NCBI GenBank assembly: GCA_020073465.1
Contig: JAIQFC010000006.1
Span: 124,001 to 188,000, forward strand
Source: Terriglobia bacterium
GTDB taxonomy: Bacteria; Acidobacteriota; Terriglobia; Terriglobales; Acidobacteriaceae
Direction: 5' to 3'
Length of the DNA: 64,000 nt
A program made the translations under genes and the position numbers. A model generated the notes under the pieces. That model was not told the origin of the DNA and did not search any database. It saw only the letters and a program-made list of their open reading frames with translations. Every line of letters starts with the position of its first letter. Positions within the stretch are counted from its first letter, which is position 1. This document shows, in pieces, positions 1 through 64,000 of this stretch.

Positions 1-620
1 TCGGCGGAGGCATTGTTGGCATCAATTTTGAGTTCCTCAATAAACTGTCTCCTTGCTTCATCCGCTTCCGCCGGAGACTTCGTGAGATATATTCGTCCAA
101 GTCGGTAGTGAATGCCGGTCGTGTGGGGATTCTGCTCCAGAATTTTCCTGTATTGCGCTTCCGCCTTGTCCCAGTTTCCCAGCGACTCAAAAGCCTCAGC
201 CTCAAGCTGCTGGGCCTGCGGTGAAGTAGGCGCCGTGGCCCCGAGCTCCTGCGACGCGCGCGCTGCCAGCTCTGAATAGAAGTGAGTGGTCGTGTAAAGT
301 ACATCCGGATCGCGCGGGAATTCACGGTTCAACACAAGCAGCGCCTGGACTGCCGTTTCCGTCTGGTCAAGACTCATAGCGCAGCGCGCGATGGACATGG
401 TTGTCTGATATTTGAGCTGCTTGTCCATTAGGTGGAGCGCAGCTTTTCGCAGGACTGGCAGCGCTTCTCTGCACCGCCCGCGCGCGGCCAGGCTGAGGCC
501 TTGCTGCGCGGAGGTGGAGGCATCGGCCGGAGCTTTTGTTGCGCCCTGCGCCGCGCCCGATCGGCTCAGAGGAATCAGTACCACAAAGACCAGCAAGCGA
601 GCGTGGAGGAGTCGAGTCAT
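1..620 (-). CDS. TPR-repeat secreted protein, C-terminus cut by window edge
   Basis: Reading leftwards from an ATG at 618-620 the frame stays open to base 1, giving about 206 residues. It begins MTRLLHARLLVFVVLIPLSR, a convincing signal peptide ending near SGAAQ. The remainder is helical with TPR-like stretches, for example EALPVLRKAALHL early on and, near the cut end, FESLGNWDKAEAQYRKILEQ followed by HYRLGRIYLTKSPAEADEAR. It is probably an exported TPR scaffold of the type repeated at 29.7-49.3 kb, placed divergently from the GH127 gene at 809. No enzymatic motif is visible. The full length and any C-terminal domain cannot be seen. Confidence 0.72.
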   Translation of the reverse strand, partial: MTRLLHARLLVFVVLIPLSRSGAAQGATKAPADASTSAQQGLSLAARGRCREALPVLRKAALHLMDKQLKYQTTMSIARCAMSLDQTETAVQALLVLNREFPRDPDVLYTTTHFYSELAARASQELGATAPTSPQAQQLEAEAFESLGNWDKAEAQYRKILEQNPHTTGIHYRLGRIYLTKSPAEADEARRQFIEELKIDANNASA

Positions 621-740
621 GGGCCCTAGTGGAAACGGGTTGTCGCGGACTTTCGCAGTATATCGCCCGCCCGAAAAGCACATCTGCTGTGAACTCTCGA
701 AACAAACCCCGACGAGTTCGGACTTGAGAAATCACCGCAG

Positions 741-766
741 CCCCTTGTAGTGTATACAATATCCAT
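741..766. promoter_or_regulatory. Candidate operator with TGTATACA palindrome
   Basis: A perfect 8-bp palindrome TGTATACA (751-758) lies 50 bp before the start of the GH127 gene at 809, in the divergent gap to the TPR gene. It overlaps a possible -10 (TACAAT, 754-759). It resembles GntR-type operator cores and differs from the GTAAACGTTTAC boxes elsewhere. The assignment is weak because it is a single short site. Confidence 0.25.
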
Positions 767-808
767 GGTCAAAGGCTTGAGGTTTCAATCGATCTGGAGG
801 GATTAATA

Positions 809-2752
809 ATGACCCGACTCGGGCACCTTTCACGCAGGCACTTCATGACAACAGTCGCTGCGGCTGCCGGTTCTGCGCTTGTCCCTCGAACCTTGCTGGC
901 AATGCCTCCCCAGGATCCGGTCGTCAACACCACTCAGAAAGATGGCAGGCCCGTCAGCCGCGAGAGAGTCTCCTGGAAAGCACGCCCCTTCCCGATGAAG
1001 CAGGTACGTTTAGGAGATGGCCCCTGCAAAGTTGCCATGGAAGCCGACCGGCAGTATCTGCATTCCCTACCGCCCGATCGCCTCTTGCACACCTTTCGCA
1101 TCAATGCCGGCATTCCTTCTTCAGCGCAACCGCTCGGAGGATGGGAAGCTCCTGACTGCGAACTGCGCGGACACTACGCCGGAGGCCACTATCTTTCCGC
1201 GTGTGCCCTGATGTATGCCAGCACAGGGGACGAGGATCTAAAGAAGAACGCGAGTGCAGTTGTGGCCGAGCTTGCCAAGTGTCAGGACGCCCTGAAAGGC
1301 GGCTATTTGAGCGCGTTCCCTATCGAGTTTTTCGATCGCCTGCGCAACCGCGAGAGAGTGTGGGCTCCCTTCTACACGATCCACAAAATCATGGCCGGCA
1401 ATCTGGATATGTATCTTTACTGCGGCAATGAGCAAGCCCTCGACGTGGTCCAGAAAATGGCGGGCTGGGTCGCCGGCTACACCGGCCCTCTGAGCTATGA
1501 CCACATGCAGCGTATCCTCAGCACCGAGTTCGGTGGCATGGGCGAGGTCCTCTCCAACTTGTATGCGGTGACAGGCCGAGAGCATTACCTTGAAATCGCC
1601 CAGCGGTTCGACAAGAAACAGTTCTTCGATCCGCTGGCCGCTCACCGGGATGAACTGAAAGGCTTGCACGTCAACACTCATATTCCCCAGGTGATTGCCG
1701 CGGCCCGGTATTACGAACTTACCGGAGACCGGCGCTATCGCGACATCGCCGAGTACTTCTGGGATGAAGTGGTCAGCGAGCGTTCCTACTGCACCGGCGG
1801 CACCAGCAATGGCGAATCGTGGAATACCGACCCCGGCAAGCTCTCCACCGAACTCAGCACCAACACCACGGAGTGCTGCTGCGCCTACAACATGATGAAG
1901 CTAACGCGACACCTGTTTGGCTGGTCTCCGGACGCCCGCCTCATGGACTACTACGAACGAACTCTGTTCAATCACCGCCTGGGCACGATCAACCCCGAAG
2001 ACGGCACCATGATGTACTACCTGCCGCTCGCCGCGGGTTACTGGAAGACTTTCGGCAAGCCCTTCGACTCCTTGTGGTGCTGCACTGGTACCGGTTCCGA
2101 AGAGTACGGAAAGCTGACCGACACCATCTACTTCCACGACGACGATTCGCTGTACGTGAACCTCTACATCGATTCCCAACTGGAATGGCCGGAAAAGAAC
2201 TTGCAAGTGAAGCAGGAAACTCGCTTCCCCGAAGAGCAGGGAACGACGATCACCATCTCCGCCAAAGCTCCCACCCAGTTTGCGCTGAACCTCCGTATCC
2301 CCTATTGGGTCGAAGGCGGCAGCGTAAAGATCAACGGAGCTGCGCTTCCTGCGTTCGCCAGCCCCAGCAGCTACCTCAGTCTGAATCGCGTCTGGAAGAC
2401 CGGCGACAGGATCGAACTCAGCCTGCCCATGAGCCTTCACCTTGACAGCATGCCAGACAACGAGAACGTGCAGGCCGCGATGTATGGCCCGCTGGTGCTC
2501 GCAGGGCGCTTCGATCCAGTTTCGAAAGAAATGACCTCCGGCGACCTCGAGCCAAAGCCCGCGGACGTGTACAAGGTCCCCGAGATCGTCGCTGACAAGA
2601 CCAAGCCGACCGCGTGGATCGAGCCCGATGCCAAGCAGCCGCTCACGTTCCACAGCGTGGGACAATCACAACCATTGAACTTGGTCCCACTTTACAAAGT
2701 GATCCACGAGCGTTACGCGGTCTACTGGAAGGTCAACAACAAAACCGCGTAG
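809..2752 (+). CDS. GH127/GH146-type beta-L-arabinofuranosidase (DUF1680), Tat-exported
   Basis: A 647-residue glycosidase, probably periplasmic, that likely removes beta-L-arabinofuranose from plant glycans. The N-terminus has a twin-arginine signal (SRRHFMTTVAAAAG, residues 8-21). The family signature GHYAGGHYLSA is at 121-131. The putative zinc-thiolate site of this clan (one Glu plus three Cys, one Cys being the nucleophile) matches E355 with C356-C358 (TECCCAY) and C424-C425 (WCCTGTG). The C-terminal third is beta-rich, as in the family. The start is supported by GGAGGGA about 8 bp upstream. It stands alone, followed by a gene relic. It is one of three family members in the window and lacks the LacI-like box that the other two carry. 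Exact linkage specificity cannot be read from sequence. Confidence 0.85.
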   Translation: MTRLGHLSRRHFMTTVAAAAGSALVPRTLLAMPPQDPVVNTTQKDGRPVSRERVSWKARPFPMKQVRLGDGPCKVAMEADRQYLHSLPPDRLLHTFRINAGIPSSAQPLGGWEAPDCELRGHYAGGHYLSACALMYASTGDEDLKKNASAVVAELAKCQDALKGGYLSAFPIEFFDRLRNRERVWAPFYTIHKIMAGNLDMYLYCGNEQALDVVQKMAGWVAGYTGPLSYDHMQRILSTEFGGMGEVLSNLYAVTGREHYLEIAQRFDKKQFFDPLAAHRDELKGLHVNTHIPQVIAAARYYELTGDRRYRDIAEYFWDEVVSERSYCTGGTSNGESWNTDPGKLSTELSTNTTECCCAYNMMKLTRHLFGWSPDARLMDYYERTLFNHRLGTINPEDGTMMYYLPLAAGYWKTFGKPFDSLWCCTGTGSEEYGKLTDTIYFHDDDSLYVNLYIDSQLEWPEKNLQVKQETRFPEEQGTTITISAKAPTQFALNLRIPYWVEGGSVKINGAALPAFASPSSYLSLNRVWKTGDRIELSLPMSLHLDSMPDNENVQAAMYGPLVLAGRFDPVSKEMTSGDLEPKPADVYKVPEIVADKTKPTAWIEPDAKQPLTFHSVGQSQPLNLVPLYKVIHERYAVYWKVNNKTA

Positions 2753-2860
2753 GGTTTCTGGCGTCTGCCTGCGTTGAGCCCAAAAGCGCAAGTTTCTAGT
2801 CAGCTTTGAAGCTCTCGATTCTGCCGGCCTCCCGCAGCAAGATGCTCTAAGCCGGGAATT

Positions 2861-3016
2861 GATGATCCGCCAATTGCGCCGGAGATCGAAGGCGCCCAGT
2901 TCAAACACGACGAAGTGCTGGGAAACGGAGCGCTCCCGCTGGATGTTTTGGAGTCGGAGGTAAGCGCCTGGATCAACAGCCAGGAAAATAGTAACTCTGG
3001 CCGACCCTGTACGTAG
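2861..3016 (+). pseudogene. Relic of a DUF885-like protein C-terminus
   Basis: A frame ending at the TAG at 3014-3016 encodes APEIEGAQFKHDEVLGNGAL followed by PLDVLESEVSAWI. This resembles the extreme C-terminus of DUF885 proteins, which usually carry an F-H-D..L..GalPL..L pattern. The frame is closed upstream by a TGA at 2807 and has no credible start, so only about 50 residues of a protein normally near 600 residues remain. It is the only recognisable content of the 2753-3127 gap. Identification is by motif memory only. Confidence 0.42.
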
Positions 3017-3127
3017 TGCCCGAAAGGGACAGTCCGAACTCTACGAGACGACTCACAACTTCGGCGGAACCTATCAAACCCCCAATGGTTAGGTTAGAGA
3101 TGCCGCATTCTCGGAACGAGGCCCAGA

Positions 3128-4843
3128 TCAATGCGAGTCGCGCGCTACGCGCGCACCGCTGCGACCCACAAGGAAATCGAGGTCAGCTCCCTTGTCAGCT
3201 TGCTGAACGTGTTCGACATAGAGTTTCAACCAGCCCCGATCGGGGAGCCGTGGAGGCGTCCACTTTGCCCGGCGGGCGGCGAGAACGTTCTCATCGACTT
3301 CCAAGCGAAGCAATCGCTTGGGAACATCGAGCGTGATCATGTCTCCCGAGCACACCAACGCGAGCGGACCACCAGCCGCAGCTTCCGGAGAGGCGTGCAG
3401 TACCACGGTTCCATACGCCGTACCGCTCATGCGGGCGTCAGAAATCCGGACCATGTCGGTCACACCCTTGCGCAAGACCTTTTGGGGCAGCAACATGTTC
3501 CCGACCTCCGCCATACCCGGATACCCGCGCGGGCCGCAATTCTTGAGGACCATGACACAAGTTTCATCGATGTCCAGCGTCTCGTCGTCGATCCGCGCGT
3601 GGAATTCTTCAATCGTCTCGAACACTACCGCCCGGCCAGTGTGCTGCAACAGGTGAGGACTCGCGGCCGACGGCTTGATCACAGCGCCATCCGGCGCCAG
3701 ATTGCCTCGCAAAACAGCGATCCCTGCGCCTGCCTTGAACGGCTCGGTGAAGCGTCGAATCACATCGCGATTCCAACAGGGGGCGGCGGCGACGTTGTTC
3801 CACATCGGCTGCCCGTTCACCGTCACAGCCTCTCGGTTGAGGACACCGGCCTCCCCCAGTTCACGCAGCACGGCGGGAAGCCCGCCCGCGTAGAAGAAAT
3901 CCTCCATGAGATGTTTGCCGGAAGGCTGGATATCGACCAGACACGGCAGCGACGATCCCAGCCGATCGAAATCGTCGAGGACCAGGGGCACACCGACACG
4001 ACCCGCGATCGCGATTAAGTGAATCACCGCATTGGTGGAGCCGCCAATGGCGGCGTTGGCGCGGATGGCGTTCTCGAAAGCTTCACGCGTGAGTATCCGA
4101 GAAATGCAAAGGTCCTCGCGCACCATCTGTACAATGCGCCGCCCCGTCGCTTGGGCCAGAGTGTTGCGGCGCGCATCGACTGCGGGGATCGCCGCGTTAC
4201 CCGGCAGGCTCATCCCCAGCGCTTCGACCATGTTAGCCATGGTGGAGGCCGTTCCCATGGTCATGCAATGTCCCTTGGAGCGGTGCATGCAACTCTCCGC
4301 TTCGACGAACTCCTCGACTTTCATTTCTCCAGTGCGGACCTGATCGGTCATTTGCCACAGGCCTGTGCCTGATCCCAGATCGTGGCCGTGGAATTTTCCA
4401 GAAAGCATGGGACCGCCGGAAAGGCCGATGGTCGGAAGATCGCAAGAAGCAGCTCCCATCAGCAGAGATGGAGTCGTCTTATCGCAACCCATGAGCAAAA
4501 CCACCCCGTCGATGGGGTTACCCCGAATCGACTCTTCCACGTCCATGCTGGCCAGGTTTCGGAACAACATGGCTGTCGGCCGTAATTGCGTCTCCCCCAG
4601 TGACATGACCGGGAATTCCAGTGGAAAGCCTCCTGCTTCCCACACTCCACGTTTCACGCATTCGGCGAGTTCCCGAAAGTGGGCATTGCAGGGCGTCAGT
4701 TCCGACCAGGTATTGCAGATGCCGATCACGGGTCGACCGTCGAAGAGATCGCCGGGCCAGCCCTGGTTCTTCATCCAACTCCGATAGAGGAAGCCGTCCC
4801 GGCCCTTTCGCCCGAACCATTCCTGGCTGCGTAGTTTTTTCAT
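3128..4843 (-). CDS. L-arabinonate dehydratase-like IlvD/Edd family enzyme
   Basis: A 571-residue [2Fe-2S] sugar-acid dehydratase, predicted to convert L-arabinonate to 2-keto-3-deoxy-L-arabinonate in the cytoplasm. Cluster ligands are visible as C52 (TPCN), C120 (GCDKTTPS) and C193 (GHCMTMG). K122 follows C120-D121, as in the Mg-binding carbamylated lysine of this group, and S473 in ARMSGTAYG is the catalytic serine position. The sequence runs very close to the rhizobial arabinonate dehydratase pattern from KLRSQEWF to the GADLDFL end, so the sugar-acid rather than the branched-chain amino-acid assignment is favoured; xylonate or galactonate remain possible. It is transcribed alone, divergent from the gene at 5014. 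A weak operator-like box lies at 4920. Confidence 0.85.
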   Translation of the reverse strand: MKKLRSQEWFGRKGRDGFLYRSWMKNQGWPGDLFDGRPVIGICNTWSELTPCNAHFRELAECVKRGVWEAGGFPLEFPVMSLGETQLRPTAMLFRNLASMDVEESIRGNPIDGVVLLMGCDKTTPSLLMGAASCDLPTIGLSGGPMLSGKFHGHDLGSGTGLWQMTDQVRTGEMKVEEFVEAESCMHRSKGHCMTMGTASTMANMVEALGMSLPGNAAIPAVDARRNTLAQATGRRIVQMVREDLCISRILTREAFENAIRANAAIGGSTNAVIHLIAIAGRVGVPLVLDDFDRLGSSLPCLVDIQPSGKHLMEDFFYAGGLPAVLRELGEAGVLNREAVTVNGQPMWNNVAAAPCWNRDVIRRFTEPFKAGAGIAVLRGNLAPDGAVIKPSAASPHLLQHTGRAVVFETIEEFHARIDDETLDIDETCVMVLKNCGPRGYPGMAEVGNMLLPQKVLRKGVTDMVRISDARMSGTAYGTVVLHASPEAAAGGPLALVCSGDMITLDVPKRLLRLEVDENVLAARRAKWTPPRLPDRGWLKLYVEHVQQADKGADLDFLVGRSGARVARDSH

Positions 4844-4919
4844 TGTTCTGCCTCAGGGTTCCGCTGGAAGGCCGCAGGTTGGCCCCCAGTCCCCGGCGAT
4901 GATACCGCAAACTCGGTGG

Positions 4920-4931
4920 GTAAACGTAATC
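4920..4931. promoter_or_regulatory. Weak LacI-type operator candidate
   Basis: GTAAACGTAATC keeps one full half-site (GTAAACG) of the box repeated in this locus, but the second half is degraded. It lies 77 bp upstream of the arabinonate dehydratase start, in the divergent gap to the metallo-beta-lactamase gene. Because of the damaged half it is only a candidate. Confidence 0.3.
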
Positions 4932-5013
4932 TCGCGGTAAGGTTCTTCTTGACGAGAAGCACAGAGTGGATGATGATCTCGATGCTCCGCATCCCCCGTA
5001 GAGAGGCTCGAAC

Positions 5014-6081
5014 ATGCGTCGCGTGCTATCACACATTCGATTGAAGACTGTGGCTCTGGGTCCAGTCCTGGCTTTCATCCTGCTGTCTCCCGCGCCGGCC
5101 AGGCCCGCCCCCGGGGCACAAGATGCACTGCGGATATTTTTTGTGGACGTCGAAGGAGGGCAGGCGACTCTGTTCGTGACCCCGGCGAAGCAATCACTGC
5201 TGGTCGACACCGGCTGGCCCGGGAATGGCGGGCGCGATGCCGACCGCATTGTTGCCGCAGCGAAGAAGGCAGGGATCAGCAAGATTGACGATGTCCTGAT
5301 CACTCACTTTCATACCGATCATGGGGGCGGCCTGGCCCAACTGGTCGCACGAATTCCGGTGGGGACGGTCATCGATCATGGTGACAACCGGGAGAATACT
5401 GATGAGCCTACCGTCCAGGTTTGGAAGGCCTACCAGGAGCTGCTGGCCACGAAAAAGTTCAAACGCGTGACGGCCAAGCCAGGCGATACCCTTCCGATCG
5501 AAGGGATGAAGGCGATGGTCGTGAGTTCGGATGGGGCCGTGATTGAGCATCCCTTGCCGGGCGCTGGACAGGAGAATGCCAGCTGCAAAAATGCCGAACC
5601 ATATCCCGCTGACCAAACCGAGAATAAGCGGTCTTTGGGAACTCTCATCACATACGGCAAGCTGAGAATTCTGGACCTGGGCGATCTGACTCGCGACAAG
5701 GAAATGGAGTTGATGTGCCCTGCGAACAAGCTGGGCCCCATCGATATTTACATCGTCTCTCATCACGGCTGGTATCAGAGCGGCAGCCCTGCATTGTTGA
5801 ATGCGATCGCTCCCCGGGTCGCGATCATGGACAACGGAGCCAGGAAAGGTGGGACTCCTTCCGCATGGGACATCATTGAGAAGTCACCTCGCCTGGAGAA
5901 TCTGTGGCAGTTACACTTCTCCGAAGAGGGTGGCGCCGCGCACAATGTGGCTTCCGAATTCATCGCGAACCCGCAGGGTCCGGACGCGGCCAACTATCTG
6001 GAATTGACCGCCTCGCCGGATGGAAGCTTTGAAGTCTTCAATTCTCGGACGTCCAATACCAAACACTATCCAGCACACTAG
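5014..6081 (+). CDS. Secreted metallo-beta-lactamase-fold hydrolase (ComEC-like MBL domain)
   Basis: A 355-residue protein with a signal peptide (hydrophobic segment about residues 11-30, ending near ARPAPGAQ). The metallo-hydrolase core follows: FFVDVEGGQATLF, the LLVDTGW strand, then the metal motif T97-HFHTDH-G with H98, H100, D102 and H103. Further metal-site candidates are DLGDLTRDKE and SHHGWYQSG. The layout matches the stand-alone MBL domain related to the C-terminal part of ComEC. The substrate is unknown; a phosphodiester or lactone are both possible. It does not obviously belong to the arabinose theme. It is divergent from the dehydratase and followed by a dehydrogenase 72 bp downstream. 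Confidence 0.7.
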   Translation: MRRVLSHIRLKTVALGPVLAFILLSPAPARPAPGAQDALRIFFVDVEGGQATLFVTPAKQSLLVDTGWPGNGGRDADRIVAAAKKAGISKIDDVLITHFHTDHGGGLAQLVARIPVGTVIDHGDNRENTDEPTVQVWKAYQELLATKKFKRVTAKPGDTLPIEGMKAMVVSSDGAVIEHPLPGAGQENASCKNAEPYPADQTENKRSLGTLITYGKLRILDLGDLTRDKEMELMCPANKLGPIDIYIVSHHGWYQSGSPALLNAIAPRVAIMDNGARKGGTPSAWDIIEKSPRLENLWQLHFSEEGGAAHNVASEFIANPQGPDAANYLELTASPDGSFEVFNSRTSNTKHYPAH

Positions 6082-6153
6082 ATTGCAATCGCTGCGCGGG
6101 CGGCGGGGCACATGATGGCGTGACCACCTAGAAATGCACCGGCATGGGGCACA

Positions 6154-7221
6154 GTGAATCGATACAAGATCGCGGTCATAGAAGGGGATGGAATTGGACG
6201 CGAGGTTGTGCCTGAGGGCCTTCGTGTTCTGGAGGCCGCAGGACGTCGTTGTGACATAACTTTTTCGTGGCACCATTTTGATTGGAGTTGCCAGACCTAT
6301 CTCAAGACTGGCCGGATGATGCCTGAGGATGGCCTCGACCAGTTACGCGGCTTCGATGCCATCTACCTCGGTGCAGTGGGATATCCTGGCGTTCCTGATC
6401 ATGTTTCCTTGTGGGGACTGTTGATCCCGATCCGGCGCGCCTTTCAGCAGTACGTCAACCTGCGGCCGGTGCGTCTGCTCCGCGGCATCGACTCGCCAGT
6501 CAAGGGCTTTCCTCCTGGAAATATCGACCTCTGCATTGTCCGCGAAAACAACGAAGGCGAGTACTCCGAAGTGGGAGGACGTCTCTACCGCCACACAGAC
6601 GCGGAACTCGCGGTACAGGAAACAGTCTTTACCCGGCGAGGGTGTGACCGCATCATGCGTTACGCTTTCGATCTGGCACTAACTCGCAAAGGCCATGTCA
6701 CATCAGCCACCAAGTCAAACGGGATCATTCACACCATGCCATTCTGGGATGAACGTTTTTCCTTGATGGCAAGGCAATTTCCCGATGTCCGGAGCGACCA
6801 ATATCACATCGACATTCTGAGCGCTCATTTTGTGCAGCATCCCGATTGGTTTGACGTAGTTGTCGCGTCGAATCTGTTCGGAGATATTTTGTCTGATCTC
6901 GGTGCCGCGGTCGTTGGCTCGGTTGGATTGGCACCCTCGGCCAACGTCAATCCGGAACGGCAGTACCCTTCCATGTTCGAACCAGTGCACGGTTCCGCCC
7001 CCGACATCGCGGGAAAAGGAATCGCGAATCCTATTGCTCAAATCTGGTCCGGAGCAATGATGCTGCAACATCTGGGGGAACCCAAGGCAGCGCTCGCCGT
7101 GGAAGCGGCTCTTGAAACGGTGCTCACTAGAACAGATGTCCACACTCCTGATCTCGGCGGTAAGGCTAGTACTCGCGATGTTGGGGAAGCCATCGTAAGC
7201 GAAATATCAGAGATGGCGTGA
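6154..7221 (+). CDS. Tartrate/D-malate dehydrogenase-like (isocitrate/isopropylmalate DH family)
   Basis: A 355-residue NAD-dependent beta-decarboxylating dehydrogenase. The N-terminus IAVIEGDGIGREVVPEG is the family hallmark. A Lys-Asn pair (SATKSNG), the metal-binding aspartates in NLFGDILSDLGAAVVG and the nucleotide-binding stretch FEPVHGSAPDIAGKG follow in the expected order. The DHVSLWGLLIPIRRAFQQYVNLRP segment is typical of the tartrate/D-malate branch rather than LeuB. The start is GTG. A role in oxidising hydroxy-dicarboxylates derived from sugar acids would fit, but this is inference. It converges on the GH31 gene with only 42 bp between them. Confidence 0.78.
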   Translation: MNRYKIAVIEGDGIGREVVPEGLRVLEAAGRRCDITFSWHHFDWSCQTYLKTGRMMPEDGLDQLRGFDAIYLGAVGYPGVPDHVSLWGLLIPIRRAFQQYVNLRPVRLLRGIDSPVKGFPPGNIDLCIVRENNEGEYSEVGGRLYRHTDAELAVQETVFTRRGCDRIMRYAFDLALTRKGHVTSATKSNGIIHTMPFWDERFSLMARQFPDVRSDQYHIDILSAHFVQHPDWFDVVVASNLFGDILSDLGAAVVGSVGLAPSANVNPERQYPSMFEPVHGSAPDIAGKGIANPIAQIWSGAMMLQHLGEPKAALAVEAALETVLTRTDVHTPDLGGKASTRDVGEAIVSEISEMA

Positions 7222-7263
7222 GCCGTGCCGGCCTTTCGTGTTCTGCTCGGTTAAGCGGCTGGT

Positions 7264-9495
7264 CTACAACGAGACCTCGACCGCCTTTCCCTCGAATGTC
7301 ACGCTCCGCGTGACTTCAGCCAGCTGTACCTTGATGGCCCTTGGTCCCGGCAACAGCATGCGGGAACCAGGAGCTAGCTGCAGACTGAGGGTTCGGCGTG
7401 TGTCATTCCACGCCATTTGAATTCCCATCCATTCTCCCTTGCGATAGTTGAATGAAGTGCCGTCGTCCTCGTAAAGCAGGAACGAAGCGTCGGCGCCCGG
7501 GTAAATTGAGATGGAAAGCGGCTCATCCACTTTCTCGGCGACAAACTGCTTCACGGGGCCGAGCGGCAGTATCGATCCCGCGCGTACATAAAGCGGTATG
7601 GTTTCGAGGTCAATCGGCCGGATGATTTCACGGCCTCCTTCGAGGCGTTCGCCGGTCCAAAAATCGTACCAGGTCGAGCGCGGCAAGTAGACTCGACGAG
7701 TCGCTGCTCCCTTCTCGACCACTGGAGCAACCAGCACGTTCCTTCCCCACAAATACTCATCTCCACACTCGACTGCCTTCGGGTCGCCGGGAAAGTGCAG
7801 CCACAAAGCGCGCATGATCGGCATGCCCGTGGTCGCACACTCGTGCACTGCACTGTAGAGGTAGGGCAACATACGGTAGCGAAGCTCCAGATATTTCCGG
7901 CAGATCGGCTCAACACGCGTATCGTGCAGCTGGCTGGAGTCAGGAATCGCAGCGCCGCTGTAGTTGTTGATTTCTACCGGACCGGGATCTCCCGTGTTCC
8001 AACCCCACGGAAGCCGCAGTTTCCATGTGCGGCCATGACAGCGGAACAGCGGACAGAATGCGCCGAACTGAAACCAACGCACATACAACTCCGCGGTGAA
8101 CTCCTGGGTTGGAACAAAGCCCCCGACGTCAGTGCCCCAATACGGAATGCCGCTGAGCGCGGCATTGAGAGCAATGGGAATGTGAGTCTTCAGCGTCTCC
8201 CATGTAGAGTACACATCCCCCGACCACAGGAACGATGCATACCGCTGCATGCCGGCATAGCCATTGCGATGCAACGCATAAGGACGCTCATTGGGCCGAT
8301 CTATTTGTGGCCCTTCCCAATACATGCGATTCCTGACCAGCCGTGACGTGATATCGAGTGGGTCGCCTTCATCCGGCCACCAACCATCCACTCCCATGGC
8401 AAAGTCTTTGCGGTGCGTGTCCCAGTGGCAGCTTGCTTCCTCTTCGTCGAACCGCGATAGGTCACACGGATCGTGAACCGTCCCTCGGAGTCTGTCGGAC
8501 AGAATCACTACATGCACCACGGCGTGAAAGTGCTGCCGGTGCAGTTCATCCAACAGTTCCTTGGGATCGGGAAAGACGCGCGAATTCCACGTGAACGAGC
8601 CGTTCTCCGTGTTCCAGCCGGAGGGACAAAAACCCGTTCCTAGATAGATCAGCGTGTCACAAGGCAATTTTTTCTCGCGAAAAGTCTTCGCCTCGGCGAT
8701 TACTTCCTCTCGACTGGCAAGCGTGCGATGCGACTGTTGATAGCCGAAACTCCAGAGCGGAGGCTTCTCGGCGTGGCCGGTGATGCGTGCATATTCGGCC
8801 ATGATCGCAGCCGGATCTGACGCAGTGACCAGGAACAGATCGAGCGGCAGGGCAGCGACTGGACTTGCAGGTTGAAACTTACCTTGAGGTCCGGAGAGGT
8901 CGAAGGTGCCGAAGGGCTGGTGAAAGAATATTGCCCACCCGGAAGTTCCGATAATCCAGGGAATGGGCACGCGCCCCCCGTGGGTCGCGAGCTTGTAGCC
9001 GCCTTGTCCGCTTCGCATCAGGTCTACTGATCCGCGGCGGTCAAATTGGGGTCCACCCTCTCCCAAACCGAACACGGGTGAACTTCCGTTTAGAAAAGAC
9101 AGGATGCCGGTGCTCTCGTCCCAGGCGAACTGCTGAGTAACGTCGCCACGCTGGTTCGCAACTGTGATGCGGACAGGGTTGAAGGAAATCTTAAGCCGGA
9201 GATCGCCAACGGCAATCGTGTCCCTGGGCTCCGCCTGCAGTTTGGCGATGGGAGTGCCCCAGGATTCCTGGGCCAGGGACCCGTTGGAAATTATTCGTCC
9301 CACCGATCCGTTGTTCACGGGCAAGATGCTCAGCCGAAAAGTGTGAGCGCTGACCGGTGTAACCTGCACCTCGACCTGCTGCCCAGGGGCATGTGCGTCC
9401 TCCCCGGCCTCTACCCGCTTCAGGGGCACAATCATGGCGGTGGACGCCGCCACCAACCCCTTCAGCACTTCACGACGAGTCTGCTGGTGACTCAT
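7264..9495 (-). CDS. GH31 alpha-glycosidase (alpha-xylosidase/alpha-glucosidase type), exported
   Basis: A 743-residue glycoside hydrolase family 31 enzyme. The N-terminus has an RR-containing export signal (TRREVLKGLVAASTAM). Family blocks are FGYQQSH, the nucleophile region GVDGWWPDEGD, the acid/base region WSGDVYSTW, GTDVGGF, and the FRCHGRTWKLRLPWGW segment. The open frame extends 40 codons further upstream, but that extension runs through a perfect LacI-type operator (9579-9590) and a -10-like box, so the start at 9495 is preferred. It is divergent from the MFS operon and shares that operator. An alpha-xylosidase acting on xyloglucan side chains is a plausible alternative to alpha-glucosidase. 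Confidence 0.88.
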   Translation of the reverse strand: MSHQQTRREVLKGLVAASTAMIVPLKRVEAGEDAHAPGQQVEVQVTPVSAHTFRLSILPVNNGSVGRIISNGSLAQESWGTPIAKLQAEPRDTIAVGDLRLKISFNPVRITVANQRGDVTQQFAWDESTGILSFLNGSSPVFGLGEGGPQFDRRGSVDLMRSGQGGYKLATHGGRVPIPWIIGTSGWAIFFHQPFGTFDLSGPQGKFQPASPVAALPLDLFLVTASDPAAIMAEYARITGHAEKPPLWSFGYQQSHRTLASREEVIAEAKTFREKKLPCDTLIYLGTGFCPSGWNTENGSFTWNSRVFPDPKELLDELHRQHFHAVVHVVILSDRLRGTVHDPCDLSRFDEEEASCHWDTHRKDFAMGVDGWWPDEGDPLDITSRLVRNRMYWEGPQIDRPNERPYALHRNGYAGMQRYASFLWSGDVYSTWETLKTHIPIALNAALSGIPYWGTDVGGFVPTQEFTAELYVRWFQFGAFCPLFRCHGRTWKLRLPWGWNTGDPGPVEINNYSGAAIPDSSQLHDTRVEPICRKYLELRYRMLPYLYSAVHECATTGMPIMRALWLHFPGDPKAVECGDEYLWGRNVLVAPVVEKGAATRRVYLPRSTWYDFWTGERLEGGREIIRPIDLETIPLYVRAGSILPLGPVKQFVAEKVDEPLSISIYPGADASFLLYEDDGTSFNYRKGEWMGIQMAWNDTRRTLSLQLAPGSRMLLPGPRAIKVQLAEVTRSVTFEGKAVEVSL

Positions 9496-9553
9496 ACCTG
9501 CTCCACTCTCCAGGGCCGTCCACTCTTTCCTGGTGGAACCTCCAGGTCCCGCG

Positions 9554-9608
9554 ATTGTAGCGGAACGCCCACAAATGAGTAAACGTTTACCATCCTGGCG
9601 CGTATAAT
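9554..9608. promoter_or_regulatory. Divergent promoter pair with perfect LacI-type operator
   Basis: The perfect palindrome GTAAACGTTTAC is at 9579-9590. Rightwards, TATAAT at 9603-9608 is a strong -10 for the MFS operon, and its -35 position falls within the operator. Leftwards, TACAAT (complement of 9554-9559) is a -10 for the GH31 gene; its -35 region (about 17-18 bp away, reading TTTACT) is also inside the operator. One repressor dimer would cover both -35 elements. Confidence 0.75.
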
Positions 9609-9654
9609 TCCCCATTCATCTCTGCCGGAGCCATTCGGAAATGGAGGAACCCGT

Positions 9655-10905
9655 TTGCGTTGGCGAGTCGCCATCCTGGTCAGTACTGCGATCGCGATCA
9701 GTTACCTTGACCGCCAAACCCTGCCCGTCGCTGTGCAAGCGATCACCAGAGACATTCCGCTGAGCAACGGGCAGTTCTCCGCCCTCCAGTCTGCGTTCCT
9801 GTTCTCTTACGCGCTGATGTACGCGGGCGGCGGAAAGTTGGTGGACTTTCTGGGAACGCGTCGCGGCTTTACCGTAATCATGGCGTTTTGGTCGCTCGCT
9901 TGCGCCAGCCACGCTCTGGCCACTGGTTTCGTGATGCTGGCCGCAAGCCGATTCCTGCTCGGTGTGGGCGAGGGCGGTGGTTTTCCTGCCGCTACCCGCG
10001 CAGTCGCGGAATGGTTTCCAACGACGGAACGGGCAACCGCGATGGGCATCGTCAATGCCGGCACTGCCGTTGGAGCGGTCATGGCCCCTCCTTTGATCGC
10101 GACCGTTCTCGGTTACACCAACTGGCGTTGGATCTTCGTTCTTACCGGTGGGATGGGTGTGATCTGGGCTGCATGGTGGAGGTTGTCGTACGCTACTCCC
10201 CGCGTGGCTCCCGGTCAGACCGACGCAGTTGAGACTCCGGTTCTGCCTCCAGACTCTACGCCAGCTCTGCCGTGGATCCAGCTGCTTCGCATCCGTGAAA
10301 CCTGGGGACTCGTAGCCGCCAAGTTCCTGAGCGATGCGGCCTGGTACTTCTATCTCTTCTGGCTGCCGAAGTATCTCTACGACGCGCGTGGGTTTGATAT
10401 CAAGGCGGTCGGCACATTCGCCTGGATGCCCAGTGCAGCAGCCGGATTCGGATGCCTGCTGGGCGGTACGTTTTCCAGTTACCTGTTGCGTCGACAGTTT
10501 TCACTCGGTGTGGCGCGGAAAGTAGCGCTCGGCCTCAGTGCTGCCCTCATGCCCTTTGTCATTCTGGTCCCCCATGTTCCCGTCTCCTGGGCAATCGCAA
10601 TCTTCTGCCTGGCGTATTTCGGACAGCAGTCCTGGTCAACGCTTGTCATGGTCCTGCCCGTTGACCTGTTTCCAGCAAGTGTTGTGGGCTCCGTTGCAGG
10701 GCTGGTCGGTTTCGGGGGAGCCATGGGCGGAATTGTCTTCGGAGAGGTGATCGGGTACTTGCTGGACCATGGCTTTAGCTACGTCGCAGTGTTCAACATT
10801 GCGGGCACTTTGCACATTGGCGCTTTTCTGATTGTCCTCGCTGCCATTCCCGTCCTGCTTCCCTTGAGTCTGGAGCGGAAATTGAGTTACGGATCAGTCC
10901 AATGA
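9655..10905 (+). CDS. MFS transporter, hexuronate/aldonate (ACS/ExuT) type
   Basis: A 416-residue, about 12-helix inner-membrane permease. The N-terminal ISYLDRQTLPVAVQAI and the GGGKLVDFLGTRRGF loop (MFS signature between helices 2 and 3) match the anion:cation symporter branch that imports hexuronates, galactonate and similar acids. The start is TTG with GGAGG 7 bp upstream; there is no other credible start. The stop overlaps the next gene by 4 bp (ATGA), so it is translationally coupled to the dehydratase and probably imports its substrate. It is the first gene of the operon controlled by the operator at 9579. Confidence 0.85.
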   Translation: MRWRVAILVSTAIAISYLDRQTLPVAVQAITRDIPLSNGQFSALQSAFLFSYALMYAGGGKLVDFLGTRRGFTVIMAFWSLACASHALATGFVMLAASRFLLGVGEGGGFPAATRAVAEWFPTTERATAMGIVNAGTAVGAVMAPPLIATVLGYTNWRWIFVLTGGMGVIWAAWWRLSYATPRVAPGQTDAVETPVLPPDSTPALPWIQLLRIRETWGLVAAKFLSDAAWYFYLFWLPKYLYDARGFDIKAVGTFAWMPSAAAGFGCLLGGTFSSYLLRRQFSLGVARKVALGLSAALMPFVILVPHVPVSWAIAIFCLAYFGQQSWSTLVMVLPVDLFPASVVGSVAGLVGFGGAMGGIVFGEVIGYLLDHGFSYVAVFNIAGTLHIGAFLIVLAAIPVLLPLSLERKLSYGSVQ

Positions 10906-12074
10906 AGATCACAGAGATTCGCACTCGAGTCGTACGCTGGTGTGGCAAGACCACTCCCCTGCGTCCCCATTTCTGCACCAATCCGATGGATCTTCTGGAA
11001 CTGCCTGAAGCCTCCATGCAGACGTTTACGTTTCACGGCTGGTTGTTGGTGGAAGTATTCACTGACGATGGTCATGTGGGGTTGGGCAATGCTGCTCTGG
11101 CTCCCCAGGTCACGAAACAAGTCATTGACCTCCATCTGAAGCCTCTGCTGATCGGTCAGGATCCCTGGGATCTCGAGCGCCTGTGGCAACACATGTATCG
11201 CAAGACGATGGCATTCGGCCGCAAGGGAATCGGTATGGCCGCCATCAGCGCGATAGACATTGCACTGTGGGACCTCCTCGGCAAGTCCGCTAAACAGCCC
11301 GTCTATCGCTTGCTCGGCGGCAGGACGAAAGCGCGTATTCCGGTCTACGCATCCCGACTTTACAGTGTTGAACTGAGCGAACTGGCAGCAGAAGCGAGAC
11401 GCTACAAAGACGAAGGCTACCAGGCCATGAAGCTCCGCTTTGGATGGGGACCTGCCGACGGCGCTCGAGGCATGCGGCGAAACCTCGAGTTGGTCCGAAC
11501 AGTCCGGGAGAGTGTCGGCGACGGCATCGATGTGATGGCGGACGCGTACATGGGCTGGACTCTCGACTATGCCAAGAGAATGCTGCCGTTACTGGAGCCC
11601 TTTCATCTCAGATGGCTGGAAGAGCCGGTTATCCCCGATGATATCCATGGTTATGCGGAACTGAAATCCTGGGGGAGAATCCCCATCGCCGGCGGCGAAC
11701 ACGAATTCACGCTTTACGGTTTCCGGGAGTTGCTTGAGGCTCGTGCGCTGGATTACATCCAGTTCGATACCAATCGTGTCGGCGGCATCACGCAGGCCCG
11801 CAAGATCGCAGCTCTCGCCGAAGCCCATTCCGTGCCGGTGATTCCTCATGCTGGGCAGATGCACAATTACCACATCGTCATGGCCAGCCTGAATTCTCCG
11901 ATGGCGGAGTATTTTCCGATCGTCGATGTCGAAGTGGGCAATGAATTGTTCTGGTACATCTTCCAAGGAGAACCCCGGGCAAAGGACGGGTGCGTCGATC
12001 TCGACGACAGCACTCCCGGCCTCGGACTAGCCATCAACGAGTCCGGGCTCAAGCAGTTCGAGATACTCGAATAA
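10902..12074 (+). CDS. Enolase-superfamily sugar-acid dehydratase (rhamnonate-dehydratase-like)
   Basis: A 390-residue member of the mandelate racemase/rhamnonate dehydratase group. The N-terminal capping domain is followed by the barrel with metal ligands D (VMADAYMGW), E (RWLEEPV) and E (AGGEHEF). The catalytic Asp-His dyad is visible as D in QFDTNRVGG and H in IPHAGQMHNYH, and there is a Lys in AMKLRFGWGP. It likely dehydrates an aldonate to a 2-keto-3-deoxy acid. It is coupled by a 4-bp overlap to the MFS transporter and followed 21 bp later by the AraD1-type protein. The exact acid (rhamnonate, fuconate, arabinonate or other) cannot be decided from sequence. Confidence 0.82.
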   Translation: MKITEIRTRVVRWCGKTTPLRPHFCTNPMDLLELPEASMQTFTFHGWLLVEVFTDDGHVGLGNAALAPQVTKQVIDLHLKPLLIGQDPWDLERLWQHMYRKTMAFGRKGIGMAAISAIDIALWDLLGKSAKQPVYRLLGGRTKARIPVYASRLYSVELSELAAEARRYKDEGYQAMKLRFGWGPADGARGMRRNLELVRTVRESVGDGIDVMADAYMGWTLDYAKRMLPLLEPFHLRWLEEPVIPDDIHGYAELKSWGRIPIAGGEHEFTLYGFRELLEARALDYIQFDTNRVGGITQARKIAALAEAHSVPVIPHAGQMHNYHIVMASLNSPMAEYFPIVDVEVGNELFWYIFQGEPRAKDGCVDLDDSTPGLGLAINESGLKQFEILE

Positions 12075-12095
12075 TCACGGCAGCAAAACGTACCT

Positions 12096-13097
12096 ATGAC
12101 ACGACTCATCCAAATCAAGAGAGGCAATGTCCGGCGCGTGGCGTTGGTTGAGGAACCGAATATCCGTTTACTGGATACCTGCACCTCGATCTACGAACTG
12201 GCGCAAATCGCTATCGGCGCCGGCATGAAGCTCAGCGAGGTGGCACGCCAGAGGGCCAGACACGACGCACTCGATTACGACCCAATCTATACGGGCCGCT
12301 CGGAGTGGCGACTGCTTCCCGCCATTGACCATCCTGACGAACCCGCCCGTTGCCTGATATCGGGCACTGGACTGACTCATGTCGGCAGCGCTCGCGATCG
12401 TCAGTCCATGCACGCGACCGCAACCGAGGATCTGACGGACAGCATGAAAATGTTCCGCTGGGGAGTCGAAGGAGGCCGCCCTGCTGCGGGCTGTATCGGG
12501 ACCCCTCCCGAGTGGTTTCACAAAGGTACGGGCTCTGCACTGCGGGCATGCGGAGAGCGTCTCGACATCCCCTCCTATGCCGAGGATGGCGGGGAGGAGG
12601 CCGAGATCGCCGGCGTTTATCTGGTTGCTCCAAATGGTCAACCCTATCGTGTCGGCATGGCGGTGGGCAACGAATTCTCCGATCATCAGTTTGAGAAGAA
12701 AAACTATCTGAACCTGGCTGGCTCGAAACTCCGCACGTGCGCGCTCGGGCCGGAACTTGTGACCGATCCGGAATTCAAATCCGTACCTGTGACAGCGACG
12801 ATCGAAAGGGGCGGGAATGTGCACTGGACCAAGGCTTTCCGCACCGGAGAATCCGAAATGTGCCACAGCCTGCAGAATATCGAACATCATCATTTCAAAT
12901 TCGAAGCCCACCGCCGGCCCGGAGACGTTCATGTTCACTTCTTCGGGACAGACTGCCTGAGTTTCAGTGATCACATTCGTCTGCAAGATGGAGATGTCAT
13001 GCAAGTCGCTGTCGAGGGTTTCGGGCGGCCCTTACGGAATTCCGTCCGTGTCGCCAGAACTGAACCTGCTCTTATTCATGTGATTCCATTGGGATGA
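12096..13097 (+). CDS. AraD1/GguC-family protein (FAH-like fold)
   Basis: A 333-residue cytoplasmic protein of the AraD1/GguC type, related to fumarylacetoacetate hydrolases. Supporting stretches are GTGLTHVGSARDRQ, the PEWFHKGTG region, GGEEAEIAGVYLV (acidic metal-binding type) and VGNEFSDHQFEKKNYLNLAGSKLRTC. Members are repeatedly found beside sugar-acid dehydratases and are thought to act on the 2-keto-3-deoxy acid, although the reaction is poorly established. It sits between the enolase-type dehydratase and the hydroxyacid dehydrogenase and overlaps the latter by 4 bp, which supports a consecutive step. Confidence 0.72.
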   Translation: MTRLIQIKRGNVRRVALVEEPNIRLLDTCTSIYELAQIAIGAGMKLSEVARQRARHDALDYDPIYTGRSEWRLLPAIDHPDEPARCLISGTGLTHVGSARDRQSMHATATEDLTDSMKMFRWGVEGGRPAAGCIGTPPEWFHKGTGSALRACGERLDIPSYAEDGGEEAEIAGVYLVAPNGQPYRVGMAVGNEFSDHQFEKKNYLNLAGSKLRTCALGPELVTDPEFKSVPVTATIERGGNVHWTKAFRTGESEMCHSLQNIEHHHFKFEAHRRPGDVHVHFFGTDCLSFSDHIRLQDGDVMQVAVEGFGRPLRNSVRVARTEPALIHVIPLG

Positions 13098-13987
13098 GTG
13101 AACCCATGTCAAAACCAAAGGTTGCGATTCTGGGACTCGGGATCATGGGCTCGGGCATGGCTGGGCGCCTGCTCTCCGCGGACTTTCCGTTGGCCGTCTA
13201 CAACCGGAATCGCGAGAAATGCAGTCCCTTCGCCGGAGCCCCCGTGTTCATAGCAGCTTCGCCGCGCGATGCCGCCTCGCGGGCTGAGATCGTTCTCAGC
13301 ATGGTGGCTGATGACACCGCATCGAGGGATGTCTGGCTGGGAGAAAACGGCGCCTTGGCTGGTGCCTCTCCAAATGCAGTACTCATTGAATCCAGCACGT
13401 TAAGCGGCAGCTGGATTCATGAACTTGCGACCAAGACAGCCGAGCGTGGCTACCGATTCCTGGACGCGCCCGTCACCGGCACCAAGCCCCACGCTGCATC
13501 CGGCGAACTGCTTTTCCTTGTCGGGGGTTCTGCGGATGCGCTCGAAGCGGCCCGGCCTGTATTTTCTGTGCTCGGTCGCGATGTGTTTCACCTGGGCCCG
13601 GTCGGAAGCGGAACCCTCATGAAGCTCATCAACAACTTCGTGTGCGGCGTGCAAGCCGCATCCTTTGCTGAAGCGCTGTCCGCGATCGACGCCGGCGGAC
13701 TGGACCGAGTTAAGGCTATGTCGATCCTCACCGGAGGTGCTCCTGGAAGTGGAATTGTGAAAAGGATCGCCGACCGAGTCGCTGCCAACGATTTCACTCC
13801 CAATTTCGCCTTGCGCTGGATGGCAAAAGATCTGGCCTATGCCCTGGGTGAAGCCTCGGAAAAAGGAATCTCCCTCCAGACCGCAGCGGCAGCACTTTCT
13901 GTGTTTCAGCAGGCAATCGCCGAGGGCCATGGTGATGAAGATTTTTCAGCTGTCGTGAAGTCGATGGGAAGGCGCTTGAACTCATAA
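13094..13987 (+). CDS. NAD(P)-dependent beta-hydroxyacid dehydrogenase (3-hydroxyisobutyrate DH family)
   Basis: A 297-residue oxidoreductase. The Rossmann motif LGLGIMGSGMAG is at 13-24, the substrate-binding segment FLDAPVTGTKPHAASG at 122-137, and the catalytic lysine K177 lies in SGTLMKLINN. The length is normal for the family. The ATGA overlap with the preceding gene gives translational coupling. The likely role is the reduction or oxidation of a short hydroxyacid (tartronate semialdehyde or similar) arising from sugar-acid breakdown in this operon; this role is inferred from neighbours. Confidence 0.82.
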   Translation: MSEPMSKPKVAILGLGIMGSGMAGRLLSADFPLAVYNRNREKCSPFAGAPVFIAASPRDAASRAEIVLSMVADDTASRDVWLGENGALAGASPNAVLIESSTLSGSWIHELATKTAERGYRFLDAPVTGTKPHAASGELLFLVGGSADALEAARPVFSVLGRDVFHLGPVGSGTLMKLINNFVCGVQAASFAEALSAIDAGGLDRVKAMSILTGGAPGSGIVKRIADRVAANDFTPNFALRWMAKDLAYALGEASEKGISLQTAAAALSVFQQAIAEGHGDEDFSAVVKSMGRRLNS

Positions 13988-14013
13988 CTTTCGCTGAAGC
14001 GAGGAACGGAATC

Positions 14014-16794
14014 GTGAAACTCAGTCAACGCGTGCGCAAAGGCCTCTCAGGGATGGTGTTCACCCTGTGCGTAATATCAATATGCGCTGGCGCGCAAAGT
14101 GCCGACGACAAGGCAGCTCCGACTCCGGGGCCAATGCTCGACCAGGGAGTTGTCAATTTCGACACTCCCGACTTTACGTTGAGCCTGGTGCGTTCTTCCC
14201 AGACCGTCGCAGCCCTTAAGCCGAAGGGAGCTGACGGCTTCGACTTCACGCCGGGAGATCTCCTCGCCGCGCGCTCGCAAAACGGATACTTTCATCTGGG
14301 TGACCTCACCCTCCGATTGCGCGCCGGAGATTCGGGAAACTGGACAAACTATTCGACAGCCGCCGCGCGCACCCCGGTGCGCGCGCTGCCTACCTCCGGG
14401 AATGCGCTGGCCGCTTCCGACCTGGCAGCCACGCTGCCTGCGGAGATCCCGCTGCAGATCACAAGAACCTGGGCCGTGGATCAAGGCAGGCTCGTGTTGC
14501 GTTTCACGTTGAGCAACACGTCAGCGAAAGGCGTGCAGATTGGAGCCCTGGGGATCCCGATGATCTTCAACAATGTGCTCAACGAGCGGTCACTGGACCA
14601 AGCGCATGCAATCTGTTCGTTTTACGACCCCTACATCGGCGAGGACGCGGGCTATCTGCAGGTAACCCGACTCAACGGGCATGGGCCCGCGCTCGTGGTT
14701 GTTCCCGACGGCAGGACTCGCTTTGAGGCTTACAACCCGATTCTGGATCGCGCGGGGCATTGGGGCGCAGCGCCGGTATTCACCGATCCCACGCCGCGAG
14801 GCATCACGTTCGAGGGCTTCTACGAATGGATGGTTCACAGCCAGGCATACGCTGAAAACGAATGGAAGAACGCACAGCCCTGGAACATTCCCACCAGCGT
14901 AACGCTCGCGCCGGGTGAGTCGAAGACTTACGGGGTCAAGTTTCTCGTTTCGGATTCGATTCGACACATCGAGAAAACTCTCACCGACAATCAGCGGCCC
15001 GTCGCAGTGGGCGTCCCCGGCTACGTCTTGCCTCAGGACATAGAGGCGCGCCTCTTCCTCAAGTACGGCAAGCCCATCACGTCGGTGAAGGTCGAACCTC
15101 CATCGGCCATCGAGATTCGTGAAGATTCTTCCCATCGCCCGGGCTGGCAAGCCTACACCCTGCAGGGAAAAACTTGGGGCCGCTCGCGCTTAACCATCAC
15201 GTACGGCGATGGAACGGTGCAAACGATCCACTATTTTGTGATCAAACCGGCCGTGCAGGCGGTTGCGGACATGGGACACTTTCTCACCACGCGCCAGTGG
15301 TTTGCGGACTCAAGCGACCCGTTCCGCCGTGCTCCCTCAGTGATCACCTATGACCGCGAGACCAACCAGCAGGTGCTCCAGGACAGCCGCGTGTGGGTGG
15401 CCGGACTGAGCGATGAGGGCGGCGCTGGTGCCTGGCTGGCTGCGATCATGAAAGAACTGGTACAGCCCAACAAGGAGGAACTCGACAAACTGCAACCGTT
15501 CATCGACGGCGTGGTGTGGGGCACGTTGCAATCCAAGGATGGCCCCCACCCGTACGGAGTCCGCAAGAGCCTCTTCTACTACCAGCCTGACCAGATGCCT
15601 GCAAATTACTACGACAGCAGTTTTGATTGGAAAACCTGGACAAGCTGGAACAAGCAAACCTCAGAAGCCGTCGACCGTTCTTATGACTATCCACACGTGG
15701 CCGCGGCATACTGGGTGTTGTATCGCCTGGCCCGCAATCATCAAGGCTTGGTCACCAACCATCCTTGGGACTGGTATCTGAATCATGCCTACGAAACATC
15801 GATGGCCATGACTAAGTACGCCAAAGACCTGGCAGTGTTCGGTCAGATGGAGGGCTCCATCTTCGTGCAGATCCTGGCTGATCTCAAAGGCGAGGGCATG
15901 AAAGCGCAGGCCGACGCTCTGGAGAGCGCGATGCGCGAACGCGCCGACCGCTGGAAGAAGCAAGCCTACCCATTCGGCAGTGAAATGCCCTGGGATTCCA
16001 CGGGGCAGGAAGAGGTCTACGCCTGGACCAAGTATTTTGGCGACCAGGACAAGGCCGAAGTAACGCTCGACGCGATTCTGGGATACGATCCAGCAATTCC
16101 TCACTGGGGCTATAACGGCAGCGCCCGGCGGTACTGGGACTTCATTTTCGCAGCCAAGGACCGCAGACTCGAACGGCAACTGCATCACTATGGTTCGGCA
16201 CTCAACGCCATCCCGGTGCTGTCTGAGTACCGCGACCATCCTGATGACTTTTACCTGTTGCGAGTCGGCTACGGTGGAACGATGGGAGCTCTCACCGACA
16301 TCGATCAGGAAGGATTCGCCTCGGCAGCATTCCATGCCTTCCCGGATATGCTCAACCCCGATCCGCTCAGTGGCGACTATGGTCCAAACTTCTTTGGACA
16401 CGCCTGGAACACCGCCACATACATCGTGGATCACCGCGAGTTCGGCTGGGTAGCGTTTGGCGGGAACGTCAAAGTACAAGGCAATGTGACTACAGTGACT
16501 CCCCGTGATTCGTTCCGAACGCGGATTTACGTCGCCTCACTGGGACTTTGGCTAACACTCGATGCCGGGAACATAGAGAGTGTCGAGGTGGACTCCAGAA
16601 GCGGCGTCGTGCGAGTGGGACTCGCCGGAGCCACCGAGGTCACTCCAAAGGCCCTGCTGAGGGTGGAACAGCCGGCGCAGATTCGGGGTGTCGGTCCTTA
16701 TCGTCCGGCATCAACCCTGAAGTCCGAGCGCGGTGCCTATGTGGTTCCACTACGGAAAGAAACGACATGGGTAGAGCTCAGCCCCGGCCGTTGA
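14014..16794 (+). CDS. DUF5695-like large secreted protein, probable carbohydrate-active enzyme
   Basis: A 926-residue protein with a signal peptide (VFTLCVISICAGAQS). The N-terminal half is beta-rich (GVVNFDTPDFTLSLVRSSQT, then a domain with FYEWMVHSQAY). The C-terminal half is alpha-helical and rich in Trp and Tyr, with (alpha/alpha)6-barrel character (DRSYDYPHVAAAYWVLYRLARNH, WYLNHAYETSMAMTKYAKDL, FGSEMPWDSTGQEEVYAWTKYFG). I associate this layout with DUF5695. No catalytic pair can be assigned, but the architecture resembles polysaccharide lyases and inverting glycosidases. The start is GTG, 26 bp after the dehydrogenase, and it closes the aldonate operon, so it may release the acidic sugar that the operon consumes. 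Confidence 0.6.
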   Translation: MKLSQRVRKGLSGMVFTLCVISICAGAQSADDKAAPTPGPMLDQGVVNFDTPDFTLSLVRSSQTVAALKPKGADGFDFTPGDLLAARSQNGYFHLGDLTLRLRAGDSGNWTNYSTAAARTPVRALPTSGNALAASDLAATLPAEIPLQITRTWAVDQGRLVLRFTLSNTSAKGVQIGALGIPMIFNNVLNERSLDQAHAICSFYDPYIGEDAGYLQVTRLNGHGPALVVVPDGRTRFEAYNPILDRAGHWGAAPVFTDPTPRGITFEGFYEWMVHSQAYAENEWKNAQPWNIPTSVTLAPGESKTYGVKFLVSDSIRHIEKTLTDNQRPVAVGVPGYVLPQDIEARLFLKYGKPITSVKVEPPSAIEIREDSSHRPGWQAYTLQGKTWGRSRLTITYGDGTVQTIHYFVIKPAVQAVADMGHFLTTRQWFADSSDPFRRAPSVITYDRETNQQVLQDSRVWVAGLSDEGGAGAWLAAIMKELVQPNKEELDKLQPFIDGVVWGTLQSKDGPHPYGVRKSLFYYQPDQMPANYYDSSFDWKTWTSWNKQTSEAVDRSYDYPHVAAAYWVLYRLARNHQGLVTNHPWDWYLNHAYETSMAMTKYAKDLAVFGQMEGSIFVQILADLKGEGMKAQADALESAMRERADRWKKQAYPFGSEMPWDSTGQEEVYAWTKYFGDQDKAEVTLDAILGYDPAIPHWGYNGSARRYWDFIFAAKDRRLERQLHHYGSALNAIPVLSEYRDHPDDFYLLRVGYGGTMGALTDIDQEGFASAAFHAFPDMLNPDPLSGDYGPNFFGHAWNTATYIVDHREFGWVAFGGNVKVQGNVTTVTPRDSFRTRIYVASLGLWLTLDAGNIESVEVDSRSGVVRVGLAGATEVTPKALLRVEQPAQIRGVGPYRPASTLKSERGAYVVPLRKETTWVELSPGR

Positions 16795-16816
16795 ATTCGC
16801 GTCTTCAAGCAGATGG

Positions 16817-16828
16817 GAAAACGTTTGC
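16817..16828. promoter_or_regulatory. LacI-type operator, upstream copy
   Basis: GAAAACGTTTGC matches the locus box with two substitutions. It lies in the 459-bp gap 16795-17253 and is centred 357 bp upstream of the second box at 17174-17185. Apart from these two boxes and the promoter at 17131 nothing else was recognised in the gap. Confidence 0.5.
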
Positions 16829-17130
16829 TGTGCCTGGCCACGGAACCTACTACCAGAGGCTGCAGGTTAGCCCCGTCATACGGCTTGCTGTCCAAGCAAC
16901 CCATGGATGTCCGTAACATTGCTCGACAAGCGAGCACAAACCTCGTGCAGCGGCATTCCACCCGCTCTGGCTTCAAGCTGGGAGGTCCCCGGGGTTGTCG
17001 CCCAAAGGGGAGCCGGATCAGCGTATCCCGCAACGGACCCGCCCCGGGGTCGCGCGTTCGAGCAGGCCTCCGCTGGTCCGCCTTCTGCCCAGCCGGGGCG
17101 GCTAACATTCTTGAAATCAGAAAGTTGCGA

Positions 17131-17187
17131 TTGACAACCTCTTGTGGAATAGTCTACATTTTAGGGTCTCCGAGTAAACGATTACTC
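17131..17187 (+). promoter_or_regulatory. sigma70-type promoter with downstream LacI-type operator (isomerase-kinase operon)
   Basis: TTGACA (17131-17136), an 18-bp spacer and TACATT (17155-17160) form a good promoter. The 16-bp palindrome GAGTAAACGATTACTC (17172-17187) starts about 5 bp after the expected start of transcription, the classical position of a repressor operator. The isomerase start follows at 17254. Confidence 0.75.
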
Positions 17188-17253
17188 TGACTTGCTGGGG
17201 ATTCGTTCCTTGATGGTGGTACTTTTGCGCCCAGCGGGCGCGTGGGGAGTAAC

Positions 17254-18689
<1,436 letters not shown>

Positions 18690-18690
<1 letters not shown>

Positions 18691-20273
18691 TGGCCATTGT
18701 GGCTGGAGTCGATTTCGGAACCCTGAGTGTCCGCGTTTCTCTTGTCGACAGCGAACGCGGGCTGATCGAGTCCGCCGTCGCCGAGTACCCACTGCACCGC
18801 AAGCGCGAAGACCCGGAATACGCCACGCAATCTCATGACGATCACATGCGCGCACTGGCAGCCGCAACTCGAGAAGCCTTAAAGAAGGCCGGCATTGCGG
18901 GAGGTCAGGTACAGGCCATCGCGCTCGATACTACCGGTTCCTCCGTGATTCCGGTCGGCAAGAACCTTCAGCCTCTGGGCGAGTACTACTTATGGTGCGA
19001 CCACCGCGCCAAGGGAGAAGCTGCCGAAATCACCACAGCCGCGCAGAAGGAGGGGCTTGAAGCCATCAAGTGGTGCGGCGGTGTGTATTCGTCGGAGTGG
19101 GGATTCTCCAAACTGCTGCACTGGCTCCGCCATAACCCGGATAAGCGATCAGAATTTGTCACGGCACTCGAGCATTGCGACATGGTCGCGGCTACGCTCT
19201 GCGGTATCACCGACCCGAGGAGAGTAAAGCGCAGCATCTGCGCGATGGGACACAAATGGTTGTGGAACCAACAACTGGGCGGCCTCCCCCCAGAGAGCTT
19301 TCTGGCAGGTGTGGATCCTCGGTTGAAGGGAGTCCGCGCCCAACTGGACGGCGAATACGCCACGTCCGATCAGATCGCCGGCACGCTCTCGGTGTTCTGG
19401 GCGGAGAAACTGGGCCTGAAGTCAGACATCCCGATCCCGGTAGGAGCGTTCGACGCGCATTGGGACGCAATTGGCGCCGGGTGTAGGACCGACGACATGG
19501 TGAACGTGGTCGGCACATCGACGTGCATCATCGGCATCACTCCCTCGGTGAACCTGGTACCCGGAGTTTGCGGCGTCGTACAAGGCAGTGTGCATCCCCA
19601 GCGTACGGGAATCGAAGCGGGACTTTCCGCTGTGGGAGACATATTCAGCGCAATCGCCTCCCGTGCCGGAACTGATGTGAAGACCCTGAGTGCCGGCTTG
19701 GAGAAGTATCGAGCAGGGCAGACTGGCTTGCTGCGCATGACCTGGGACAATGGCGACCGCACCGTGCTGGTGAACCCCAACCTGCGCGGCGTTACGCTGG
19801 GATGGAACCTGCAGAGCACGGCCAAGGATGAACTCTTCGCCGCGATCGAAGGCACCGCGTTTCACACCCGCGTAATCCTGGATCGCATGGCTGGGCATGG
19901 GGTGCCCATCAAACGCGTGATCAATGCCGGAGGGATTCCTCAGAAGAATGATGTGCTGAACCAGGTCTATGCCAACGTGCTGGGACGTCCGGTGCTGGTT
20001 CCGAGCAAGAGCGTGGTCGGCCTGGGAGCCGCAATCTTTGCCTTTCTGGCTGCCGGCACTTTCAAGACCATCGAGGAAGCCCAGGATAAAATCTGCCCTC
20101 CCAACCGGACGTTCGCGCCAAACGACTCGGCACAACGTACGTATGACGATCTATATCCCTTGTACAGCAAGTTGTATTTCACTTTGGGCCAGCGGGGCAG
20201 CGACGGCCTGGGAGACGTCTTGCCCAAGTTGATCGCGGTGGCGGAATCCAGCGCAGGCCGCGGAACAGCCTAG
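18690..20273 (+). CDS. araB: Ribulokinase (FGGY family)
   Basis: A 527-residue sugar kinase. The N-terminal phosphate-binding loop GVDFGTLSVRVSLVD and the AEYPL segment are characteristic of AraB-type ribulokinases. The FGGY ATPase fold continues with ALDTTGSSVIPV, WCDHRAKGEA, DAHWDAIGAG, VVGTSTCIIG, INAGGIPQKNDVLNQ and VVGLGAAIFA. It phosphorylates L-ribulose made by the overlapping isomerase (TGATG junction). The next step, L-ribulose-5-phosphate 4-epimerase, is not encoded anywhere in the window, so it must lie elsewhere. Confidence 0.88.
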
Positions 20274-20294
20274 AAGCGGAAGCGAGGAGCAGCA

Positions 20295-21425
20295 ATGATC
20301 CTTCACAGAATCATGACAGCGATTGCGATCGGCAGTTTGTGGTTGGCGCTGAGTGCGATGAACGCGGAGGCGAAGACGAAAGTGACAAGCCAGCCGTTTG
20401 GGAAAATGCCGGATGGAACCGCGGTCGAGATCTTCACGCTGAGCGATGGCGCGTATGAAGCTCGCATCGCAACCTACGGCGGGATTGTCGTGTCCCTGAA
20501 GGCTCCCGACCGTAACGGTAAGCCCGCTGACGTAGTGCTCGGCTTCGATGACCTCGACGGGTACGTGGCCAACAGCAATGGGACTTCGGCATCATTTTTC
20601 GGGGCTATTATCGGCCGTTATGCAAACCGCATCGCGCGCGGCAGCTTTGCCCTTAACGGCCAGAAATACTCCCTGCCGCTGAACAACGGCGAAAACTCTC
20701 TGCACGGCGGGCCACATGGCTTTAATAATGTGGTCTGGAAGGGAAAGCCCGTCGCGAACGGAGTCGAATTCAGCTATCTGAGCAAGGACGGCGAAGCCGG
20801 GTATCCCGGGAATCTGTCGGCGCGCGTTCGTTATACTCTTGTAAAAGGAAACTTGCGGATTGAGTACTGGGCCACAACTGACAAAGACACCGTTGTCAAC
20901 CTGACGAATCACTCCTACTTCAATCTGGCCGGGCAGAGAGACATTCTCAACCATCAACTAATGCTGCACGCGTCCCGCTTCACTCCCGTCGATGCGGGCC
21001 TGATTCCGACGGGTGAACTGAAGTCAGTGGCATCGACCCCCTTTGATTTTCGTAAGGCCACCGCGATTGGAGAGCGCATCAACGCAGACGATGAGCAGCT
21101 TCATCGAGGCCGTGGTTACGACCACAATTGGGTGCTGGACAGCGGCGGCGGAAAGTTGGTTGAAGCCGCGGAACTATACGATCCGAGCAGCGGGCGCGTG
21201 CTCAAAGTTCTGACGGATCAGCCGGGAATCCAGTTTTACAGTGGAAATTTCCTGGATGGCTCCATCAAAGGCAAGGGTGGGAAACCGGATGAGCTCCATT
21301 CGGGATTGTGCCTGGAGACGCAGCACTTTCCTGACTCGCCGAATCACTCCGATTTTCCAACTACCGAGTTGAAGCCCGGTGGCCGCTATCACACAGTCAC
21401 CGTCTACAGCTTTTCTGCTCGCTGA
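20295..21425 (+). CDS. galM: Aldose 1-epimerase (mutarotase), exported
   Basis: A 376-residue galactose-mutarotase-family enzyme that interconverts sugar anomers. A signal peptide (residues about 1-26, ending NAEAKT) indicates periplasmic action. Family landmarks are ARIATYGGIVVSLKAPDR, GRYANRIARGSFALNGQ, NNGENSLHGGPHGFNNVVW, the LTNHSYFNLAG catalytic His region, and the Glu-containing GLCLETQHFPDSPNH. It follows the kinase by 21 bp and probably belongs to the isomerase-kinase operon, supplying the anomer used by transport or isomerase. Confidence 0.9.
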   Translation: MILHRIMTAIAIGSLWLALSAMNAEAKTKVTSQPFGKMPDGTAVEIFTLSDGAYEARIATYGGIVVSLKAPDRNGKPADVVLGFDDLDGYVANSNGTSASFFGAIIGRYANRIARGSFALNGQKYSLPLNNGENSLHGGPHGFNNVVWKGKPVANGVEFSYLSKDGEAGYPGNLSARVRYTLVKGNLRIEYWATTDKDTVVNLTNHSYFNLAGQRDILNHQLMLHASRFTPVDAGLIPTGELKSVASTPFDFRKATAIGERINADDEQLHRGRGYDHNWVLDSGGGKLVEAAELYDPSSGRVLKVLTDQPGIQFYSGNFLDGSIKGKGGKPDELHSGLCLETQHFPDSPNHSDFPTTELKPGGRYHTVTVYSFSAR

Positions 21426-21457
21426 GAAATGCGGAAATATTCTGGCGGGACATCCGC

Positions 21458-23206
21458 GTGCCTAGCGACGATTTACTAAGACAACGCGGCCAAATGCGCG
21501 ACCGGCGCAGTGAAAGGTTGCCGAGTCTCCTGTCGTCCGTCGTTTTCCTTCTTCTGATCAGTCCACTGTGCTGGGCCCAACAAGCGTCACAGAGCGTGAG
21601 CATTCAAGTGCACTTCGATCAGTCCGAGGGACTGATCTCGCCGGTCTGGAACTACTTCGGGTATGACGAGCCGAATTACACCTACGCACCCAACGGCAAG
21701 AAGCTGCTGGGCGAATTGGCTGCGGCAAGTGCGGCACCGGTGTACGTTCGGGTTCACAATCTGTTTACGACTGGCGACGGATCTGCGTCACTGAAGTGGG
21801 GATCGACTAACGTCTACTCGGAAGATGCATCCGGACATCCGATTTACAGCTGGGTTATTCTCGACCAGATCTTTGACACGTTTCGCGCCGCCGGCATCAA
21901 GCCTCTGGTGGAAATTGGTTTCATGCCAAAGGCCCTTTCCATCCACCCTGAACCCTATCGTCACGACTTTCCGTCGAGTCATGTCACCGGCATCTACACG
22001 GGATGGGCCTATCCCCCGAATGATTATCAGAAGTGGTCGGAACTCGTTTTCCAATTTGTTCATCATCTCCGCGAGCGTTACACCGACGCAGAGACGAAGA
22101 CGTGGCTCTGGGAAGTGTGGAATGAACCCGACATCGGGTACTGGAAAGGAACGCCAGAAGAATATTTCAAGCTTTATGACGTCACCGTCGAGGCGGTACT
22201 GCGGGCGCTCCCTGAGGCACGGATCGGAGGACCGGACACCACGGGCCCGGGAAACTCGAAGGCGGCAGATTTTCTCCGGGCATTCCTTGAACATTGCGCG
22301 CACCAGAAGAACTACGCAAACGGCAGGATTGGATCCCGTCTCGACTTCATAAGCTTTCATCCGAAGGGATCTCCCACGTGGCAAGCTGACCATGTGCAGA
22401 TGGGCATCAGCCGTCAACTTGCCGCGATTCAGTGGGGATTCAAGATTACGGCATCGTTTCCGGAGTGGCGACAGACTCCGATCATCCTGGGGGAATCCGA
22501 TCCGGAGGGTTGTGCGGCCTGTTCCGCCAAGGACAACTTGCAGAACCTGTACCGCAATGGGCCGCTATACGGCTCCTATACTGTCGAGGTTCTGAATAAT
22601 ATCTTGGCCTTGGCACGTCAAGAACACATCAATTTTCTTGGGGCAGTCACCTGGGCCTTTGAATTTGAGGATCAGCCTTACTTCGCGGGCTTCCGGGAGT
22701 TGGCCACGAACGGGGTGGACAAGCCCGTCCTGAACGCCTTTCGCATGCTGGGCCTCTTGAGCAGTGAGCGGGTGACGGTAACCAGCTCAGGCGCCCTGGC
22801 CACTGAGGAGATTGTGAGCAACGGTGTGCGGGCACGGCCCGACATCAACGCAATCGCCGCTCGCAGTGACTGGGAGGTCGAGATCCTGGTTTGGAATTAC
22901 CACGACGACGACCTTGCATCCGCCCCTGCGCCCATCGACCTGGTTGTCACTGGCTTACCCGCAAATGCCAAACGCGGCCGGCTGGAACACTTCCGGGTAG
23001 ACTCCAACCACAGCAATGCTTTCACCGTGTGGAAAGAGATGGGCTCACCGCAAGCACCTTCCGAGAGCGAGTTCATACATCTGGAGAGCGCCGGCCAACT
23101 GCAGCTCTTGAACTCGCCTGTGTGGGTGGAAATGCAGCAGGGGAGCGTCCAGCTGCGATTCATGTTGCCTCGCCAAGGTCTTTCCCTCGTGCGACTGGTG
23201 TGGTAG
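21458..23206 (+). CDS. GH39-like glycosidase (beta-xylosidase/arabinosidase type), secreted
   Basis: A 582-residue clan-A glycoside hydrolase. After a signal peptide ending LLLISPLCWAQQ, the barrel opens with ISPVWNYFGYDEPNYTY. The acid/base Glu is E223 in WEVWNEPDIGYWKG and the nucleophile is probably E346 in PIILGESDPEG. A beta-sandwich C-terminus follows from about residue 440. The layout matches GH39 beta-xylosidases. The GTG start at 21458 has a GGCGGGA upstream; ATG 21494 would also leave a signal peptide. It is 32 bp after the mutarotase and could be the last gene of that operon. It converges with the GH127 gene at 23222. Confidence 0.8.
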   Translation: MPSDDLLRQRGQMRDRRSERLPSLLSSVVFLLLISPLCWAQQASQSVSIQVHFDQSEGLISPVWNYFGYDEPNYTYAPNGKKLLGELAAASAAPVYVRVHNLFTTGDGSASLKWGSTNVYSEDASGHPIYSWVILDQIFDTFRAAGIKPLVEIGFMPKALSIHPEPYRHDFPSSHVTGIYTGWAYPPNDYQKWSELVFQFVHHLRERYTDAETKTWLWEVWNEPDIGYWKGTPEEYFKLYDVTVEAVLRALPEARIGGPDTTGPGNSKAADFLRAFLEHCAHQKNYANGRIGSRLDFISFHPKGSPTWQADHVQMGISRQLAAIQWGFKITASFPEWRQTPIILGESDPEGCAACSAKDNLQNLYRNGPLYGSYTVEVLNNILALARQEHINFLGAVTWAFEFEDQPYFAGFRELATNGVDKPVLNAFRMLGLLSSERVTVTSSGALATEEIVSNGVRARPDINAIAARSDWEVEILVWNYHDDDLASAPAPIDLVVTGLPANAKRGRLEHFRVDSNHSNAFTVWKEMGSPQAPSESEFIHLESAGQLQLLNSPVWVEMQQGSVQLRFMLPRQGLSLVRLVW

Positions 23207-23221
23207 GTCTTTACCCCCCGG

Positions 23222-25300
23222 CTAGGTCCGAAGCAGCAAGTTCCAGACCTGCATAGAAGTCGCCTGGCGGTTCGCCCATGCGTAATAAGGAATGAACGTA
23301 AGCGGAATCTTCCTGGTTCTCAACGACTCTCTCCCATAACGGGAGTAGAGCGCTTTCTCCGATGCCCCCCGTTCGTAGACCGCGCCCGTGTGATGAAGTA
23401 CAACCATCCCGTCGAGCAGGTCGCTCTTGAACTCAGTCTGAAACTGTTCTGCTGCCCGCGGCCCCGGATTCACTGCCACATCGCTGAGGGAGGTGCCGGC
23501 CGGTTGATCGATCTCCTCCAGGCAGTAGATCAGCGGCCCCCGCTGTATCGCGACTCGCCCAGTGTCGTCCGCGACGCGGGGATTCGCTTCAATCACCTGG
23601 GGTACTACCTCGAGTTTTAGCTGAATCACATCGCCCGGCGACCAGCGGCGGCGGATCGGAAGATACTCTCCTGGCGTCACACCCGTCAGGCCCTTGGCAT
23701 TCACGGCCACTTGCGCGTGGTCGGCCCAGCCTGGTATGCGCAGGTAAAAAGTGAACTCGGAGGTTTCTGCAGGCGCGACCATGATCTCCACGCCGCCGTC
23801 CCAAGGATAGTTCGTCTTCTGGGTGACCTTTAGGCCAACTCCGTTCTCCAGGTGCCAGTTGAGCTCCGAATTATCGTACAGGTGCACGTAGATTCCATCC
23901 GCGCTGGTGTTGTAGAAATACCCAGGGAGCGACCCGAAAGTACGCTCGAGGTTCGGCGGACAGCAAGTCACGTCGTACCAGGGATTGCGGATCTTGTCGC
24001 CCGTAGACGGATCAAAAGCCAACGGGTTGCGATAACAGTAGAGCGTCCCGTCGAGCGACATCCCGGAATTGATTCCGTTGTACAGCGCGCGCTCGATGAC
24101 GTCGGTAAACTTGGCCTCTCCAGTAACGGCGAGCATGCGCCAGTTCCACATCATATTGCCGATGGCGGCACAGCTTTCGCCGTAGGCCCGGAAATTAGGC
24201 AGCTCGTACGCATCACCAAACGCTTCCCCGTCGGATCGTGAACCGACTCCACCCGTGACATACATCTTGGTGGTGGTCATGTCGTTCCAAAGCGTCTTCA
24301 GCGTCTGCAAATACGCTGGATCACCCGTCTCCATGTAATAGTCGGTCGCGCCGCAGCAGGCATACATCGCCCGAACTGCGTGCCCTTCCAACTTGGTCCG
24401 CGCAGTGAAGGGAGTTCCGCTGAACATGTAAATGGTCCGACGTTCCGGCAGCCCGATACGCTCGTCTCCATGCAGGATGTAACCTGCAAGATCGAGCTGA
24501 CGCTTGTCGCCCGTAATGCGGTAGAGCTCGATGAGTCCCATTTCAATTTCGGGATGGCCGGAAACGACGGGCTTTTTAGGCGCGGGACCGTAATTCGGGA
24601 TCAGGAAGTCATCGACGAAACGAATGCCTGCGTCCAGCAACTTGCGGTCGCCCGTCCCCCTGTAGTATGCAATCGCGCCCTGGAGCATATGTCCGATGTT
24701 GTACAACTCATGACCCGTTGTCTGCGTTTGCGGAAGCATGCGCAGAGACTTCCGGTCATCCTGATAGTAGGTGTTCAGGTAGCCGCTGGGTTCCTGGACG
24801 GCAACAACCTCGTCAATAAGCTTGTCTGCACTTGCACGAAGCGCTGGACGATCGCCTGATTGCAGGACAAATCCAACCGCTTCGGTCCATTTGTATACAT
24901 CGGAGTCGGAGAACACAGGACCGCTCTGCGCAGCCGCACTCTTGCCCACCAGGCGGCGAAAGTTATTCATGCGCCCGTTGGCTTCCAGCAGGTCGTGCAT
25001 GGTGGGGATACTCTTGCTCACGTTGATCTCGCGGCGCTGACTCCAGAAACCGCCAGTGATAGTTACGGCGCGCACAGGAATATCCCTGAGCTTGGCGTGA
25101 GGTGACTTGGCGAGATTCTCGATGCCCTGGTCCATCCAGCCGCGCGCATCGGTCAGCGTCGCAGGACTAGTCTGCCGCGCCGCTGTCCTAACCGATGCAA
25201 CCTCAGCAAAAACTGAATGAGCGGGCAGGGACGACACGGTCGCCGCCGAGATCGCCGAGGCGACAAATTGTCTGCGCGAGATGTTTCCTCTCTCTGTCAT
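23222..25300 (-). CDS. GH127 beta-L-arabinofuranosidase (HypBA1-like), Tat-exported
   Basis: A 692-residue enzyme closest of the three paralogues to bifidobacterial HypBA1. Twin-arginine signal: ISRRQFVASAISAAT. Opening motif: VTITGGFWSQRREIN. The zinc-thiolate site is visible as E375 and C377 (GESCAAIG) with C446-C447 (VTCCPPN); the first Cys of the pair is the nucleophile position in the family. A helical barrel is followed by beta-rich domains (LRIPGWADHAQVAVNAKG). It probably cleaves terminal beta-L-arabinofuranose of hydroxyproline-linked or related glycans. Two LacI-type boxes (25413, 25515) and a GH51 relic lie upstream, in the divergent gap to the aldo/keto reductase. Confidence 0.9.
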   Translation of the reverse strand: MTERGNISRRQFVASAISAATVSSLPAHSVFAEVASVRTAARQTSPATLTDARGWMDQGIENLAKSPHAKLRDIPVRAVTITGGFWSQRREINVSKSIPTMHDLLEANGRMNNFRRLVGKSAAAQSGPVFSDSDVYKWTEAVGFVLQSGDRPALRASADKLIDEVVAVQEPSGYLNTYYQDDRKSLRMLPQTQTTGHELYNIGHMLQGAIAYYRGTGDRKLLDAGIRFVDDFLIPNYGPAPKKPVVSGHPEIEMGLIELYRITGDKRQLDLAGYILHGDERIGLPERRTIYMFSGTPFTARTKLEGHAVRAMYACCGATDYYMETGDPAYLQTLKTLWNDMTTTKMYVTGGVGSRSDGEAFGDAYELPNFRAYGESCAAIGNMMWNWRMLAVTGEAKFTDVIERALYNGINSGMSLDGTLYCYRNPLAFDPSTGDKIRNPWYDVTCCPPNLERTFGSLPGYFYNTSADGIYVHLYDNSELNWHLENGVGLKVTQKTNYPWDGGVEIMVAPAETSEFTFYLRIPGWADHAQVAVNAKGLTGVTPGEYLPIRRRWSPGDVIQLKLEVVPQVIEANPRVADDTGRVAIQRGPLIYCLEEIDQPAGTSLSDVAVNPGPRAAEQFQTEFKSDLLDGMVVLHHTGAVYERGASEKALYSRYGRESLRTRKIPLTFIPYYAWANRQATSMQVWNLLLRT

Positions 25301-25334
25301 GTCGAATCACCCTGTTCCTGCAGTGCCCATTGAA

Positions 25335-25400
25335 TAGTCGAATAACAATGTAAGAGCGTGCCGGGACCTCAAACCGCGCCTGGACCTCCGGGAAAGCGAG
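25335..25400 (-). pseudogene. Relic of a GH51 arabinofuranosidase C-terminus
   Basis: The minus strand between the GH127 start and its operator encodes PEVQARFEVPARSYIVIRLF. The intact GH51 enzyme at 51715-53343 ends TKFEVPARSYTVLQWAS, so FEVPARSY is identical and flanking positions are similar. No upstream GH51 sequence was recognised, and the frame runs on past the normal stop. It is therefore read as the tail of a lost GH51 gene that once preceded the GH127 gene. The rest of the 25301-25729 gap holds only the two operator boxes. Confidence 0.55.
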
Positions 25401-25412
25401 TAGGTTGGGCCC

Positions 25413-25424
25413 GCAAACGTTTAC
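25413..25424. promoter_or_regulatory. LacI-type operator (GH127 side)
   Basis: GCAAACGTTTAC has one substitution from the palindromic box. It lies 113 bp upstream of the GH127 start at 25300. No clear -10/-35 pair could be assigned beside it. Confidence 0.6.
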
Positions 25425-25514
25425 AGACTTTCCTTGATGCTGCGCCCTCCGTGGGTCCATTCCACCAGTGCGCCTTGGGTAGCCCGCCTCACTTCCGCGA
25501 CCATTACGATTCAA

Positions 25515-25526
25515 GTAAACGATTGC
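25515..25526. promoter_or_regulatory. LacI-type operator (second of the divergent gap)
   Basis: GTAAACGATTGC, embedded in AAGTAAACGATTGCTC, is centred 102 bp from the box at 25413. It may serve the aldo/keto reductase operon to the right, the GH127 gene to the left, or both. Confidence 0.55.
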
Positions 25527-25729
25527 TCAACTAAGCAAAGCCGCTTATAGTTCCCTCTGCGGTGACTGTCAAGGAGTTTTTGCCGTGCTTCGGCCTGAGC
25601 TGGCATGGGTCCGGGGAGGGACTGGAAGGGGGCGGCCTCTATCTCCTCGAACAAGATCCCTGCCGAGGGCAATTTGCGGGAGGAACTGAAAGCGACCACG
25701 GTCTGCGGGCGAGACATCAGGTGATTCCA

Positions 25730-26692
25730 ATGGAAACACGCCAACTTGGCAACAGCGATCTCCACATTACCCCCATCGGAATTGGCGCCTGGGCCATTGG
25801 TGGAGGTGGTTGGAACGGGAGTATGGGACCGCAGAACGACAGCGACTCTGTCCCCGCAATTCATGCTGCTTTGGACCACGGTCTCAACTGGATCGACACC
25901 GCCGCCCTCTATGGACTCGGCCACTCGGAGGAGATGGTCGCGCGTGCGCTCAAGGGACGCGTGCCTCGGCCGTACGTGTTCACCAAGTGCGAGCGGGTTT
26001 GGGACGCCGACGGAACCGTTGGTGCCTGCCTCAAGGCTGACTCGATTCGGCGCGAGTGCGAAGACAGTCTGCGCCGCTTGCAGACCGATGTCATCGATCT
26101 CTACCAGATTCACTGGCCCGAACCCGATGAGGACATCGAAGAGGGCTGGGCGGAACTCGCCCGCCTGAAGCAAGAGGGCAAGGTTCGCCACATCGGAGTC
26201 TCCAATTTCAGTGTGGCGCAGATGCAGCGCGCGCAACTCATTGCTCCCATCACGTCGTTGCAGCCACCTTACGCGGTTGTACGGCGCGAGATCGAGCATG
26301 AGATTCTTCCCTTCTGCCAGAGCCAGAACATCGGCGTGATTGTCTATTCGCCGATGTACGCGGGCCTGCTCACCGGAGCCATGACCCGGGAGCGAGTCGC
26401 AAATTTCCTTGCCGAGGACTGGCGGCGTAACCTTCCGGGTTTTAAAGAGCCTGAACTGTCTCGAAATCTGCGGGTGGTGGAACACCTCAGAGAAATTGGC
26501 AGCCGGCACGACCGTACGCCTGGCGAAGTGGCCATTGCATGGACGCTGAACCATCCCGCTGTCACCGGCGCAATCGTTGGGTTTCGCAGCCCGCAACAGG
26601 TTGCAGGCATTATCGGAGCGGCCGAGTATAGGCTGCTTCCGAGTGAAGTGGCAGAGATCGAGGATGCACTGAAACGAGACGTTGCCGCCTGA
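25730..26692 (+). CDS. Aldo/keto reductase
   Basis: A 320-residue NADP-type (alpha/beta)8 oxidoreductase. It starts METRQLGNSDLHITPIGIGAW, the standard family opening. The catalytic tetrad is visible as D and Y in NWIDTAALYGLGHSEE, K in YVFTKCER and H in YQIHWPEP. The later GVSNFSVAQMQRA and GAIVGFRSPQQV segments are also family-typical. The open frame extends further left, but the extension has no family sequence, so 25730 is chosen. It could oxidise or reduce an aldose (for example arabinose to arabinono-lactone feeding the dehydratase at 3128), but this is speculation. It forms an operon with the binding-protein-like gene 55 bp downstream. Confidence 0.85.
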   Translation: METRQLGNSDLHITPIGIGAWAIGGGGWNGSMGPQNDSDSVPAIHAALDHGLNWIDTAALYGLGHSEEMVARALKGRVPRPYVFTKCERVWDADGTVGACLKADSIRRECEDSLRRLQTDVIDLYQIHWPEPDEDIEEGWAELARLKQEGKVRHIGVSNFSVAQMQRAQLIAPITSLQPPYAVVRREIEHEILPFCQSQNIGVIVYSPMYAGLLTGAMTRERVANFLAEDWRRNLPGFKEPELSRNLRVVEHLREIGSRHDRTPGEVAIAWTLNHPAVTGAIVGFRSPQQVAGIIGAAEYRLLPSEVAEIEDALKRDVAA

Positions 26693-26747
26693 GGGCGAGC
26701 CGGCGATTCGTGCACTCCCTGGCTCTTTCTCAGGCTTGAGGGAAGAG

Positions 26748-27719
26748 ATGAAAAGATTCCGCTTAGTCGTCTCTCTCATCACCGACGAAAACGACTACCA
26801 GCGCCAGCAGGCTGCCGTTGCCCAGGAAGCCGCGACGCGCCTGGGAGTGGACCTGCAGACGCTCTTTGCCAGGAACGACGCCATTCATCAGAGTCAGCAG
26901 CTTCTGGATGTAATCCAGGCTCGCAACGCAAATGTGAATGGCATTCTTGTGGAGCCCGCCACTCGAACCGCATTCCCCAAGGTTGCGCGGGCGGCGGTGG
27001 AATCCGGCATTGCGTGGGTGGTGCTGAATTGCGAAGCCGACTATCTGAAGGAACTTCGCTCCAGTAGCACGGTCCCGGCGTTTGCTGTGAGTGCTGACAA
27101 TCATGAGGTGGGCCGGCTTCAAGGGCGCCAGCTTGCCGCCCTGCTGCCCAGAGGCGGCTCCGTCCTGTACATTCAAGGCCCGTCCCACAGCACGGTCACC
27201 GAGCAGCGTAGCGCGGGGATGCTCGAGACCAAGCCGGGGAACGTAAGTGTCAGAGTCTTGAAGAGCGCGAACTGGACGGAAGATGCCGGCTATCGTGCGG
27301 TGTCCTCCTGGTTGCGGCTTTCGACGGCGCATCAGGAAAACATCGATGTCGTGCAGGCCCAGAATGACTTCCTTGCGCTGGGTGCCCGGCGTGCGATTCA
27401 GGAACAAACCGCGGGGCTGGAGCAGGATCGAAAATCAGATTTGCCTTTTCTTGGTGTCGACGGCCTCGCAAAAACCGGCCAGGCCTGGGTCCGGCAGGGA
27501 GTCTTGGCGGCCACCATTATCGTGCCCCCGATCACGTCACACGCCCTCGACGCCTTGGTCGCGGCTCTGCAAGGTGGGGTTCATCAGCCCGAGCGCACGC
27601 TGGTTGGACCCGAATCTTTCCCTGCTCCCGACACATTGATAGCCAGGCCCCCGGTTCAGCGCATACCGGGGCCGATCGAGAAAGCAGTTGACAAACCCCC
27701 GGCGGGAGGCGGAACCTGA
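26748..27719 (+). CDS. Periplasmic-binding-protein-like sugar-binding domain, apparently cytoplasmic
   Basis: A 323-residue type I periplasmic-binding fold (ribose-binding/LacI ligand domain type). It opens MKRFRLVVSLITDENDYQRQ and continues NGILVEPATRTAFPKVARAAVESGIAWVVLN, DNHEVGRLQGRQLAALLP, VLYIQGPSHSTVTEQRSAGM and VVQAQNDFLALGARRAI. Unusually there is no signal peptide, lipobox, transmembrane helix or helix-turn-helix, and no ABC transporter genes nearby. The ATG at 26748 is preceded by GAGGGA; a longer frame from 26682 adds no export signal. It may be a cytoplasmic sugar sensor or a solute-binding partner of a separate regulator. The gene overlaps the promoter zone of the GH127 gene that follows. 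Confidence 0.7.
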   Translation: MKRFRLVVSLITDENDYQRQQAAVAQEAATRLGVDLQTLFARNDAIHQSQQLLDVIQARNANVNGILVEPATRTAFPKVARAAVESGIAWVVLNCEADYLKELRSSSTVPAFAVSADNHEVGRLQGRQLAALLPRGGSVLYIQGPSHSTVTEQRSAGMLETKPGNVSVRVLKSANWTEDAGYRAVSSWLRLSTAHQENIDVVQAQNDFLALGARRAIQEQTAGLEQDRKSDLPFLGVDGLAKTGQAWVRQGVLAATIIVPPITSHALDALVAALQGGVHQPERTLVGPESFPAPDTLIARPPVQRIPGPIEKAVDKPPAGGGT

Positions 27720-27724
27720 CTGGA

Positions 27725-27736
27725 GTAAACGTTTGC
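27725..27736. promoter_or_regulatory. LacI-type operator before third GH127 gene
   Basis: GTAAACGTTTGC (preceded by GA) begins 6 bp after the stop of the binding-protein gene and 44 bp before the GH127 start at 27769. A TTGACA at 27688-27693 could be a -35, but no convincing -10 follows. Its location inside the upstream extension of the open frame supports the internal start. Confidence 0.65.
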
Positions 27737-27768
27737 TGTCCCAGTCCTCATCGCCCAGGAGAGATCTC

Positions 27769-29631
27769 ATGGATCCCCGTGTCAGCCGCAGGACTTTTCT
27801 CAAGGCCGCCACCGCCACTACCGCCGCCACCTACGCGTCTCGCGTGGCTCCCGTGTGGGCTGCCGTGGACAGAGGCGCCGTCGCGGTCCGCACCCCGCTC
27901 ACCACTTTTGCGTATTCTGAGGTGGAGTTGCTCGACGGTCCCATGAAACGGCAGTTCGAAGAAAACCATGCGCGTTTCCTGAATCTCGACGACGATCGCA
28001 TGCTCAAGGTCTTTCGACAGGTTGCCGGTTTGCCTGCCCCGGGTGAGGACATGGGCGGCTGGTACGACCTTACGGGGTTCAGCCTGGAACACGGTGACTT
28101 CCATGGCTTTATCGCTGGCCATTCCTTTGGACAATACGTCTCTGGCCTGGCCCGGGCGTACGCAGTGACCGGATCCGAGGCAACCCGCGCCAAGATCAAT
28201 CGCCTGGTGAAGGGTTACGGAGAAACGCTGGATGCGAAGGCCAAGTTCTTCGTCGATTACCGCCTTCCCGCATACACCTACGACAAGCTGTCCTGCGGTT
28301 TGATTGACGCACACGAGTTTGCTCATGATCCCCTGGCCATGGACATTCATGAGAAGCTGACTCACGCCATCGTGGCCTGTCTGCCGGAAAAGGCATTGTC
28401 GCGCGCGGAACAACGTTCCCGCCCGCACAAGGATACGCCTTACACCTGGGACGAATCCTACACTCTGCCCGAGAATCTCTTCCTCGCCTATCAGCGCAGC
28501 GGCAAATCTTTCTACCGCGACATGGCTAAACAGTTCCTCGAGGATGACACTTATTTTGGTCCGTTGTCGGAAGGCAACAATGTCCTTCCCTTCGAGCATG
28601 CTTACAGTCACGTCAATGCGTTTAGTTCCGCCATGCAGGCCTACATCACGTTGGGAAGTGAGAAGCATCTGCGGGCTGCCAGAAATGGGTTCGAGATGCT
28701 GCTGAAGACCCAAAGCTTTGCGACCGGGGGCTGGGGTCCCAATGAAGGATTTGGAGAGCCGGGAACGGGACAGTTGGGCGACAGTCTTGCGTTCACTCAC
28801 GCCAGCTTCGAAACGCCGTGCGGCGCCTACGGCCATTTCAAAATCACGCGCTACTTGTTGCGCGTCACGAAAGATTCGCTCTACGGCGACAGCATGGAGC
28901 GCGTACTCTACAACACCATCCTCGGTGCTTGGCCGATCCAGCCTGATGGCACTTCGTTCTACTATTCGGACTACGCCACGACCGGCAAGAAAGTCTGGTA
29001 CAAGGACAAGTGGCCGTGCTGCTCGGGAACCTTCCCGCAGCTGGCTGCTGACTACCACGTCAGCACGTATCTGCGTTCAGCAGATGGCGTGTACGTGAAT
29101 CTCTTCACGCCGTCCAGGGTGCAATGGAATGAGAGCGGCGGACGCTACGGGCTGAAGCAGGAAACCAGATATCCGTTTGACAACAAGATCCAGATCCAGG
29201 TGTCTGGTTCACAGCCCAGGGATTACACGCTTTATGTCCGCATTCCGGGCTGGGCCACGCCCGATCCCGTGCTCTCCGTGAACGGCAATCGAGTTTCCGA
29301 TTCCGTACGGCCCGGTACTTTCGCGGCGATCCGGCGCACCTGGAAAGATGGCGATCGCGTCGAGCTCGAACTCCCCATGCCGCTGCGGCTGGAGCCTGTT
29401 GACGCGAACCATCCGAACCTGGTCGCCCTGATGCAGGGTCCGCTGGTGCTCTTCGCGGTGGCCGGTTCGCAGCCCAGCTTCGAAAAGAACGCATTGTTGC
29501 AAGCCAAGCCGACAAGTAACGCTACAGGAGACTGGTCGGCAACTTCAGTCGACGGAGGCAGCGTGACCATGCGCCCCTTCATGAGCATCGACAAGGAGAG
29601 CTACAGCACCTACGTGTTGCTGAAGTCCTAG
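27769..29631 (+). CDS. GH127/DUF1680-family glycosidase, Tat-exported
   Basis: A 620-residue paralogue of the genes at 809 and 23222. Twin-arginine signal SRRTFLKAATATTAAT (6-21). The family opening is FAYSEVELLDGPMKRQFEEN with FRQVAGLPAPGEDMGGWYD. The metal/thiolate site appears as E348-T-P-C351 and C417-C418 (WPCCSGT). The Glu-to-CC spacing (69 residues) equals that of the protein at 809, with the single Cys at +3 rather than +2 from Glu, so the two belong to one sub-branch distinct from the HypBA1-like member. CAGGAGAGA lies before the ATG. A beta-L-arabinofuranosidase activity is probable but not certain for this branch. Confidence 0.85.
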   Translation: MDPRVSRRTFLKAATATTAATYASRVAPVWAAVDRGAVAVRTPLTTFAYSEVELLDGPMKRQFEENHARFLNLDDDRMLKVFRQVAGLPAPGEDMGGWYDLTGFSLEHGDFHGFIAGHSFGQYVSGLARAYAVTGSEATRAKINRLVKGYGETLDAKAKFFVDYRLPAYTYDKLSCGLIDAHEFAHDPLAMDIHEKLTHAIVACLPEKALSRAEQRSRPHKDTPYTWDESYTLPENLFLAYQRSGKSFYRDMAKQFLEDDTYFGPLSEGNNVLPFEHAYSHVNAFSSAMQAYITLGSEKHLRAARNGFEMLLKTQSFATGGWGPNEGFGEPGTGQLGDSLAFTHASFETPCGAYGHFKITRYLLRVTKDSLYGDSMERVLYNTILGAWPIQPDGTSFYYSDYATTGKKVWYKDKWPCCSGTFPQLAADYHVSTYLRSADGVYVNLFTPSRVQWNESGGRYGLKQETRYPFDNKIQIQVSGSQPRDYTLYVRIPGWATPDPVLSVNGNRVSDSVRPGTFAAIRRTWKDGDRVELELPMPLRLEPVDANHPNLVALMQGPLVLFAVAGSQPSFEKNALLQAKPTSNATGDWSATSVDGGSVTMRPFMSIDKESYSTYVLLKS

Positions 29632-29638
29632 AGGAGAA

Positions 29639-29673
29639 CAGCCCGTCGCAGTCCCACGCGGACGAACGGGCTG
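29639..29673. terminator. Bidirectional hairpin between convergent genes
   Basis: CAGCCCGT (29639-29646) pairs with ACGGGCTG (29666-29673), and an inner GTCC/GGAC stem extends the hairpin. It occupies the 43-bp gap between the GH127 gene and the convergent TPR gene. No T-run is obvious on either side. Confidence 0.5.
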
Positions 29674-29674
29674 C

Positions 29675-31177
29675 CTACTTGGCCTGCGTGTCATCTTCAA
29701 CCAGCTTGTAGCGGTAGCGTTCCCGTTCCTCCTTGGTTGCCTGCTGGCGAAGCAGGGCAAGCCGTTTCAGCAAGTCCGGAAGCTCAGAGGTCTTTCCCGC
29801 TTTCCGTAAAGCCTGGATCAGGTGATACAGCGCGGCTTGGTCCTTCGGATCGCTGTCCAGCGCTTTCCGCGATTGGGCGGCTGCTTCCGGATATTGCCCT
29901 GACTGCAGATAGAGCTTTGCCAGCACGCCCCGGGCGGCGCCCAGTGTCGGCCGTAGTGTGACTGCCTTCTTGGCTGAGCTCATCGCGGTCTGAAATTCAG
30001 GCGTGCCCGGCTCCGCACCCTTTTGCGTAAGGATGTCCGCCTGCAGGTAAAGCAGGATTGCATCGCCGGGTTTACGGGCTAGTTTCTCCTGAACTGTCAC
30101 GAGTGCATGGTCAAGATCGTTTTGTTGCGCTGCTGCCAATCCCTGGGCAGCTACGCTCAAGGACTGGCTGGGATCCAGTTCGTACGCGGTTTCAAAATCA
30201 GCCTGCGCTTTTTCGTATTCGGCCAGCTGCACGTGGAGAACACCTCGTGCAAAATACAGCGGCGCCGCCTTGGGCTGCTGTCCGATGCCTTCACTCACCA
30301 CGTTGATGCCCACCTGAAATGACTGGTGTGCCGACGAGATGGTGGCGAAATCCAGATAGAGATTAACGTTGTGCGGGTCCAGCAAAATGGCCTGGCGAAG
30401 GGTATCGACCGCCTTGGTTGTGTCGTGGGCGTCTTCGTACGCTGTGGATGCGAGTTCCAGAGTCTCTGTATCTGCGTTGTTGGTTCCGAGCAGCGGATCG
30501 AGGGTAGAAATGGCATCTTCTGGCTTGTGAGCCATCAGTTGGATCGATGCCAGCAGTTGACGTTCCTGTCGATCGTCAGGATTGAGTGCGAGGGCACGCT
30601 GGAAAACCTCGGCCGCCCGTTCGAACCGTTTCAGCTTCACAAGGCACGTGGCGTGTGCATGGAGAGCCTCGACTCGATCATCAAACAGCGTAGCGGCTTT
30701 TTCGAAATGAATAACTGCCTCGGCACAGTTTCCCTGCTGGTACTCGACTACCGCCAGCATGCCATGGCTGGTCGAATCACCGGGCCGCAAGCGCAGCAAA
30801 TGCTTAAGGAGAGGAATCGCCGCCGCGCTACCGGCTTCGTATTCAATTTGGGCGGCACCTTGCAGGGCCGGAATGTTGTCTGCCGATATCTTCAGCGCAC
30901 GGTGGAATGAAGCCAGCGCCTCCTTCTTGTTTCCGAGTTTAGAATACGCGACTCCCTGCATTGTCCAAAGCTGGTCGTTCTCGGGCGATCGCCGCAGCGC
31001 CGGCCGTAGAAGTTCGAGGGCTTGGTCGAACTGCCCATTCCGCAAAGCCGAGGCTATTGCTTCTGCTCCGTTGGTGCCAGTTTGACCGATCGCGCGGCAA
31101 CCAAAGAAAAGTAGAACAGCTACCAGAATGGCCAAGACAGCTCGGATCGAGTTAACGACTCTCATACGCCAGTACAT
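29675..31177 (-). CDS. TPR-repeat exported protein (copy A)
   Basis: A 500-residue protein with an N-terminal hydrophobic segment (SIRAVLAILVAVLLFFGC). A Cys at its end might be lipidated, although the lipobox is poor. About ten TPR units follow, for example LRNGQFDQALELLRPALRRSP, YSKLGNKKEALASFHRALKI, FERAAEVFQRALALNPDD and KLYLQSGQYPEAAAQSRKALDSDP. The C-terminus is basic (LLKRLALLRQQATKEERERYRYKL). It is a close paralogue of 36728-38218 along its whole length, for example DPKDQAALYHLIQALRK in both. Probably a periplasmic scaffold or adaptor of the TonB/ASPIC system. A terminator separates it from the receptor upstream, so it needs its own promoter in 31178-31271. Confidence 0.75.
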   Translation of the reverse strand: MYWRMRVVNSIRAVLAILVAVLLFFGCRAIGQTGTNGAEAIASALRNGQFDQALELLRPALRRSPENDQLWTMQGVAYSKLGNKKEALASFHRALKISADNIPALQGAAQIEYEAGSAAAIPLLKHLLRLRPGDSTSHGMLAVVEYQQGNCAEAVIHFEKAATLFDDRVEALHAHATCLVKLKRFERAAEVFQRALALNPDDRQERQLLASIQLMAHKPEDAISTLDPLLGTNNADTETLELASTAYEDAHDTTKAVDTLRQAILLDPHNVNLYLDFATISSAHQSFQVGINVVSEGIGQQPKAAPLYFARGVLHVQLAEYEKAQADFETAYELDPSQSLSVAAQGLAAAQQNDLDHALVTVQEKLARKPGDAILLYLQADILTQKGAEPGTPEFQTAMSSAKKAVTLRPTLGAARGVLAKLYLQSGQYPEAAAQSRKALDSDPKDQAALYHLIQALRKAGKTSELPDLLKRLALLRQQATKEERERYRYKLVEDDTQAK

Positions 31178-31261
31178 GCCGCCAACGCCAGCAGTAGCTA
31201 TCGTACTTCAAACCTCCTCATGTCCTCAGACGCTTGCCTGTTAAGGCGATACATTCTCCGA

Positions 31262-31301
31262 AGAAGACAAAACCGGCACGCTTCGCTGAAAGCGTGCCGG
31301 T
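31262..31301 (-). terminator. Rho-independent terminator after TonB receptor A
   Basis: Stem ACCGGCACGCTT (31272-31283) pairs perfectly over 12 bp with AAGCGTGCCGGT (31290-31301) around a 6-nt loop. On the minus strand it is followed by TTTTGTCTTCTTC, a T-rich tail. It lies 25 bp after the receptor stop at 31326. Confidence 0.85.
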
Positions 31302-31325
31302 CCCGTATTTTCAGATTAAACCAAC

Positions 31326-34300
31326 TCAGAAGGAGATTCGCCCTCCGAGCTGCCAGAACCTGGGTTCGTGCGACAGCGTAGCGTGACCGAAATTCCCGTC
31401 TGGGAAGTTTGTATCCACATTGGTGTAGTTCGCCCGGTTGAAGAGGTTGAACAATTCGAACCGGAACTGGAAACCGACTCTTTCGGTGATTTTCGTGTCC
31501 TTGTAGAAGTTGATGTTGGTTTCAATGAAGTTCGGCCCACGGAACTGCATGGGCTTCTCACTTCCGCCCGCCGCACCGAAAGCGGGAACAGCGAAGTTGC
31601 TCTTTGGAATCGCCCCGGTGAGCCAGTCTTTGTTGTTGGTTAACTGCTTATAGCTAAGCGCATCGGGGTAATCGAGGTTATTCCCGTCGGCATTGTAATC
31701 GCCACTTCCGGGGGCATAGCCCACCGCCGGGTTCGCCTCCGATGGACAAGGAGGAGCACCGGTCGAGGTATCTTCGCAAACCGGGCTATAGCCATTGAAG
31801 TTCGAGGCCGTCAACGGATACCCAGACTGAAGAATGCTTGTGCCGCTGACTCCCCAGCCTCCCGTCAAATACCCGACGGCTCCCTTCCCGCCGTTCAACC
31901 CCTTCAGCGAGTAGTTGAAACTGACTGAAATGCGGTTGGGAACGTCGAAAATTGATGGTGCATAATACTGGGCCGGGTTCAGTGGTGTGGGATAGGCCAG
32001 ACCGTCGTCCTTGGAACGCGAACGAGTATAGGAAACGTCCACGTATCCACGCGAGAACCGGCCTTTCAAATCGAAATACACGGCGTTGTAATTGCCATAG
32101 CGATCGTTGTCCGCGTAAGCGATAGACCCGAAGCTCGGATTGAGACGTGTGGGCGCTATGCTTTCATGCGTGATCAGATCTCCCGGCGAGACGTTGATAT
32201 CCACTCCATAGGAAACATTCCCGATCGAGTTGCCATTGCCCACGATGTTGTAAGAGTGGGAACCGCTGTAGCCTACAGTAGCGGCAAAAGCATTGGTTAT
32301 CTTCCGCTGTACGCTCAAGGACCAGATATTTGACTTCGGGGATTTCAGTAGCGGATTAATTCCTCCGATGGCGAAATTTGCACCCACCACGCCACCCTGA
32401 GCATTAAGTCCGCCTGGGAACGTTGGGAATGTGAAGCCAAACGGCGGCTTGTTGCTAGTGCCGAGCCCGAAAATGGCGTTGCTTCCGAAAAACACTGGCA
32501 ATACCAAACCCGGAGGACTGCCGCGGAATTCTTCCTGCACGTTCGCGGAGGTAAGCCAGTTGTTGTATATGCCAAATCCGCCACGCACGACCCAATCGCC
32601 GTTGCTCGTGGGATCCCAGGCAAATCCGACGCGTGGACTGAACAAATTGTTCACGGAGTGCAGGAGAGCATTGTGCGTTCCCTTTGCGTAACCATTCGCA
32701 ATCTGCTGCTCTCTGGTATCTCCGGTTCCGAGATAGAAGTTTCCGAATACTGTCGCAGCACTCTTAGACCAAGGATTCCCGCTGTCGTCGTAGCGCAAGC
32801 CTAAGGTCAGCGTCAGGTTCCTTCTCGCCTTCCATGTATCTTCAACAAACAGTCCAAAGGTCCTGGCAGCCGCGTCCCAATTCCACAATTGCTGGTTGCC
32901 AGTCGCCGGGTTGTACATAACACCGTTCTCGTTATTAGGAGCATCCTGCGCCAGCTTCAACAGGTTGTCGAAGACAAACTTGGGTTGTGACCAGGGACCC
33001 TGGAAGGGTTCCACATCATCTCCATACCAGCCCTCGTAACCAAACTTCAGGGTGTGTGTGCCTCGGACGTGAGTCAGCACATCGCGCCAGTGGTAGTTGT
33101 GCTGAATAAAATCACCTTGTGCAAAACCCACTCCATAGGCTTGTCCCGCGTCCGCGTTGATCCCGTTTACAGATATGGAAGGCACCGTATAGTCTTTTGC
33201 GCCGCTCCCCAGCACGCCTTCCACGCGGCTCTGACCTGCCGTGAACTCATTCAGCGTGGACGGCGAGAACGTATGCGTCCACGATACCTGACCTGCGACC
33301 TGCCAGGTATTGTTCAGGGCGGAGAACTGAGGCATGGAAGATGGAGCCCCAGTCTGGAGAAGAGTCCGGAATAGGCTGACGTAGATTCGATCCTTCTTGA
33401 ATCCTTGATCGATGCGCGCGAAATATTGCGTGCCGTTGCGGATTGAAACAGCACCGAACCCACCCGTATCAATCATTGGCAGGTCGCAGGGAATGTTATC
33501 AACTGCGGGCGTCCCGCATACGGTGTCGCCAAAAATGGTCGACGCCGTCGCTTGCACTCCGACATTGCCCACGCCAGATGGCGAATAGGTGCTCAGGATT
33601 TGCGTTCCAACAGTATTCGGGTGATTCGTCTGCGCCCACGAGATAAACTCCGGCGCCGCAAATGTGACCGATCCTCCCGCGCTAGTGGATGAGCGCAATG
33701 GCTCAACGGCAAAGTAGAAGAAGCTATTGTGGTGCGGAATGATCGGCCCACCCACAGCAAAATCCATGTTGTTGGAATGGAATTTTTTGTACGGATTTTC
33801 TTTCGAGCTTACGAAATGCTGATTCGCGAACATGCCCTGGTAATTGAACCAGTCCGCCACAGAACCGTGGAACTGATCGGTGCCAGACCTCGTCGTGAAC
33901 AAAGTCTGCAATCCAGCGGCGCGGCTATATTCGCTTGAGAAGGTATTAACCTGCACGCTGGTTTCCTGAATGGCTTCTGGCTGCGGCGTCAGGTTCAAAA
34001 CGCCCTGGCGGATCCCGCTGGTGACGTCCAGTCCGTCTATTACGTACTGATTGTTGTTCTGGCCCTGGCCGTTCGCGCTGGCATCGACCTGCTCTTCCGT
34101 GGAGAAGTTGTCCACACCAGAAGCCGGACTTCCCGATGAACTCGTTCCCAAGCCTGAGACTCCCGGCGCCAATGTCACGAGCGTGACAAGATTGCGGCCC
34201 ACAACCGGCAACTGAGCCACTGCCTGGTTCTCGATCGTTAACTGAGTGCGGCTGTCGGCGGTGTCAACAATCGGCGCCTCCGTACTCACCACAATGGACT

Positions 34301-34652
34301 CAGACACTGATCCAACTTTAAGCGCAATCGGGAGGTTGAGGTTTTGTGCTGTCAAGAGTGTCACGTTGGCCTCTGACTTGGAGAAGCCGGCGGCTTCGAC
34401 CGTGACCTTGTAGTTGCCGGGGGCGAGGCTCACAAAGCGATAGTTTCCGTCAGCGTCGCTGGTGGAGACGGCCGTGACGCCCGTGGCCACGTTCACCAAC
34501 GTGACAGTGGCTTTACCGATTCCGGCGCCGCTGGGGTCTTCGACCAAGCCTTGGATGCTGGCGGTGAACTGTGCGAAGGCGGCTGCACTGGCGATGAGCA
34601 GGATGCCGATCAGCAAGCAGATCGAACGGTGAGATGTCATGCGACGTGGCAT
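31326..34652 (-). CDS. Oar-like TonB-dependent receptor A with carboxypeptidase-regulatory domain
   Basis: A 1108-residue outer-membrane receptor, presumed importer of oligosaccharides. The signal peptide runs to LIASAAAFAQF. The carboxypeptidase-regulatory-like beta-sandwich follows (IQGLVEDPSGAGIGKATVTLV through NYRFVSLAPGNYKVTVEAAGF). The plug domain follows from about residue 105 (TQLTIENQAVAQLPVVGRNL) and the remainder is a beta-barrel rich in aromatic and Gly residues, ending GGRISF with the C-terminal Phe typical of outer-membrane proteins. The start at 34652 fits GGAGGGA upstream better than the Met at 34640. It has its own promoter and LacI-type box at 34701 and its own terminator. 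No SusD-like gene accompanies it. Confidence 0.88.
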   Translation of the reverse strand: MPRRMTSHRSICLLIGILLIASAAAFAQFTASIQGLVEDPSGAGIGKATVTLVNVATGVTAVSTSDADGNYRFVSLAPGNYKVTVEAAGFSKSEANVTLLTAQNLNLPIALKVGSVSESIVVSTEAPIVDTADSRTQLTIENQAVAQLPVVGRNLVTLVTLAPGVSGLGTSSSGSPASGVDNFSTEEQVDASANGQGQNNNQYVIDGLDVTSGIRQGVLNLTPQPEAIQETSVQVNTFSSEYSRAAGLQTLFTTRSGTDQFHGSVADWFNYQGMFANQHFVSSKENPYKKFHSNNMDFAVGGPIIPHHNSFFYFAVEPLRSSTSAGGSVTFAAPEFISWAQTNHPNTVGTQILSTYSPSGVGNVGVQATASTIFGDTVCGTPAVDNIPCDLPMIDTGGFGAVSIRNGTQYFARIDQGFKKDRIYVSLFRTLLQTGAPSSMPQFSALNNTWQVAGQVSWTHTFSPSTLNEFTAGQSRVEGVLGSGAKDYTVPSISVNGINADAGQAYGVGFAQGDFIQHNYHWRDVLTHVRGTHTLKFGYEGWYGDDVEPFQGPWSQPKFVFDNLLKLAQDAPNNENGVMYNPATGNQQLWNWDAAARTFGLFVEDTWKARRNLTLTLGLRYDDSGNPWSKSAATVFGNFYLGTGDTREQQIANGYAKGTHNALLHSVNNLFSPRVGFAWDPTSNGDWVVRGGFGIYNNWLTSANVQEEFRGSPPGLVLPVFFGSNAIFGLGTSNKPPFGFTFPTFPGGLNAQGGVVGANFAIGGINPLLKSPKSNIWSLSVQRKITNAFAATVGYSGSHSYNIVGNGNSIGNVSYGVDINVSPGDLITHESIAPTRLNPSFGSIAYADNDRYGNYNAVYFDLKGRFSRGYVDVSYTRSRSKDDGLAYPTPLNPAQYYAPSIFDVPNRISVSFNYSLKGLNGGKGAVGYLTGGWGVSGTSILQSGYPLTASNFNGYSPVCEDTSTGAPPCPSEANPAVGYAPGSGDYNADGNNLDYPDALSYKQLTNNKDWLTGAIPKSNFAVPAFGAAGGSEKPMQFRGPNFIETNINFYKDTKITERVGFQFRFELFNLFNRANYTNVDTNFPDGNFGHATLSHEPRFWQLGGRISF

Positions 34653-34700
34653 GGGCTCCCTCCAAAGGGCGCTGAAATCAGGTGCTCAGAGACTCATTGG

Positions 34701-34754
34701 GAAAACGTTTACTAAAGCGGATAATGTATAAATACTATCGTCGGCGGGTGTCAA
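34701..34754 (-). promoter_or_regulatory. Promoter and LacI-type operator of TonB receptor A
   Basis: On the minus strand TTGACA (complement of 34749-34754) is followed after 17-18 bp by TTATAC/TATACA (34725-34731). The box GAAAACGTTTAC (34701-34712) lies just downstream of the expected transcription start, the same arrangement as in the isomerase-kinase operon. Confidence 0.65.
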
Positions 34755-34860
34755 GAACTTTTTTCGGGAAAGGCTCACTCCCACCAGGGACGGCGGGAGC
34801 ACCTCAGCGTAACCCAGGAACTACGGCGGCCTCGATCCAGCGTGGGGCCCGGCGTAAGTT

Positions 34861-36648
34861 CTAGCTCCGGCTCCAGCCTTTGCTGGCGACGATTCCGGAT
34901 CCTTCTCGGACTGTTATGAGTTGGTTCGCGGTGATCTTCTTGTACTGTTCGCGCAGACCGTTGGGCCAGTACACTTCAACGTCGGCCACACTCGACGCAC
35001 CCAGACCAAAATGCAGGCGGGGATCGTTGCACGAATAGAAGCTGGACTGGCTGAGCACTGCCTGCGCCTGTACCTTGCCGCCATAGCGGACCAGGACTCG
35101 CGCGCCGATGGCGCTGCGGTTTGACTTCGTCCCTTCCAGCTTGACCTTGATCCAGTTCTGCTTGACCTTTAGGTCGTTTCGCAGTAGGGACGGCGGCTCG
35201 TTCAGATTCACAATCAGAATGTCTACATCGCCGTCGTTGTCGAAGTCCCCAAACGCACAGCCCCGGCTGCAATGAGCTTCCGTTACGCCCGGGCCAGCCT
35301 CCTCCACCAGTTCCTCGAACGTGCGGTCGCCCAGGTTACGAAACACCGCGCGCGGCGTCTTGTTCGCGTATTGGGGCAACTTACGCTCGACTTCCGGATA
35401 CACATTACCTGTAACCATGAACAGGTCAGGATAGCCGTCGTTGTCGAGATCGGTGACGCCAGCGCCCCAGCAGATGTAGCGGGTCTCGACCGCGATGTGC
35501 GCGGCGTGGGTCACATCGTCAAAGCTTCCCTTCCCGTCGTTGTGAAAAAGGCCATTCGCATCATCCGCAAAGTGAGTCTTGAAGAGATCGAGATGCCCGT
35601 CCAGATCGTAGTCTCCTACGCCCACGCCCATCCCTGCCTGTTCCACTCCGTCGTCGCTCAGCGCCACGCCACGAACCACGCCCTCCTCCCGGAAGGTCCC
35701 GTCGTGGTTATTCATGAACAGCAGACTGGGCGTGGAATCGCAGGCCACAAAGATGTCAGGCCATCCATCTTCATCGAAATCCGCGGCGACGACGGTCATT
35801 CCATAGCTTTCGGTCGCACTCGCAATGCCGGCTTGCTGGCTCACGTCGGAAAACGTTCCATCGCCATTGTTGCGATACAGCGAGTGCCTTCCCGTGGGCA
35901 ACCCGCGGGGTCCGCATTCCACCGGCACCCCCTTCCAGTTGCAGTTGACATTCTCCCCTGGTACGGGCGCGTGCTCAAACGAGAAGCGAATGTAGTTGGA
36001 CACGAACAGGTCGAGACGCCCGTCACGGTTGTAGTCCAGGAAACTGCAACCAGCGCCCCACCGCGGCTGATCGTTCCAGAGCCCCGCGGTCTTGGTGACG
36101 TCCGTAAAGGTGCCGTCGCCGTTGTTGCGATACAGGCGATTTTGTCCAAAGTACGTGCAGAAGATGTCCTCAAAACCATCGTTGTTATAGTCTCCGATGC
36201 AAACTCCCGACGCCCAGCCCGCCATCTTCAGACCAGCCTTCTCCGTTACGTCGGTAAACGTGCCGTCCCGGTTGTTCTTATAAAGGCGGTTCGTAGATTC
36301 GGGCGGGTCGCCGGTCAGTCGAGTTCCAGACAACAGGAAAATATCCATCCAGCCGTCGTTGTCATAGTCGAGAAAAGCGCAGCCGCATCCCGTGGACTCA
36401 AGAATGTACTTCTTTGAGTCCACTCCGCCATAGATGACCGGGGCGCGCAGTCCTGCAGCAGAAGCCACGTCAACAAAACGGGCATTGAACGGCCGGCCCG
36501 AAAGAGCCGGCCTCGCCATGGGCTTGGTTGTGTGTTGGGACACTCCCTGCGCAAGAAGCTGTGCTGCCGTTGCCGAGATCATCGAGCCCAGGGAGAGTTG
36601 CAGAAAGCTGCGGCGAGTAAAGGTCTTCACTTTTGGCTTCGCTGACAC
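34861..36648 (-). CDS. ASPIC/UnbV (CRTAC1-type) beta-propeller protein A, Tat-exported
   Basis: A 595-residue exported protein. Twin-arginine signal TRRSFLQLSLGSM near residues 11-23. It has seven FG-GAP/VCBS-type blades, each with a calcium-binding-like DxDxDG motif (DYDNDGWMD, DYNNDGFED, DYNRDGRLD, DFDEDGWPD, DYDLDGHLD, DLDNDGYPD, DFDNDGDVD), consistent with a seven-bladed propeller. The C-terminal ASPIC/UnbV domain (IGARVLVRYGGK to DVEVYWPNGLREQYKKI) closes it. The role is unproven; a calcium-dependent sugar- or surface-binding partner of the adjacent TonB receptor is the working idea. A LacI-like box at 36694 precedes it. Confidence 0.82.
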   Translation of the reverse strand: MSAKPKVKTFTRRSFLQLSLGSMISATAAQLLAQGVSQHTTKPMARPALSGRPFNARFVDVASAAGLRAPVIYGGVDSKKYILESTGCGCAFLDYDNDGWMDIFLLSGTRLTGDPPESTNRLYKNNRDGTFTDVTEKAGLKMAGWASGVCIGDYNNDGFEDIFCTYFGQNRLYRNNGDGTFTDVTKTAGLWNDQPRWGAGCSFLDYNRDGRLDLFVSNYIRFSFEHAPVPGENVNCNWKGVPVECGPRGLPTGRHSLYRNNGDGTFSDVSQQAGIASATESYGMTVVAADFDEDGWPDIFVACDSTPSLLFMNNHDGTFREEGVVRGVALSDDGVEQAGMGVGVGDYDLDGHLDLFKTHFADDANGLFHNDGKGSFDDVTHAAHIAVETRYICWGAGVTDLDNDGYPDLFMVTGNVYPEVERKLPQYANKTPRAVFRNLGDRTFEELVEEAGPGVTEAHCSRGCAFGDFDNDGDVDILIVNLNEPPSLLRNDLKVKQNWIKVKLEGTKSNRSAIGARVLVRYGGKVQAQAVLSQSSFYSCNDPRLHFGLGASSVADVEVYWPNGLREQYKKITANQLITVREGSGIVASKGWSRS

Positions 36649-36693
36649 GTCGTTGGAGAATGCGAGTCAATTATCTTCGTGCCAAGGCGGCGA

Positions 36694-36705
36694 GTAAAGG
36701 CTTAC
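36694..36705. promoter_or_regulatory. Degenerate LacI-type operator before ASPIC protein A
   Basis: GTAAAGGCTTAC, within GAGTAAAGGCTTACTG, keeps both outer arms (AGTAA/TTACT) but not the ACGT core. It lies 46 bp upstream of the ASPIC start at 36648, between it and the TPR gene behind. Confidence 0.45.
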
Positions 36706-36727
36706 TGACGCCCGCTTTGAGAATGGA

Positions 36728-38218
36728 TCAATGCTGCGCCTCTTCTTTGACTGGCGCGCTTTCCTCCACGAGTTTGTACCGGTTACGCACTCTCTCTTGC
36801 CTGGTCGCGTCTGCGCGGAGTTCGGCCAGCCGCTTAAGCAAATCGGGCAACTCGCCTTTCTCTCCGGTTTTCCGAAGCGCCTGGATCAGATGGTACAGCG
36901 CCGCCTGGTCCTTCGGATCGCTGTTCAGTGCCTTTCGGCACTGTTCCGCCGCAGCCTGATTCTGTCCTGCCTGCAGATAGAGCTTCGCCAGCACGCCGCG
37001 GGCGGCACCGAGGCCAGGCTGGAGTTCCACCGCCTTTTTTGCCGAACGCAGCGCTGAATCAAAGTCCGGGCTGCCCGGGGCCGTTCCCTTTTGCGCGAGG
37101 ATGTCCGCCTGCAGGTACAACAGAAATGGATCGTTCGGTTTCTTTGCCAGCTTCGATCGCACTGTGGCCAAAGCCCGGTCCAGGTCGTTTTCCTGCACGG
37201 CCTTCAAACCTTGCGCGGCCGACCCAATCGATTGCGTGGGATCGAGAGAGTTTGCCTTTTCAAAATCAGCCTCGGCGTCATCGTACTGCGCCAATTGGAC
37301 GTGAAGCACCCCGCGTGCGACATAGAGAGGCGCCGCATCTGGTTGCAGTTTGAGCCCGCTGTTGATCACGTCGATGCCAACCTGAAACGACTGGTGGTCC
37401 ATGGAGATGTTAACGAAGTCGAGATAAAGGTCGACGTCGCGCGGATCGGTCACAATCGCCTGCCGCAGCATACGAACTGCTTCAGGCGTGTCGCCGTCAG
37501 CCTCGTACGCAGATGCTCCCAGCTGCAGGGTTCTGGCGTCAACACTCGTTGCCTGCAGCAACGGTGCGAGCGTGGCAATCGCGTCCTTGGCATGCTCAGC
37601 CATCAACTGGACTGTTGCCAATTGGAAGCGCAGATGATTGTCTGCCGCGTTCCGGTCTAGAACTCGTTGGAATATAGCGATCGCCTGGTCCATCTGCTTG
37701 AGCTTCACCAGGCACGCCCCGTACTCCTGCAATGCTCCTGGTTGCGCATCCACCAGAGAACCGCTTTGGGCAAAGTGCTCTACCGCTCCCGCACAGTCAC
37801 CTTTCTTATAGGCAAGCACGGCCAGCATGGCATGGCTGGTTGGATCTTTCGGCCGCAGTTTCAGTACATGGTGCAACAACGGAACCGCGTCTTGGCCCCC
37901 GCTCTCGTACTCAATCTCTGCCGCTCCTTCCAACGCAGCCAGATAGTCCGGCGAAATGCCCAGCGCCTTGCGGAACGCGACGAGCGCTTCCCTTTTGTCT
38001 CCCTTGCCGGATAGGGCAATGCCGCGCAGGGTCCACAGTTGCGGACTCTTGGGACTCTGTTCCAGTTCCGGCTGGAGAAGTTGCAGTGCCGTGTCGAATT
38101 GTCCCGCACGCAGCGCAGAGCTAATTGATCCAATCCGATCTGTCGTGGTCTGAGCAACGATAAAGGAGCAGGCGACGAGCAGGGCAGCCAGAACGCCAAA
38201 CCGGATGGGGCAACGCAT
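36728..38218 (-). CDS. TPR-repeat exported protein (copy A')
   Basis: A 496-residue paralogue of the TPR protein at 29675. Start chosen at 38218 (MRCPIRFGVLAALLVACSFI), which places the signal peptide at the very N-terminus; a frame extension to 38269 has no support. Repeats run from LRAGQFDTALQLLQPELEQSP to KLYLQAGQNQAAAEQCRKALNSDP, and the tail LLKRLAELRADATRQERVRNRYKL mirrors the other copy. Together the two copies bracket the TonB A / ASPIC A pair, pointing to a duplicated module. It is divergent from ASPIC protein B at 38398, with a weak operator-like site between. Confidence 0.75.
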   Translation of the reverse strand: MRCPIRFGVLAALLVACSFIVAQTTTDRIGSISSALRAGQFDTALQLLQPELEQSPKSPQLWTLRGIALSGKGDKREALVAFRKALGISPDYLAALEGAAEIEYESGGQDAVPLLHHVLKLRPKDPTSHAMLAVLAYKKGDCAGAVEHFAQSGSLVDAQPGALQEYGACLVKLKQMDQAIAIFQRVLDRNAADNHLRFQLATVQLMAEHAKDAIATLAPLLQATSVDARTLQLGASAYEADGDTPEAVRMLRQAIVTDPRDVDLYLDFVNISMDHQSFQVGIDVINSGLKLQPDAAPLYVARGVLHVQLAQYDDAEADFEKANSLDPTQSIGSAAQGLKAVQENDLDRALATVRSKLAKKPNDPFLLYLQADILAQKGTAPGSPDFDSALRSAKKAVELQPGLGAARGVLAKLYLQAGQNQAAAEQCRKALNSDPKDQAALYHLIQALRKTGEKGELPDLLKRLAELRADATRQERVRNRYKLVEESAPVKEEAQH

Positions 38219-38371
38219 GGCTGCTATTATCTCGCGCTTCGACCGCCCGTGGCACAAGGATGGCCGCAAGGATCTGGTTGCGGGTGCGATTTGGAATGCA
38301 CCATTGGCTGACCAACCTGGTGTTAAGACATTTCACAGCCCTCGTGTGTGGCCGTGGCCAGGAAAAATGAA

Positions 38372-38383
38372 ATAATCGCTTAC
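38372..38383. promoter_or_regulatory. Weak operator-like site in divergent gap
   Basis: ATAATCGCTTAC matches the locus box at 9 of 12 positions and lies between the divergent TPR copy A' and ASPIC protein B. The match is poor, so it is only suggested by location. Confidence 0.22.
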
Positions 38384-38397
38384 GGTCGGCTCAAACC

Positions 38398-40356
38398 ATG
38401 GGCGGCAATCGTTCGATATCGGAAGCAATAGGGAAACTCGCATTGCCCCATGGTTCTCACCTGGCAATGAAAACAGGTGCCGCTAGACTGTCACGACTTA
38501 TGCGCAAGTTCAGAATCTTCGTGTTTGTAACGTTGTTGATCCCGGCGGGTCAATCCCCCCTGCTTCGCCGCGCCGACGCGCAGGCTTCCGGCCCGTCGAG
38601 CCAGTCCCAGCAATCACAGGGCGTTGTCTCTACTGCAGGAGCGCACCCGGCCGTGCTGGATTCGGAGAAACGTCCTATCACCGCCGGCGGCTTTGTCGAT
38701 TCCGGCACTATCGTGTTTGAGAACATTGCAGAGAAGGCGGGACTGACCAAGTGGCATCACGTCATGGGTCCACAAAACAAGAAGTTCATCCTGGAAACCG
38801 TGGGATCGGGAGTCGGCCTCCTGGACTATGACAACGATGGGTGGCTCGACATTTACTTCGTCAATGGCTCCACATATGAGGCTTTGCGTGGGAAGGCGTC
38901 CTCACCCCATGCGGCGTTATTTCACAACAATCATGATGGCAGTTTCACCAACGTCACGGAGAACGCCGGTGTCGGCAATGATCGCTGGGGGGTTGGCGTG
39001 GCCGTCGGGGACTACGACAATGACGGCTGGCCCGACATTTATGTCACGAACTTTGGCAAGAACCGCCTCTACCACAACAATCACGACGGAACTTTCACGG
39101 ACGTGGCGGAACGAGCCGGAGTAGCGCTGGGAGGTTGGTCCAGCGGGCCCACATTTGGTGACTACGACGGCGATGGCCGGCTCGACCTGTTCGTACCCGG
39201 ATATGTGTCTTACGATCTTGACCATCCTCCGGCGCCTGGATCGCCACAGGTCGCCTTCAGCTCTTGCCAGTTTCGGGGCATCGACGTGATGTGTGGTCCG
39301 CGGGGTTTGAAGGGCGAGCCCGACCACCTGTTTCACAACAATGGCGACGGCACATTCACCGAAGTGAGCGTCAAGGCGGGGGTGGGTGACGCAAATGCCT
39401 ACTATGGACTCACCGCGATCTTCGCGGATGTAAACAACGATGGCAAGCCAGACTTGATCGTGGCCAATGATTCGACCCCTAACTATCTGTACATCAATAA
39501 GGGCAACGGTAGCTTCGAAGACGCGAGTTACCCGTCGGGTTATGCGTTGAATGAGAATGGTCGCGAAACTGCCTCGATGGGAATAGCAGTTGGGGATTAC
39601 CAGAACAATGGCTTGGTGGATCTCTACAACACTACTTTTTCAGACGACTACAACACGCTGTATAGAAATGCAGGTGGCGGGAACTTTGACGAGATCAGCT
39701 ATCGCGCCGGAGTGGCCGAAGTGACGATTCCTTTTCTGGGCTGGGGAACCGGATTTCTGGATTTCGACAATGACGGCTGGCTGGATCTGTTCGTGGTCAA
39801 TGGCCATGTCTATCCCGAGGTGGACAAAAGCGACTGGGGGACAACGTTTGCTCAGCGTGCCCTGCTTTTTCACAACCTGCTGGGGAAGCAGTTTGAGCTT
39901 GTCCCGGCGGTAAAAGGGAGCGGCCTGGCGCTTCCCATGACGGGCCGTGGTGCGGCCTTTGGGGACTTGTTCAATGATGGCAAGATCGATGTCGTGATCA
40001 ACCAGCTCGACAACGCTCCGGCGCTGTTGCGTAATGTCAATCCTGACAAGAATCACTGGATCGGGTTACAGCTTTTGGGTGGGCCTAAGAGTCCAAGAGA
40101 CGCGGTCGGGGCCACGGTCTATGCCACAGCGGAAGGAACCAGACACCGGGCGGACGTCCTAAGCGGTGGAAGCTACGCGTCTTCCAATGATCAGCGCGTA
40201 CATTTTGGGCTGGGCGCTTCGAGCACCGTCGACTCGATCGAGATTCACTGGCCGAGTGGGAGAACTGAAAAGATCCCTTCCCTGAAGACCGATCGCTACT
40301 ACCGCGTGGAAGAGGGGAAGGGCATTGTGCCCGGAGTTTATGACGCCGGGAAATAG
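38398..40356 (+). CDS. ASPIC/UnbV beta-propeller protein B, secreted
   Basis: Up to 652 residues. The real start may be ATG 38467 or 38500, because the signal peptide (MRKFRIFVFVTLLIPAGQSP) begins only at residue 35 and no site has a clear ribosome-binding sequence. Seven blade motifs are visible (DYDNDGWLD, DYDNDGWPD, DYDGDGRLD, DVNNDGKPD, DYQNNGLVD, DFDNDGWLD, DLFNDGKID), the fifth lacking its second acidic residue. The C-terminal ASPIC/UnbV domain spans VGATVYATAEGTRHRA to SIEIHWPSGRTEKIPSL. An N-terminal Ser/Gln-rich linker follows the signal. It is followed by a TPR gene with its own promoter. Confidence 0.8.
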   Translation: MGGNRSISEAIGKLALPHGSHLAMKTGAARLSRLMRKFRIFVFVTLLIPAGQSPLLRRADAQASGPSSQSQQSQGVVSTAGAHPAVLDSEKRPITAGGFVDSGTIVFENIAEKAGLTKWHHVMGPQNKKFILETVGSGVGLLDYDNDGWLDIYFVNGSTYEALRGKASSPHAALFHNNHDGSFTNVTENAGVGNDRWGVGVAVGDYDNDGWPDIYVTNFGKNRLYHNNHDGTFTDVAERAGVALGGWSSGPTFGDYDGDGRLDLFVPGYVSYDLDHPPAPGSPQVAFSSCQFRGIDVMCGPRGLKGEPDHLFHNNGDGTFTEVSVKAGVGDANAYYGLTAIFADVNNDGKPDLIVANDSTPNYLYINKGNGSFEDASYPSGYALNENGRETASMGIAVGDYQNNGLVDLYNTTFSDDYNTLYRNAGGGNFDEISYRAGVAEVTIPFLGWGTGFLDFDNDGWLDLFVVNGHVYPEVDKSDWGTTFAQRALLFHNLLGKQFELVPAVKGSGLALPMTGRGAAFGDLFNDGKIDVVINQLDNAPALLRNVNPDKNHWIGLQLLGGPKSPRDAVGATVYATAEGTRHRADVLSGGSYASSNDQRVHFGLGASSTVDSIEIHWPSGRTEKIPSLKTDRYYRVEEGKGIVPGVYDAGK

Positions 40357-40463
40357 AATTCCCCATTAGCGTCAACGAGGTAGTCTGCGGGCCTGGCACG
40401 CAGAGGTGCGATGGCTGGTCTGCGGTTGGGGACCCCTGATTGCATACTTTATATTCCTTTAGG

Positions 40464-40507
40464 GTATACGTTTACTCTTGACAGTGGTCGGCGCCTGCCA
40501 GTAGACT
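40464..40507 (+). promoter_or_regulatory. LacI-type operator abutting sigma70-type promoter (TPR gene B)
   Basis: The box GTATACGTTTAC (40464-40475) is followed after 2 bp (TC) by TTGACA (40478-40483), an 18-bp spacer and TAGACT (40502-40507). The same box-TC-TTGRCA arrangement occurs before GH51 at 51630. It lies within the upstream extension of the open frame, so translation must start further down. Confidence 0.7.
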
Positions 40508-40530
40508 TCCCGCCGTCTGTGGGGGTTATT

Positions 40531-41694
40531 TTGCCCGGGTTTCGAACGCTGTTGCTTGCCTCTTTGGGCGTGATCATCACAGCATCCGCGTATGGCCAGG
40601 ACGCGCGGATTGAGGAACCGTTCCAGCACGGAACTGAGGCGCTCCGCAACGGACAACTCGAGCAGGCGGCCGAGGATTTTTCACACGTCATGCAATTGGC
40701 TCCCAGGTTCGCTGAGGCGTATTTCAACTTGGGGTTGGTTCGGGTCCAGCAAGGCAGGGTAAGTGACGCAATACTGCTTTTCGAGAAGACTCTCAAGCTT
40801 AAACCGGGAATGCACGGCGCCAGTCTCTTTCTTGGAATCGAAGAGTACCGCGCTGAAGATTACGAAAAGGCAAAGGCTGCGCTCACGCGAGAGATCCAAC
40901 TGGACCCCAACAGCGCAGATGCTCTGATGTGGTTAGGGGTCGTTCACCTCGCCCAGGGAGACGCCAACGCGGCGGTGGTCAGTCTCGAGAAGGCAGCGAA
41001 GCTTGATAGCAAGAACGCAGACATTCTTTATCACTTGGGCAGAGCTCACTTGCTGGCCTCAAAGGAAAGCTACGAGCGGTTATACGAACTCGATCCCAAG
41101 TCGTGGCGCGTGCACCAGGTGCTCGCGGAATCGTTCAGCCAGCAAGAGCGCCTGGACGAGGCGATCAGAGAATGCAAAGAGGCGATCAAGCTGATGCCGC
41201 GTGAACCGGGCCTGCACGAGCAGTTAGCCGACATTTACTGGAAGCAGAACGCCCTGGAAAACGCGGAAGCGGAATTCCAAAGCGAATTACAGATCGATCC
41301 GCGAAACAGTTCGGCCGAGTACAAGTTGGGCGTGGTCAGTCTGGAGCGATCGAAGCCGGAGGTAGCGGCCGACTTGCTCAAGAAAGTACTGCAGAAGTCG
41401 CCAGATTCTCCGGAAGTTCACTACCAACTGGGGAGAGCGGAAGCGCAACTTGGAGACAACGATGCAGCGGCGGCGAATTTCCGGTTCGTTGTCGGGAAGG
41501 CGGAGGCAGCCGATGCCGAAATCCTGCGGCAGTCCTATTACCAGTTGGCTCAGGTGTACCGTCGGATGCAGCGCCCGGAAGAATCCCAGGTTGCATTGAA
41601 TACGTTTCTGCGTCTGAAGAAACAGGCAGACGTGCAGGAGAAATTGAAGTTGGAGGACAAACTGAAGCGAGCTGGCCAGGAGGCACCCCAGTAA
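40531..41694 (+). CDS. TPR-repeat exported protein B
   Basis: A 387-residue protein when started at TTG 40531, which follows GGGGGT and gives a clean signal peptide (FRTLLLASLGVIITASAYGQ). GTG 40519 is the alternative. TPR units include GTEALRNGQLEQAAEDFSHV, YFNLGLVRVQQGRVSDAILL, WLGVVHLAQGDANAAVVSLE, HQVLAESFSQQERLDEAIRE and YKLGVVSLERSKPEVAADLL. The tail is Lys/Glu-rich and may be coiled. It is shorter than, and only distantly similar to, TPR copies A and A'. It sits between ASPIC B and TonB receptor B under its own regulated promoter. Confidence 0.75.
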   Translation: MPGFRTLLLASLGVIITASAYGQDARIEEPFQHGTEALRNGQLEQAAEDFSHVMQLAPRFAEAYFNLGLVRVQQGRVSDAILLFEKTLKLKPGMHGASLFLGIEEYRAEDYEKAKAALTREIQLDPNSADALMWLGVVHLAQGDANAAVVSLEKAAKLDSKNADILYHLGRAHLLASKESYERLYELDPKSWRVHQVLAESFSQQERLDEAIRECKEAIKLMPREPGLHEQLADIYWKQNALENAEAEFQSELQIDPRNSSAEYKLGVVSLERSKPEVAADLLKKVLQKSPDSPEVHYQLGRAEAQLGDNDAAAANFRFVVGKAEAADAEILRQSYYQLAQVYRRMQRPEESQVALNTFLRLKKQADVQEKLKLEDKLKRAGQEAPQ

Positions 41695-41744
41695 GCCTGA
41701 GGCCGTGATGCACCCCGCGAGGGTGCTTTGTAAAGGCACTCTGA

Positions 41745-41756
41745 GTAAACGCTTAC
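41745..41756. promoter_or_regulatory. LacI-type operator before TonB receptor B
   Basis: GTAAACGCTTAC in the context GAGTAAACGCTTACC lies 72 bp upstream of the receptor start at 41829. The adjacent promoter elements are not clear. Confidence 0.65.
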
Positions 41757-41828
41757 CGGAGACTGGGTCTGGCACGGCGCGCTTCGATCGCGTAGCGGTT
41801 TCATGGAACTCGAAAAGGAGCAGTGGCT

Positions 41829-44800
41829 ATGAACGGCGTCCCACGTCGCGGTACGGGCAGTCTTTCGCTGACCCGCCTTTGGCTTTTGCTTTCTGTCGTG
41901 ATTATTTCCGTTAGCGCCTTCGCACAGTCGAATTTGGGAGCGATTGCCGGGACCGTGTTGGATCCCACAGGAGCAGTGGTTCCCAATGCGAAGATCACCG
42001 CTCGGGATCCTTCTACCGGTACCACTTACGACACTGTATCCAGCAGCGCCGGTTCGTACCGGATTGGATCCGTACGCCCGGGCACCTATCACGTGACGGT
42101 CAGTGTCGAAGGCTTCAAGAAAGCCGAACTGACGGGCGTAATCGTTCAAGTCGGCGACACGAGATCTCTCGATGTCCACCTTCAGCCCGGTGCGGTCACG
42201 GAAAGTGTCCAAGTGCTGGCCGATGCCCCGGCGATCCAAACCGAGAGCTCAGAAATTGGCACCGTGGTGACCACGAAACAAGTTCTGGAGTTGCCGCTGC
42301 CTCTGGGCGGCGCGGTCCAGGCAATGCGATCTCCGGAGGCATTTGTCTTCCTGACTCCGGGAACCGTCGGCCCCGGCACGGGTGGGTACAACCCGACGAA
42401 CTTTTCCGGCTCGAATGGCGGCACCTTCGAATCGAAGATCACCGGCGGCCAGAACTACGCAACTGAGGTTCTGTTAGACGGTGCCAGCACATCCCGCTCG
42501 GAGAATGGTTCCTCGTTTGACGAGACTGCGCCTTCGGTGGATGCCCTAGGCGAGTTCAAGGTATTCACGTCCACCCTGGCACCGGAAATGGGTCGTACCA
42601 CCGGCGGAATTGAAAGCTTCACCACAAAATCCGGAACGAACTCCTTCCACGGAACCGCTTACGACATTTTCCGCAACGAGGACATGGATGCGAATCTCTG
42701 GTTCAACAATCTCCAACTGTCTCAGACCAACGATCCAGCGACACGGGCCCTGTTTCAACGTCCTCTCGACAAGCAGAACGACTACGGCTTGACGTTAGGC
42801 GGACCGCTGTTGATCCCGAAGCTCTACAACGGCAGAGACAAGACCTTCTTCTTCTTCTCGTGGGAGCAATACCGGCAGCATCAGGGTGGCGTCAACAACG
42901 TTGCCGTGCCCACCGCGAATGAGCGTAACGGGGATTTCTCCGAACTTCTGGACACGAACACGGTGCTCGGTACGAACCCCTGTGACGACACTCCCATTTA
43001 CGCCGGCGAGATTTTTGATCCGGCGACCACACAGGTCGTGCAAACCGGCACTGGCCCTGTGGAATGCCGCACCGCGTTCATGAACGAACCGGGAAGCACG
43101 GGGAACGTTATTCCACAGAACCGCTGGTCGACGGTTGGTCAGAACATCCTTTCGTTTTACCCTCAACCCCAGCAGACCACCGGACCGAGAGTTCCAAATT
43201 TTGCATTTGCCTTCAGCTATCCCATCCTCGACACGTCCATGACCATACGCGTCGATCAGAACATCCGCACCAATCACAAGCTGTACTTCACCTACAACTC
43301 GCGGGATAACACTCGTCTTTCCACGACTCCCGAGTTCGACAATCCAGCCGGGGCGGGGCGCTTCCAGGACTTTTTCACGCACTACATCCGCATCGGCTAC
43401 GATTACGCGATCAGCCCAAGCATGCTGAATCACCTGATCGCGGGCTACAACCGCACGAACAGCCGGAACACCGGTGCGGGCGTGCGATTTGGGAAGAACT
43501 GGGCCGACGAACTGGGAATCACCAACACGGCGGCGACAGGTTCAAGTGGGATCACATTCCCCTCCATAAACGTCGATGACTATACCGGGATGGGAGACAG
43601 TGTAAACGGTGACACGATTGACAACGGCTTCCGCCTCGTTGACAGCCTGAGTTGGATCAAAGGAAGGCACGACTACAAATTCGGCGCGGATTTCCGCTAT
43701 CAGCAGTATTCACCGCTGAACTTCTCCAATACCGCCGGCACCTATCATTTTAGCCACGGCCAGACAGCTGCTACCCCCGGCACGGGACTGCAAACCGGAG
43801 ACGCCATTGCCAACATCTTGTTGGGAATGCCCAACGATGCCAACCTGACCGCATATTCCACGCAAGCGCGTTGGCTCTCGGACTACTACGCGCTCTATTT
43901 TCAGGACAGTTTCAAGCTCAAGCCCAATCTCACATTGAACTACGGCTTGCGCTGGGAAGTGGATGTGCCCCGCAGAGCTTCCGAGGGGGCCACTTCGAAT
44001 CTGAGCCTGACCACTCCCAATCCCGGCGCAGACGGTTTCCCCGGGGCCTTGGTCTTCGCCGGCAGTGGCGCCGGACGCAATGGGAACGTGAACGAGCGCT
44101 GGGTGAACACCTGGTACAAGGACTTTGGACCCAGGGTCGGCTTCGCCTGGTCGCCGGGAGTTTTGCATGGCAGGACAGTGGTTCGCGGAGGCTTCGGTAT
44201 TCTCTACGGATTCCTCCTTTATGCCGATTTCGGCGGCTTCCAGAGGACCGGGTTCCAAGCCAATCCCGGGTTTGCTCTGAATGGCTTCGATCCTGCATTT
44301 AATCTGGATTCGGGTGTACCCTCCTGGACCCCGCCGCCCAACCTCGATCCGACGCAACTGAACTACCAGGGAGCGCAGTACCTGGATCCCTCCTCCGGGC
44401 GTCCTCCGATGATCAACAATTGGAGCATCGAAGTGCAGCACGAGATCACCAAGGACATGATCCTGAACGTCGCCTATGTGGGACAGCACTCTACGCATCT
44501 GCGAACGAACTACGACGCCCGCAATTCGCTGACGCCGAATTTCCTCGACCTGGGCACGTTGCTGAATGCGCCTTTCACATCCCAGAGCACTGTGGCCGCG
44601 CCCTACCCGAGCTTTACCGCCGCTGCCGCAGCCCGTAACCTCATCACCGCCCAAGCGCTGGTGCCCTTTCCGCAGTATTTTGGCTTCAATACGGATGGCA
44701 CCCTGGAGGCCTTTGGTCAATCCAGCTACAACGCACTGCAGGTTTCGCTCAAGCGTCGTTTCCGCGACAACCTGAACCTGCTTGTGTCCTATACCTACTC

Positions 44801-45509
44801 CAAAACTCTCACCGATGCCGACGCCGCCCTGCCGTTCTTTGCGACCTTGCATGGCGGTGGCAGCGCGCAGAATCCGTTCAACTTGAATGGAGAAAAAGCA
44901 ATCAGCAATCAGGATGTGCCCCACAATCTTGTCATCAGCTACATCTATGAGCTTCCGTTCGGCAAGGGCAAGAAATTCCTCAACAAGGGAGGCGTAGCCG
45001 ACAGGCTCGTAGGTGGTTGGCAAATCAGCGGAATCCATCGTTACCACAGTGGCCAACCGCTTTCCTTCTCGGGAGGCACGGGCATTCCCGCCTTTGCGGG
45101 CACGATTCGGCCCGACCGCGTAGCCGGCGAGTCTCTTTACAGCGACCAGTGGCGCAGTGGACACTTCAACCCCCTGACTGATCCTATGTTCAACGCCGCT
45201 GCCTTCACTGATCCGAATGCGGCTTGTGCGATTTCCTGCTCGCAGTACACCTTCGGCAACGTGCCTCGGACCACCGGCGAAGTGCGCATGCCTTGGTATC
45301 TCGAAGAGGACTTCAATCTTTTGAAGAGATTCAAATTCACGGAAAGCAAGGAAATCGTGCTGCAAACCAACGCGATTAACATCTTCAACCGACATCTGTT
45401 CGATCGGCCGCCGCTGAATCCGTTCATCGGGAATTTTGGCTTTGTGAATACGGCCAACTCGATCACCTTTCCGCGAAGACTACAGCTGAAGTTGGAGTTC
45501 CACTATTAG
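41829..45509 (+). CDS. Oar-like TonB-dependent receptor B with carboxypeptidase-regulatory domain
   Basis: A 1226-residue outer-membrane receptor. ATG 41829 is preferred over GTG 41823 because AAGGAG lies 8 bp upstream. The signal peptide ends ISVSAFAQS. The regulatory-like domain is IAGTVLDPTGAVVPNAKITA through SYRIGSVRPGTYHVTVSVEGF. A plug follows (ELPLPLGGAVQAMRSPEAFV), and then a long barrel with FFFFSWEQYRQ and YNALQVSLKRRFRDNLNLLVSYTYSKTLTD, ending LQLKLEFHY with a terminal aromatic. It resembles receptor A in plan but is 118 residues longer and clearly diverged, so the two probably take different oligosaccharides. Confidence 0.88.
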   Translation: MNGVPRRGTGSLSLTRLWLLLSVVIISVSAFAQSNLGAIAGTVLDPTGAVVPNAKITARDPSTGTTYDTVSSSAGSYRIGSVRPGTYHVTVSVEGFKKAELTGVIVQVGDTRSLDVHLQPGAVTESVQVLADAPAIQTESSEIGTVVTTKQVLELPLPLGGAVQAMRSPEAFVFLTPGTVGPGTGGYNPTNFSGSNGGTFESKITGGQNYATEVLLDGASTSRSENGSSFDETAPSVDALGEFKVFTSTLAPEMGRTTGGIESFTTKSGTNSFHGTAYDIFRNEDMDANLWFNNLQLSQTNDPATRALFQRPLDKQNDYGLTLGGPLLIPKLYNGRDKTFFFFSWEQYRQHQGGVNNVAVPTANERNGDFSELLDTNTVLGTNPCDDTPIYAGEIFDPATTQVVQTGTGPVECRTAFMNEPGSTGNVIPQNRWSTVGQNILSFYPQPQQTTGPRVPNFAFAFSYPILDTSMTIRVDQNIRTNHKLYFTYNSRDNTRLSTTPEFDNPAGAGRFQDFFTHYIRIGYDYAISPSMLNHLIAGYNRTNSRNTGAGVRFGKNWADELGITNTAATGSSGITFPSINVDDYTGMGDSVNGDTIDNGFRLVDSLSWIKGRHDYKFGADFRYQQYSPLNFSNTAGTYHFSHGQTAATPGTGLQTGDAIANILLGMPNDANLTAYSTQARWLSDYYALYFQDSFKLKPNLTLNYGLRWEVDVPRRASEGATSNLSLTTPNPGADGFPGALVFAGSGAGRNGNVNERWVNTWYKDFGPRVGFAWSPGVLHGRTVVRGGFGILYGFLLYADFGGFQRTGFQANPGFALNGFDPAFNLDSGVPSWTPPPNLDPTQLNYQGAQYLDPSSGRPPMINNWSIEVQHEITKDMILNVAYVGQHSTHLRTNYDARNSLTPNFLDLGTLLNAPFTSQSTVAAPYPSFTAAAAARNLITAQALVPFPQYFGFNTDGTLEAFGQSSYNALQVSLKRRFRDNLNLLVSYTYSKTLTDADAALPFFATLHGGGSAQNPFNLNGEKAISNQDVPHNLVISYIYELPFGKGKKFLNKGGVADRLVGGWQISGIHRYHSGQPLSFSGGTGIPAFAGTIRPDRVAGESLYSDQWRSGHFNPLTDPMFNAAAFTDPNAACAISCSQYTFGNVPRTTGEVRMPWYLEEDFNLLKRFKFTESKEIVLQTNAINIFNRHLFDRPPLNPFIGNFGFVNTANSITFPRRLQLKLEFHY

Positions 45510-45534
45510 CGGCATTTCGGATTCAATCTCGGGA

Positions 45535-45566
45535 CACTGGACCGGCGCAGCGTCGCCGGTCCAGTG
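45535..45566 (+). terminator. Hairpin terminator after TonB receptor B
   Basis: CACTGGACCGGCG (45535-45547) pairs over 13 bp with CGCCGGTCCAGTG (45554-45566) around a 6-nt loop, 26 bp past the receptor stop. The following sequence is only moderately T-rich. Confidence 0.75.
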
Positions 45567-45602
45567 GTGAACTTGGTGTTGTAGAATCGAGCGATCCGCC
45601 CG

Positions 45603-47363
45603 ATGATCAAGATGGGCTTCGCTCATTCACGTGGCATGGGAGAGATTCGTAAGTATGCGCTGGCTGCCACGCTTTGTCTCCTGGCCATTCCGCTCTGCGG
45701 ACTTGCTCAACAGGGTGCTCACGCACCGTCTGAGGGGAGCGGCACACCAAGTGTCACCAGGTTCGAAGACGTCACCGCAAAACTAGGCATTCATTTCCAG
45801 CACCAAGCCTCTCCCACTGCGAAGAAATATCTGCTCGAGACCATGGGATCGGGCGTCGCCCTGCTCGACTATGACAATGACGGCCGCCTGGATATCTTCC
45901 TGACCAATGGCGCGCGCATTGATGATCCGACGCCAAAGGGCACGATTCCGCTCAAGGACGCTCCCAAGTACTGGAATCGCCTCTATCACCAGAAAGCCGA
46001 CGGCACCTTTGAGGATGTCACCGAAAAGGCTGGGTTGGCGGGATCCGGGTATTCTACCGGCGTAGCGGTTGGGGATTACGACAACGACGGCTATGAAGAT
46101 ATCTTCGTTGCTGGATTTGGTCACAACACTCTCTATCACAATAACGGCGATGGCACTTTCAAAGACGTAACGGAGACGGCAGGAGTAGGCGGTTCGGGCT
46201 GGTCTACGAGCGCAACGTGGGTGGACTATGACAACGATGGGCGCCTGGACCTCGTAGTCGCCCGGTACATGGAATGGACTTTCGACGATATCTACTGCGG
46301 TGAGCATCGGGAAGGACATCGCGCGTATTGCCATCCTGATCTATTCAAGCCAATCCCCCCTCTCCTCTATCACAACGACGGCAATGGAAGATTCAGCGAG
46401 GTTGGGCACAAGGCTGGGCTGGATAAGCCCTGCAAGGGGCTGGGAGTCGCTATTGCCGATTATGATCGCGATGGTTGGCCAGATATCTTGATTGCTAACG
46501 ACGCGATTCCTGAGTTTCTATTTCACAACAAGGGTGACGGCACCTTTGAAGAGGTAGGCATGGTTTCGGGAGTCGCGTTGGACGGAAGCGGTACCACTTA
46601 TTCGGGCATGGGGGTGGATTTCGCAGACTATAACAATGATGGGTGGCCTGACGTGATCATAACCAACCTGGCAAATCAAAGATACGCGCTCTTCTCTAAC
46701 ATGAGAGATGGTACGTTTGACTATGCGAGCAACGTAACTGGAATCGGGCCGATTACACTACTACACTCGGGATGGGGCGTCCGCTTCTTCGATTACGACA
46801 ATGACGGTTGGAAGGACCTGTTTGTGGCGCAGTCTCACGTCATGGACACGATCGAAATCAATGAGCCGCATCTCAGGTATCGCGAGACGCCTTTGTTGCT
46901 GCATAACGAAGGAGGGAAAAAATTTGTGGACGTTTCCGCCAGTGCAGGCGATGTTTTTCAACAGCGTTGGGCGGCGCGAGGACTGGCGATTGGCGACATC
47001 AACAACGATGGCAAGATCGACGTTGTCATCAGTTCCACCAATGGTTCGGCATGGGTACTCCTGAATGAAACTGTTGCTGCAAACCACTGGTTAACGTTCA
47101 AGCTCGAAGGCGTAAAGAGCAATCGGGACGGTATTGGCGCCACTGTGAGAATTTCCACCTCATCAGGAAACCAATACGCCACTGTGACCACGGGAAGCAG
47201 TTATCAGTCTTCGAGTGATCCAAGGGTGCACTTTGGGCTCGGCACTGAGACGTCGGCAAGACTTGTTGAAATTCGCTGGCCCAGCGGGATTGTGCAGACC
47301 CTCAAAGCCGTAAGCGCGGACCAGTTGGTGAAGGTGAAAGAGGCCGTCGATTCGTCCCATTAG
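45603..47363 (+). CDS. ASPIC/UnbV beta-propeller protein C, secreted
   Basis: Up to 586 residues. The signal peptide (KYALAATLCLLAIPLCGLAQQ) suggests that the start may be the ATG at 45636 rather than 45603. Seven blade motifs occur (DYDNDGRLD, DYDNDGYED, DYDNDGRLD, DYDRDGWPD, DYNNDGWPD, DYDNDGWKD, DINNDGKID), followed by the ASPIC/UnbV domain (IGATVRISTSSGNQYATV to LVEIRWPSGIVQTLKAV). It is separated from the next TPR gene by only 10 bp, so ASPIC C and TPR C form one transcription unit. No LacI-type box was found in its upstream gap. Confidence 0.82.
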   Translation: MIKMGFAHSRGMGEIRKYALAATLCLLAIPLCGLAQQGAHAPSEGSGTPSVTRFEDVTAKLGIHFQHQASPTAKKYLLETMGSGVALLDYDNDGRLDIFLTNGARIDDPTPKGTIPLKDAPKYWNRLYHQKADGTFEDVTEKAGLAGSGYSTGVAVGDYDNDGYEDIFVAGFGHNTLYHNNGDGTFKDVTETAGVGGSGWSTSATWVDYDNDGRLDLVVARYMEWTFDDIYCGEHREGHRAYCHPDLFKPIPPLLYHNDGNGRFSEVGHKAGLDKPCKGLGVAIADYDRDGWPDILIANDAIPEFLFHNKGDGTFEEVGMVSGVALDGSGTTYSGMGVDFADYNNDGWPDVIITNLANQRYALFSNMRDGTFDYASNVTGIGPITLLHSGWGVRFFDYDNDGWKDLFVAQSHVMDTIEINEPHLRYRETPLLLHNEGGKKFVDVSASAGDVFQQRWAARGLAIGDINNDGKIDVVISSTNGSAWVLLNETVAANHWLTFKLEGVKSNRDGIGATVRISTSSGNQYATVTTGSSYQSSSDPRVHFGLGTETSARLVEIRWPSGIVQTLKAVSADQLVKVKEAVDSSH

Positions 47364-47373
47364 TACTCCTGCC

Positions 47374-49251
47374 ATGTCGCTCAGAGCACCAAACTTCCTT
47401 ATCTGCATCGCACTGTTGGCGGCGATGGCGCCACTTGCCCGCACGCAGTCCCCCAGTTTCGTGGCTGCCATGAAGCTGTTTCAACAGCAACGCTGGGAGG
47501 AAGCTGCCTCAGCGTTTCAGGCCATTGAAACATCCTCGCCAGGAGAAACCGACGCTCTTCTATACAAGGGAAAGTCGCTCATCAATCTGGGCAGGTTCGC
47601 AGATGCCGACCCTGCACTTGTGGCCTACAGTGCGGCGCATCCCCAGTCGGACGAAACGCTGTACTTGCTGGCTTATACGCACTTCCGGGAGGGCAAACCC
47701 GAGGAATCACTCAATTTGTCGACGCGAGCCGCGAAGTTGAGGGCACCCGAAGCGGACGACCTCAAGATTGTGGCTCTGGATTACGTTTTACTGAATGACC
47801 TGGCCAGCGCTTCTCGCTACCTTCAGCAATCTCTGCAATTGAAACCCAATAACGTCGAGGCGCGCTATGCCCTGGGACGCGTCCTCTACCAGCAAAACCA
47901 GTTTGATCAAGCCATCACTGCGTTTCAGGAAGTGCTGCGCATCGATCCTCGCAACGTCAAGGCCCAGGACAATCTCGGTTTGGCATGGGAAGGAAAGAAT
48001 GAAACCGAGCAGGCGATCGCAGCTTACCAGAAGGCTATCGAAATGGACAAAGCCGCGGCGCATCATTACGAGCAGCCGTTCTTGAACCTGGGAACGCTGC
48101 TGAGCAAGCTGAATCGAAGCGAAGCGGCCATACCGCTGCTCACGCGCGCCATTGAAATCGACGCCGGCTCCGCCCAGGCACACCTGGAGCTGGGCCGGGC
48201 CTACTTCAATGCCAGTCAGATGGACAAGGCGCAAGGCGAACTGGAGGAGGCCGCGCGTCTGCAGCCCCAAAAACGCGAAACGCACTATTTATTGGGCCGC
48301 CTCTATCAGCGATTGGGAAAGACCGACCAAGCGAAAGATGAGTTCAAGACCACCGAGGACCTCATCCATGCAGAGGGCGGCAATGCCGCCGACGTGCGAC
48401 CGCGTGAGCCGGAGCCGCAAGCTGCCTCGAAAGCAGGACCCGGCACAGAACAAAAGCCCTCCCCGCCGGTCCAGGCTTTGAGATCGGACGCTGCAAAAGC
48501 GTTGCGAGACGGCGAACTCGAGAAGTCGCTGTCGATTCTCATCCAGGCCCGCAAGGCCGCTCCCACCGATCCCGATGTGAACTATGAATTTGGGACAGTG
48601 GCGCTGCGTATGGGCTTGTATCCGGACTCCGCGGAAGCGCTACAGCAGGCTCTGTCCTTACGTAGAGACGATCCAAATGCGCTGTATGCTCTCGGCAGAG
48701 CGAAGATGGGCCTGGGCAAGTTTCAGGATGCCCGCGAACTTTTTGCCCGGTATGTTCAGCTGCGCCCAGAGGACGCCAGCGGCCACTATGGTCTTGGCGT
48801 GATTCTTCGCATGTCGGACGCGACCACTGAGGCCAGGCAAGAGCTTCAGAGGTCGATTGATCTGCAGCCGGCGCAGACCGAAAGCTACGTGCAACTCGGC
48901 AAACTGGAACTCGACAAAGGTGATTTGGAGGGAGCCGCGGGACAATTCAACCGCGTGTTGAAACGTTATCCCAGGCATCCGGAAGCGCTGATGGGCATGG
49001 GAGAAGTGCACTTTCAGCGAAAAGACTATGCTGCTGCCGCTTCTCTTCTGCGCGATGCCACAGCTGCGAGTCCGGCCTTACGCGAAGCCCACTACTACCT
49101 CGGCCTCGCGTATGCACGACTCAAACAACCCGAGGACTCGAAGCGGGAGCTGGACATCGCGAGCAAACTGGAGCACGAGGAACTGGACAAGCAAAGAACA
49201 CTCCTGAAGTTGCTGGATCCGGGCGAACTCGATTCCGCCCAACAGAAATAG
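47374..49251 (+). CDS. TPR-repeat exported protein C
   Basis: A 625-residue protein with a signal peptide (FLICIALLAAMAPLARTQS). It has two TPR blocks separated by a Pro/Glu/Lys-rich linker at about residues 335-370 (RPREPEPQAASKAGPGTEQK). Repeats include FQQQRWEEAASAFQAIE, YALGRVLYQQNQFDQAITAF, LDNLGLAWEGKNETEQ-type units, YLLGRLYQRLGKTDQAKDEF, and in the second block YALGRAKMGLGKFQDARELF and YVQLGKLELDKGDLEGAAGQF. It is co-transcribed with ASPIC C. It converges with the GH43 gene 10 bp away, with no visible terminator. Function is presumably scaffolding; no catalytic motif. Confidence 0.75.
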   Translation: MSLRAPNFLICIALLAAMAPLARTQSPSFVAAMKLFQQQRWEEAASAFQAIETSSPGETDALLYKGKSLINLGRFADADPALVAYSAAHPQSDETLYLLAYTHFREGKPEESLNLSTRAAKLRAPEADDLKIVALDYVLLNDLASASRYLQQSLQLKPNNVEARYALGRVLYQQNQFDQAITAFQEVLRIDPRNVKAQDNLGLAWEGKNETEQAIAAYQKAIEMDKAAAHHYEQPFLNLGTLLSKLNRSEAAIPLLTRAIEIDAGSAQAHLELGRAYFNASQMDKAQGELEEAARLQPQKRETHYLLGRLYQRLGKTDQAKDEFKTTEDLIHAEGGNAADVRPREPEPQAASKAGPGTEQKPSPPVQALRSDAAKALRDGELEKSLSILIQARKAAPTDPDVNYEFGTVALRMGLYPDSAEALQQALSLRRDDPNALYALGRAKMGLGKFQDARELFARYVQLRPEDASGHYGLGVILRMSDATTEARQELQRSIDLQPAQTESYVQLGKLELDKGDLEGAAGQFNRVLKRYPRHPEALMGMGEVHFQRKDYAAAASLLRDATAASPALREAHYYLGLAYARLKQPEDSKRELDIASKLEHEELDKQRTLLKLLDPGELDSAQQK

Positions 49252-49260
49252 CCTGCTCCG

Positions 49261-50328
49261 CTACCTCCCGCTGTCGCCCTCCAGCGCCACATGGGGCCAG
49301 CCATCGCTCCACTCGATCGTCGAAATCTGGAGAGACGGTCTGCCGCTCTGGGCATCGTAGGCGTGAAAGACAATGATGTCCCCGTCTTTCTGCTGAAGGA
49401 TCGACTCGCCTCCGGGCCCGACCCAGTGTTGATTTCCCGACAGCATCAGAGTTCCACCACCCTGCAACATGGGTTTCGCGTTCGCATCCACATAAGGCCC
49501 TGTGACAGCGCGCGAGCGTCCAACCATCGTCTTGTAATCGCTTTTAGTGCCCCGGCAGCAGAGGTCAAAGGAAACAAAGAGGTAGTAAGAGCCATCGTGG
49601 CGGACAATAAAGGGGGCTTCGATGGCCTGAGAGTCAGGCGGCAAATCGGGCCTGCGCGGCCCCGCATCGGGGACTCGCGCTCTGCTGGCCAGAGAATAAA
49701 GCTTAGTATCCTGAGGATCGAGTTTTCCGGTTTTGGCATCGATTCGGCGCATCTTGATCCCGCTCCAGAAGCTTCCAAAGGCCAGCCAGGCGCCCCCCCT
49801 CTCATCCAAGATCAAGTTCGGATCGATGGCGTTGAAGTCATCACTTGAGACCGAGCGCAACACCAGCCCTTCGTCCTTCCACCGATAGTTCGGGCTTTGC
49901 GGGTCGAGGGTCTTATTCGTGAGCAGCGCAATCCCAGAGGTATTCTTTCCGAAAATTGAAAAGGCGTAATACAGATGATACGTGCCGTCAAAATACGAGA
50001 TGTCCGGCGCCCAAAGATCCTTGGTTTCGGGACTCTCCTTCTTGATCCAGTCGGGAATCTGAGAGAAAACAAATCCGCAATTCTTCCAACGGTGCAAGTC
50101 TTTCGAGCAACGAATGGGAAGCTGACCCTGTGGATCCTTTCCAGTGACCGTCGCGAACAGATACCAGGTATCACCCTCTCTGATGATAGAAGGGTCATGA
50201 GTGCCTTGAACATCTCCTTCGAGCGCCAATGCCTTGGGGGAGGCGGGGGAATCGCTGCGTAACACGCCGGGATAGAAAGTGATGGCGAGAAGTAGAATCG
50301 AAACCCGAATCAGAAATGCCGTATTCAT
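49261..50328 (-). CDS. GH43 endo-1,5-alpha-L-arabinanase-like, secreted
   Basis: A 355-residue five-bladed-propeller glycosidase. Start at 50328 gives a direct signal peptide (FLIRVSILLLAITFYPGVLR); the longer frame crosses the promoter and operator. The three catalytic carboxylates are visible as D45 (GTHDPSIIREG), D169 (NAIDPNLILDE) and E237 (AIEAPFIVRHDG). The blocks LAFGSFWSGIKM, FVSFDLCCRG and TMVGRSRAVTGPY are those of the arabinanase branch of GH43 rather than xylosidases. It probably cuts the arabinan backbone. It is divergent from the GH5-like gene and shares the operator at 50399. Confidence 0.88.
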   Translation of the reverse strand: MNTAFLIRVSILLLAITFYPGVLRSDSPASPKALALEGDVQGTHDPSIIREGDTWYLFATVTGKDPQGQLPIRCSKDLHRWKNCGFVFSQIPDWIKKESPETKDLWAPDISYFDGTYHLYYAFSIFGKNTSGIALLTNKTLDPQSPNYRWKDEGLVLRSVSSDDFNAIDPNLILDERGGAWLAFGSFWSGIKMRRIDAKTGKLDPQDTKLYSLASRARVPDAGPRRPDLPPDSQAIEAPFIVRHDGSYYLFVSFDLCCRGTKSDYKTMVGRSRAVTGPYVDANAKPMLQGGGTLMLSGNQHWVGPGGESILQQKDGDIIVFHAYDAQSGRPSLQISTIEWSDGWPHVALEGDSGR

Positions 50329-50388
50329 GACGTGCCCAACTCGTGAGAAGACTGCAGAATCCTGCCGGCGGAACACGATGCGGAGGCA

Positions 50389-50417
50389 GTATAGCATAGT
50401 AAACGTTTGCTACGCTG
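50389..50417. promoter_or_regulatory. LacI-type operator in the spacer of the GH43 promoter, divergent with GH5-like gene
   Basis: The box GTAAACGTTTGC is at 50399-50410. On the minus strand TATACT (complement of 50389-50394) is a good -10; with a 17-bp spacer the -35 position (complement of 50412-50417) reads CAGCGT, so the operator lies within the spacer. The GH5-like start at 50438 is only 27 bp from the box, so the same site probably controls it too. Confidence 0.65.
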
Positions 50418-50437
50418 CTTGAATGCCGGGAGGCCCT

Positions 50438-51580
50438 ATGTGCAGCATCTCTTCCACACGCCGGTTCTTGCTCTGGATCGTCATCTTGTCGAGCGTCGCA
50501 GTGACCGGATCAGGTGCTCAGTCCAATGGAGCAGGAAGATGGCCTGTCGACAAGGCAACGCATTGGTACTCGTCCCAACCTTGGCTCGTCGGCGCCAATT
50601 TTGTTCCCAGTACTGCGATCAATGAACTCGAAATGTGGCAGGCGGACACATTCGATATCGCTACCATCGACCGCGAACTTGGCTGGGCAGAGTCCCTGGG
50701 AATGAACACCATGCGGGTCTTTCTGCACAATCTCCTTTGGCAGGAGGACTCGAACAGCTTTCTCGGTCGGATGGATAAGTTTCTGAGGCTTGCTGACCGG
50801 CACAAAATCCGCGTCACGTTTGTGTTGTTGGATTCGGTTTGGGATCCCTACCCCAAGGCCGGCAAGCAGCGCGATCCCAAGCCTCACGTGCACAATTCGG
50901 GTTGGGTGCAAGCGCCCGGCGCAGACATACTCAAAGCCCCCCCACGATGGGACCGGGAACTGAAGCCTTACGTGAAGGGGGTCCTCACGCGTTTCGCGAA
51001 TGATCGTCGAGTTTTGATGTGGGACCTGATGAATGAGCCCGATAACGAGAACCCGCCATATAAGACTCAGGAACTCCCGAACAAAGCGGCTTTGGCGCTG
51101 GAGTTGCTGCAAAGGGAGTGGCAGTGGGCGCGCGAAGTAAATCCCGCTCAACCGCTTACTAGCGGGGTATGGCAGGGAGACTGGAAGAATGACGGCGTGC
51201 TCAGCGCGACCGCCCGCTTTCAACTCGACAACTCTGATGTCATTACCTTTCACAGTTACGACCCGTCGGAAGCGGTGCAGCGGAAGACCGCTTCGCTTCG
51301 ACGCTACGGGCGTCCGATCATCTGCACCGAGTACATGGCTCGGCCCATGGGGAGCACTTTCCAAGCCATTCTGCCTCTTCTGAAACAAGAACGAGTAGGG
51401 GCCTACAACTGGGGTTTTGTGTCGGGGAGGTCGCAAACCATCTATCCCTGGGACTCTTGGGAAAAGACGTACACTGGGGCGCCCGCGGTATGGTTTCATG
51501 ACATCTTCCACAACGACGGCAGGCCTTATGATCCGGCAGAAGTAAGTCTCATTAAGCGGCTCGCAGGCCAGCAAAAGTAG
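50438..51580 (+). CDS. GH5-like (clan A) glycoside hydrolase, secreted
   Basis: A 380-residue cellulase/mannanase-fold enzyme. ATG 50438 is preferred over 50423 because GGGAGG sits 4 bp before it. The signal peptide is RRFLLWIVILSSVAVTGSGAQ. The barrel has MRVFLHNLLWQED, the acid/base E200 in DLMNEPDNENP, HSYDP, and the nucleophile E298 in IICTEYMARP. The fold and spacing fit GH5; activity (beta-xylanase, beta-mannosidase, exo-galactanase) cannot be chosen from sequence. It shares the operator at 50399 with the arabinanase, so it likely acts on the same polymer. Confidence 0.75.
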   Translation: MCSISSTRRFLLWIVILSSVAVTGSGAQSNGAGRWPVDKATHWYSSQPWLVGANFVPSTAINELEMWQADTFDIATIDRELGWAESLGMNTMRVFLHNLLWQEDSNSFLGRMDKFLRLADRHKIRVTFVLLDSVWDPYPKAGKQRDPKPHVHNSGWVQAPGADILKAPPRWDRELKPYVKGVLTRFANDRRVLMWDLMNEPDNENPPYKTQELPNKAALALELLQREWQWAREVNPAQPLTSGVWQGDWKNDGVLSATARFQLDNSDVITFHSYDPSEAVQRKTASLRRYGRPIICTEYMARPMGSTFQAILPLLKQERVGAYNWGFVSGRSQTIYPWDSWEKTYTGAPAVWFHDIFHNDGRPYDPAEVSLIKRLAGQQK

Positions 51581-51629
51581 GTGTGAAGGGGATCGGACGC
51601 TCTGCCCGGGCTTTTCGTTGATCGGGAAT

Positions 51630-51672
51630 GTAAACGTTTACTCTTGGCATCTGCCTGATAATTTGGTATCTT
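51630..51672 (+). promoter_or_regulatory. Perfect LacI-type operator abutting promoter of GH51 pair
   Basis: Palindrome GTAAACGTTTAC (51630-51641), then TC, then TTGGCA (51644-51649), a 17-bp spacer and TATCTT (51667-51672). The geometry is the same as at 40464. The GH51 start follows at 51715. Confidence 0.75.
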
Positions 51673-51714
51673 CTCGCATCGCCTTGAACCTTTCTTCATC
51701 TGGAGGCCGCAATC

Positions 51715-53343
51715 ATGTTCTCCTCCGACAGACGTTCCTTCCTGCGCCAAGCCGGGGCTGCAAGTCTGGCATGCTCCGCGAATCTGGTGTTCGGTCGTTT
51801 CTTGTCTGCCCAAGCGCAATCGTCGAATTCCGGCGAGCCGAGCCGCATCTTTATAGACTCTCGCCGCACGGTAGCGCCGCTCGACCGCAATCTCTTCGGT
51901 TCGTTTCTCGAACACCTTGGCCGCGCCATTCACGAAGGAATCTATGACCCTGCGTCGAAGTTGTCCGACTCGAATGGGCTCCGCAAGGATGTGATCGATG
52001 AAGTCAAGAAGCTGGGCGTTCCGATCATCCGTTATCCCGGAGGGAATTTCGTATCGGGCTACAACTGGCTGGACGGGGTTGGACCGAAGCAGGACCGCCC
52101 GCGGGTGCTCGACAAGGCATGGAATTCGCTGGAGTCGAACCAGTTTGGCACGAACGAGTTCATGGCGTGGTGCAAGGCCGTGGGCACAGAACCTCTGATG
52201 GGACTCAACCTGGGCACAGGAACTCCGGAGCGGGCTGCCGCATTAGTGGAATACTGCAACGTCGAGAAGGGGACGCAGTGGAGCGAACTGCGGCGCAAAC
52301 ATGGATTCGCCGCGCCCTACAACGTCCGCCGCTGGTGCCTTGGCAATGAGATGGACGGTCCCTGGCAGATTGGGCACATGACGGCAACCGAGTACGGATT
52401 GAAAGCCCAGGATGCGGCCCGCCAGATGCGATACGTGGATCCGTCAGTACAGTTGATCGCGTGCGGTTCGAGCGGCCCCTTTATGCCCACGTATCTCGAG
52501 TGGGACCGCGAAGTGCTGGAGCAATGTTACGACTACGTGGATGCCCTTTCCCTGCACCGGTACTTCGGAAATACGCCGGAAGAGACCGGCGGTGACAGCG
52601 AAAAGTTTGTGGCCCTGAATCTGACCATGGACCGTCAAATCGCGGAAACCCTGGCGGTCTGTGATCTGGTTCGCGGACACAAGCGATCTCCCAAGAAACT
52701 TTGGCTTTCGTTCGATGAATGGAACGTCTGGTACCGCGAACGCAGCGGGACGGCGGTGAATGGCAATCGCCAGGAAGCGCCACATCTGCTGGAAGAGATT
52801 TACAACCTGGAAGATGCGCTGCTGGTGGGCGGGCTCATTATCACTCTGCTGCGCAATGCCGACCGCGTAAAGCTCGCCTGCCTGGCACAGTTGATTAACG
52901 TCATCGCGCCCATCATGACCAACGCCACGGGCCTGTTCCGGCAGACCATCTACTATCCATATAGCTGGGCTCTGCAGTTTGCGCGCGGAAACGTGCTGAA
53001 CGTTCTGGTGCAATCGCCAACCTACGAAGTTTCACACATGGATCCCGTTCCCTATTTGGATGCGGCCGGAACTCTCAATCCGGAGACCGGTCAGACTTCC
53101 CTCTTTATCCTGAATCGCGATCTATCGAAGGCGCGGGAAGTCGAGATTGTCTGGGAGGACAATCCTGGGACGCGTGTGCTCGCATCGTGGGTGTTAACCG
53201 GAAACGATCTGAAGGCCGTCAATAGCTTCGAGGCCCCTCAACGCGTGCAGCCACAGCCACTGGACAAACCGTCGGCAACTGGAGGACGCACGAAGTTCGA
53301 GGTCCCAGCCCGTTCGTACACAGTGCTGCAGTGGGCGAGCTAG
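51715..53343 (+). CDS. GH51 alpha-L-arabinofuranosidase 1, Tat-exported
   Basis: A 542-residue retaining arabinofuranosidase. Twin-arginine signal DRRSFLRQAGAASLA (5-19). The barrel opens RNLFGSFLEHLGRAIHEGIYDP, followed by IIRYPGGNFVSGYNWLDGVGP. The acid/base is E212 in CLGNEMDGPWQ and the nucleophile E335 in LSFDEWNVWY. The C-terminal beta-sandwich ends in FEVPARSYTVLQWAS, the motif also found in the relic at 25335. The start is preceded by CTGGAGG. It releases alpha-L-arabinofuranose from arabinan or arabinoxylan. It forms an operon with the second GH51 gene. Confidence 0.92.
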   Translation: MFSSDRRSFLRQAGAASLACSANLVFGRFLSAQAQSSNSGEPSRIFIDSRRTVAPLDRNLFGSFLEHLGRAIHEGIYDPASKLSDSNGLRKDVIDEVKKLGVPIIRYPGGNFVSGYNWLDGVGPKQDRPRVLDKAWNSLESNQFGTNEFMAWCKAVGTEPLMGLNLGTGTPERAAALVEYCNVEKGTQWSELRRKHGFAAPYNVRRWCLGNEMDGPWQIGHMTATEYGLKAQDAARQMRYVDPSVQLIACGSSGPFMPTYLEWDREVLEQCYDYVDALSLHRYFGNTPEETGGDSEKFVALNLTMDRQIAETLAVCDLVRGHKRSPKKLWLSFDEWNVWYRERSGTAVNGNRQEAPHLLEEIYNLEDALLVGGLIITLLRNADRVKLACLAQLINVIAPIMTNATGLFRQTIYYPYSWALQFARGNVLNVLVQSPTYEVSHMDPVPYLDAAGTLNPETGQTSLFILNRDLSKAREVEIVWEDNPGTRVLASWVLTGNDLKAVNSFEAPQRVQPQPLDKPSATGGRTKFEVPARSYTVLQWAS

Positions 53344-53404
53344 CGGAAGAGAACGCGTGATCGCGGGAGTACCAACGGGCGCTGGCGGGAGCGGCAAACA
53401 ACGA

Positions 53405-55066
53405 ATGATCGGACGCCGAGAATTTCTAAGAAATGGCCTTTTGGCAGCAGGTACGCTGCTCGTCCCGAAGTATTCTTCCTTCGCATCGAGCGGATCTGCT
53501 GCGCGCAATTGCAGAATTGAAGTCTTGCTGGACGAACCCCTCGGAACCATCTCCCCAAACATCTATGGACATTTTACCGAGAACCTGGGAGCCGTTATAT
53601 ATGACGGCATCTGGGTGGGCGAGAACTCCAGCATTCCCCACGTAAACGGCATCCGCAAAGAACTAATCGAGCAGATGCGCAAGATCAAGGCTCCGGTCAT
53701 CCGGTTTCCCGGGGGCTGCTTCGCGGACAGTTACGATTGGCGCGACGGCATCGGCCCGATCGATAAGCGTCCGCGCCGAACGAATTTTTGGGAGGGCGTG
53801 GAGCCGCCGAATTCTCCCGCTAACCACAAATACGATCCCAATCAGTTCGGGACCAATGAATTTGTTCACTTCTGCAAATTGATAGGCAGCCAGCCGTACC
53901 TTGCGGCGAACCTTCGCAGCCTTCCCGCGGAGGAGTTCTACCGGTGGGTGGAGTACTGCAATTCGCCTGCGGGTAGCACAACCCTAGCCGAGATGCGGGC
54001 TGCCTCGGGAAACTCGGAACCCTTTCATGTGCGCTTCTGGGGCGTGGGGAACGAATCCTGGGGATGTGGCGGAAACTTCACGGCCCAGGAATACGCGGTC
54101 GAGTTCCGCCGCTTCACCACTTGGGTTCCGCGCTTTGGGCAGGAATTGTCGTTCATTGCCTCCGGGCCGAACGACGACAGCTGGGAGTGGACGCGAAGCT
54201 TTCTCGAAGAGATCGTCCGCAAGGGACCGGGCCAGTTACATTCGATCTACGGACTGGCTCTTCATTATTATGCCTGGAATCTGAGCCGCGGCCGCACTCA
54301 CGACTGGAATGCAGGCAAAGGCGATGCACTGAAGTTTGACGTGGTCGATTGGTACGAACTACTTCGGCAGGGCGAAGTGATGGAGTCATTGATTACCGGA
54401 CATTGGCAGATCATGGGTGAGATCGACCGTGAACACCACGTCAAACTCGTAGTGGATGAATGGGGCCCGTGGTACCGGCCGGGCAGCGAGATGACGCCGG
54501 GTGACATTCTTGAGCAGACTCCAACCTTGCGTGACGCGGTTTTCAGCGGCATGACGCTGGATATCTTTAACCAGCACCCGGAGAAGATCGCGATGGCGAA
54601 TTGCGCCCAGCTGATCAACTGCCTGAACAGCCTTTACCTGGCACACGGAGACAAGTTCTGCGTGACGCCAGTCGGCCACGTGTTCGATATGTATGCCGCT
54701 CACCAGGGCGGCCAGTCTCTACGTACGGTGTTTTCCGCGCCCAGCGTGCACTACCAGCGCGACGCGAACCCGGCTTCATTTGCCGGGCTCAAGGGCTCTG
54801 CATCGCTCCACAACAAGGTGCTGGTGCTTACCGCAGTGAATCCTCATGTGAGTGAAACGCGTGAGACCGAAATCGGGATCCCGGGGGCAACCATAACGTC
54901 AGCGACAGCCACTACGCTGACCTCCTCCGATATTCACGCGCATAACACGTTTGATCAGAGAGATGCAGTCGTGCCGCAGACCAGAACGGTCGAAACGAAA
55001 GGGCAGGTTCTTAACTACCCATTTCCGCCCGCCTCAGTCACCCAGCTCACGCTGACCTTGCAGTGA
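53405..55066 (+). CDS. GH51 alpha-L-arabinofuranosidase 2, Tat-exported
   Basis: A 553-residue enzyme with a twin-arginine signal GRREFLRNGLLAAG. GTG 53357 would add 16 residues and has a GAAGAGA before it, so the start is not settled. It opens ISPNIYGHFTENLGAVIYDGIW with VIRFPGGCFADSYDWRDGIGP. The acid/base is E217 in GVGNESWGCGG and the nucleophile E352 in VVDEWGPWYRPG. It is diverged from the first copy (different loops, for example the TNFWEGVEPPNSPANHKYDP insert), so it is probably not a recent duplicate but a complementary specificity. It lies 61 bp after the first GH51 gene. Confidence 0.9.
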   Translation: MIGRREFLRNGLLAAGTLLVPKYSSFASSGSAARNCRIEVLLDEPLGTISPNIYGHFTENLGAVIYDGIWVGENSSIPHVNGIRKELIEQMRKIKAPVIRFPGGCFADSYDWRDGIGPIDKRPRRTNFWEGVEPPNSPANHKYDPNQFGTNEFVHFCKLIGSQPYLAANLRSLPAEEFYRWVEYCNSPAGSTTLAEMRAASGNSEPFHVRFWGVGNESWGCGGNFTAQEYAVEFRRFTTWVPRFGQELSFIASGPNDDSWEWTRSFLEEIVRKGPGQLHSIYGLALHYYAWNLSRGRTHDWNAGKGDALKFDVVDWYELLRQGEVMESLITGHWQIMGEIDREHHVKLVVDEWGPWYRPGSEMTPGDILEQTPTLRDAVFSGMTLDIFNQHPEKIAMANCAQLINCLNSLYLAHGDKFCVTPVGHVFDMYAAHQGGQSLRTVFSAPSVHYQRDANPASFAGLKGSASLHNKVLVLTAVNPHVSETRETEIGIPGATITSATATTLTSSDIHAHNTFDQRDAVVPQTRTVETKGQVLNYPFPPASVTQLTLTLQ

Positions 55067-55092
55067 GAAGATTCCTGTAGGTATCGCCACGG

Positions 55093-55106
55093 CGGAGCGC
55101 GCTCCG
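55093..55106. terminator. Possible terminator palindrome after GH51 pair
   Basis: CGGAGCGCGCTCCG is a perfect 14-bp palindrome followed by TTCTTGATTT, 26 bp past the GH51 stop. It could fold as a short GC-rich hairpin. The loop is tight, so confidence is low. Confidence 0.4.
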
Positions 55107-55119
55107 TTCTTGATTTGAG

Positions 55120-55135
55120 TGTGATCTCGCTCACA
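55120..55135. promoter_or_regulatory. CRP-like site upstream of polyferredoxin operon
   Basis: TGTGATCTCGCTCACA matches the CRP half-site pair TGTGA-N6-TCACA exactly. It lies 113 bp before the GTG of the NapH-like gene. A CRP/FNR-superfamily regulator is the natural candidate; no such gene is in the window. Confidence 0.5.
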
Positions 55136-55247
55136 GAACAGGGACTCGGCTCGATGGAGTATTGAGCGTGGTGGACGGCAGCAGGATGCCAAGGCCCGTA
55201 ACCTGGCTCCAGCCGTCTTCTGCTCGCCCCATCCATGAGGGCTCCTC

Positions 55248-56891
55248 GTGCATTGGATGAAACCCACCAGGTTGCGCTGTCTTTCGCAGATCATCTTCTT
55301 CCTTCTATTCCTTTTTCTTCTGCTGCGCACGGAGTTTCGAGGGTCGTTGGTCTCTGCCGGAAGCGACATCCGGCTGCCGTATCCGGTGAGCCTGTTCTTT
55401 CAGCTTGACCCGTTGGTGGCGCTGACGAATGCGGTTGCCGGCCACGCGCTGTATCGGGGGCTGTTGTGGAGCCTTGTGGTGCTGATTCCCACGATGTTTC
55501 TCGGACGCTTCTTCTGCGGTTGGATCTGTCCCCTGGGCTCCGTCCATCATTTCTTCAGCAGCCTGCGATCGGAGCGCAAGCGCGGCAAACAATTGATTGA
55601 GTCGAACCGGTACAAACGCTGGCAGGCTACGAAGTACTACCTCCTGATTCTGTCGCTCGCTGCGGCGGTCATGGGCGCCGGGATTGTAGGGTGGCTGGAT
55701 CCTTTCTCACTTCTGGTGCGCTCCCTAGGTTTGTCGATTCTTCCGGGAATCAACTACGCTGCGCGCATGGCTCTGGGGGCAGTGCAGCACAGCGGATTTC
55801 CATTCGTGGCGACCGCGGGCCGCATGCTGCATTCTGCGCTTGGCGAACTGCTGCTCAGCTTCAAGCAGCCCTATATTCGGCAGGGCGTTTGGCTGGGCCT
55901 GATTTTCATCTTCCTGGCGGCGCTGAATCTTCGTGTGACCCGGTTCTGGTGCCGTGCACTCTGCCCGCTCGGGGCACTGCTGGGACTGGTCTCGCGCTGG
56001 TCCGTGCTCGGGCTGGTCAAGACTCCGGAACACTGCAAGGACTGCAATCGCTGCCTGCTGCGCTGTCAGGGCGGCGATGATCCCATCGGAGGGGTTCCCT
56101 GGCGGCAGCCTGAGTGTCATCTGTGTCTGAATTGCGTGGAGGAGTGTCCAGAGCATGGTCTGCAGTTCAAGTTCTTTCCACGGCAGGAGGCGGCGGGCAT
56201 GAACCTGCAGCGGCGCAAGGTGCTCACCGGACTGACCGCAGGCGTGGCGCTTGTTCCCTTGATGCGGGCCACGCCCGGATTCGCCAGCGAGCGCCATGAG
56301 CGGCTCCTGCGTCCCCCGGGAGCGCTCGACGAGGGAAACTTCCTGGCGCGCTGCATTCGCTGCGGCGAGTGCATGAAGGTTTGTCCGAACAATGCTCTGC
56401 ATCCCACGCTGACCGAAGCGGGTTTGGAAGGTTTGTGGACGCCAGTCCTGGTTCCGCGGATTGGCTATTGCGAGACCAGTTGTGTGCTGTGCTCGCAGGT
56501 GTGTCCTACCGGTGCGATTTGGGAGATCACGGCGAAGGAGAAGGGGTGGGCGGTGGATCTCTCCGGGGACACGAGGCCAGCCCGGCTGGGCACGGCTTTC
56601 TACGATCGTGGACGCTGCTTGCCGTGGGCGATGGCGACCGAGTGCATCGTCTGCGAAGAGTGGTGTCCCACCTCACCGAAAGCAATCTACCTTCGTCCGG
56701 CGGAGGTGATCGACGCCGCGGGCACGGTCAAGCAAGTGAAGCAACCCTACCTTGATCCCGCGCGTTGCGTGGGCTGTGGCGCTTGTGAGTATGCCTGTCC
56801 GGTGCAGGATCGTCCGGCGGTGTACGTGACCAGCATCGGGGAGAGCCGCTCACAATCCAACCAGATTCTGCTGAGCCGAGGAAAGGGATAG
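55248..56891 (+). CDS. NapH-NapG-type fused membrane polyferredoxin
   Basis: A 547-residue membrane-bound iron-sulfur protein, probably an electron conduit between quinol and a periplasmic acceptor. The N-terminal NapH-like part has about five membrane helices and the paired motifs FCGWICPLGS and WCRALCPLGA, then two 4Fe-4S sets (CKDCNRCLLRC, CHLCLNCVEECP). From about residue 312 a second module starts with an internal twin-arginine-like signal (LQRRKVLTGLTAGVALVPL) and further clusters (CIRCGECMKVCP, CETSCVLCSQVCP, CIVCEEWCP, CVGCGACEYACP), as in NapG. It thus looks like a NapH-NapG fusion. The start is GTG. The next gene begins 4 bp after its stop. Confidence 0.8.
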   Translation: MHWMKPTRLRCLSQIIFFLLFLFLLLRTEFRGSLVSAGSDIRLPYPVSLFFQLDPLVALTNAVAGHALYRGLLWSLVVLIPTMFLGRFFCGWICPLGSVHHFFSSLRSERKRGKQLIESNRYKRWQATKYYLLILSLAAAVMGAGIVGWLDPFSLLVRSLGLSILPGINYAARMALGAVQHSGFPFVATAGRMLHSALGELLLSFKQPYIRQGVWLGLIFIFLAALNLRVTRFWCRALCPLGALLGLVSRWSVLGLVKTPEHCKDCNRCLLRCQGGDDPIGGVPWRQPECHLCLNCVEECPEHGLQFKFFPRQEAAGMNLQRRKVLTGLTAGVALVPLMRATPGFASERHERLLRPPGALDEGNFLARCIRCGECMKVCPNNALHPTLTEAGLEGLWTPVLVPRIGYCETSCVLCSQVCPTGAIWEITAKEKGWAVDLSGDTRPARLGTAFYDRGRCLPWAMATECIVCEEWCPTSPKAIYLRPAEVIDAAGTVKQVKQPYLDPARCVGCGACEYACPVQDRPAVYVTSIGESRSQSNQILLSRGKG

Positions 56892-56895
56892 AGAA

Positions 56896-57408
56896 ATGAC
56901 TGCGTATCTCGCCACAATCCGACGTCTGTTACTGACCACGGCATGCGTAGCCTTGCTCGGAAGTGCGGCATGTAACCGGCAGACGGGAACTCCGGCAGCA
57001 CCATTTCCTGCGCCTGGTGAGGTTGCAGGGTGGGTGAAGGCGGTCGACGTGCGCACCTTTCCAGCTGCAGACCTGTGGAACTACATCGACGGCGAGGCGG
57101 AGCGATACGTGAAGGCAGGGGTGCGGTCGACCTCGACTGCCGACTACAAGTTTCAGAACAAGTTCGACGCGGTGGTTGACATCTACACCATGGCCGATAC
57201 GGCAGGCGCCAGGAAGATTCTCGAGTCGGAGCCCGCAGGCGAGGCGAAATCCGTTCAACTGGGAGACGGTGCGCGCTTGTACGCCGCGAGTCTGATTTTC
57301 ATCAAGGGGCCTTGCCTCGTCCGGATTGTTGCCTACAAAGAATCTCCAGACGTACAGCAAGCGCTCATGGACCTGGGCCGTGGGATCGAGGGGAAACTCT
57401 CGAAGTAG
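56896..57408 (+). CDS. DUF6599-like lipoprotein
   Basis: A 170-residue exported protein with a signal peptide and lipobox (ACVALLGSAAC, Cys at residue 27). The body DVRTFPAADLWNYIDGEAERYVKAG and DYKFQNKFDAVVDIYTMADTAGARKIL resembles DUF6599 proteins, which carry a Y-I-n-G-a-A-E segment and are found beside polyferredoxin and DUF362 genes. The function is unknown. It lies between the polyferredoxin (4-bp gap) and the DUF362 gene (90-bp gap), suggesting a three-gene redox operon with the lipoprotein as periplasmic component. Confidence 0.6.
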   Translation: MTAYLATIRRLLLTTACVALLGSAACNRQTGTPAAPFPAPGEVAGWVKAVDVRTFPAADLWNYIDGEAERYVKAGVRSTSTADYKFQNKFDAVVDIYTMADTAGARKILESEPAGEAKSVQLGDGARLYAASLIFIKGPCLVRIVAYKESPDVQQALMDLGRGIEGKLSK

Positions 57409-57498
57409 GGGGATTAAAGGGGCGACGTGCGGCGGATCACTGCGGGCGCGGCGCCCGGCGCGCTATCTGTAACTAGTCCGGTGGTCTGCGGAGGGTTT

Positions 57499-58488
57499 AT
57501 GCACCAGTCCGATCATGCCCCGCTGAGTCGTCGTGAAGCTCTCATCCAATTGCTGCGTCTGGGAGGCGCCAGTGCCGGAGTCGTCGGGCTGGGCTTCTGG
57601 CTCAGCGATCACAGTTGGCGGCCGGAGACCGCGTTGGCTATGGCGGTAAAGCGCAGTCATACGGTGGCGCCAGACCCGAAACTGCCAGAGATGGCAGTGA
57701 TCCAGGGGGACGATCCCGCGCAGCTGGCGCGCCAGGTGCTTGAGGAACTTGGCGGGATCCGGCGTTTTGTTTCGCGCACGGACGCTGTCCTGGTGAAGCC
57801 GAACATCGGATGGGATCGCACCCCGGAACAAGCCGCCAATACCAATCCTGCGGTCGTCGCGGAGGTGGTGCGGCAGTGCCTGGATGCGGGAGCCAAGCGG
57901 GTCATCGTGACCGACGTCAGCTGCAACGACGCGCGCCGTAGCTTTCAGCGCTCGGGCATTGCTGAAGCGGCGCAGCGCGCGGGCGCTGAGGTCGTTCTGC
58001 CTGATCCCGCAAGATTCAAGGACGTCGACCTTCAGGGTGAAGTGCTGCGGGAATGGCCCATTCTCGATTCCTTCCTGAATGTCGACAAGGTCATCAATAT
58101 TCCAATCGCGAAACATCACAGCCTGACGGGAACGACTCTGGGCATGAAGAACTGGTACGGAATGTTGGGAGGACCGCGTCATCAGTTGCACCAGAAGATC
58201 CACGAGAGCCTGGTTGACCTGGCTGACTTCGTGCGCCCGACTCTGACCATCATCGACTGTTACCGGGTGCTCATCCGCAATGGCCCAACCGGAGGCAACC
58301 TGGAAGATGTACTGCTGAAAAAAACCCTGGTTGCCGGCACTGATCCAGTTGCACTGGATGCCTACGTGGCCAAGGCGTACTGGAACATGGAGATTTCTTC
58401 GCTCCCGTATCTGCGGATGGCGGCCAAGCGGGGCTTGGGGACGTATGAGTTTGAGAAGGTCCGCACACAGGTACGCAAGCTGTCGTGA
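57499..58488 (+). CDS. DUF362-domain protein, exported
   Basis: A 329-residue protein with an RR-containing signal (LSRREALIQLLRLGGASAGVVGLGF). Start 57499 is chosen because GCGGAGGG lies 5 bp before it. The DUF362 core runs from VLVKPNIGWDRTPEQAANTNP through VTDVSCNDARRSFQRSGIAEAA, VINIPIAKHHSLTGTTLGMKNWYGML and VAGTDPVALDAYVAK. DUF362 proteins often accompany ferredoxin-like proteins and may bind iron-sulfur clusters, but this one has no ferredoxin Cys motif of its own. It ends the polyferredoxin operon. Confidence 0.78.
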   Translation: MHQSDHAPLSRREALIQLLRLGGASAGVVGLGFWLSDHSWRPETALAMAVKRSHTVAPDPKLPEMAVIQGDDPAQLARQVLEELGGIRRFVSRTDAVLVKPNIGWDRTPEQAANTNPAVVAEVVRQCLDAGAKRVIVTDVSCNDARRSFQRSGIAEAAQRAGAEVVLPDPARFKDVDLQGEVLREWPILDSFLNVDKVINIPIAKHHSLTGTTLGMKNWYGMLGGPRHQLHQKIHESLVDLADFVRPTLTIIDCYRVLIRNGPTGGNLEDVLLKKTLVAGTDPVALDAYVAKAYWNMEISSLPYLRMAAKRGLGTYEFEKVRTQVRKLS

Positions 58489-59083
58489 CCATGGAATCTG
58501 CAGGAAGGAATTGCAGGAGGCTTTGGACCAGCCTCGAACTGCGAAGCTGTTTGGAAAAGGCCCGCGCCAGTATTTCCGGCAATCCGGCTTGCCCGACGCC
58601 GCCAGAGTGCTTGGCCAACTCTGTTCTGAGATGAACTCCGTTCAAACGCAACTTGCGAACGTAGTCCGGGAATTGGCGCACCCTGACGGCGGAGTGATCG
58701 CCATGCTCTTGCGGTCATGCTCCGGAGGAGCGAGTCATTGGCGTTTTTGACTCATCGTTGAGAAGGGACGCCATCGCCCAAGAGTTCAAAGAATCTATGC
58801 TGTAACCGTGACTGCGGAGGTCACATTCGGACCTCTGCCTCACATCGTGTCACGACAATCTTCCACCTGTTCGTAAGTCCTGTAGCAATCGTTTGCTCGC
58901 CTTGATTCGGTTGTCGGTCAAGATTGATGTAGATCGTGCGCTCCGCTCACGACGTTGAACGTTGAGAAACAGCCCGATACTTTCGTGTGCTAGTCCGCAG
59001 CCAGACTGTCTAAAGTCCGGCACCACGCGTGCGATTAGGTCTGAGTAGGCACAATCTCCACTTCCATTTCTAAAGGAGTTCCA
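58489..59083. other. 595-bp intergenic stretch without recognised gene
   Basis: A plus-strand frame stays open to a TGA near 58750 (segment RTAKLFGKGPRQYFRQSGLP), but I do not recognise it and it lacks a start of its own. The near-palindrome GCAATCGTTTGC at 58885-58896 resembles the locus operator with three substitutions. AAAGGAG before 59084 is the ribosome-binding site of the next gene. Nothing else was seen. Confidence 0.4.
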
Positions 59084-62000
59084 ATGTCGCGTTCGCTGAG
59101 CCAGGTTCGCTCTTCTTTTGTCCCCAAGTCATCCTTTCTGAGTTATGGCCGGTACGCCGTTGCGGTGTGCTTCGTGCTCGTATTGGCTTCACCGATGTGG
59201 GGAGTTCCTCCGACCCGGTTCAACGGCGTAGCGGTAACGCTGCCCACGGGCAGTACCACGCTCAGCCTGCCCTCGGATATGACTGTGGATACCGCAGGCA
59301 ACATCTACATCGCGGATACGGGCAACAGTCGAATCGTAGAGGTGAATCCACAAGGGAGTGCGTCCGTGCTCACGATCAGCGGATTAAGCCCCGCACTGAG
59401 CTTTCCGACAGGCATAACCGTGGACGGCTCGGGCACGCTCTACATTGCAGACTCAGGCAACAACCGCGTTGTAAAAGTTGACTCATCGGGAAGCGGGTCA
59501 GGGGTAAGTACGGGGGGCGTGACACTGAGTTCTCCGCAGGGGATTGCTCTCGACCAATCGGGCAACATCTTCATTGCTGACACGGGCAACCATCGGATTG
59601 CGGAAGTGACCGCTGCGGGTGCGGCCTCCGTCTTCAGTATTGCTGGGTTGGGCACACCTCTAAATACCCCGACTGGCCTGGCGGTGGACGTATTGGGGAA
59701 CCTCTACATCGCTGATTCCGTGAATAGCCGTATCGTAACGGTGGCAGCGGGAGGAACGGCGGGTTCAGTGTTAAGCATCACCGGCTTGTCTACAGCTTTG
59801 GATACGCCGAAGGGAGTGGCGGTTGATGGACTGGGGAACATCTATATTGCAGACACAAACAACAATCGCATCGTTACGGTCACTTCCGGAGGCGCGGGCT
59901 CGCCGCTGAGCACGGGCGCCGTGACGTTCAGTCTGCCCAAAGGTGTTGCGGTGGACATTTCCGGGACCGTCTATGTCGCTGATACCAGCAACAACCAAAG
60001 TGTAACGGTGGCGGTATCTGCCGTCGGATTTGGTCACCTGCAGTTGGGGACACCTTCAGGCGTGACCCAAACATTGCCCTTTACCGTGAACGTGGCCACG
60101 ACTTTAGGTGCGGTGAAGGCCTTCACCTTCGGCACTGAGAACCTCGACTTTACCGTGGGTGGTGGAACCACCTGCACTGCGGGGACAACCAACACCACCT
60201 GCACGGTGGACATACAGTTTCTTCCCGCGGCACCCGGTTTGCGTAGGGGCGCCATGGTGCTTTATGACAACGGCAGCCCGCAAAGCCCGGTGGTGACTGT
60301 TCCGCTCTACGCGTTCAGCGATGCGCCACTCGCAGCTTTAGCTCCGAATACGGCAACTTTGATCAGCACTGGCGGGGTAGTCACCTACTATCCGTTCCAA
60401 CTTGCTTTGGATGGCGCCGGAAACATGTATGTCGGGAACTACGTCCTATCCGGCTCCAACCCCAAGGTGGTGAAGATAGCCGCAGGCGGCGGCAGTGCCT
60501 CTGTGGTGAGTACTACCGGTTTTACCCTCGATGCTATTTGCGGAGTCGCCCTAGATGGCGCTGGCAACCTGTTCATCGCCGATCATGCGAATGAGCGAAT
60601 CGTGGTGGTGACGCCAGGAGGTGTCGCTTCCCAGTTGGCGATCAGTGGCCTGAGCCCGACGCTGGGCGAACCCACAGAGCTGGCCTTCGATGCAGCCGGC
60701 AGTCTATATATTGCAGAATACTCGCCCAACGCCAGAATTGTGAAAGTGTCATCCCTGGCAGTAGCGGGATCGACTTCCTCCGGGGTTGGGATGGTGATGG
60801 CTACAGGGAGTTATACATTCTCGGCTGGCAAGCTCACAGGCGTGGCCGTAGGTTTCGATGGGACGGTCTACATTGCCTCAGGGACCGACAATAGCAGTCA
60901 TGTTGTCCAGGTAACCGCGGCAGGCGTAGCCTCCTTGCTGAATCCTTCCGGTCTCAGCTTCGCCAATCCCCAGGGTCTAGCCGTGGACGGCATGGGAAAT
61001 CTCTACGTGGCGGATTCCGGCCACAATCGCATTGTAGAAATCACGCCGGCAGGGGGCGCCTCGGTGGTCAGCGTACCCGGACTGACCAGTCCCTCAACTT
61101 TGTCTGCGATGTATGGCATAACCGCAGATAATTCCGGAAACGTCTACATTCCAGATTGGACCAACAACCGCATTGTGTACTCGAGCGTGGCGGGATCTCG
61201 CCTGACCTTTGCCAGCACGAAGCAGGGCTTCACCAGCACCGATAGTCCAAAAACGTCGACGGTAACGAACCTGGGCAATCAGCCATTGGTGTTCGCTGCC
61301 GATCCAGCGTTCACGGCAGATTTCTCCCAACCGACCGGAAGTACCAACCAGTGCCTCTCCGGCACTTCACTGGCACCCGGCGCGGTCTGCAACGTCTCTC
61401 TGCAGTTCACTCCGCAATCGGTTGGCAGCCTCAGCGCCGGCATCACCGTAACGAACAACACGCTGGATGTTGCCAGCAGCACGCAACAGGTTTCCGTGAG
61501 CGGCACGGGGTTGACTCCCGGGGACACGACAGCAGTAGCGGTAGCGACGAACCCGACCACGGTGAACATTGGACAGCCACTGACCGTGACTGCGACGGTG
61601 AGCGACACTGCCGCGGGGCACACTGCAACGGTGCCAACCGGCGCGGTGACCTTCACTGACACAGTGGGAGCAACGGCGGTAACGCTGAATGGCGGAAGCG
61701 CGGTCACACTCAGCGCTGGCACTGCCACCCTCACCGGAGTGACGTTGAGTGGCTCGGGAACGCATACGATTACGGCCAGCTACAGCGGCGTGAGCGGTTC
61801 TTTTCTGACGAGCAGCAATACCACCACACTTGCCGTTACCAAGGACACAGCAACGGTTACCGGGCCGGCAACCCAGCCGGTTCAGGTCTCGGTCGGTCAG
61901 ACCGGATCTGTGCCAGTCACGGTGGCAGGACCTTATAGTGTGGTCGCAGTGCCGTCCGGGACATTGAGCTACAACATCCTGGATGCCTCCAGCACCAGCG

Positions 62001-63235
62001 TGACGTCAGGAACGGCGTCATTGACCGCCGGCACCAGCGATTCGACTGGGGACGTGCCTATTCCGAGTTCACTGGCGGCCGGCGACTATACCGTGAGCGT
62101 GAGTTACGCCGGCGACAGCAACTATGCCGCCAGTTCCAGCACAACTACCATCCAGGTGGCCGTCGGGCGGATCGTGACTACTGTCAACTGGACCCAGCCG
62201 GCAACGATTACATACGGCACCAGCTTGAGCGGTGTTCTGAATGCCTCTGCAGTCAACGGGTCGACGAGTGTGGCCGGCAGCTTTGCCTACACGGCCACGC
62301 TCCAGGGCGGCAGCGCAAGCGCCGTGAGCGGCACGACCGTCCTGGGCGCGGGGAGCTACAGCCTTTCCGCCACATTCACGCCAACCGATGCAGCAACCTA
62401 TACCACGGCAGATGGCAGCGTGTCTCTGACGGTCGCGAAAGCTACTCCGACGGTCGCGCTGGCTTCCTCCGCGACTCCGGTGCTGTTGCAGAACCCGGTC
62501 ACTTTCACGGCGACCGTTGCGTCCTCGTCGAGCACGCCAAGCGGGTCCGTCAATTTCTATGACGGAACCACTCTGCTGGGCTCAGGCACGCTGGCGCAGG
62601 GCGTTGCCACCTACGCCACCTCAACACTTACGGTCGGGACTCACACGGTCACCGCGGCGTACAGCGGCGATAGCAACTTCTCGACCCTGACCAGTTCCGT
62701 GGTCTCGCAAGTCGTGTCCGACTTCGTCCTGGCCATCGCCTCCGGCAGCAGTTCGTCGGCAACGGTAACGGCGGGTGGAACGGCAACGTATTCGCTCACC
62801 ATCAGTCCTTCCGCGGGCACGACTTTCCCGGCGGCGGCATCGCTGACCGCGGCGGGCGCTCCCACCGGGTCTGTAGTAACGATCACCCCATCGGCGCTGG
62901 CGGCCGGTGACGGTGTAACCAATGTCACGGTGGCGATCCACGTGCCTGCACAATTGGCGGCCATTCATTGGCCATCCGCCGTCGGGCTGGCGCTCGCCCC
63001 GATCATGGCCGGCATGTTCCTGCTGCCTTGGGGAGCAAGAATCCACGGGCGTTTGGGCGTTCGCCGCCTGAGGGCGTGCGAGCTATTTCTTGTTCTGGTG
63101 GCGGCAGGTGCTCTGGTTGCATGTGGCGGCAGCACTCCCGCTCCCATACCACAGCCGAGGAACTATACCGTCACGTTGACGGCAACCTCGGGGACGGTAA
63201 CGACCTCAACCACTCTGCATCTGACGGTGCAATAG
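59084..63235 (+). CDS. Giant secreted protein with 12 NHL repeats and Ig-like domains
   Basis: A 1383-residue surface or secreted protein. The signal peptide (VAVCFVLVLASPMWG) is near residues 25-40. Six NHL repeats follow (GNIYIADTGNSRIVEV, GTLYIADSGNNRVVKV, GNIFIADTGNHRIAEV, GNLYIADSVNSRIVTV, GNIYIADTNNNRIVTV, GTVYVADTSNNQSVTV), then a HYDIN-like beta-sandwich, then six more, and a second HYDIN-like domain (TVTNLGNQPLVF to FTPQSVGSLSAG). Several bacterial Ig-like domains fill the rest (PTGAVTFTDT, PSGSVNFYDGTTLLGSGTL). Near the C-terminus are one or two hydrophobic segments (SAVGLALAPIMAGMFLLPWG, ELFLVLVAAGALVACGG). AAAGGAG precedes the ATG. The two repeat sets imply two six-bladed propellers. 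Probably an adhesin or cell-surface matrix protein. Confidence 0.8.
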   Translation: MSRSLSQVRSSFVPKSSFLSYGRYAVAVCFVLVLASPMWGVPPTRFNGVAVTLPTGSTTLSLPSDMTVDTAGNIYIADTGNSRIVEVNPQGSASVLTISGLSPALSFPTGITVDGSGTLYIADSGNNRVVKVDSSGSGSGVSTGGVTLSSPQGIALDQSGNIFIADTGNHRIAEVTAAGAASVFSIAGLGTPLNTPTGLAVDVLGNLYIADSVNSRIVTVAAGGTAGSVLSITGLSTALDTPKGVAVDGLGNIYIADTNNNRIVTVTSGGAGSPLSTGAVTFSLPKGVAVDISGTVYVADTSNNQSVTVAVSAVGFGHLQLGTPSGVTQTLPFTVNVATTLGAVKAFTFGTENLDFTVGGGTTCTAGTTNTTCTVDIQFLPAAPGLRRGAMVLYDNGSPQSPVVTVPLYAFSDAPLAALAPNTATLISTGGVVTYYPFQLALDGAGNMYVGNYVLSGSNPKVVKIAAGGGSASVVSTTGFTLDAICGVALDGAGNLFIADHANERIVVVTPGGVASQLAISGLSPTLGEPTELAFDAAGSLYIAEYSPNARIVKVSSLAVAGSTSSGVGMVMATGSYTFSAGKLTGVAVGFDGTVYIASGTDNSSHVVQVTAAGVASLLNPSGLSFANPQGLAVDGMGNLYVADSGHNRIVEITPAGGASVVSVPGLTSPSTLSAMYGITADNSGNVYIPDWTNNRIVYSSVAGSRLTFASTKQGFTSTDSPKTSTVTNLGNQPLVFAADPAFTADFSQPTGSTNQCLSGTSLAPGAVCNVSLQFTPQSVGSLSAGITVTNNTLDVASSTQQVSVSGTGLTPGDTTAVAVATNPTTVNIGQPLTVTATVSDTAAGHTATVPTGAVTFTDTVGATAVTLNGGSAVTLSAGTATLTGVTLSGSGTHTITASYSGVSGSFLTSSNTTTLAVTKDTATVTGPATQPVQVSVGQTGSVPVTVAGPYSVVAVPSGTLSYNILDASSTSVTSGTASLTAGTSDSTGDVPIPSSLAAGDYTVSVSYAGDSNYAASSSTTTIQVAVGRIVTTVNWTQPATITYGTSLSGVLNASAVNGSTSVAGSFAYTATLQGGSASAVSGTTVLGAGSYSLSATFTPTDAATYTTADGSVSLTVAKATPTVALASSATPVLLQNPVTFTATVASSSSTPSGSVNFYDGTTLLGSGTLAQGVATYATSTLTVGTHTVTAAYSGDSNFSTLTSSVVSQVVSDFVLAIASGSSSSATVTAGGTATYSLTISPSAGTTFPAAASLTAAGAPTGSVVTITPSALAAGDGVTNVTVAIHVPAQLAAIHWPSAVGLALAPIMAGMFLLPWGARIHGRLGVRRLRACELFLVLVAAGALVACGGSTPAPIPQPRNYTVTLTATSGTVTTSTTLHLTVQ

Positions 63236-63348
63236 GGAGGAGCGATAGCACCTTTCTGGAAGAAAGCGGCTCTGTGGGTCGCAGAGCTTCGGGATATTGA
63301 GCGGCAACCTTATTAGAAAGACTAAAGGGCGAACTGGTTCTCACTGAC

Positions 63349-63386
63349 TTCGGGGCGCGAAGTTGACTCGTGCCCCTCCTTTTTTG
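63349..63386 (+). terminator. Possible terminator downstream of the NHL protein
   Basis: GGGGC and GCCCC can pair across about 15 nt and are followed by TCCTTTTTT. It is 115 bp past the stop and the stem is short, so support is modest. Confidence 0.35.
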
Positions 63387-63422
63387 TGAAAGCTTAAGTC
63401 TCGCCGGGTTTGCGGATCGTAG

Positions 63423-63698
63423 CTTCGAAATCTGCAACAAGTGAAATCAGAACGTTCCACCATGGAAGAACTCATTGCTCAGACGCAGCGTGAGTTGATA
63501 GACCTGCCTGCCGCGTGGAAGAAGGCCGGACTCAACGAGCGACGAGAACTATGTCCGATGCTCTTTCCGCAGGGTTTGGTGTGGTCGCGCTCTATGGGGT
63601 TTTTGAACTCGCAGAACACGTCGATCATGCAGGATTTACGGGCCTCTTGGCTTGATGACAGCGATGATGTCAAGTTTGGCGTCCCCGACGGGATTTGA
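63423..63698 (+). pseudogene. C-terminal relic of a large serine recombinase
   Basis: About 90 residues remain open before the TGA at 63696-63698. They include TQRELIDLPAAWKKAGLNER, then LCPMLFPQGLVWSRSMGFLN and QNTSIMQDLRASW. This is the usual C-terminal tail of resolvase/recombinase-family proteins (a helical segment followed by LFPqGLvw). The catalytic N-terminal domain is absent, and an in-frame TAG at 63420-63422 precedes. The last codons (GVPDGI) are read from the tRNA-Glu fragment itself, so the original element ended in the tRNA gene. Confidence 0.6.
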
Positions 63699-63720
63699 AC
63701 CCGTGTTACCGCCGTGAAAG
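63677..63720 (-). pseudogene. 3' fragment of tRNA-Glu, probable attachment site
   Basis: Read on the minus strand, the 44 bases from CTTTCACGGCGG to GGGGACGCCA match the anticodon loop (CU-UUC-AC), anticodon 3' stem, variable loop, T arm (GGTTCAAATCC) and acceptor 3' strand plus CCA of bacterial tRNA-Glu(UUC). Beyond the anticodon loop the sequence no longer folds: there is no D arm, and the 5' acceptor strand pairs only by GTCC. It is therefore not a working tRNA but the copy left by site-specific integration. Confidence 0.72.
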
Positions 63721-63747
63721 AACGGCCCATACACGACTTTAAAGGAC

Positions 63748-64000
63748 TTACAAGAGGCGGACGACCTCTAAGTCGTTGGAAATCCCCGGTAGCGAGAGCA
63801 GAACCGTAGCGTAATCCGTAGTGCGGTGCAGCGACATGACCGCGGCATTGAGCCGCGAGAGTCGGTGTATTGCGAGTTCCCGCGAGGAGTTCTGAACAGT
63901 AGATATTAAGCGGCCCTTCGTATGAACCGGCAAGATGAGATTGAACCGTACTGACAAGATGAAGATGACTGGCTCTGCACGGTCGGATTCTTGCCGAGCG
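63748..64000 (-). CDS. Unrecognised open frame at window edge
   Basis: A minus-strand frame is open from the right edge to a stop at 63748 (about 84 residues, ending GISNDLEVVRLL). The proximal part ARQESDRAEPVIFILSVRFN is not recognised, nor is the central SRLNAAVMSLHRTTDYATVL. It could be the end of a real gene beyond the attachment site or chance. The rest of 63721-64000 shows no other feature. Confidence 0.2.
   Translation of the reverse strand, partial: ARQESDRAEPVIFILSVRFNLILPVHTKGRLISTVQNSSRELAIHRLSRLNAAVMSLHRTTDYATVLLSLPGISNDLEVVRLL

Follow-up and report, generated by a model that had tools for sequence, protein, structure and literature searches.

Glycan uptake in the Bacteroidota rests on SusD, and the SusC-SusD PULs of that phylum are among the closest described systems to the acidobacterial locus analysed here. 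Both combine a TonB receptor carrying a CarboxypepD-type N-terminal domain with exported partners (predicted in our case), carbohydrate-active enzymes (CAZymes) and sugar-responsive control, whereas the present locus differs by the lack of SusD (three families), by its Oar-type barrel (PF25183), by TPR and ASPIC proteins instead of SusD/SusE and by a regulator that is likely encoded in trans. In a Hymenobacter PUL, the genes for LacI, a GH127-type protein, the TonB receptor, SusD and ASPIC are consecutive. The Oar protein of Myxococcus xanthus has the same N-terminal PF13620 domain and a TonB-dependent barrel, but it serves protein export whereas the acidobacterial sets are tied to sugar operons, and we know of no ASPIC or TPR partner for it. 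CRTAC1 (cartilage acidic protein 1), an animal extracellular protein made, as here, of an FG-GAP propeller and an ASPIC domain, has to our knowledge no link with glycan uptake, and a search of one open literature collection found no published function for the bacterial ASPIC/UnbV proteins. Finally, AraR/LacI-type L-arabinose regulons resemble the present one in having one palindrome at the LacI gene, araD, kinase and isomerase-like genes and arabinosidases, but here three Oar-ASPIC-TPR sets lie inside the regulon.

Gene content of the locus

The window (64,000 nucleotides of a Terriglobia bacterium) had been read from sequence alone as holding, at 29675-49251, a pair of Oar-type TonB receptors together with three propellers of the ASPIC/UnbV type and four TPR proteins, and all nine ORFs are present with concordant Pfam assignments. 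On the minus strand are TPR protein 1 (29675..31177, 500 aa), in line after Oar1 (31326..34652, 1108 aa), then ASPIC propeller 1 (34861..36648, 595 aa, seven calcium-loop motifs) and TPR protein 2 (36728..38269, 513 aa, with a possible lipobox LVAC), the two TPR proteins being 58% identical. On the plus strand are ASPIC propeller 2 (38398..40356, 652 aa, five motifs), TPR protein 3 (40411..41694, an ORF of 427 aa), Oar2 (41823..45509, 1228 aa), ASPIC propeller 3 (45603..47363, 586 aa, seven motifs) and, in line after it, TPR protein 4 (47374..49251, 625 aa). Both receptors belong with the Oar-like TonB-dependent receptors by Pfam (PF13620 CarboxypepD_reg domain, then the TonB-type barrel OMP_b-brl_4), and the FG-GAP propeller followed by a PF07593 (UnbV_ASPIC) domain places the ASPIC proteins in the CRTAC1/ASPIC-UnbV family, as does the comparison of a structural model with 9etn. 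Gene calling took the longest frame by a simple script, and the called starts are therefore often too early; the real one of TPR protein 3 probably lies downstream of an operator at 40464. To the left of the window is a third set of an Oar, two ASPIC and two TPR genes, one of which extends into the window's first 683 bases, with an operator between its divergent Oar and ASPIC starts. Prolyl peptidases adjoin this third set.

Eight of the nine module proteins were flagged by a crude script as having a hydrophobic stretch at the N-terminus, and the ninth, ASPIC propeller 1, has a Tat-like RRSFLQ start seen by eye. Export of the ASPIC and TPR proteins, as had been claimed, is therefore predicted, and a surface location is possible. 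Because few of them carry a lipobox (3 of 49 TPR and 7 of 61 ASPIC proteins by a crude pattern), they may be periplasmic.

CAZymes flank the module on both sides (three GH127-type, GH31, GH39, GH43, GH5 and two arabinofuranosidases). To the left are a GH127-type beta-L-arabinofuranosidase (809..2752, plus strand; nearest solved relative 5opj), a GH31 ORF (7264-9615), an L-fucose-isomerase-like gene (17242-18690) followed by FGGY kinase, epimerase and GH39 genes, a GH127 beta-L-arabinofuranosidase (23222..25300, minus strand) and a GH127-type protein (27688..29631, plus strand). To the right are a GH43 (49261..50397, minus strand), a GH5-like (50423..51580, plus strand) and two alpha-L-arabinofuranosidase genes with Alpha-L-AF_C (51715..55066, plus strand), which we take to be GH51-like.

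A common operator and the L-arabinose regulon

The operator GTAAACGTTTAC occurs at 16 window sites with at most two mismatches where 0.76 would be expected, the cut-offs, here as throughout, having been picked after the window had been seen, and the sites stand at both Oars and at CAZymes, which bears out the proposal that glycosidases and module genes have an operator in common. Within the module these unstranded sites are GAAAACGTTTAC (34701..34712), 49 bp before Oar1, the weak GTAAAGGCTTAC (36694..36705, two mismatches), 46 bp before ASPIC propeller 1, GTATACGTTTAC (40464..40475), within the start of TPR protein 3, which is probably called too early, and GTAAACGCTTAC (41745..41756), 67 bp before Oar2. 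Outside it, a perfect operator (9579..9590) lies 65 bp before an MFS gene (9655-10905) and falls in the opening 40 bp of the GH31 ORF as called, and another site (17174..17185) is found 57 bp before the isomerase-like gene. Further sites are located between the GH127 gene at 23222..25300 and an aldo/keto reductase gene at 25562-26692 (25413..25424), inside the probably over-called start of the GH127 ORF at 27688-29631 (27725..27736), between the divergent GH43 and GH5 genes (50399..50410) and, perfect again, 74 bp before the arabinofuranosidase pair (51630..51641).

With at most one mismatch the genome has 13 sites, 10 of which fall in a 59-kb locus (C54:116755-175641), a clustering for which a simple binomial gives 3e-18, the stretch having been picked post hoc; a reversed-pattern control gave 3 sites in the genome. 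The remaining three sites stand at a LacI gene (C33:51803), before araD (C58:96050) and between GH31- and GH3-like genes (C14:99002), and together with the locus operators they lead us to place the receptors in an L-arabinose regulon. Regulator, catabolic and uptake genes have one palindrome in common, as in a LacI-controlled L-arabinose regulon, and judging from the sequence, receptors and CAZymes would be co-regulated as in a SusCD-type PUL. A related pattern, CAAACGNTTGC, was rejected since its 79 matches at two mismatches, against 68 expected, are at chance level.

In another genus, genome G004 has a close relative of the LacI gene, araD, symporter, isomerase, FGGY, GH127, GH51 and GH5 genes and one ASPIC gene in 16 kb with three operators; none of these stands directly before the ASPIC gene, and no Oar or TPR gene was found on the 23.6 kb read. 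Over five relatives, operator matches were in no overall excess of reversed-pattern matches (G014, 5 vs 6; G008, 4 vs 14; G016, 3 vs 8; G018, 2 vs 4; G004, 8 vs 6). Among them, weight is given only to the G004 cluster and to the matches that lie at Oar/ASPIC promoters (G016 95566 and 107495; G008 1029556), and a G014 site inside an ASPIC-TPR coding frame (C1:290017) is probably a chance match.

Recurrence of the module

That Oar, TPR and ASPIC genes form a recurring unit in acidobacteria is supported by region counts, in-line order, copies on a second contig and gene fusions. In four relatives (G008, G014, G016 and G018), TPR genes were present in 22 of 29 ASPIC regions and 3 of 31 random regions (p = 2e-7), and Oar genes in 18 and 6, respectively (p = 0.0013), the former regions being chosen among the matches listed (one, L152, is without ASPIC) and the latter coming from G016 (20), G008 (8), G014 (2) and G018 (1). 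A TPR or ASPIC gene was next in line after 13 of 24 ASPIC-linked Oar genes versus 0 of 28 others (p = 4e-6); the Oar-only set consists of 20 regions of about 33 counted by eye, to which the in-line test adds six Oar genes from random regions. Two of the 28 have a nearby TPR gene that escapes the in-line rule (in L208 it lies in line at 620 bp, in L210 on the opposite strand). TPR genes were also present in 15 of 18 ASPIC+Oar regions versus 6 of 20 Oar-only regions, a comparison of the four relatives with the source genome (G000).

Among the fetched neighbourhoods, reciprocal best copies of five genes of the window were found on contig C35: ASPIC propeller 2 (C35:38219-40063), TPR protein 3 (C35:35903-37147), Oar2 (C35:31912-35805), ASPIC propeller 3 (C35:47259-48977) and TPR protein 4 (C35:37162-38232). 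Oar1 and ASPIC propeller 1 have no such copy there, and TPR proteins 1 and 2 are each other's. ASPIC-TPR fusions occur in the source genome and in seven named loci.

In the source genome ASPIC gives 21 matches and Oar genes run to dozens; among the matches listed, ASPIC is missing from 9 of 26 genomes of the order. The relatives' ASPIC loci were the best 80 of 449 and lean to close kin; two of them (L117 and L125), which had no ASPIC call by profile, were left out of the Oar survey. Among these best 80, the Oar profile, built from eight receptors of the source genome, matched in none of the 17 long ASPIC loci outside Acidobacteriota, a class in which a few records carry no phylum name. CRTAC1 genes with neither Oar nor SusD in view were seen on Acidisarcina pACPOL4 (with TPR) and in Spirosoma, Phaeobacter and Catenovulum. 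A single Oar clade as the partner of ASPIC was rejected: 14 changes are required on the Oar tree, as against 19.2 on average after shuffling (as few in 7 of 500 shuffles), and the partnership is therefore weakly clumped and often gained or lost.

SusD and the place of ASPIC

The lack of a SusD homologue noted in the sequence-only reading extends to the whole genome, in which families PF07980, PF14322 and PF12771 had no match at E 0.01, and no SusD/RagB gene stands beside the receptor as it does in SusCD-type PULs. The TPR protein as a hidden SusD was rejected after a profile comparison with SusD (probability 0.3%). The further proposal that ASPIC replaces SusD/SusE does not survive, since in both SusD-bearing loci found, those of Hymenobacter and Gemmatirosa, ASPIC is directly downstream of SusC-SusD, as an addition. 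There it occupies the place of an accessory binder, and it is TPR that stands where SusD does, in gene order only. What remains of the proposed non-SusCD glycan capture system is a recurring, SusD-less, TonB-linked set with a common operator beside CAZymes, without ASPIC in the role of SusD.

Neighbouring genes and the link to glycans

Among the 25 families listed of about 140, the commonest around ASPIC+Oar loci were LacI, multiheme cytochromes, GH2 and GH3, and among the 25 listed of 147 around Oar-only loci, aminotransferases, tRNA synthetases and similar; CAZyme counts from these lists are lower bounds. LacI made up 7 of 91 neighbours in the ASPIC+Oar set versus 1 of 94 in the Oar-only set (the gene at L206:6272-7318), GH2 about 5 and GH3 3 of the 91. 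CAZymes were present in 9 of 18 ASPIC+Oar regions versus 2 of 20 Oar-only regions, again four relatives against the source genome, while the comparison of ASPIC with random regions (11 of 29 vs 7 of 31, p = 0.26, 40-seed library) was non-significant. Around some ASPIC+Oar sets, the small number of proteins scanned included none recognisable as a carbohydrate gene product, the neighbours being a molybdenum-cofactor enzyme and a Sel1 protein (C63), Nramp (L137) or an RNase (L145); the Granulicella and Acidisarcina plasmid loci were counted in favour of the carbohydrate link. The objection that triplets might occur equally near unrelated genes is thus answered in part, by surroundings richer in LacI, GH2 and GH3 than those of Oar-only loci, and retains some force from the sets without CAZymes and the random comparison; the glycan link of the module is good, though non-exclusive.

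Multiheme cytochromes were unexpected frequent neighbours of ASPIC, proteins with at least three CXXCH being present in 12 of 29 ASPIC regions, 1 of 31 random regions and 0 of 20 Oar-only regions.

As for the substrate, arabinan by itself would be too narrow a reading: it is L-arabinose that the regulon serves, and the adjoining probable hydroxyproline operon and prolyl peptidases suggest that an arabinosylated plant wall glycoprotein is also a substrate.

Structural comparison

The AF2 model of ASPIC propeller 3 (pLDDT 92.7, pTM 0.89) has CRTAC1 (9etn) as its closest solved structure (Foldseek E 3e-33; Z 42.8 over 455 residues), followed by PVL/AAL/PAL-type fungal lectins, several of them solved with GlcNAc, whose propellers are alike in fold but at 16-17% identity, the ligand not being transferable. 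The fungal aldos-2-ulose dehydratase has a similar general propeller fold (Z 28.5, 355 residues, rmsd 3.3), PL11 rhamnogalacturonan lyases are among the Foldseek matches, and a viral fold library returned various propeller-like proteins and was uninformative. The conserved residues of 49 ASPIC sequences are mostly calcium-loop Asp, Gly, Asn and hydrophobics, to which one Glu, one Arg, one Trp and one Met are added, whereas His, Tyr, Lys and Cys are at no position conserved at 90% or more. The Oar1 model is of low confidence (pLDDT 60.1), and in the PDB the Oar profile weakly matched other TonB receptors and carboxypeptidase-D-like domains and hit no chain named Oar.

Proposed mechanism and alternatives

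From the computed fold, co-regulation and co-inheritance of the module, we lean, with slightly more confidence than doubt, towards the view that these genes serve the TonB-powered uptake of plant glycans containing L-arabinose, without SusD, and form one among several genomic copies of an acidobacterial Oar-TPR-ASPIC set. Given the observed operator layout, a putative LacI-family repressor encoded in trans (in C33:50661-52085) would repress the arabinosidases, the arabinose pathway and the three Oar sets via GTAAACGTTTAC, and would release the DNA when its presumed ligand, an arabinose-derived sugar, is present. Exported GH127/GH43/GH51-type enzymes would then cleave side chains, and the ASPIC propeller (CRTAC1 fold, five to seven calcium-loop motifs), presumably at the surface and with bound calcium, would hold the oligosaccharide or glycopeptide like the accessory binder beside SusC-SusD. 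The TPR solenoid may tether ASPIC to the receptor in a complex, and Oar would import the ligand, powered by TonB. Counting against this model are the scarcity of lipoboxes, the non-significant CAZyme comparison with random regions, the sets near which no CAZyme was recognised, the G004 locus with neither Oar nor TPR on the stretch read, the operator counts in five relatives, the negative Oar survey outside Acidobacteriota, the genomes of the order without ASPIC, the dissimilarity of TPR and SusD profiles and the prolyl peptidases beside the third set.

Oar could also work outward, secreting or displaying ASPIC, TPR or glycosidases with TPR as a periplasmic hand-over factor. According to PMC6434023, M. 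xanthus requires Oar and the Ton system to secrete the protease PopC; the acidobacterial receptors have the N-terminal CarboxypepD_reg domain in common with that Oar, CarboxypepD_reg-TPR fusion proteins occur, and the ASPIC and TPR proteins, being mostly without lipobox, would want a route across the outer membrane. We nevertheless find it unlikely, as the module is in one regulon with sugar catabolism genes and ASPIC also adjoins SusC-SusD, an import pair. The cytochrome counts would fit an extracytoplasmic redox complex of ASPIC and TPR with multiheme cytochromes, borrowed by glycan loci for oxidative or electron-shuttling steps, as would a repeated cluster of cytochrome c554-TPR, ASPIC and TPR-ASPIC genes and an ASPIC-TPR fusion that contains an AhpC/TSA domain. 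However, CXXCH occurs in no called window ORF, ASPIC included, the SusD loci L130 and L194 are without any protein having at least three, and the ASPIC sequences conserve neither Cys nor His at 90%, which makes such a complex quite improbable.

We give little credence to ASPIC being an enzyme, a sugar dehydratase or lyase, and not a binder: the dehydratase fold and the PL11 matches invite this reading, but CRTAC1 scores far above the dehydratase, and the His, Tyr, Lys and Cys residues are, as noted, unconserved. That the genes cluster simply because their families are rich in paralogues in one genome seems hardly credible; the many ASPIC and Oar genes of the genome and the scatter of ASPIC-linked Oars on the tree would allow it, but it is opposed by the random and Oar-only controls, by the fusions and by occurrence in other genera and phyla. 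Beyond the uptake module that we prefer, it is conceivable, if rather unlikely, that Oar-TPR-ASPIC is a second, independently evolved system of outer-membrane glycan (and glycopeptide) capture, with an integrin-like calcium propeller as binder and a TPR solenoid as a SusD-like dock, many copies of which would be coupled via multiheme cytochromes to extracytoplasmic electron transfer.

Acidobacteria abound in many soils. The source bacterium has genes to degrade plant polymers, yet is without SusD. The repeated, co-regulated and co-duplicated Oar-TPR-ASPIC set offers a testable answer both to SusD-less uptake and to the function of bacterial ASPIC proteins, and membership in the module would help to single out, among a genome's many Oar receptors, those that carry sugars. 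The arabinose regulon and the probable hydroxyproline operon point to plant wall glycoproteins as food.

The Oar-TPR-ASPIC gene set and its recurrence

The sequence-only reading listed two Oar-type TonB receptors, three FG-GAP/ASPIC propellers and four TPR proteins at 29675-49251, and all are present: Oar1 (31326-34652, minus strand) and Oar2 (41823-45509, plus); ASPIC1 (34861-36648, minus), ASPIC2 (38398-40356, plus) and ASPIC3 (45603-47363, plus); TPR1 (29675-31177, minus), TPR2 (36728-38269, minus), TPR3 (40411-41694, plus) and TPR4 (47374-49251, plus). The absence of a SusD homologue, also claimed there, extends beyond the window (C54:124001-188000) to the whole genome (5.9 Mb, 67 contigs), in which three SusD families gave no match; ASPIC matches number 21 and Oar barrels 68 matching stretches, several per gene. 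Around the set lie three GH127-type genes, including 23222-25300 (nearest structures 6ex6 and the GH127 structure 4qjy) and 809-2752 (nearest structure 5opj), together with GH31, GH39, GH43 and GH5 genes, a pair of arabinofuranosidase genes, and genes for sugar acids and pentoses. The gene at 26682-27719, which has an aldo/keto reductase on one side and GH127 on the other, encodes a Peripla_BP_4 fold with no LacI helix-turn-helix match and no clear signal peptide when read from its likely start, MKRFRLVVS. A Fer4_5-type iron-sulfur protein, DUF6599 and DUF362 are encoded consecutively on the margin of the glycosidase locus (55248-58488). Separately, 59084-63235 encodes a 1383-aa protein of NHL repeats and Big_3_5 Ig-like domains whose start looks exported.

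In 29 ASPIC regions of four relatives (10.9-20 kb), TPR genes were found in 22 and Oar genes in 18, compared with 3 and 6 of 31 regions of 20 kb drawn at random from those genomes. Leaving out Oar1 and Oar2 themselves, 24 Oar genes have ASPIC within 10 kb, and 13 of these have an in-line TPR (11) or ASPIC (2) gene within 300 bp downstream, as opposed to none of the 28 Oar genes away from ASPIC (p = 4e-6). Of 78 named loci from a species-genome scan, 57 are acidobacterial; TPR is found no more than 2.5 kb from ASPIC in 37 of these and in 13 of the remaining 21. Among the long loci, 19 of 38 acidobacterial ones and none of the 17 others have Oar within 10 kb. Among the proteins of the extracted ASPIC neighbourhoods, ASPIC2, TPR3, Oar2, ASPIC3 and TPR4 have reciprocal best matches on another contig of this genome, C35, which argues that the unit was duplicated as a whole; the remaining four genes have no such partner there. 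The C35 copies have LacI and GH30-like genes nearby, and that of ASPIC3 is 7 kb away from the others. Natural ASPIC-TPR fusions occur on contigs C21 and C33 and in seven named loci, and the Oar N-domain is fused with TPR on C21 and in L087. The set is real, recurrent and partly co-inherited and, to judge from its operator sites, appears co-regulated.

An ASPIC-TPR fusion, a CarboxypepD_reg-TPR fusion and Oar recur together in L014:6922-19998 (C21), L154 and L087. The C21 copy has an AhpC/TSA domain within its ASPIC-TPR fusion, and is accompanied by a nucleoside hydrolase gene and by one that by eye is ribokinase-like, as if for nucleosides.

Proteins with at least three CXXCH motifs, some bearing TPR repeats, were found in 12 of the 29 ASPIC regions (9 of the 18 with Oar), in one of the 31 random regions and in none of the 20 Oar-only ones; the window has none. 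A second ASPIC cluster, without Oar, at C33:77634-86386 (L008:15634-20000 and L009:1-4386) comprises a 5-heme cytochrome c554-TPR protein, an ASPIC protein and a TPR-ASPIC fusion, shares its contig with hydrogenase-like genes (by eye), and has an identical gene order in L053 and L055. A cytochrome-TPR gene adjoins ASPIC in L070, L074, L083, L103, L114 and L124, and the cytochrome-ASPIC pair is found in planctomycete records too. Seven-CXXCH proteins of about 400 aa recur near ASPIC, TPR, Oar and GH genes (L005:1702-2856, L126:6981-8243, L136:1325-2557, L149:15969-17183, L153:12106-13314, and others).

A putative L-arabinose regulon

The operator GTAAACGTTTAC has 16 matches in the window at up to two mismatches, against 0.76 expected, and 13 genome-wide at up to one mismatch (reversed control, 3), ten of which fall in C54:116755-175641 (binomial 3e-18, for a stretch picked after seeing the data). 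Operators precede Oar1, Oar2 and the probable start of TPR3, as well as GH43/GH5, the arabinofuranosidase pair, two GH127 genes and an isomerase-kinase-epimerase-GH39 run, and also occur at GH31/MFS. These positions bear out the operator proposed to be shared by receptor-set genes and glycosidases, and suggest co-regulation. The genome has only seven LacI genes; outside this stretch, the C33:51803 site lies about 140 bp 5' of the helix-turn-helix of one, within the frame as called, the first 140 or so residues of which are probably not translated. The C58:96050 site is upstream of a gene whose nearest structure is L-ribulose-5-phosphate 4-epimerase (1jdi, E = 2e-69), followed by an apparent symporter and isomerase paralogue (by eye and via relatives in G004, a related genome), and that at C14:99002 sits between a GH31-like gene and a GH3-like one. 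Given these three outside sites, the operator-bearing genes make up a predicted L-arabinose regulon, the regulator of which would most likely be an autoregulated LacI repressor acting in trans.

In G004, which belongs to another genus, a 16-kb cluster with three operators holds a close LacI relative (E = 4e-152), araD, a symporter, an isomerase, a kinase, GH127, GH51, GH5 and one ASPIC gene, the closest operator to which precedes the epimerase gene downstream; Oar and TPR were not found across 23.6 kb of this arabinose locus. Two other relatives, G016 and G008, have single near-consensus operators upstream of Oar or between divergent Oar and ASPIC genes, with no excess in their overall operator counts.

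A third set, left of the window, consists of an Oar gene at C54:112689-116705 and two genes each for ASPIC and TPR proteins; an operator sits where Oar and ASPIC start, between the two. The set adjoins genes for two peptidases of the prolyl-oligopeptidase family, a GH27-like protein and a member of the proline-racemase family, and ALDH, DHDPS-family and FAD-oxidase genes are further left; like enzymes come after a GH127 pair on Granulicella plasmid pACIX901 (L197:33545-45760). At C54:100150-105094 (L221:16150-20000 and L001:114-1094), the ALDH, DHDPS-family, FAD-oxidase and proline-racemase-family genes stand beside the arabinose regulon in what we take to be an order resembling 4-hydroxyproline catabolism, probably an operon. 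Since GH127 enzymes are known to act on Hyp-linked beta-L-arabinosides and hydroxyproline-type genes adjoin, we infer a role for the locus in the use of arabinosylated hydroxyproline-rich glycoproteins besides arabinan. L221 and L222 have no operator at up to two mismatches, and the hydroxyproline genes are therefore neighbours and no more than candidate members of the regulon.

ASPIC proteins and the link to glycans

The predicted structure of ASPIC3 is confident (pLDDT 92.7, pTM 0.89), and the model's top match is CRTAC1 (9etn), followed by PVL/AAL/PAL lectins, of which several structures contain GlcNAc, and lower down by PL11 lyases; a second aligner gave CRTAC1 (Z 42.8, 455 residues, rmsd 2.2), ADAM22 (31.1) and aldos-2-ulose dehydratase (28.5). 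DxDxDGxxD-type loops number seven each in ASPIC1 and ASPIC3 and five in ASPIC2. Across 49 ASPIC sequences, His, Tyr, Lys and Cys are never conserved at 90%, a pattern that speaks for a putative binder rather than an enzyme.

The ASPIC and TPR proteins had been proposed to replace the SusD/SusE surface proteins. In Hymenobacter volaticus the order is GH127, two other genes, LacI, a GH127-type gene, a TonB receptor, SusD and then ASPIC; in Gemmatirosa a LacI-like start (by eye) is followed by a SusC-type receptor, SusD, two ASPIC genes, the first with a lipobox-like LAAGC, a second receptor (by eye) and SusD. These two loci, on two plasmids, argue that ASPIC supplements SusCD and is no substitute for it. 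The proposal is thus half right: a TPR gene occupies SusD's place in the order, without sequence similarity to SusD, but ASPIC adds to SusCD. Spirosoma, the other Bacteroidota record, has ASPIC, and its 25 kb of listed genes include no SusD. The ASPIC proteins directly 3' of SusD at L130:11878-15153 (Hymenobacter) and L194:8756-12208 (Gemmatirosa) are of about 1100 aa, with FG-GAP repeats flanking the ASPIC domain on either side and 44% identity across two phyla. Among 5.39 million open-access papers, ASPIC and UnbV are mentioned together in five, never alongside SusD and once alongside TonB, in a paralogue table (PMC3174227); a Poribacteria paper notes the domain and no more (PMC3909097), and Oar/PopC is treated in PMC6434023.

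With a 40-seed library, CAZymes were found in 9 of 18 ASPIC+Oar regions of relatives versus 2 of 20 Oar-only regions of this genome (p = 0.011), but in 11 of 29 ASPIC regions versus 7 of 31 random ones (p = 0.26). The library misses families, since other scans revealed a GH95, a GH53, a GH116 and a GH38. Among the 25 leading Pfam families, the 91 neighbours of ASPIC+Oar (within 7 kb) include at least seven LacI, seven multiheme cytochromes, about five GH2, three GH3, two melibiases and two fucosidases; the 94 Oar-only neighbours, tallied likewise, are led by aminotransferases and tRNA synthetases, with at least one each of trehalase, GH42 and GH88; one LacI gene also lies in this second set. 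Other neighbours of the sets are a nucleoside hydrolase (C21), a molybdenum-cofactor enzyme (contig C63) and, with one or two proteins scanned per locus, Nramp (L137), a lipase maturation factor and an MFS (L141) and an RNase (L145). Annotated plasmids carry the set beside glycan genes: Granulicella pACIX902 has TPR, a multiheme cytochrome, TonB, CRTAC1, an esterase, GH30, GH28 and a GH28-related gene, as well as GH88 and LacI; pACIX901 has TonB, TPR, CRTAC1 and again CRTAC1, close to GH88; and Acidisarcina pACPOL3 has GH172, Oar, CRTAC1 and TPR, with LacI and fucP present. Glycan uptake is the best reading of the Oar-TPR-ASPIC set, in which the functions of the partners are putative.
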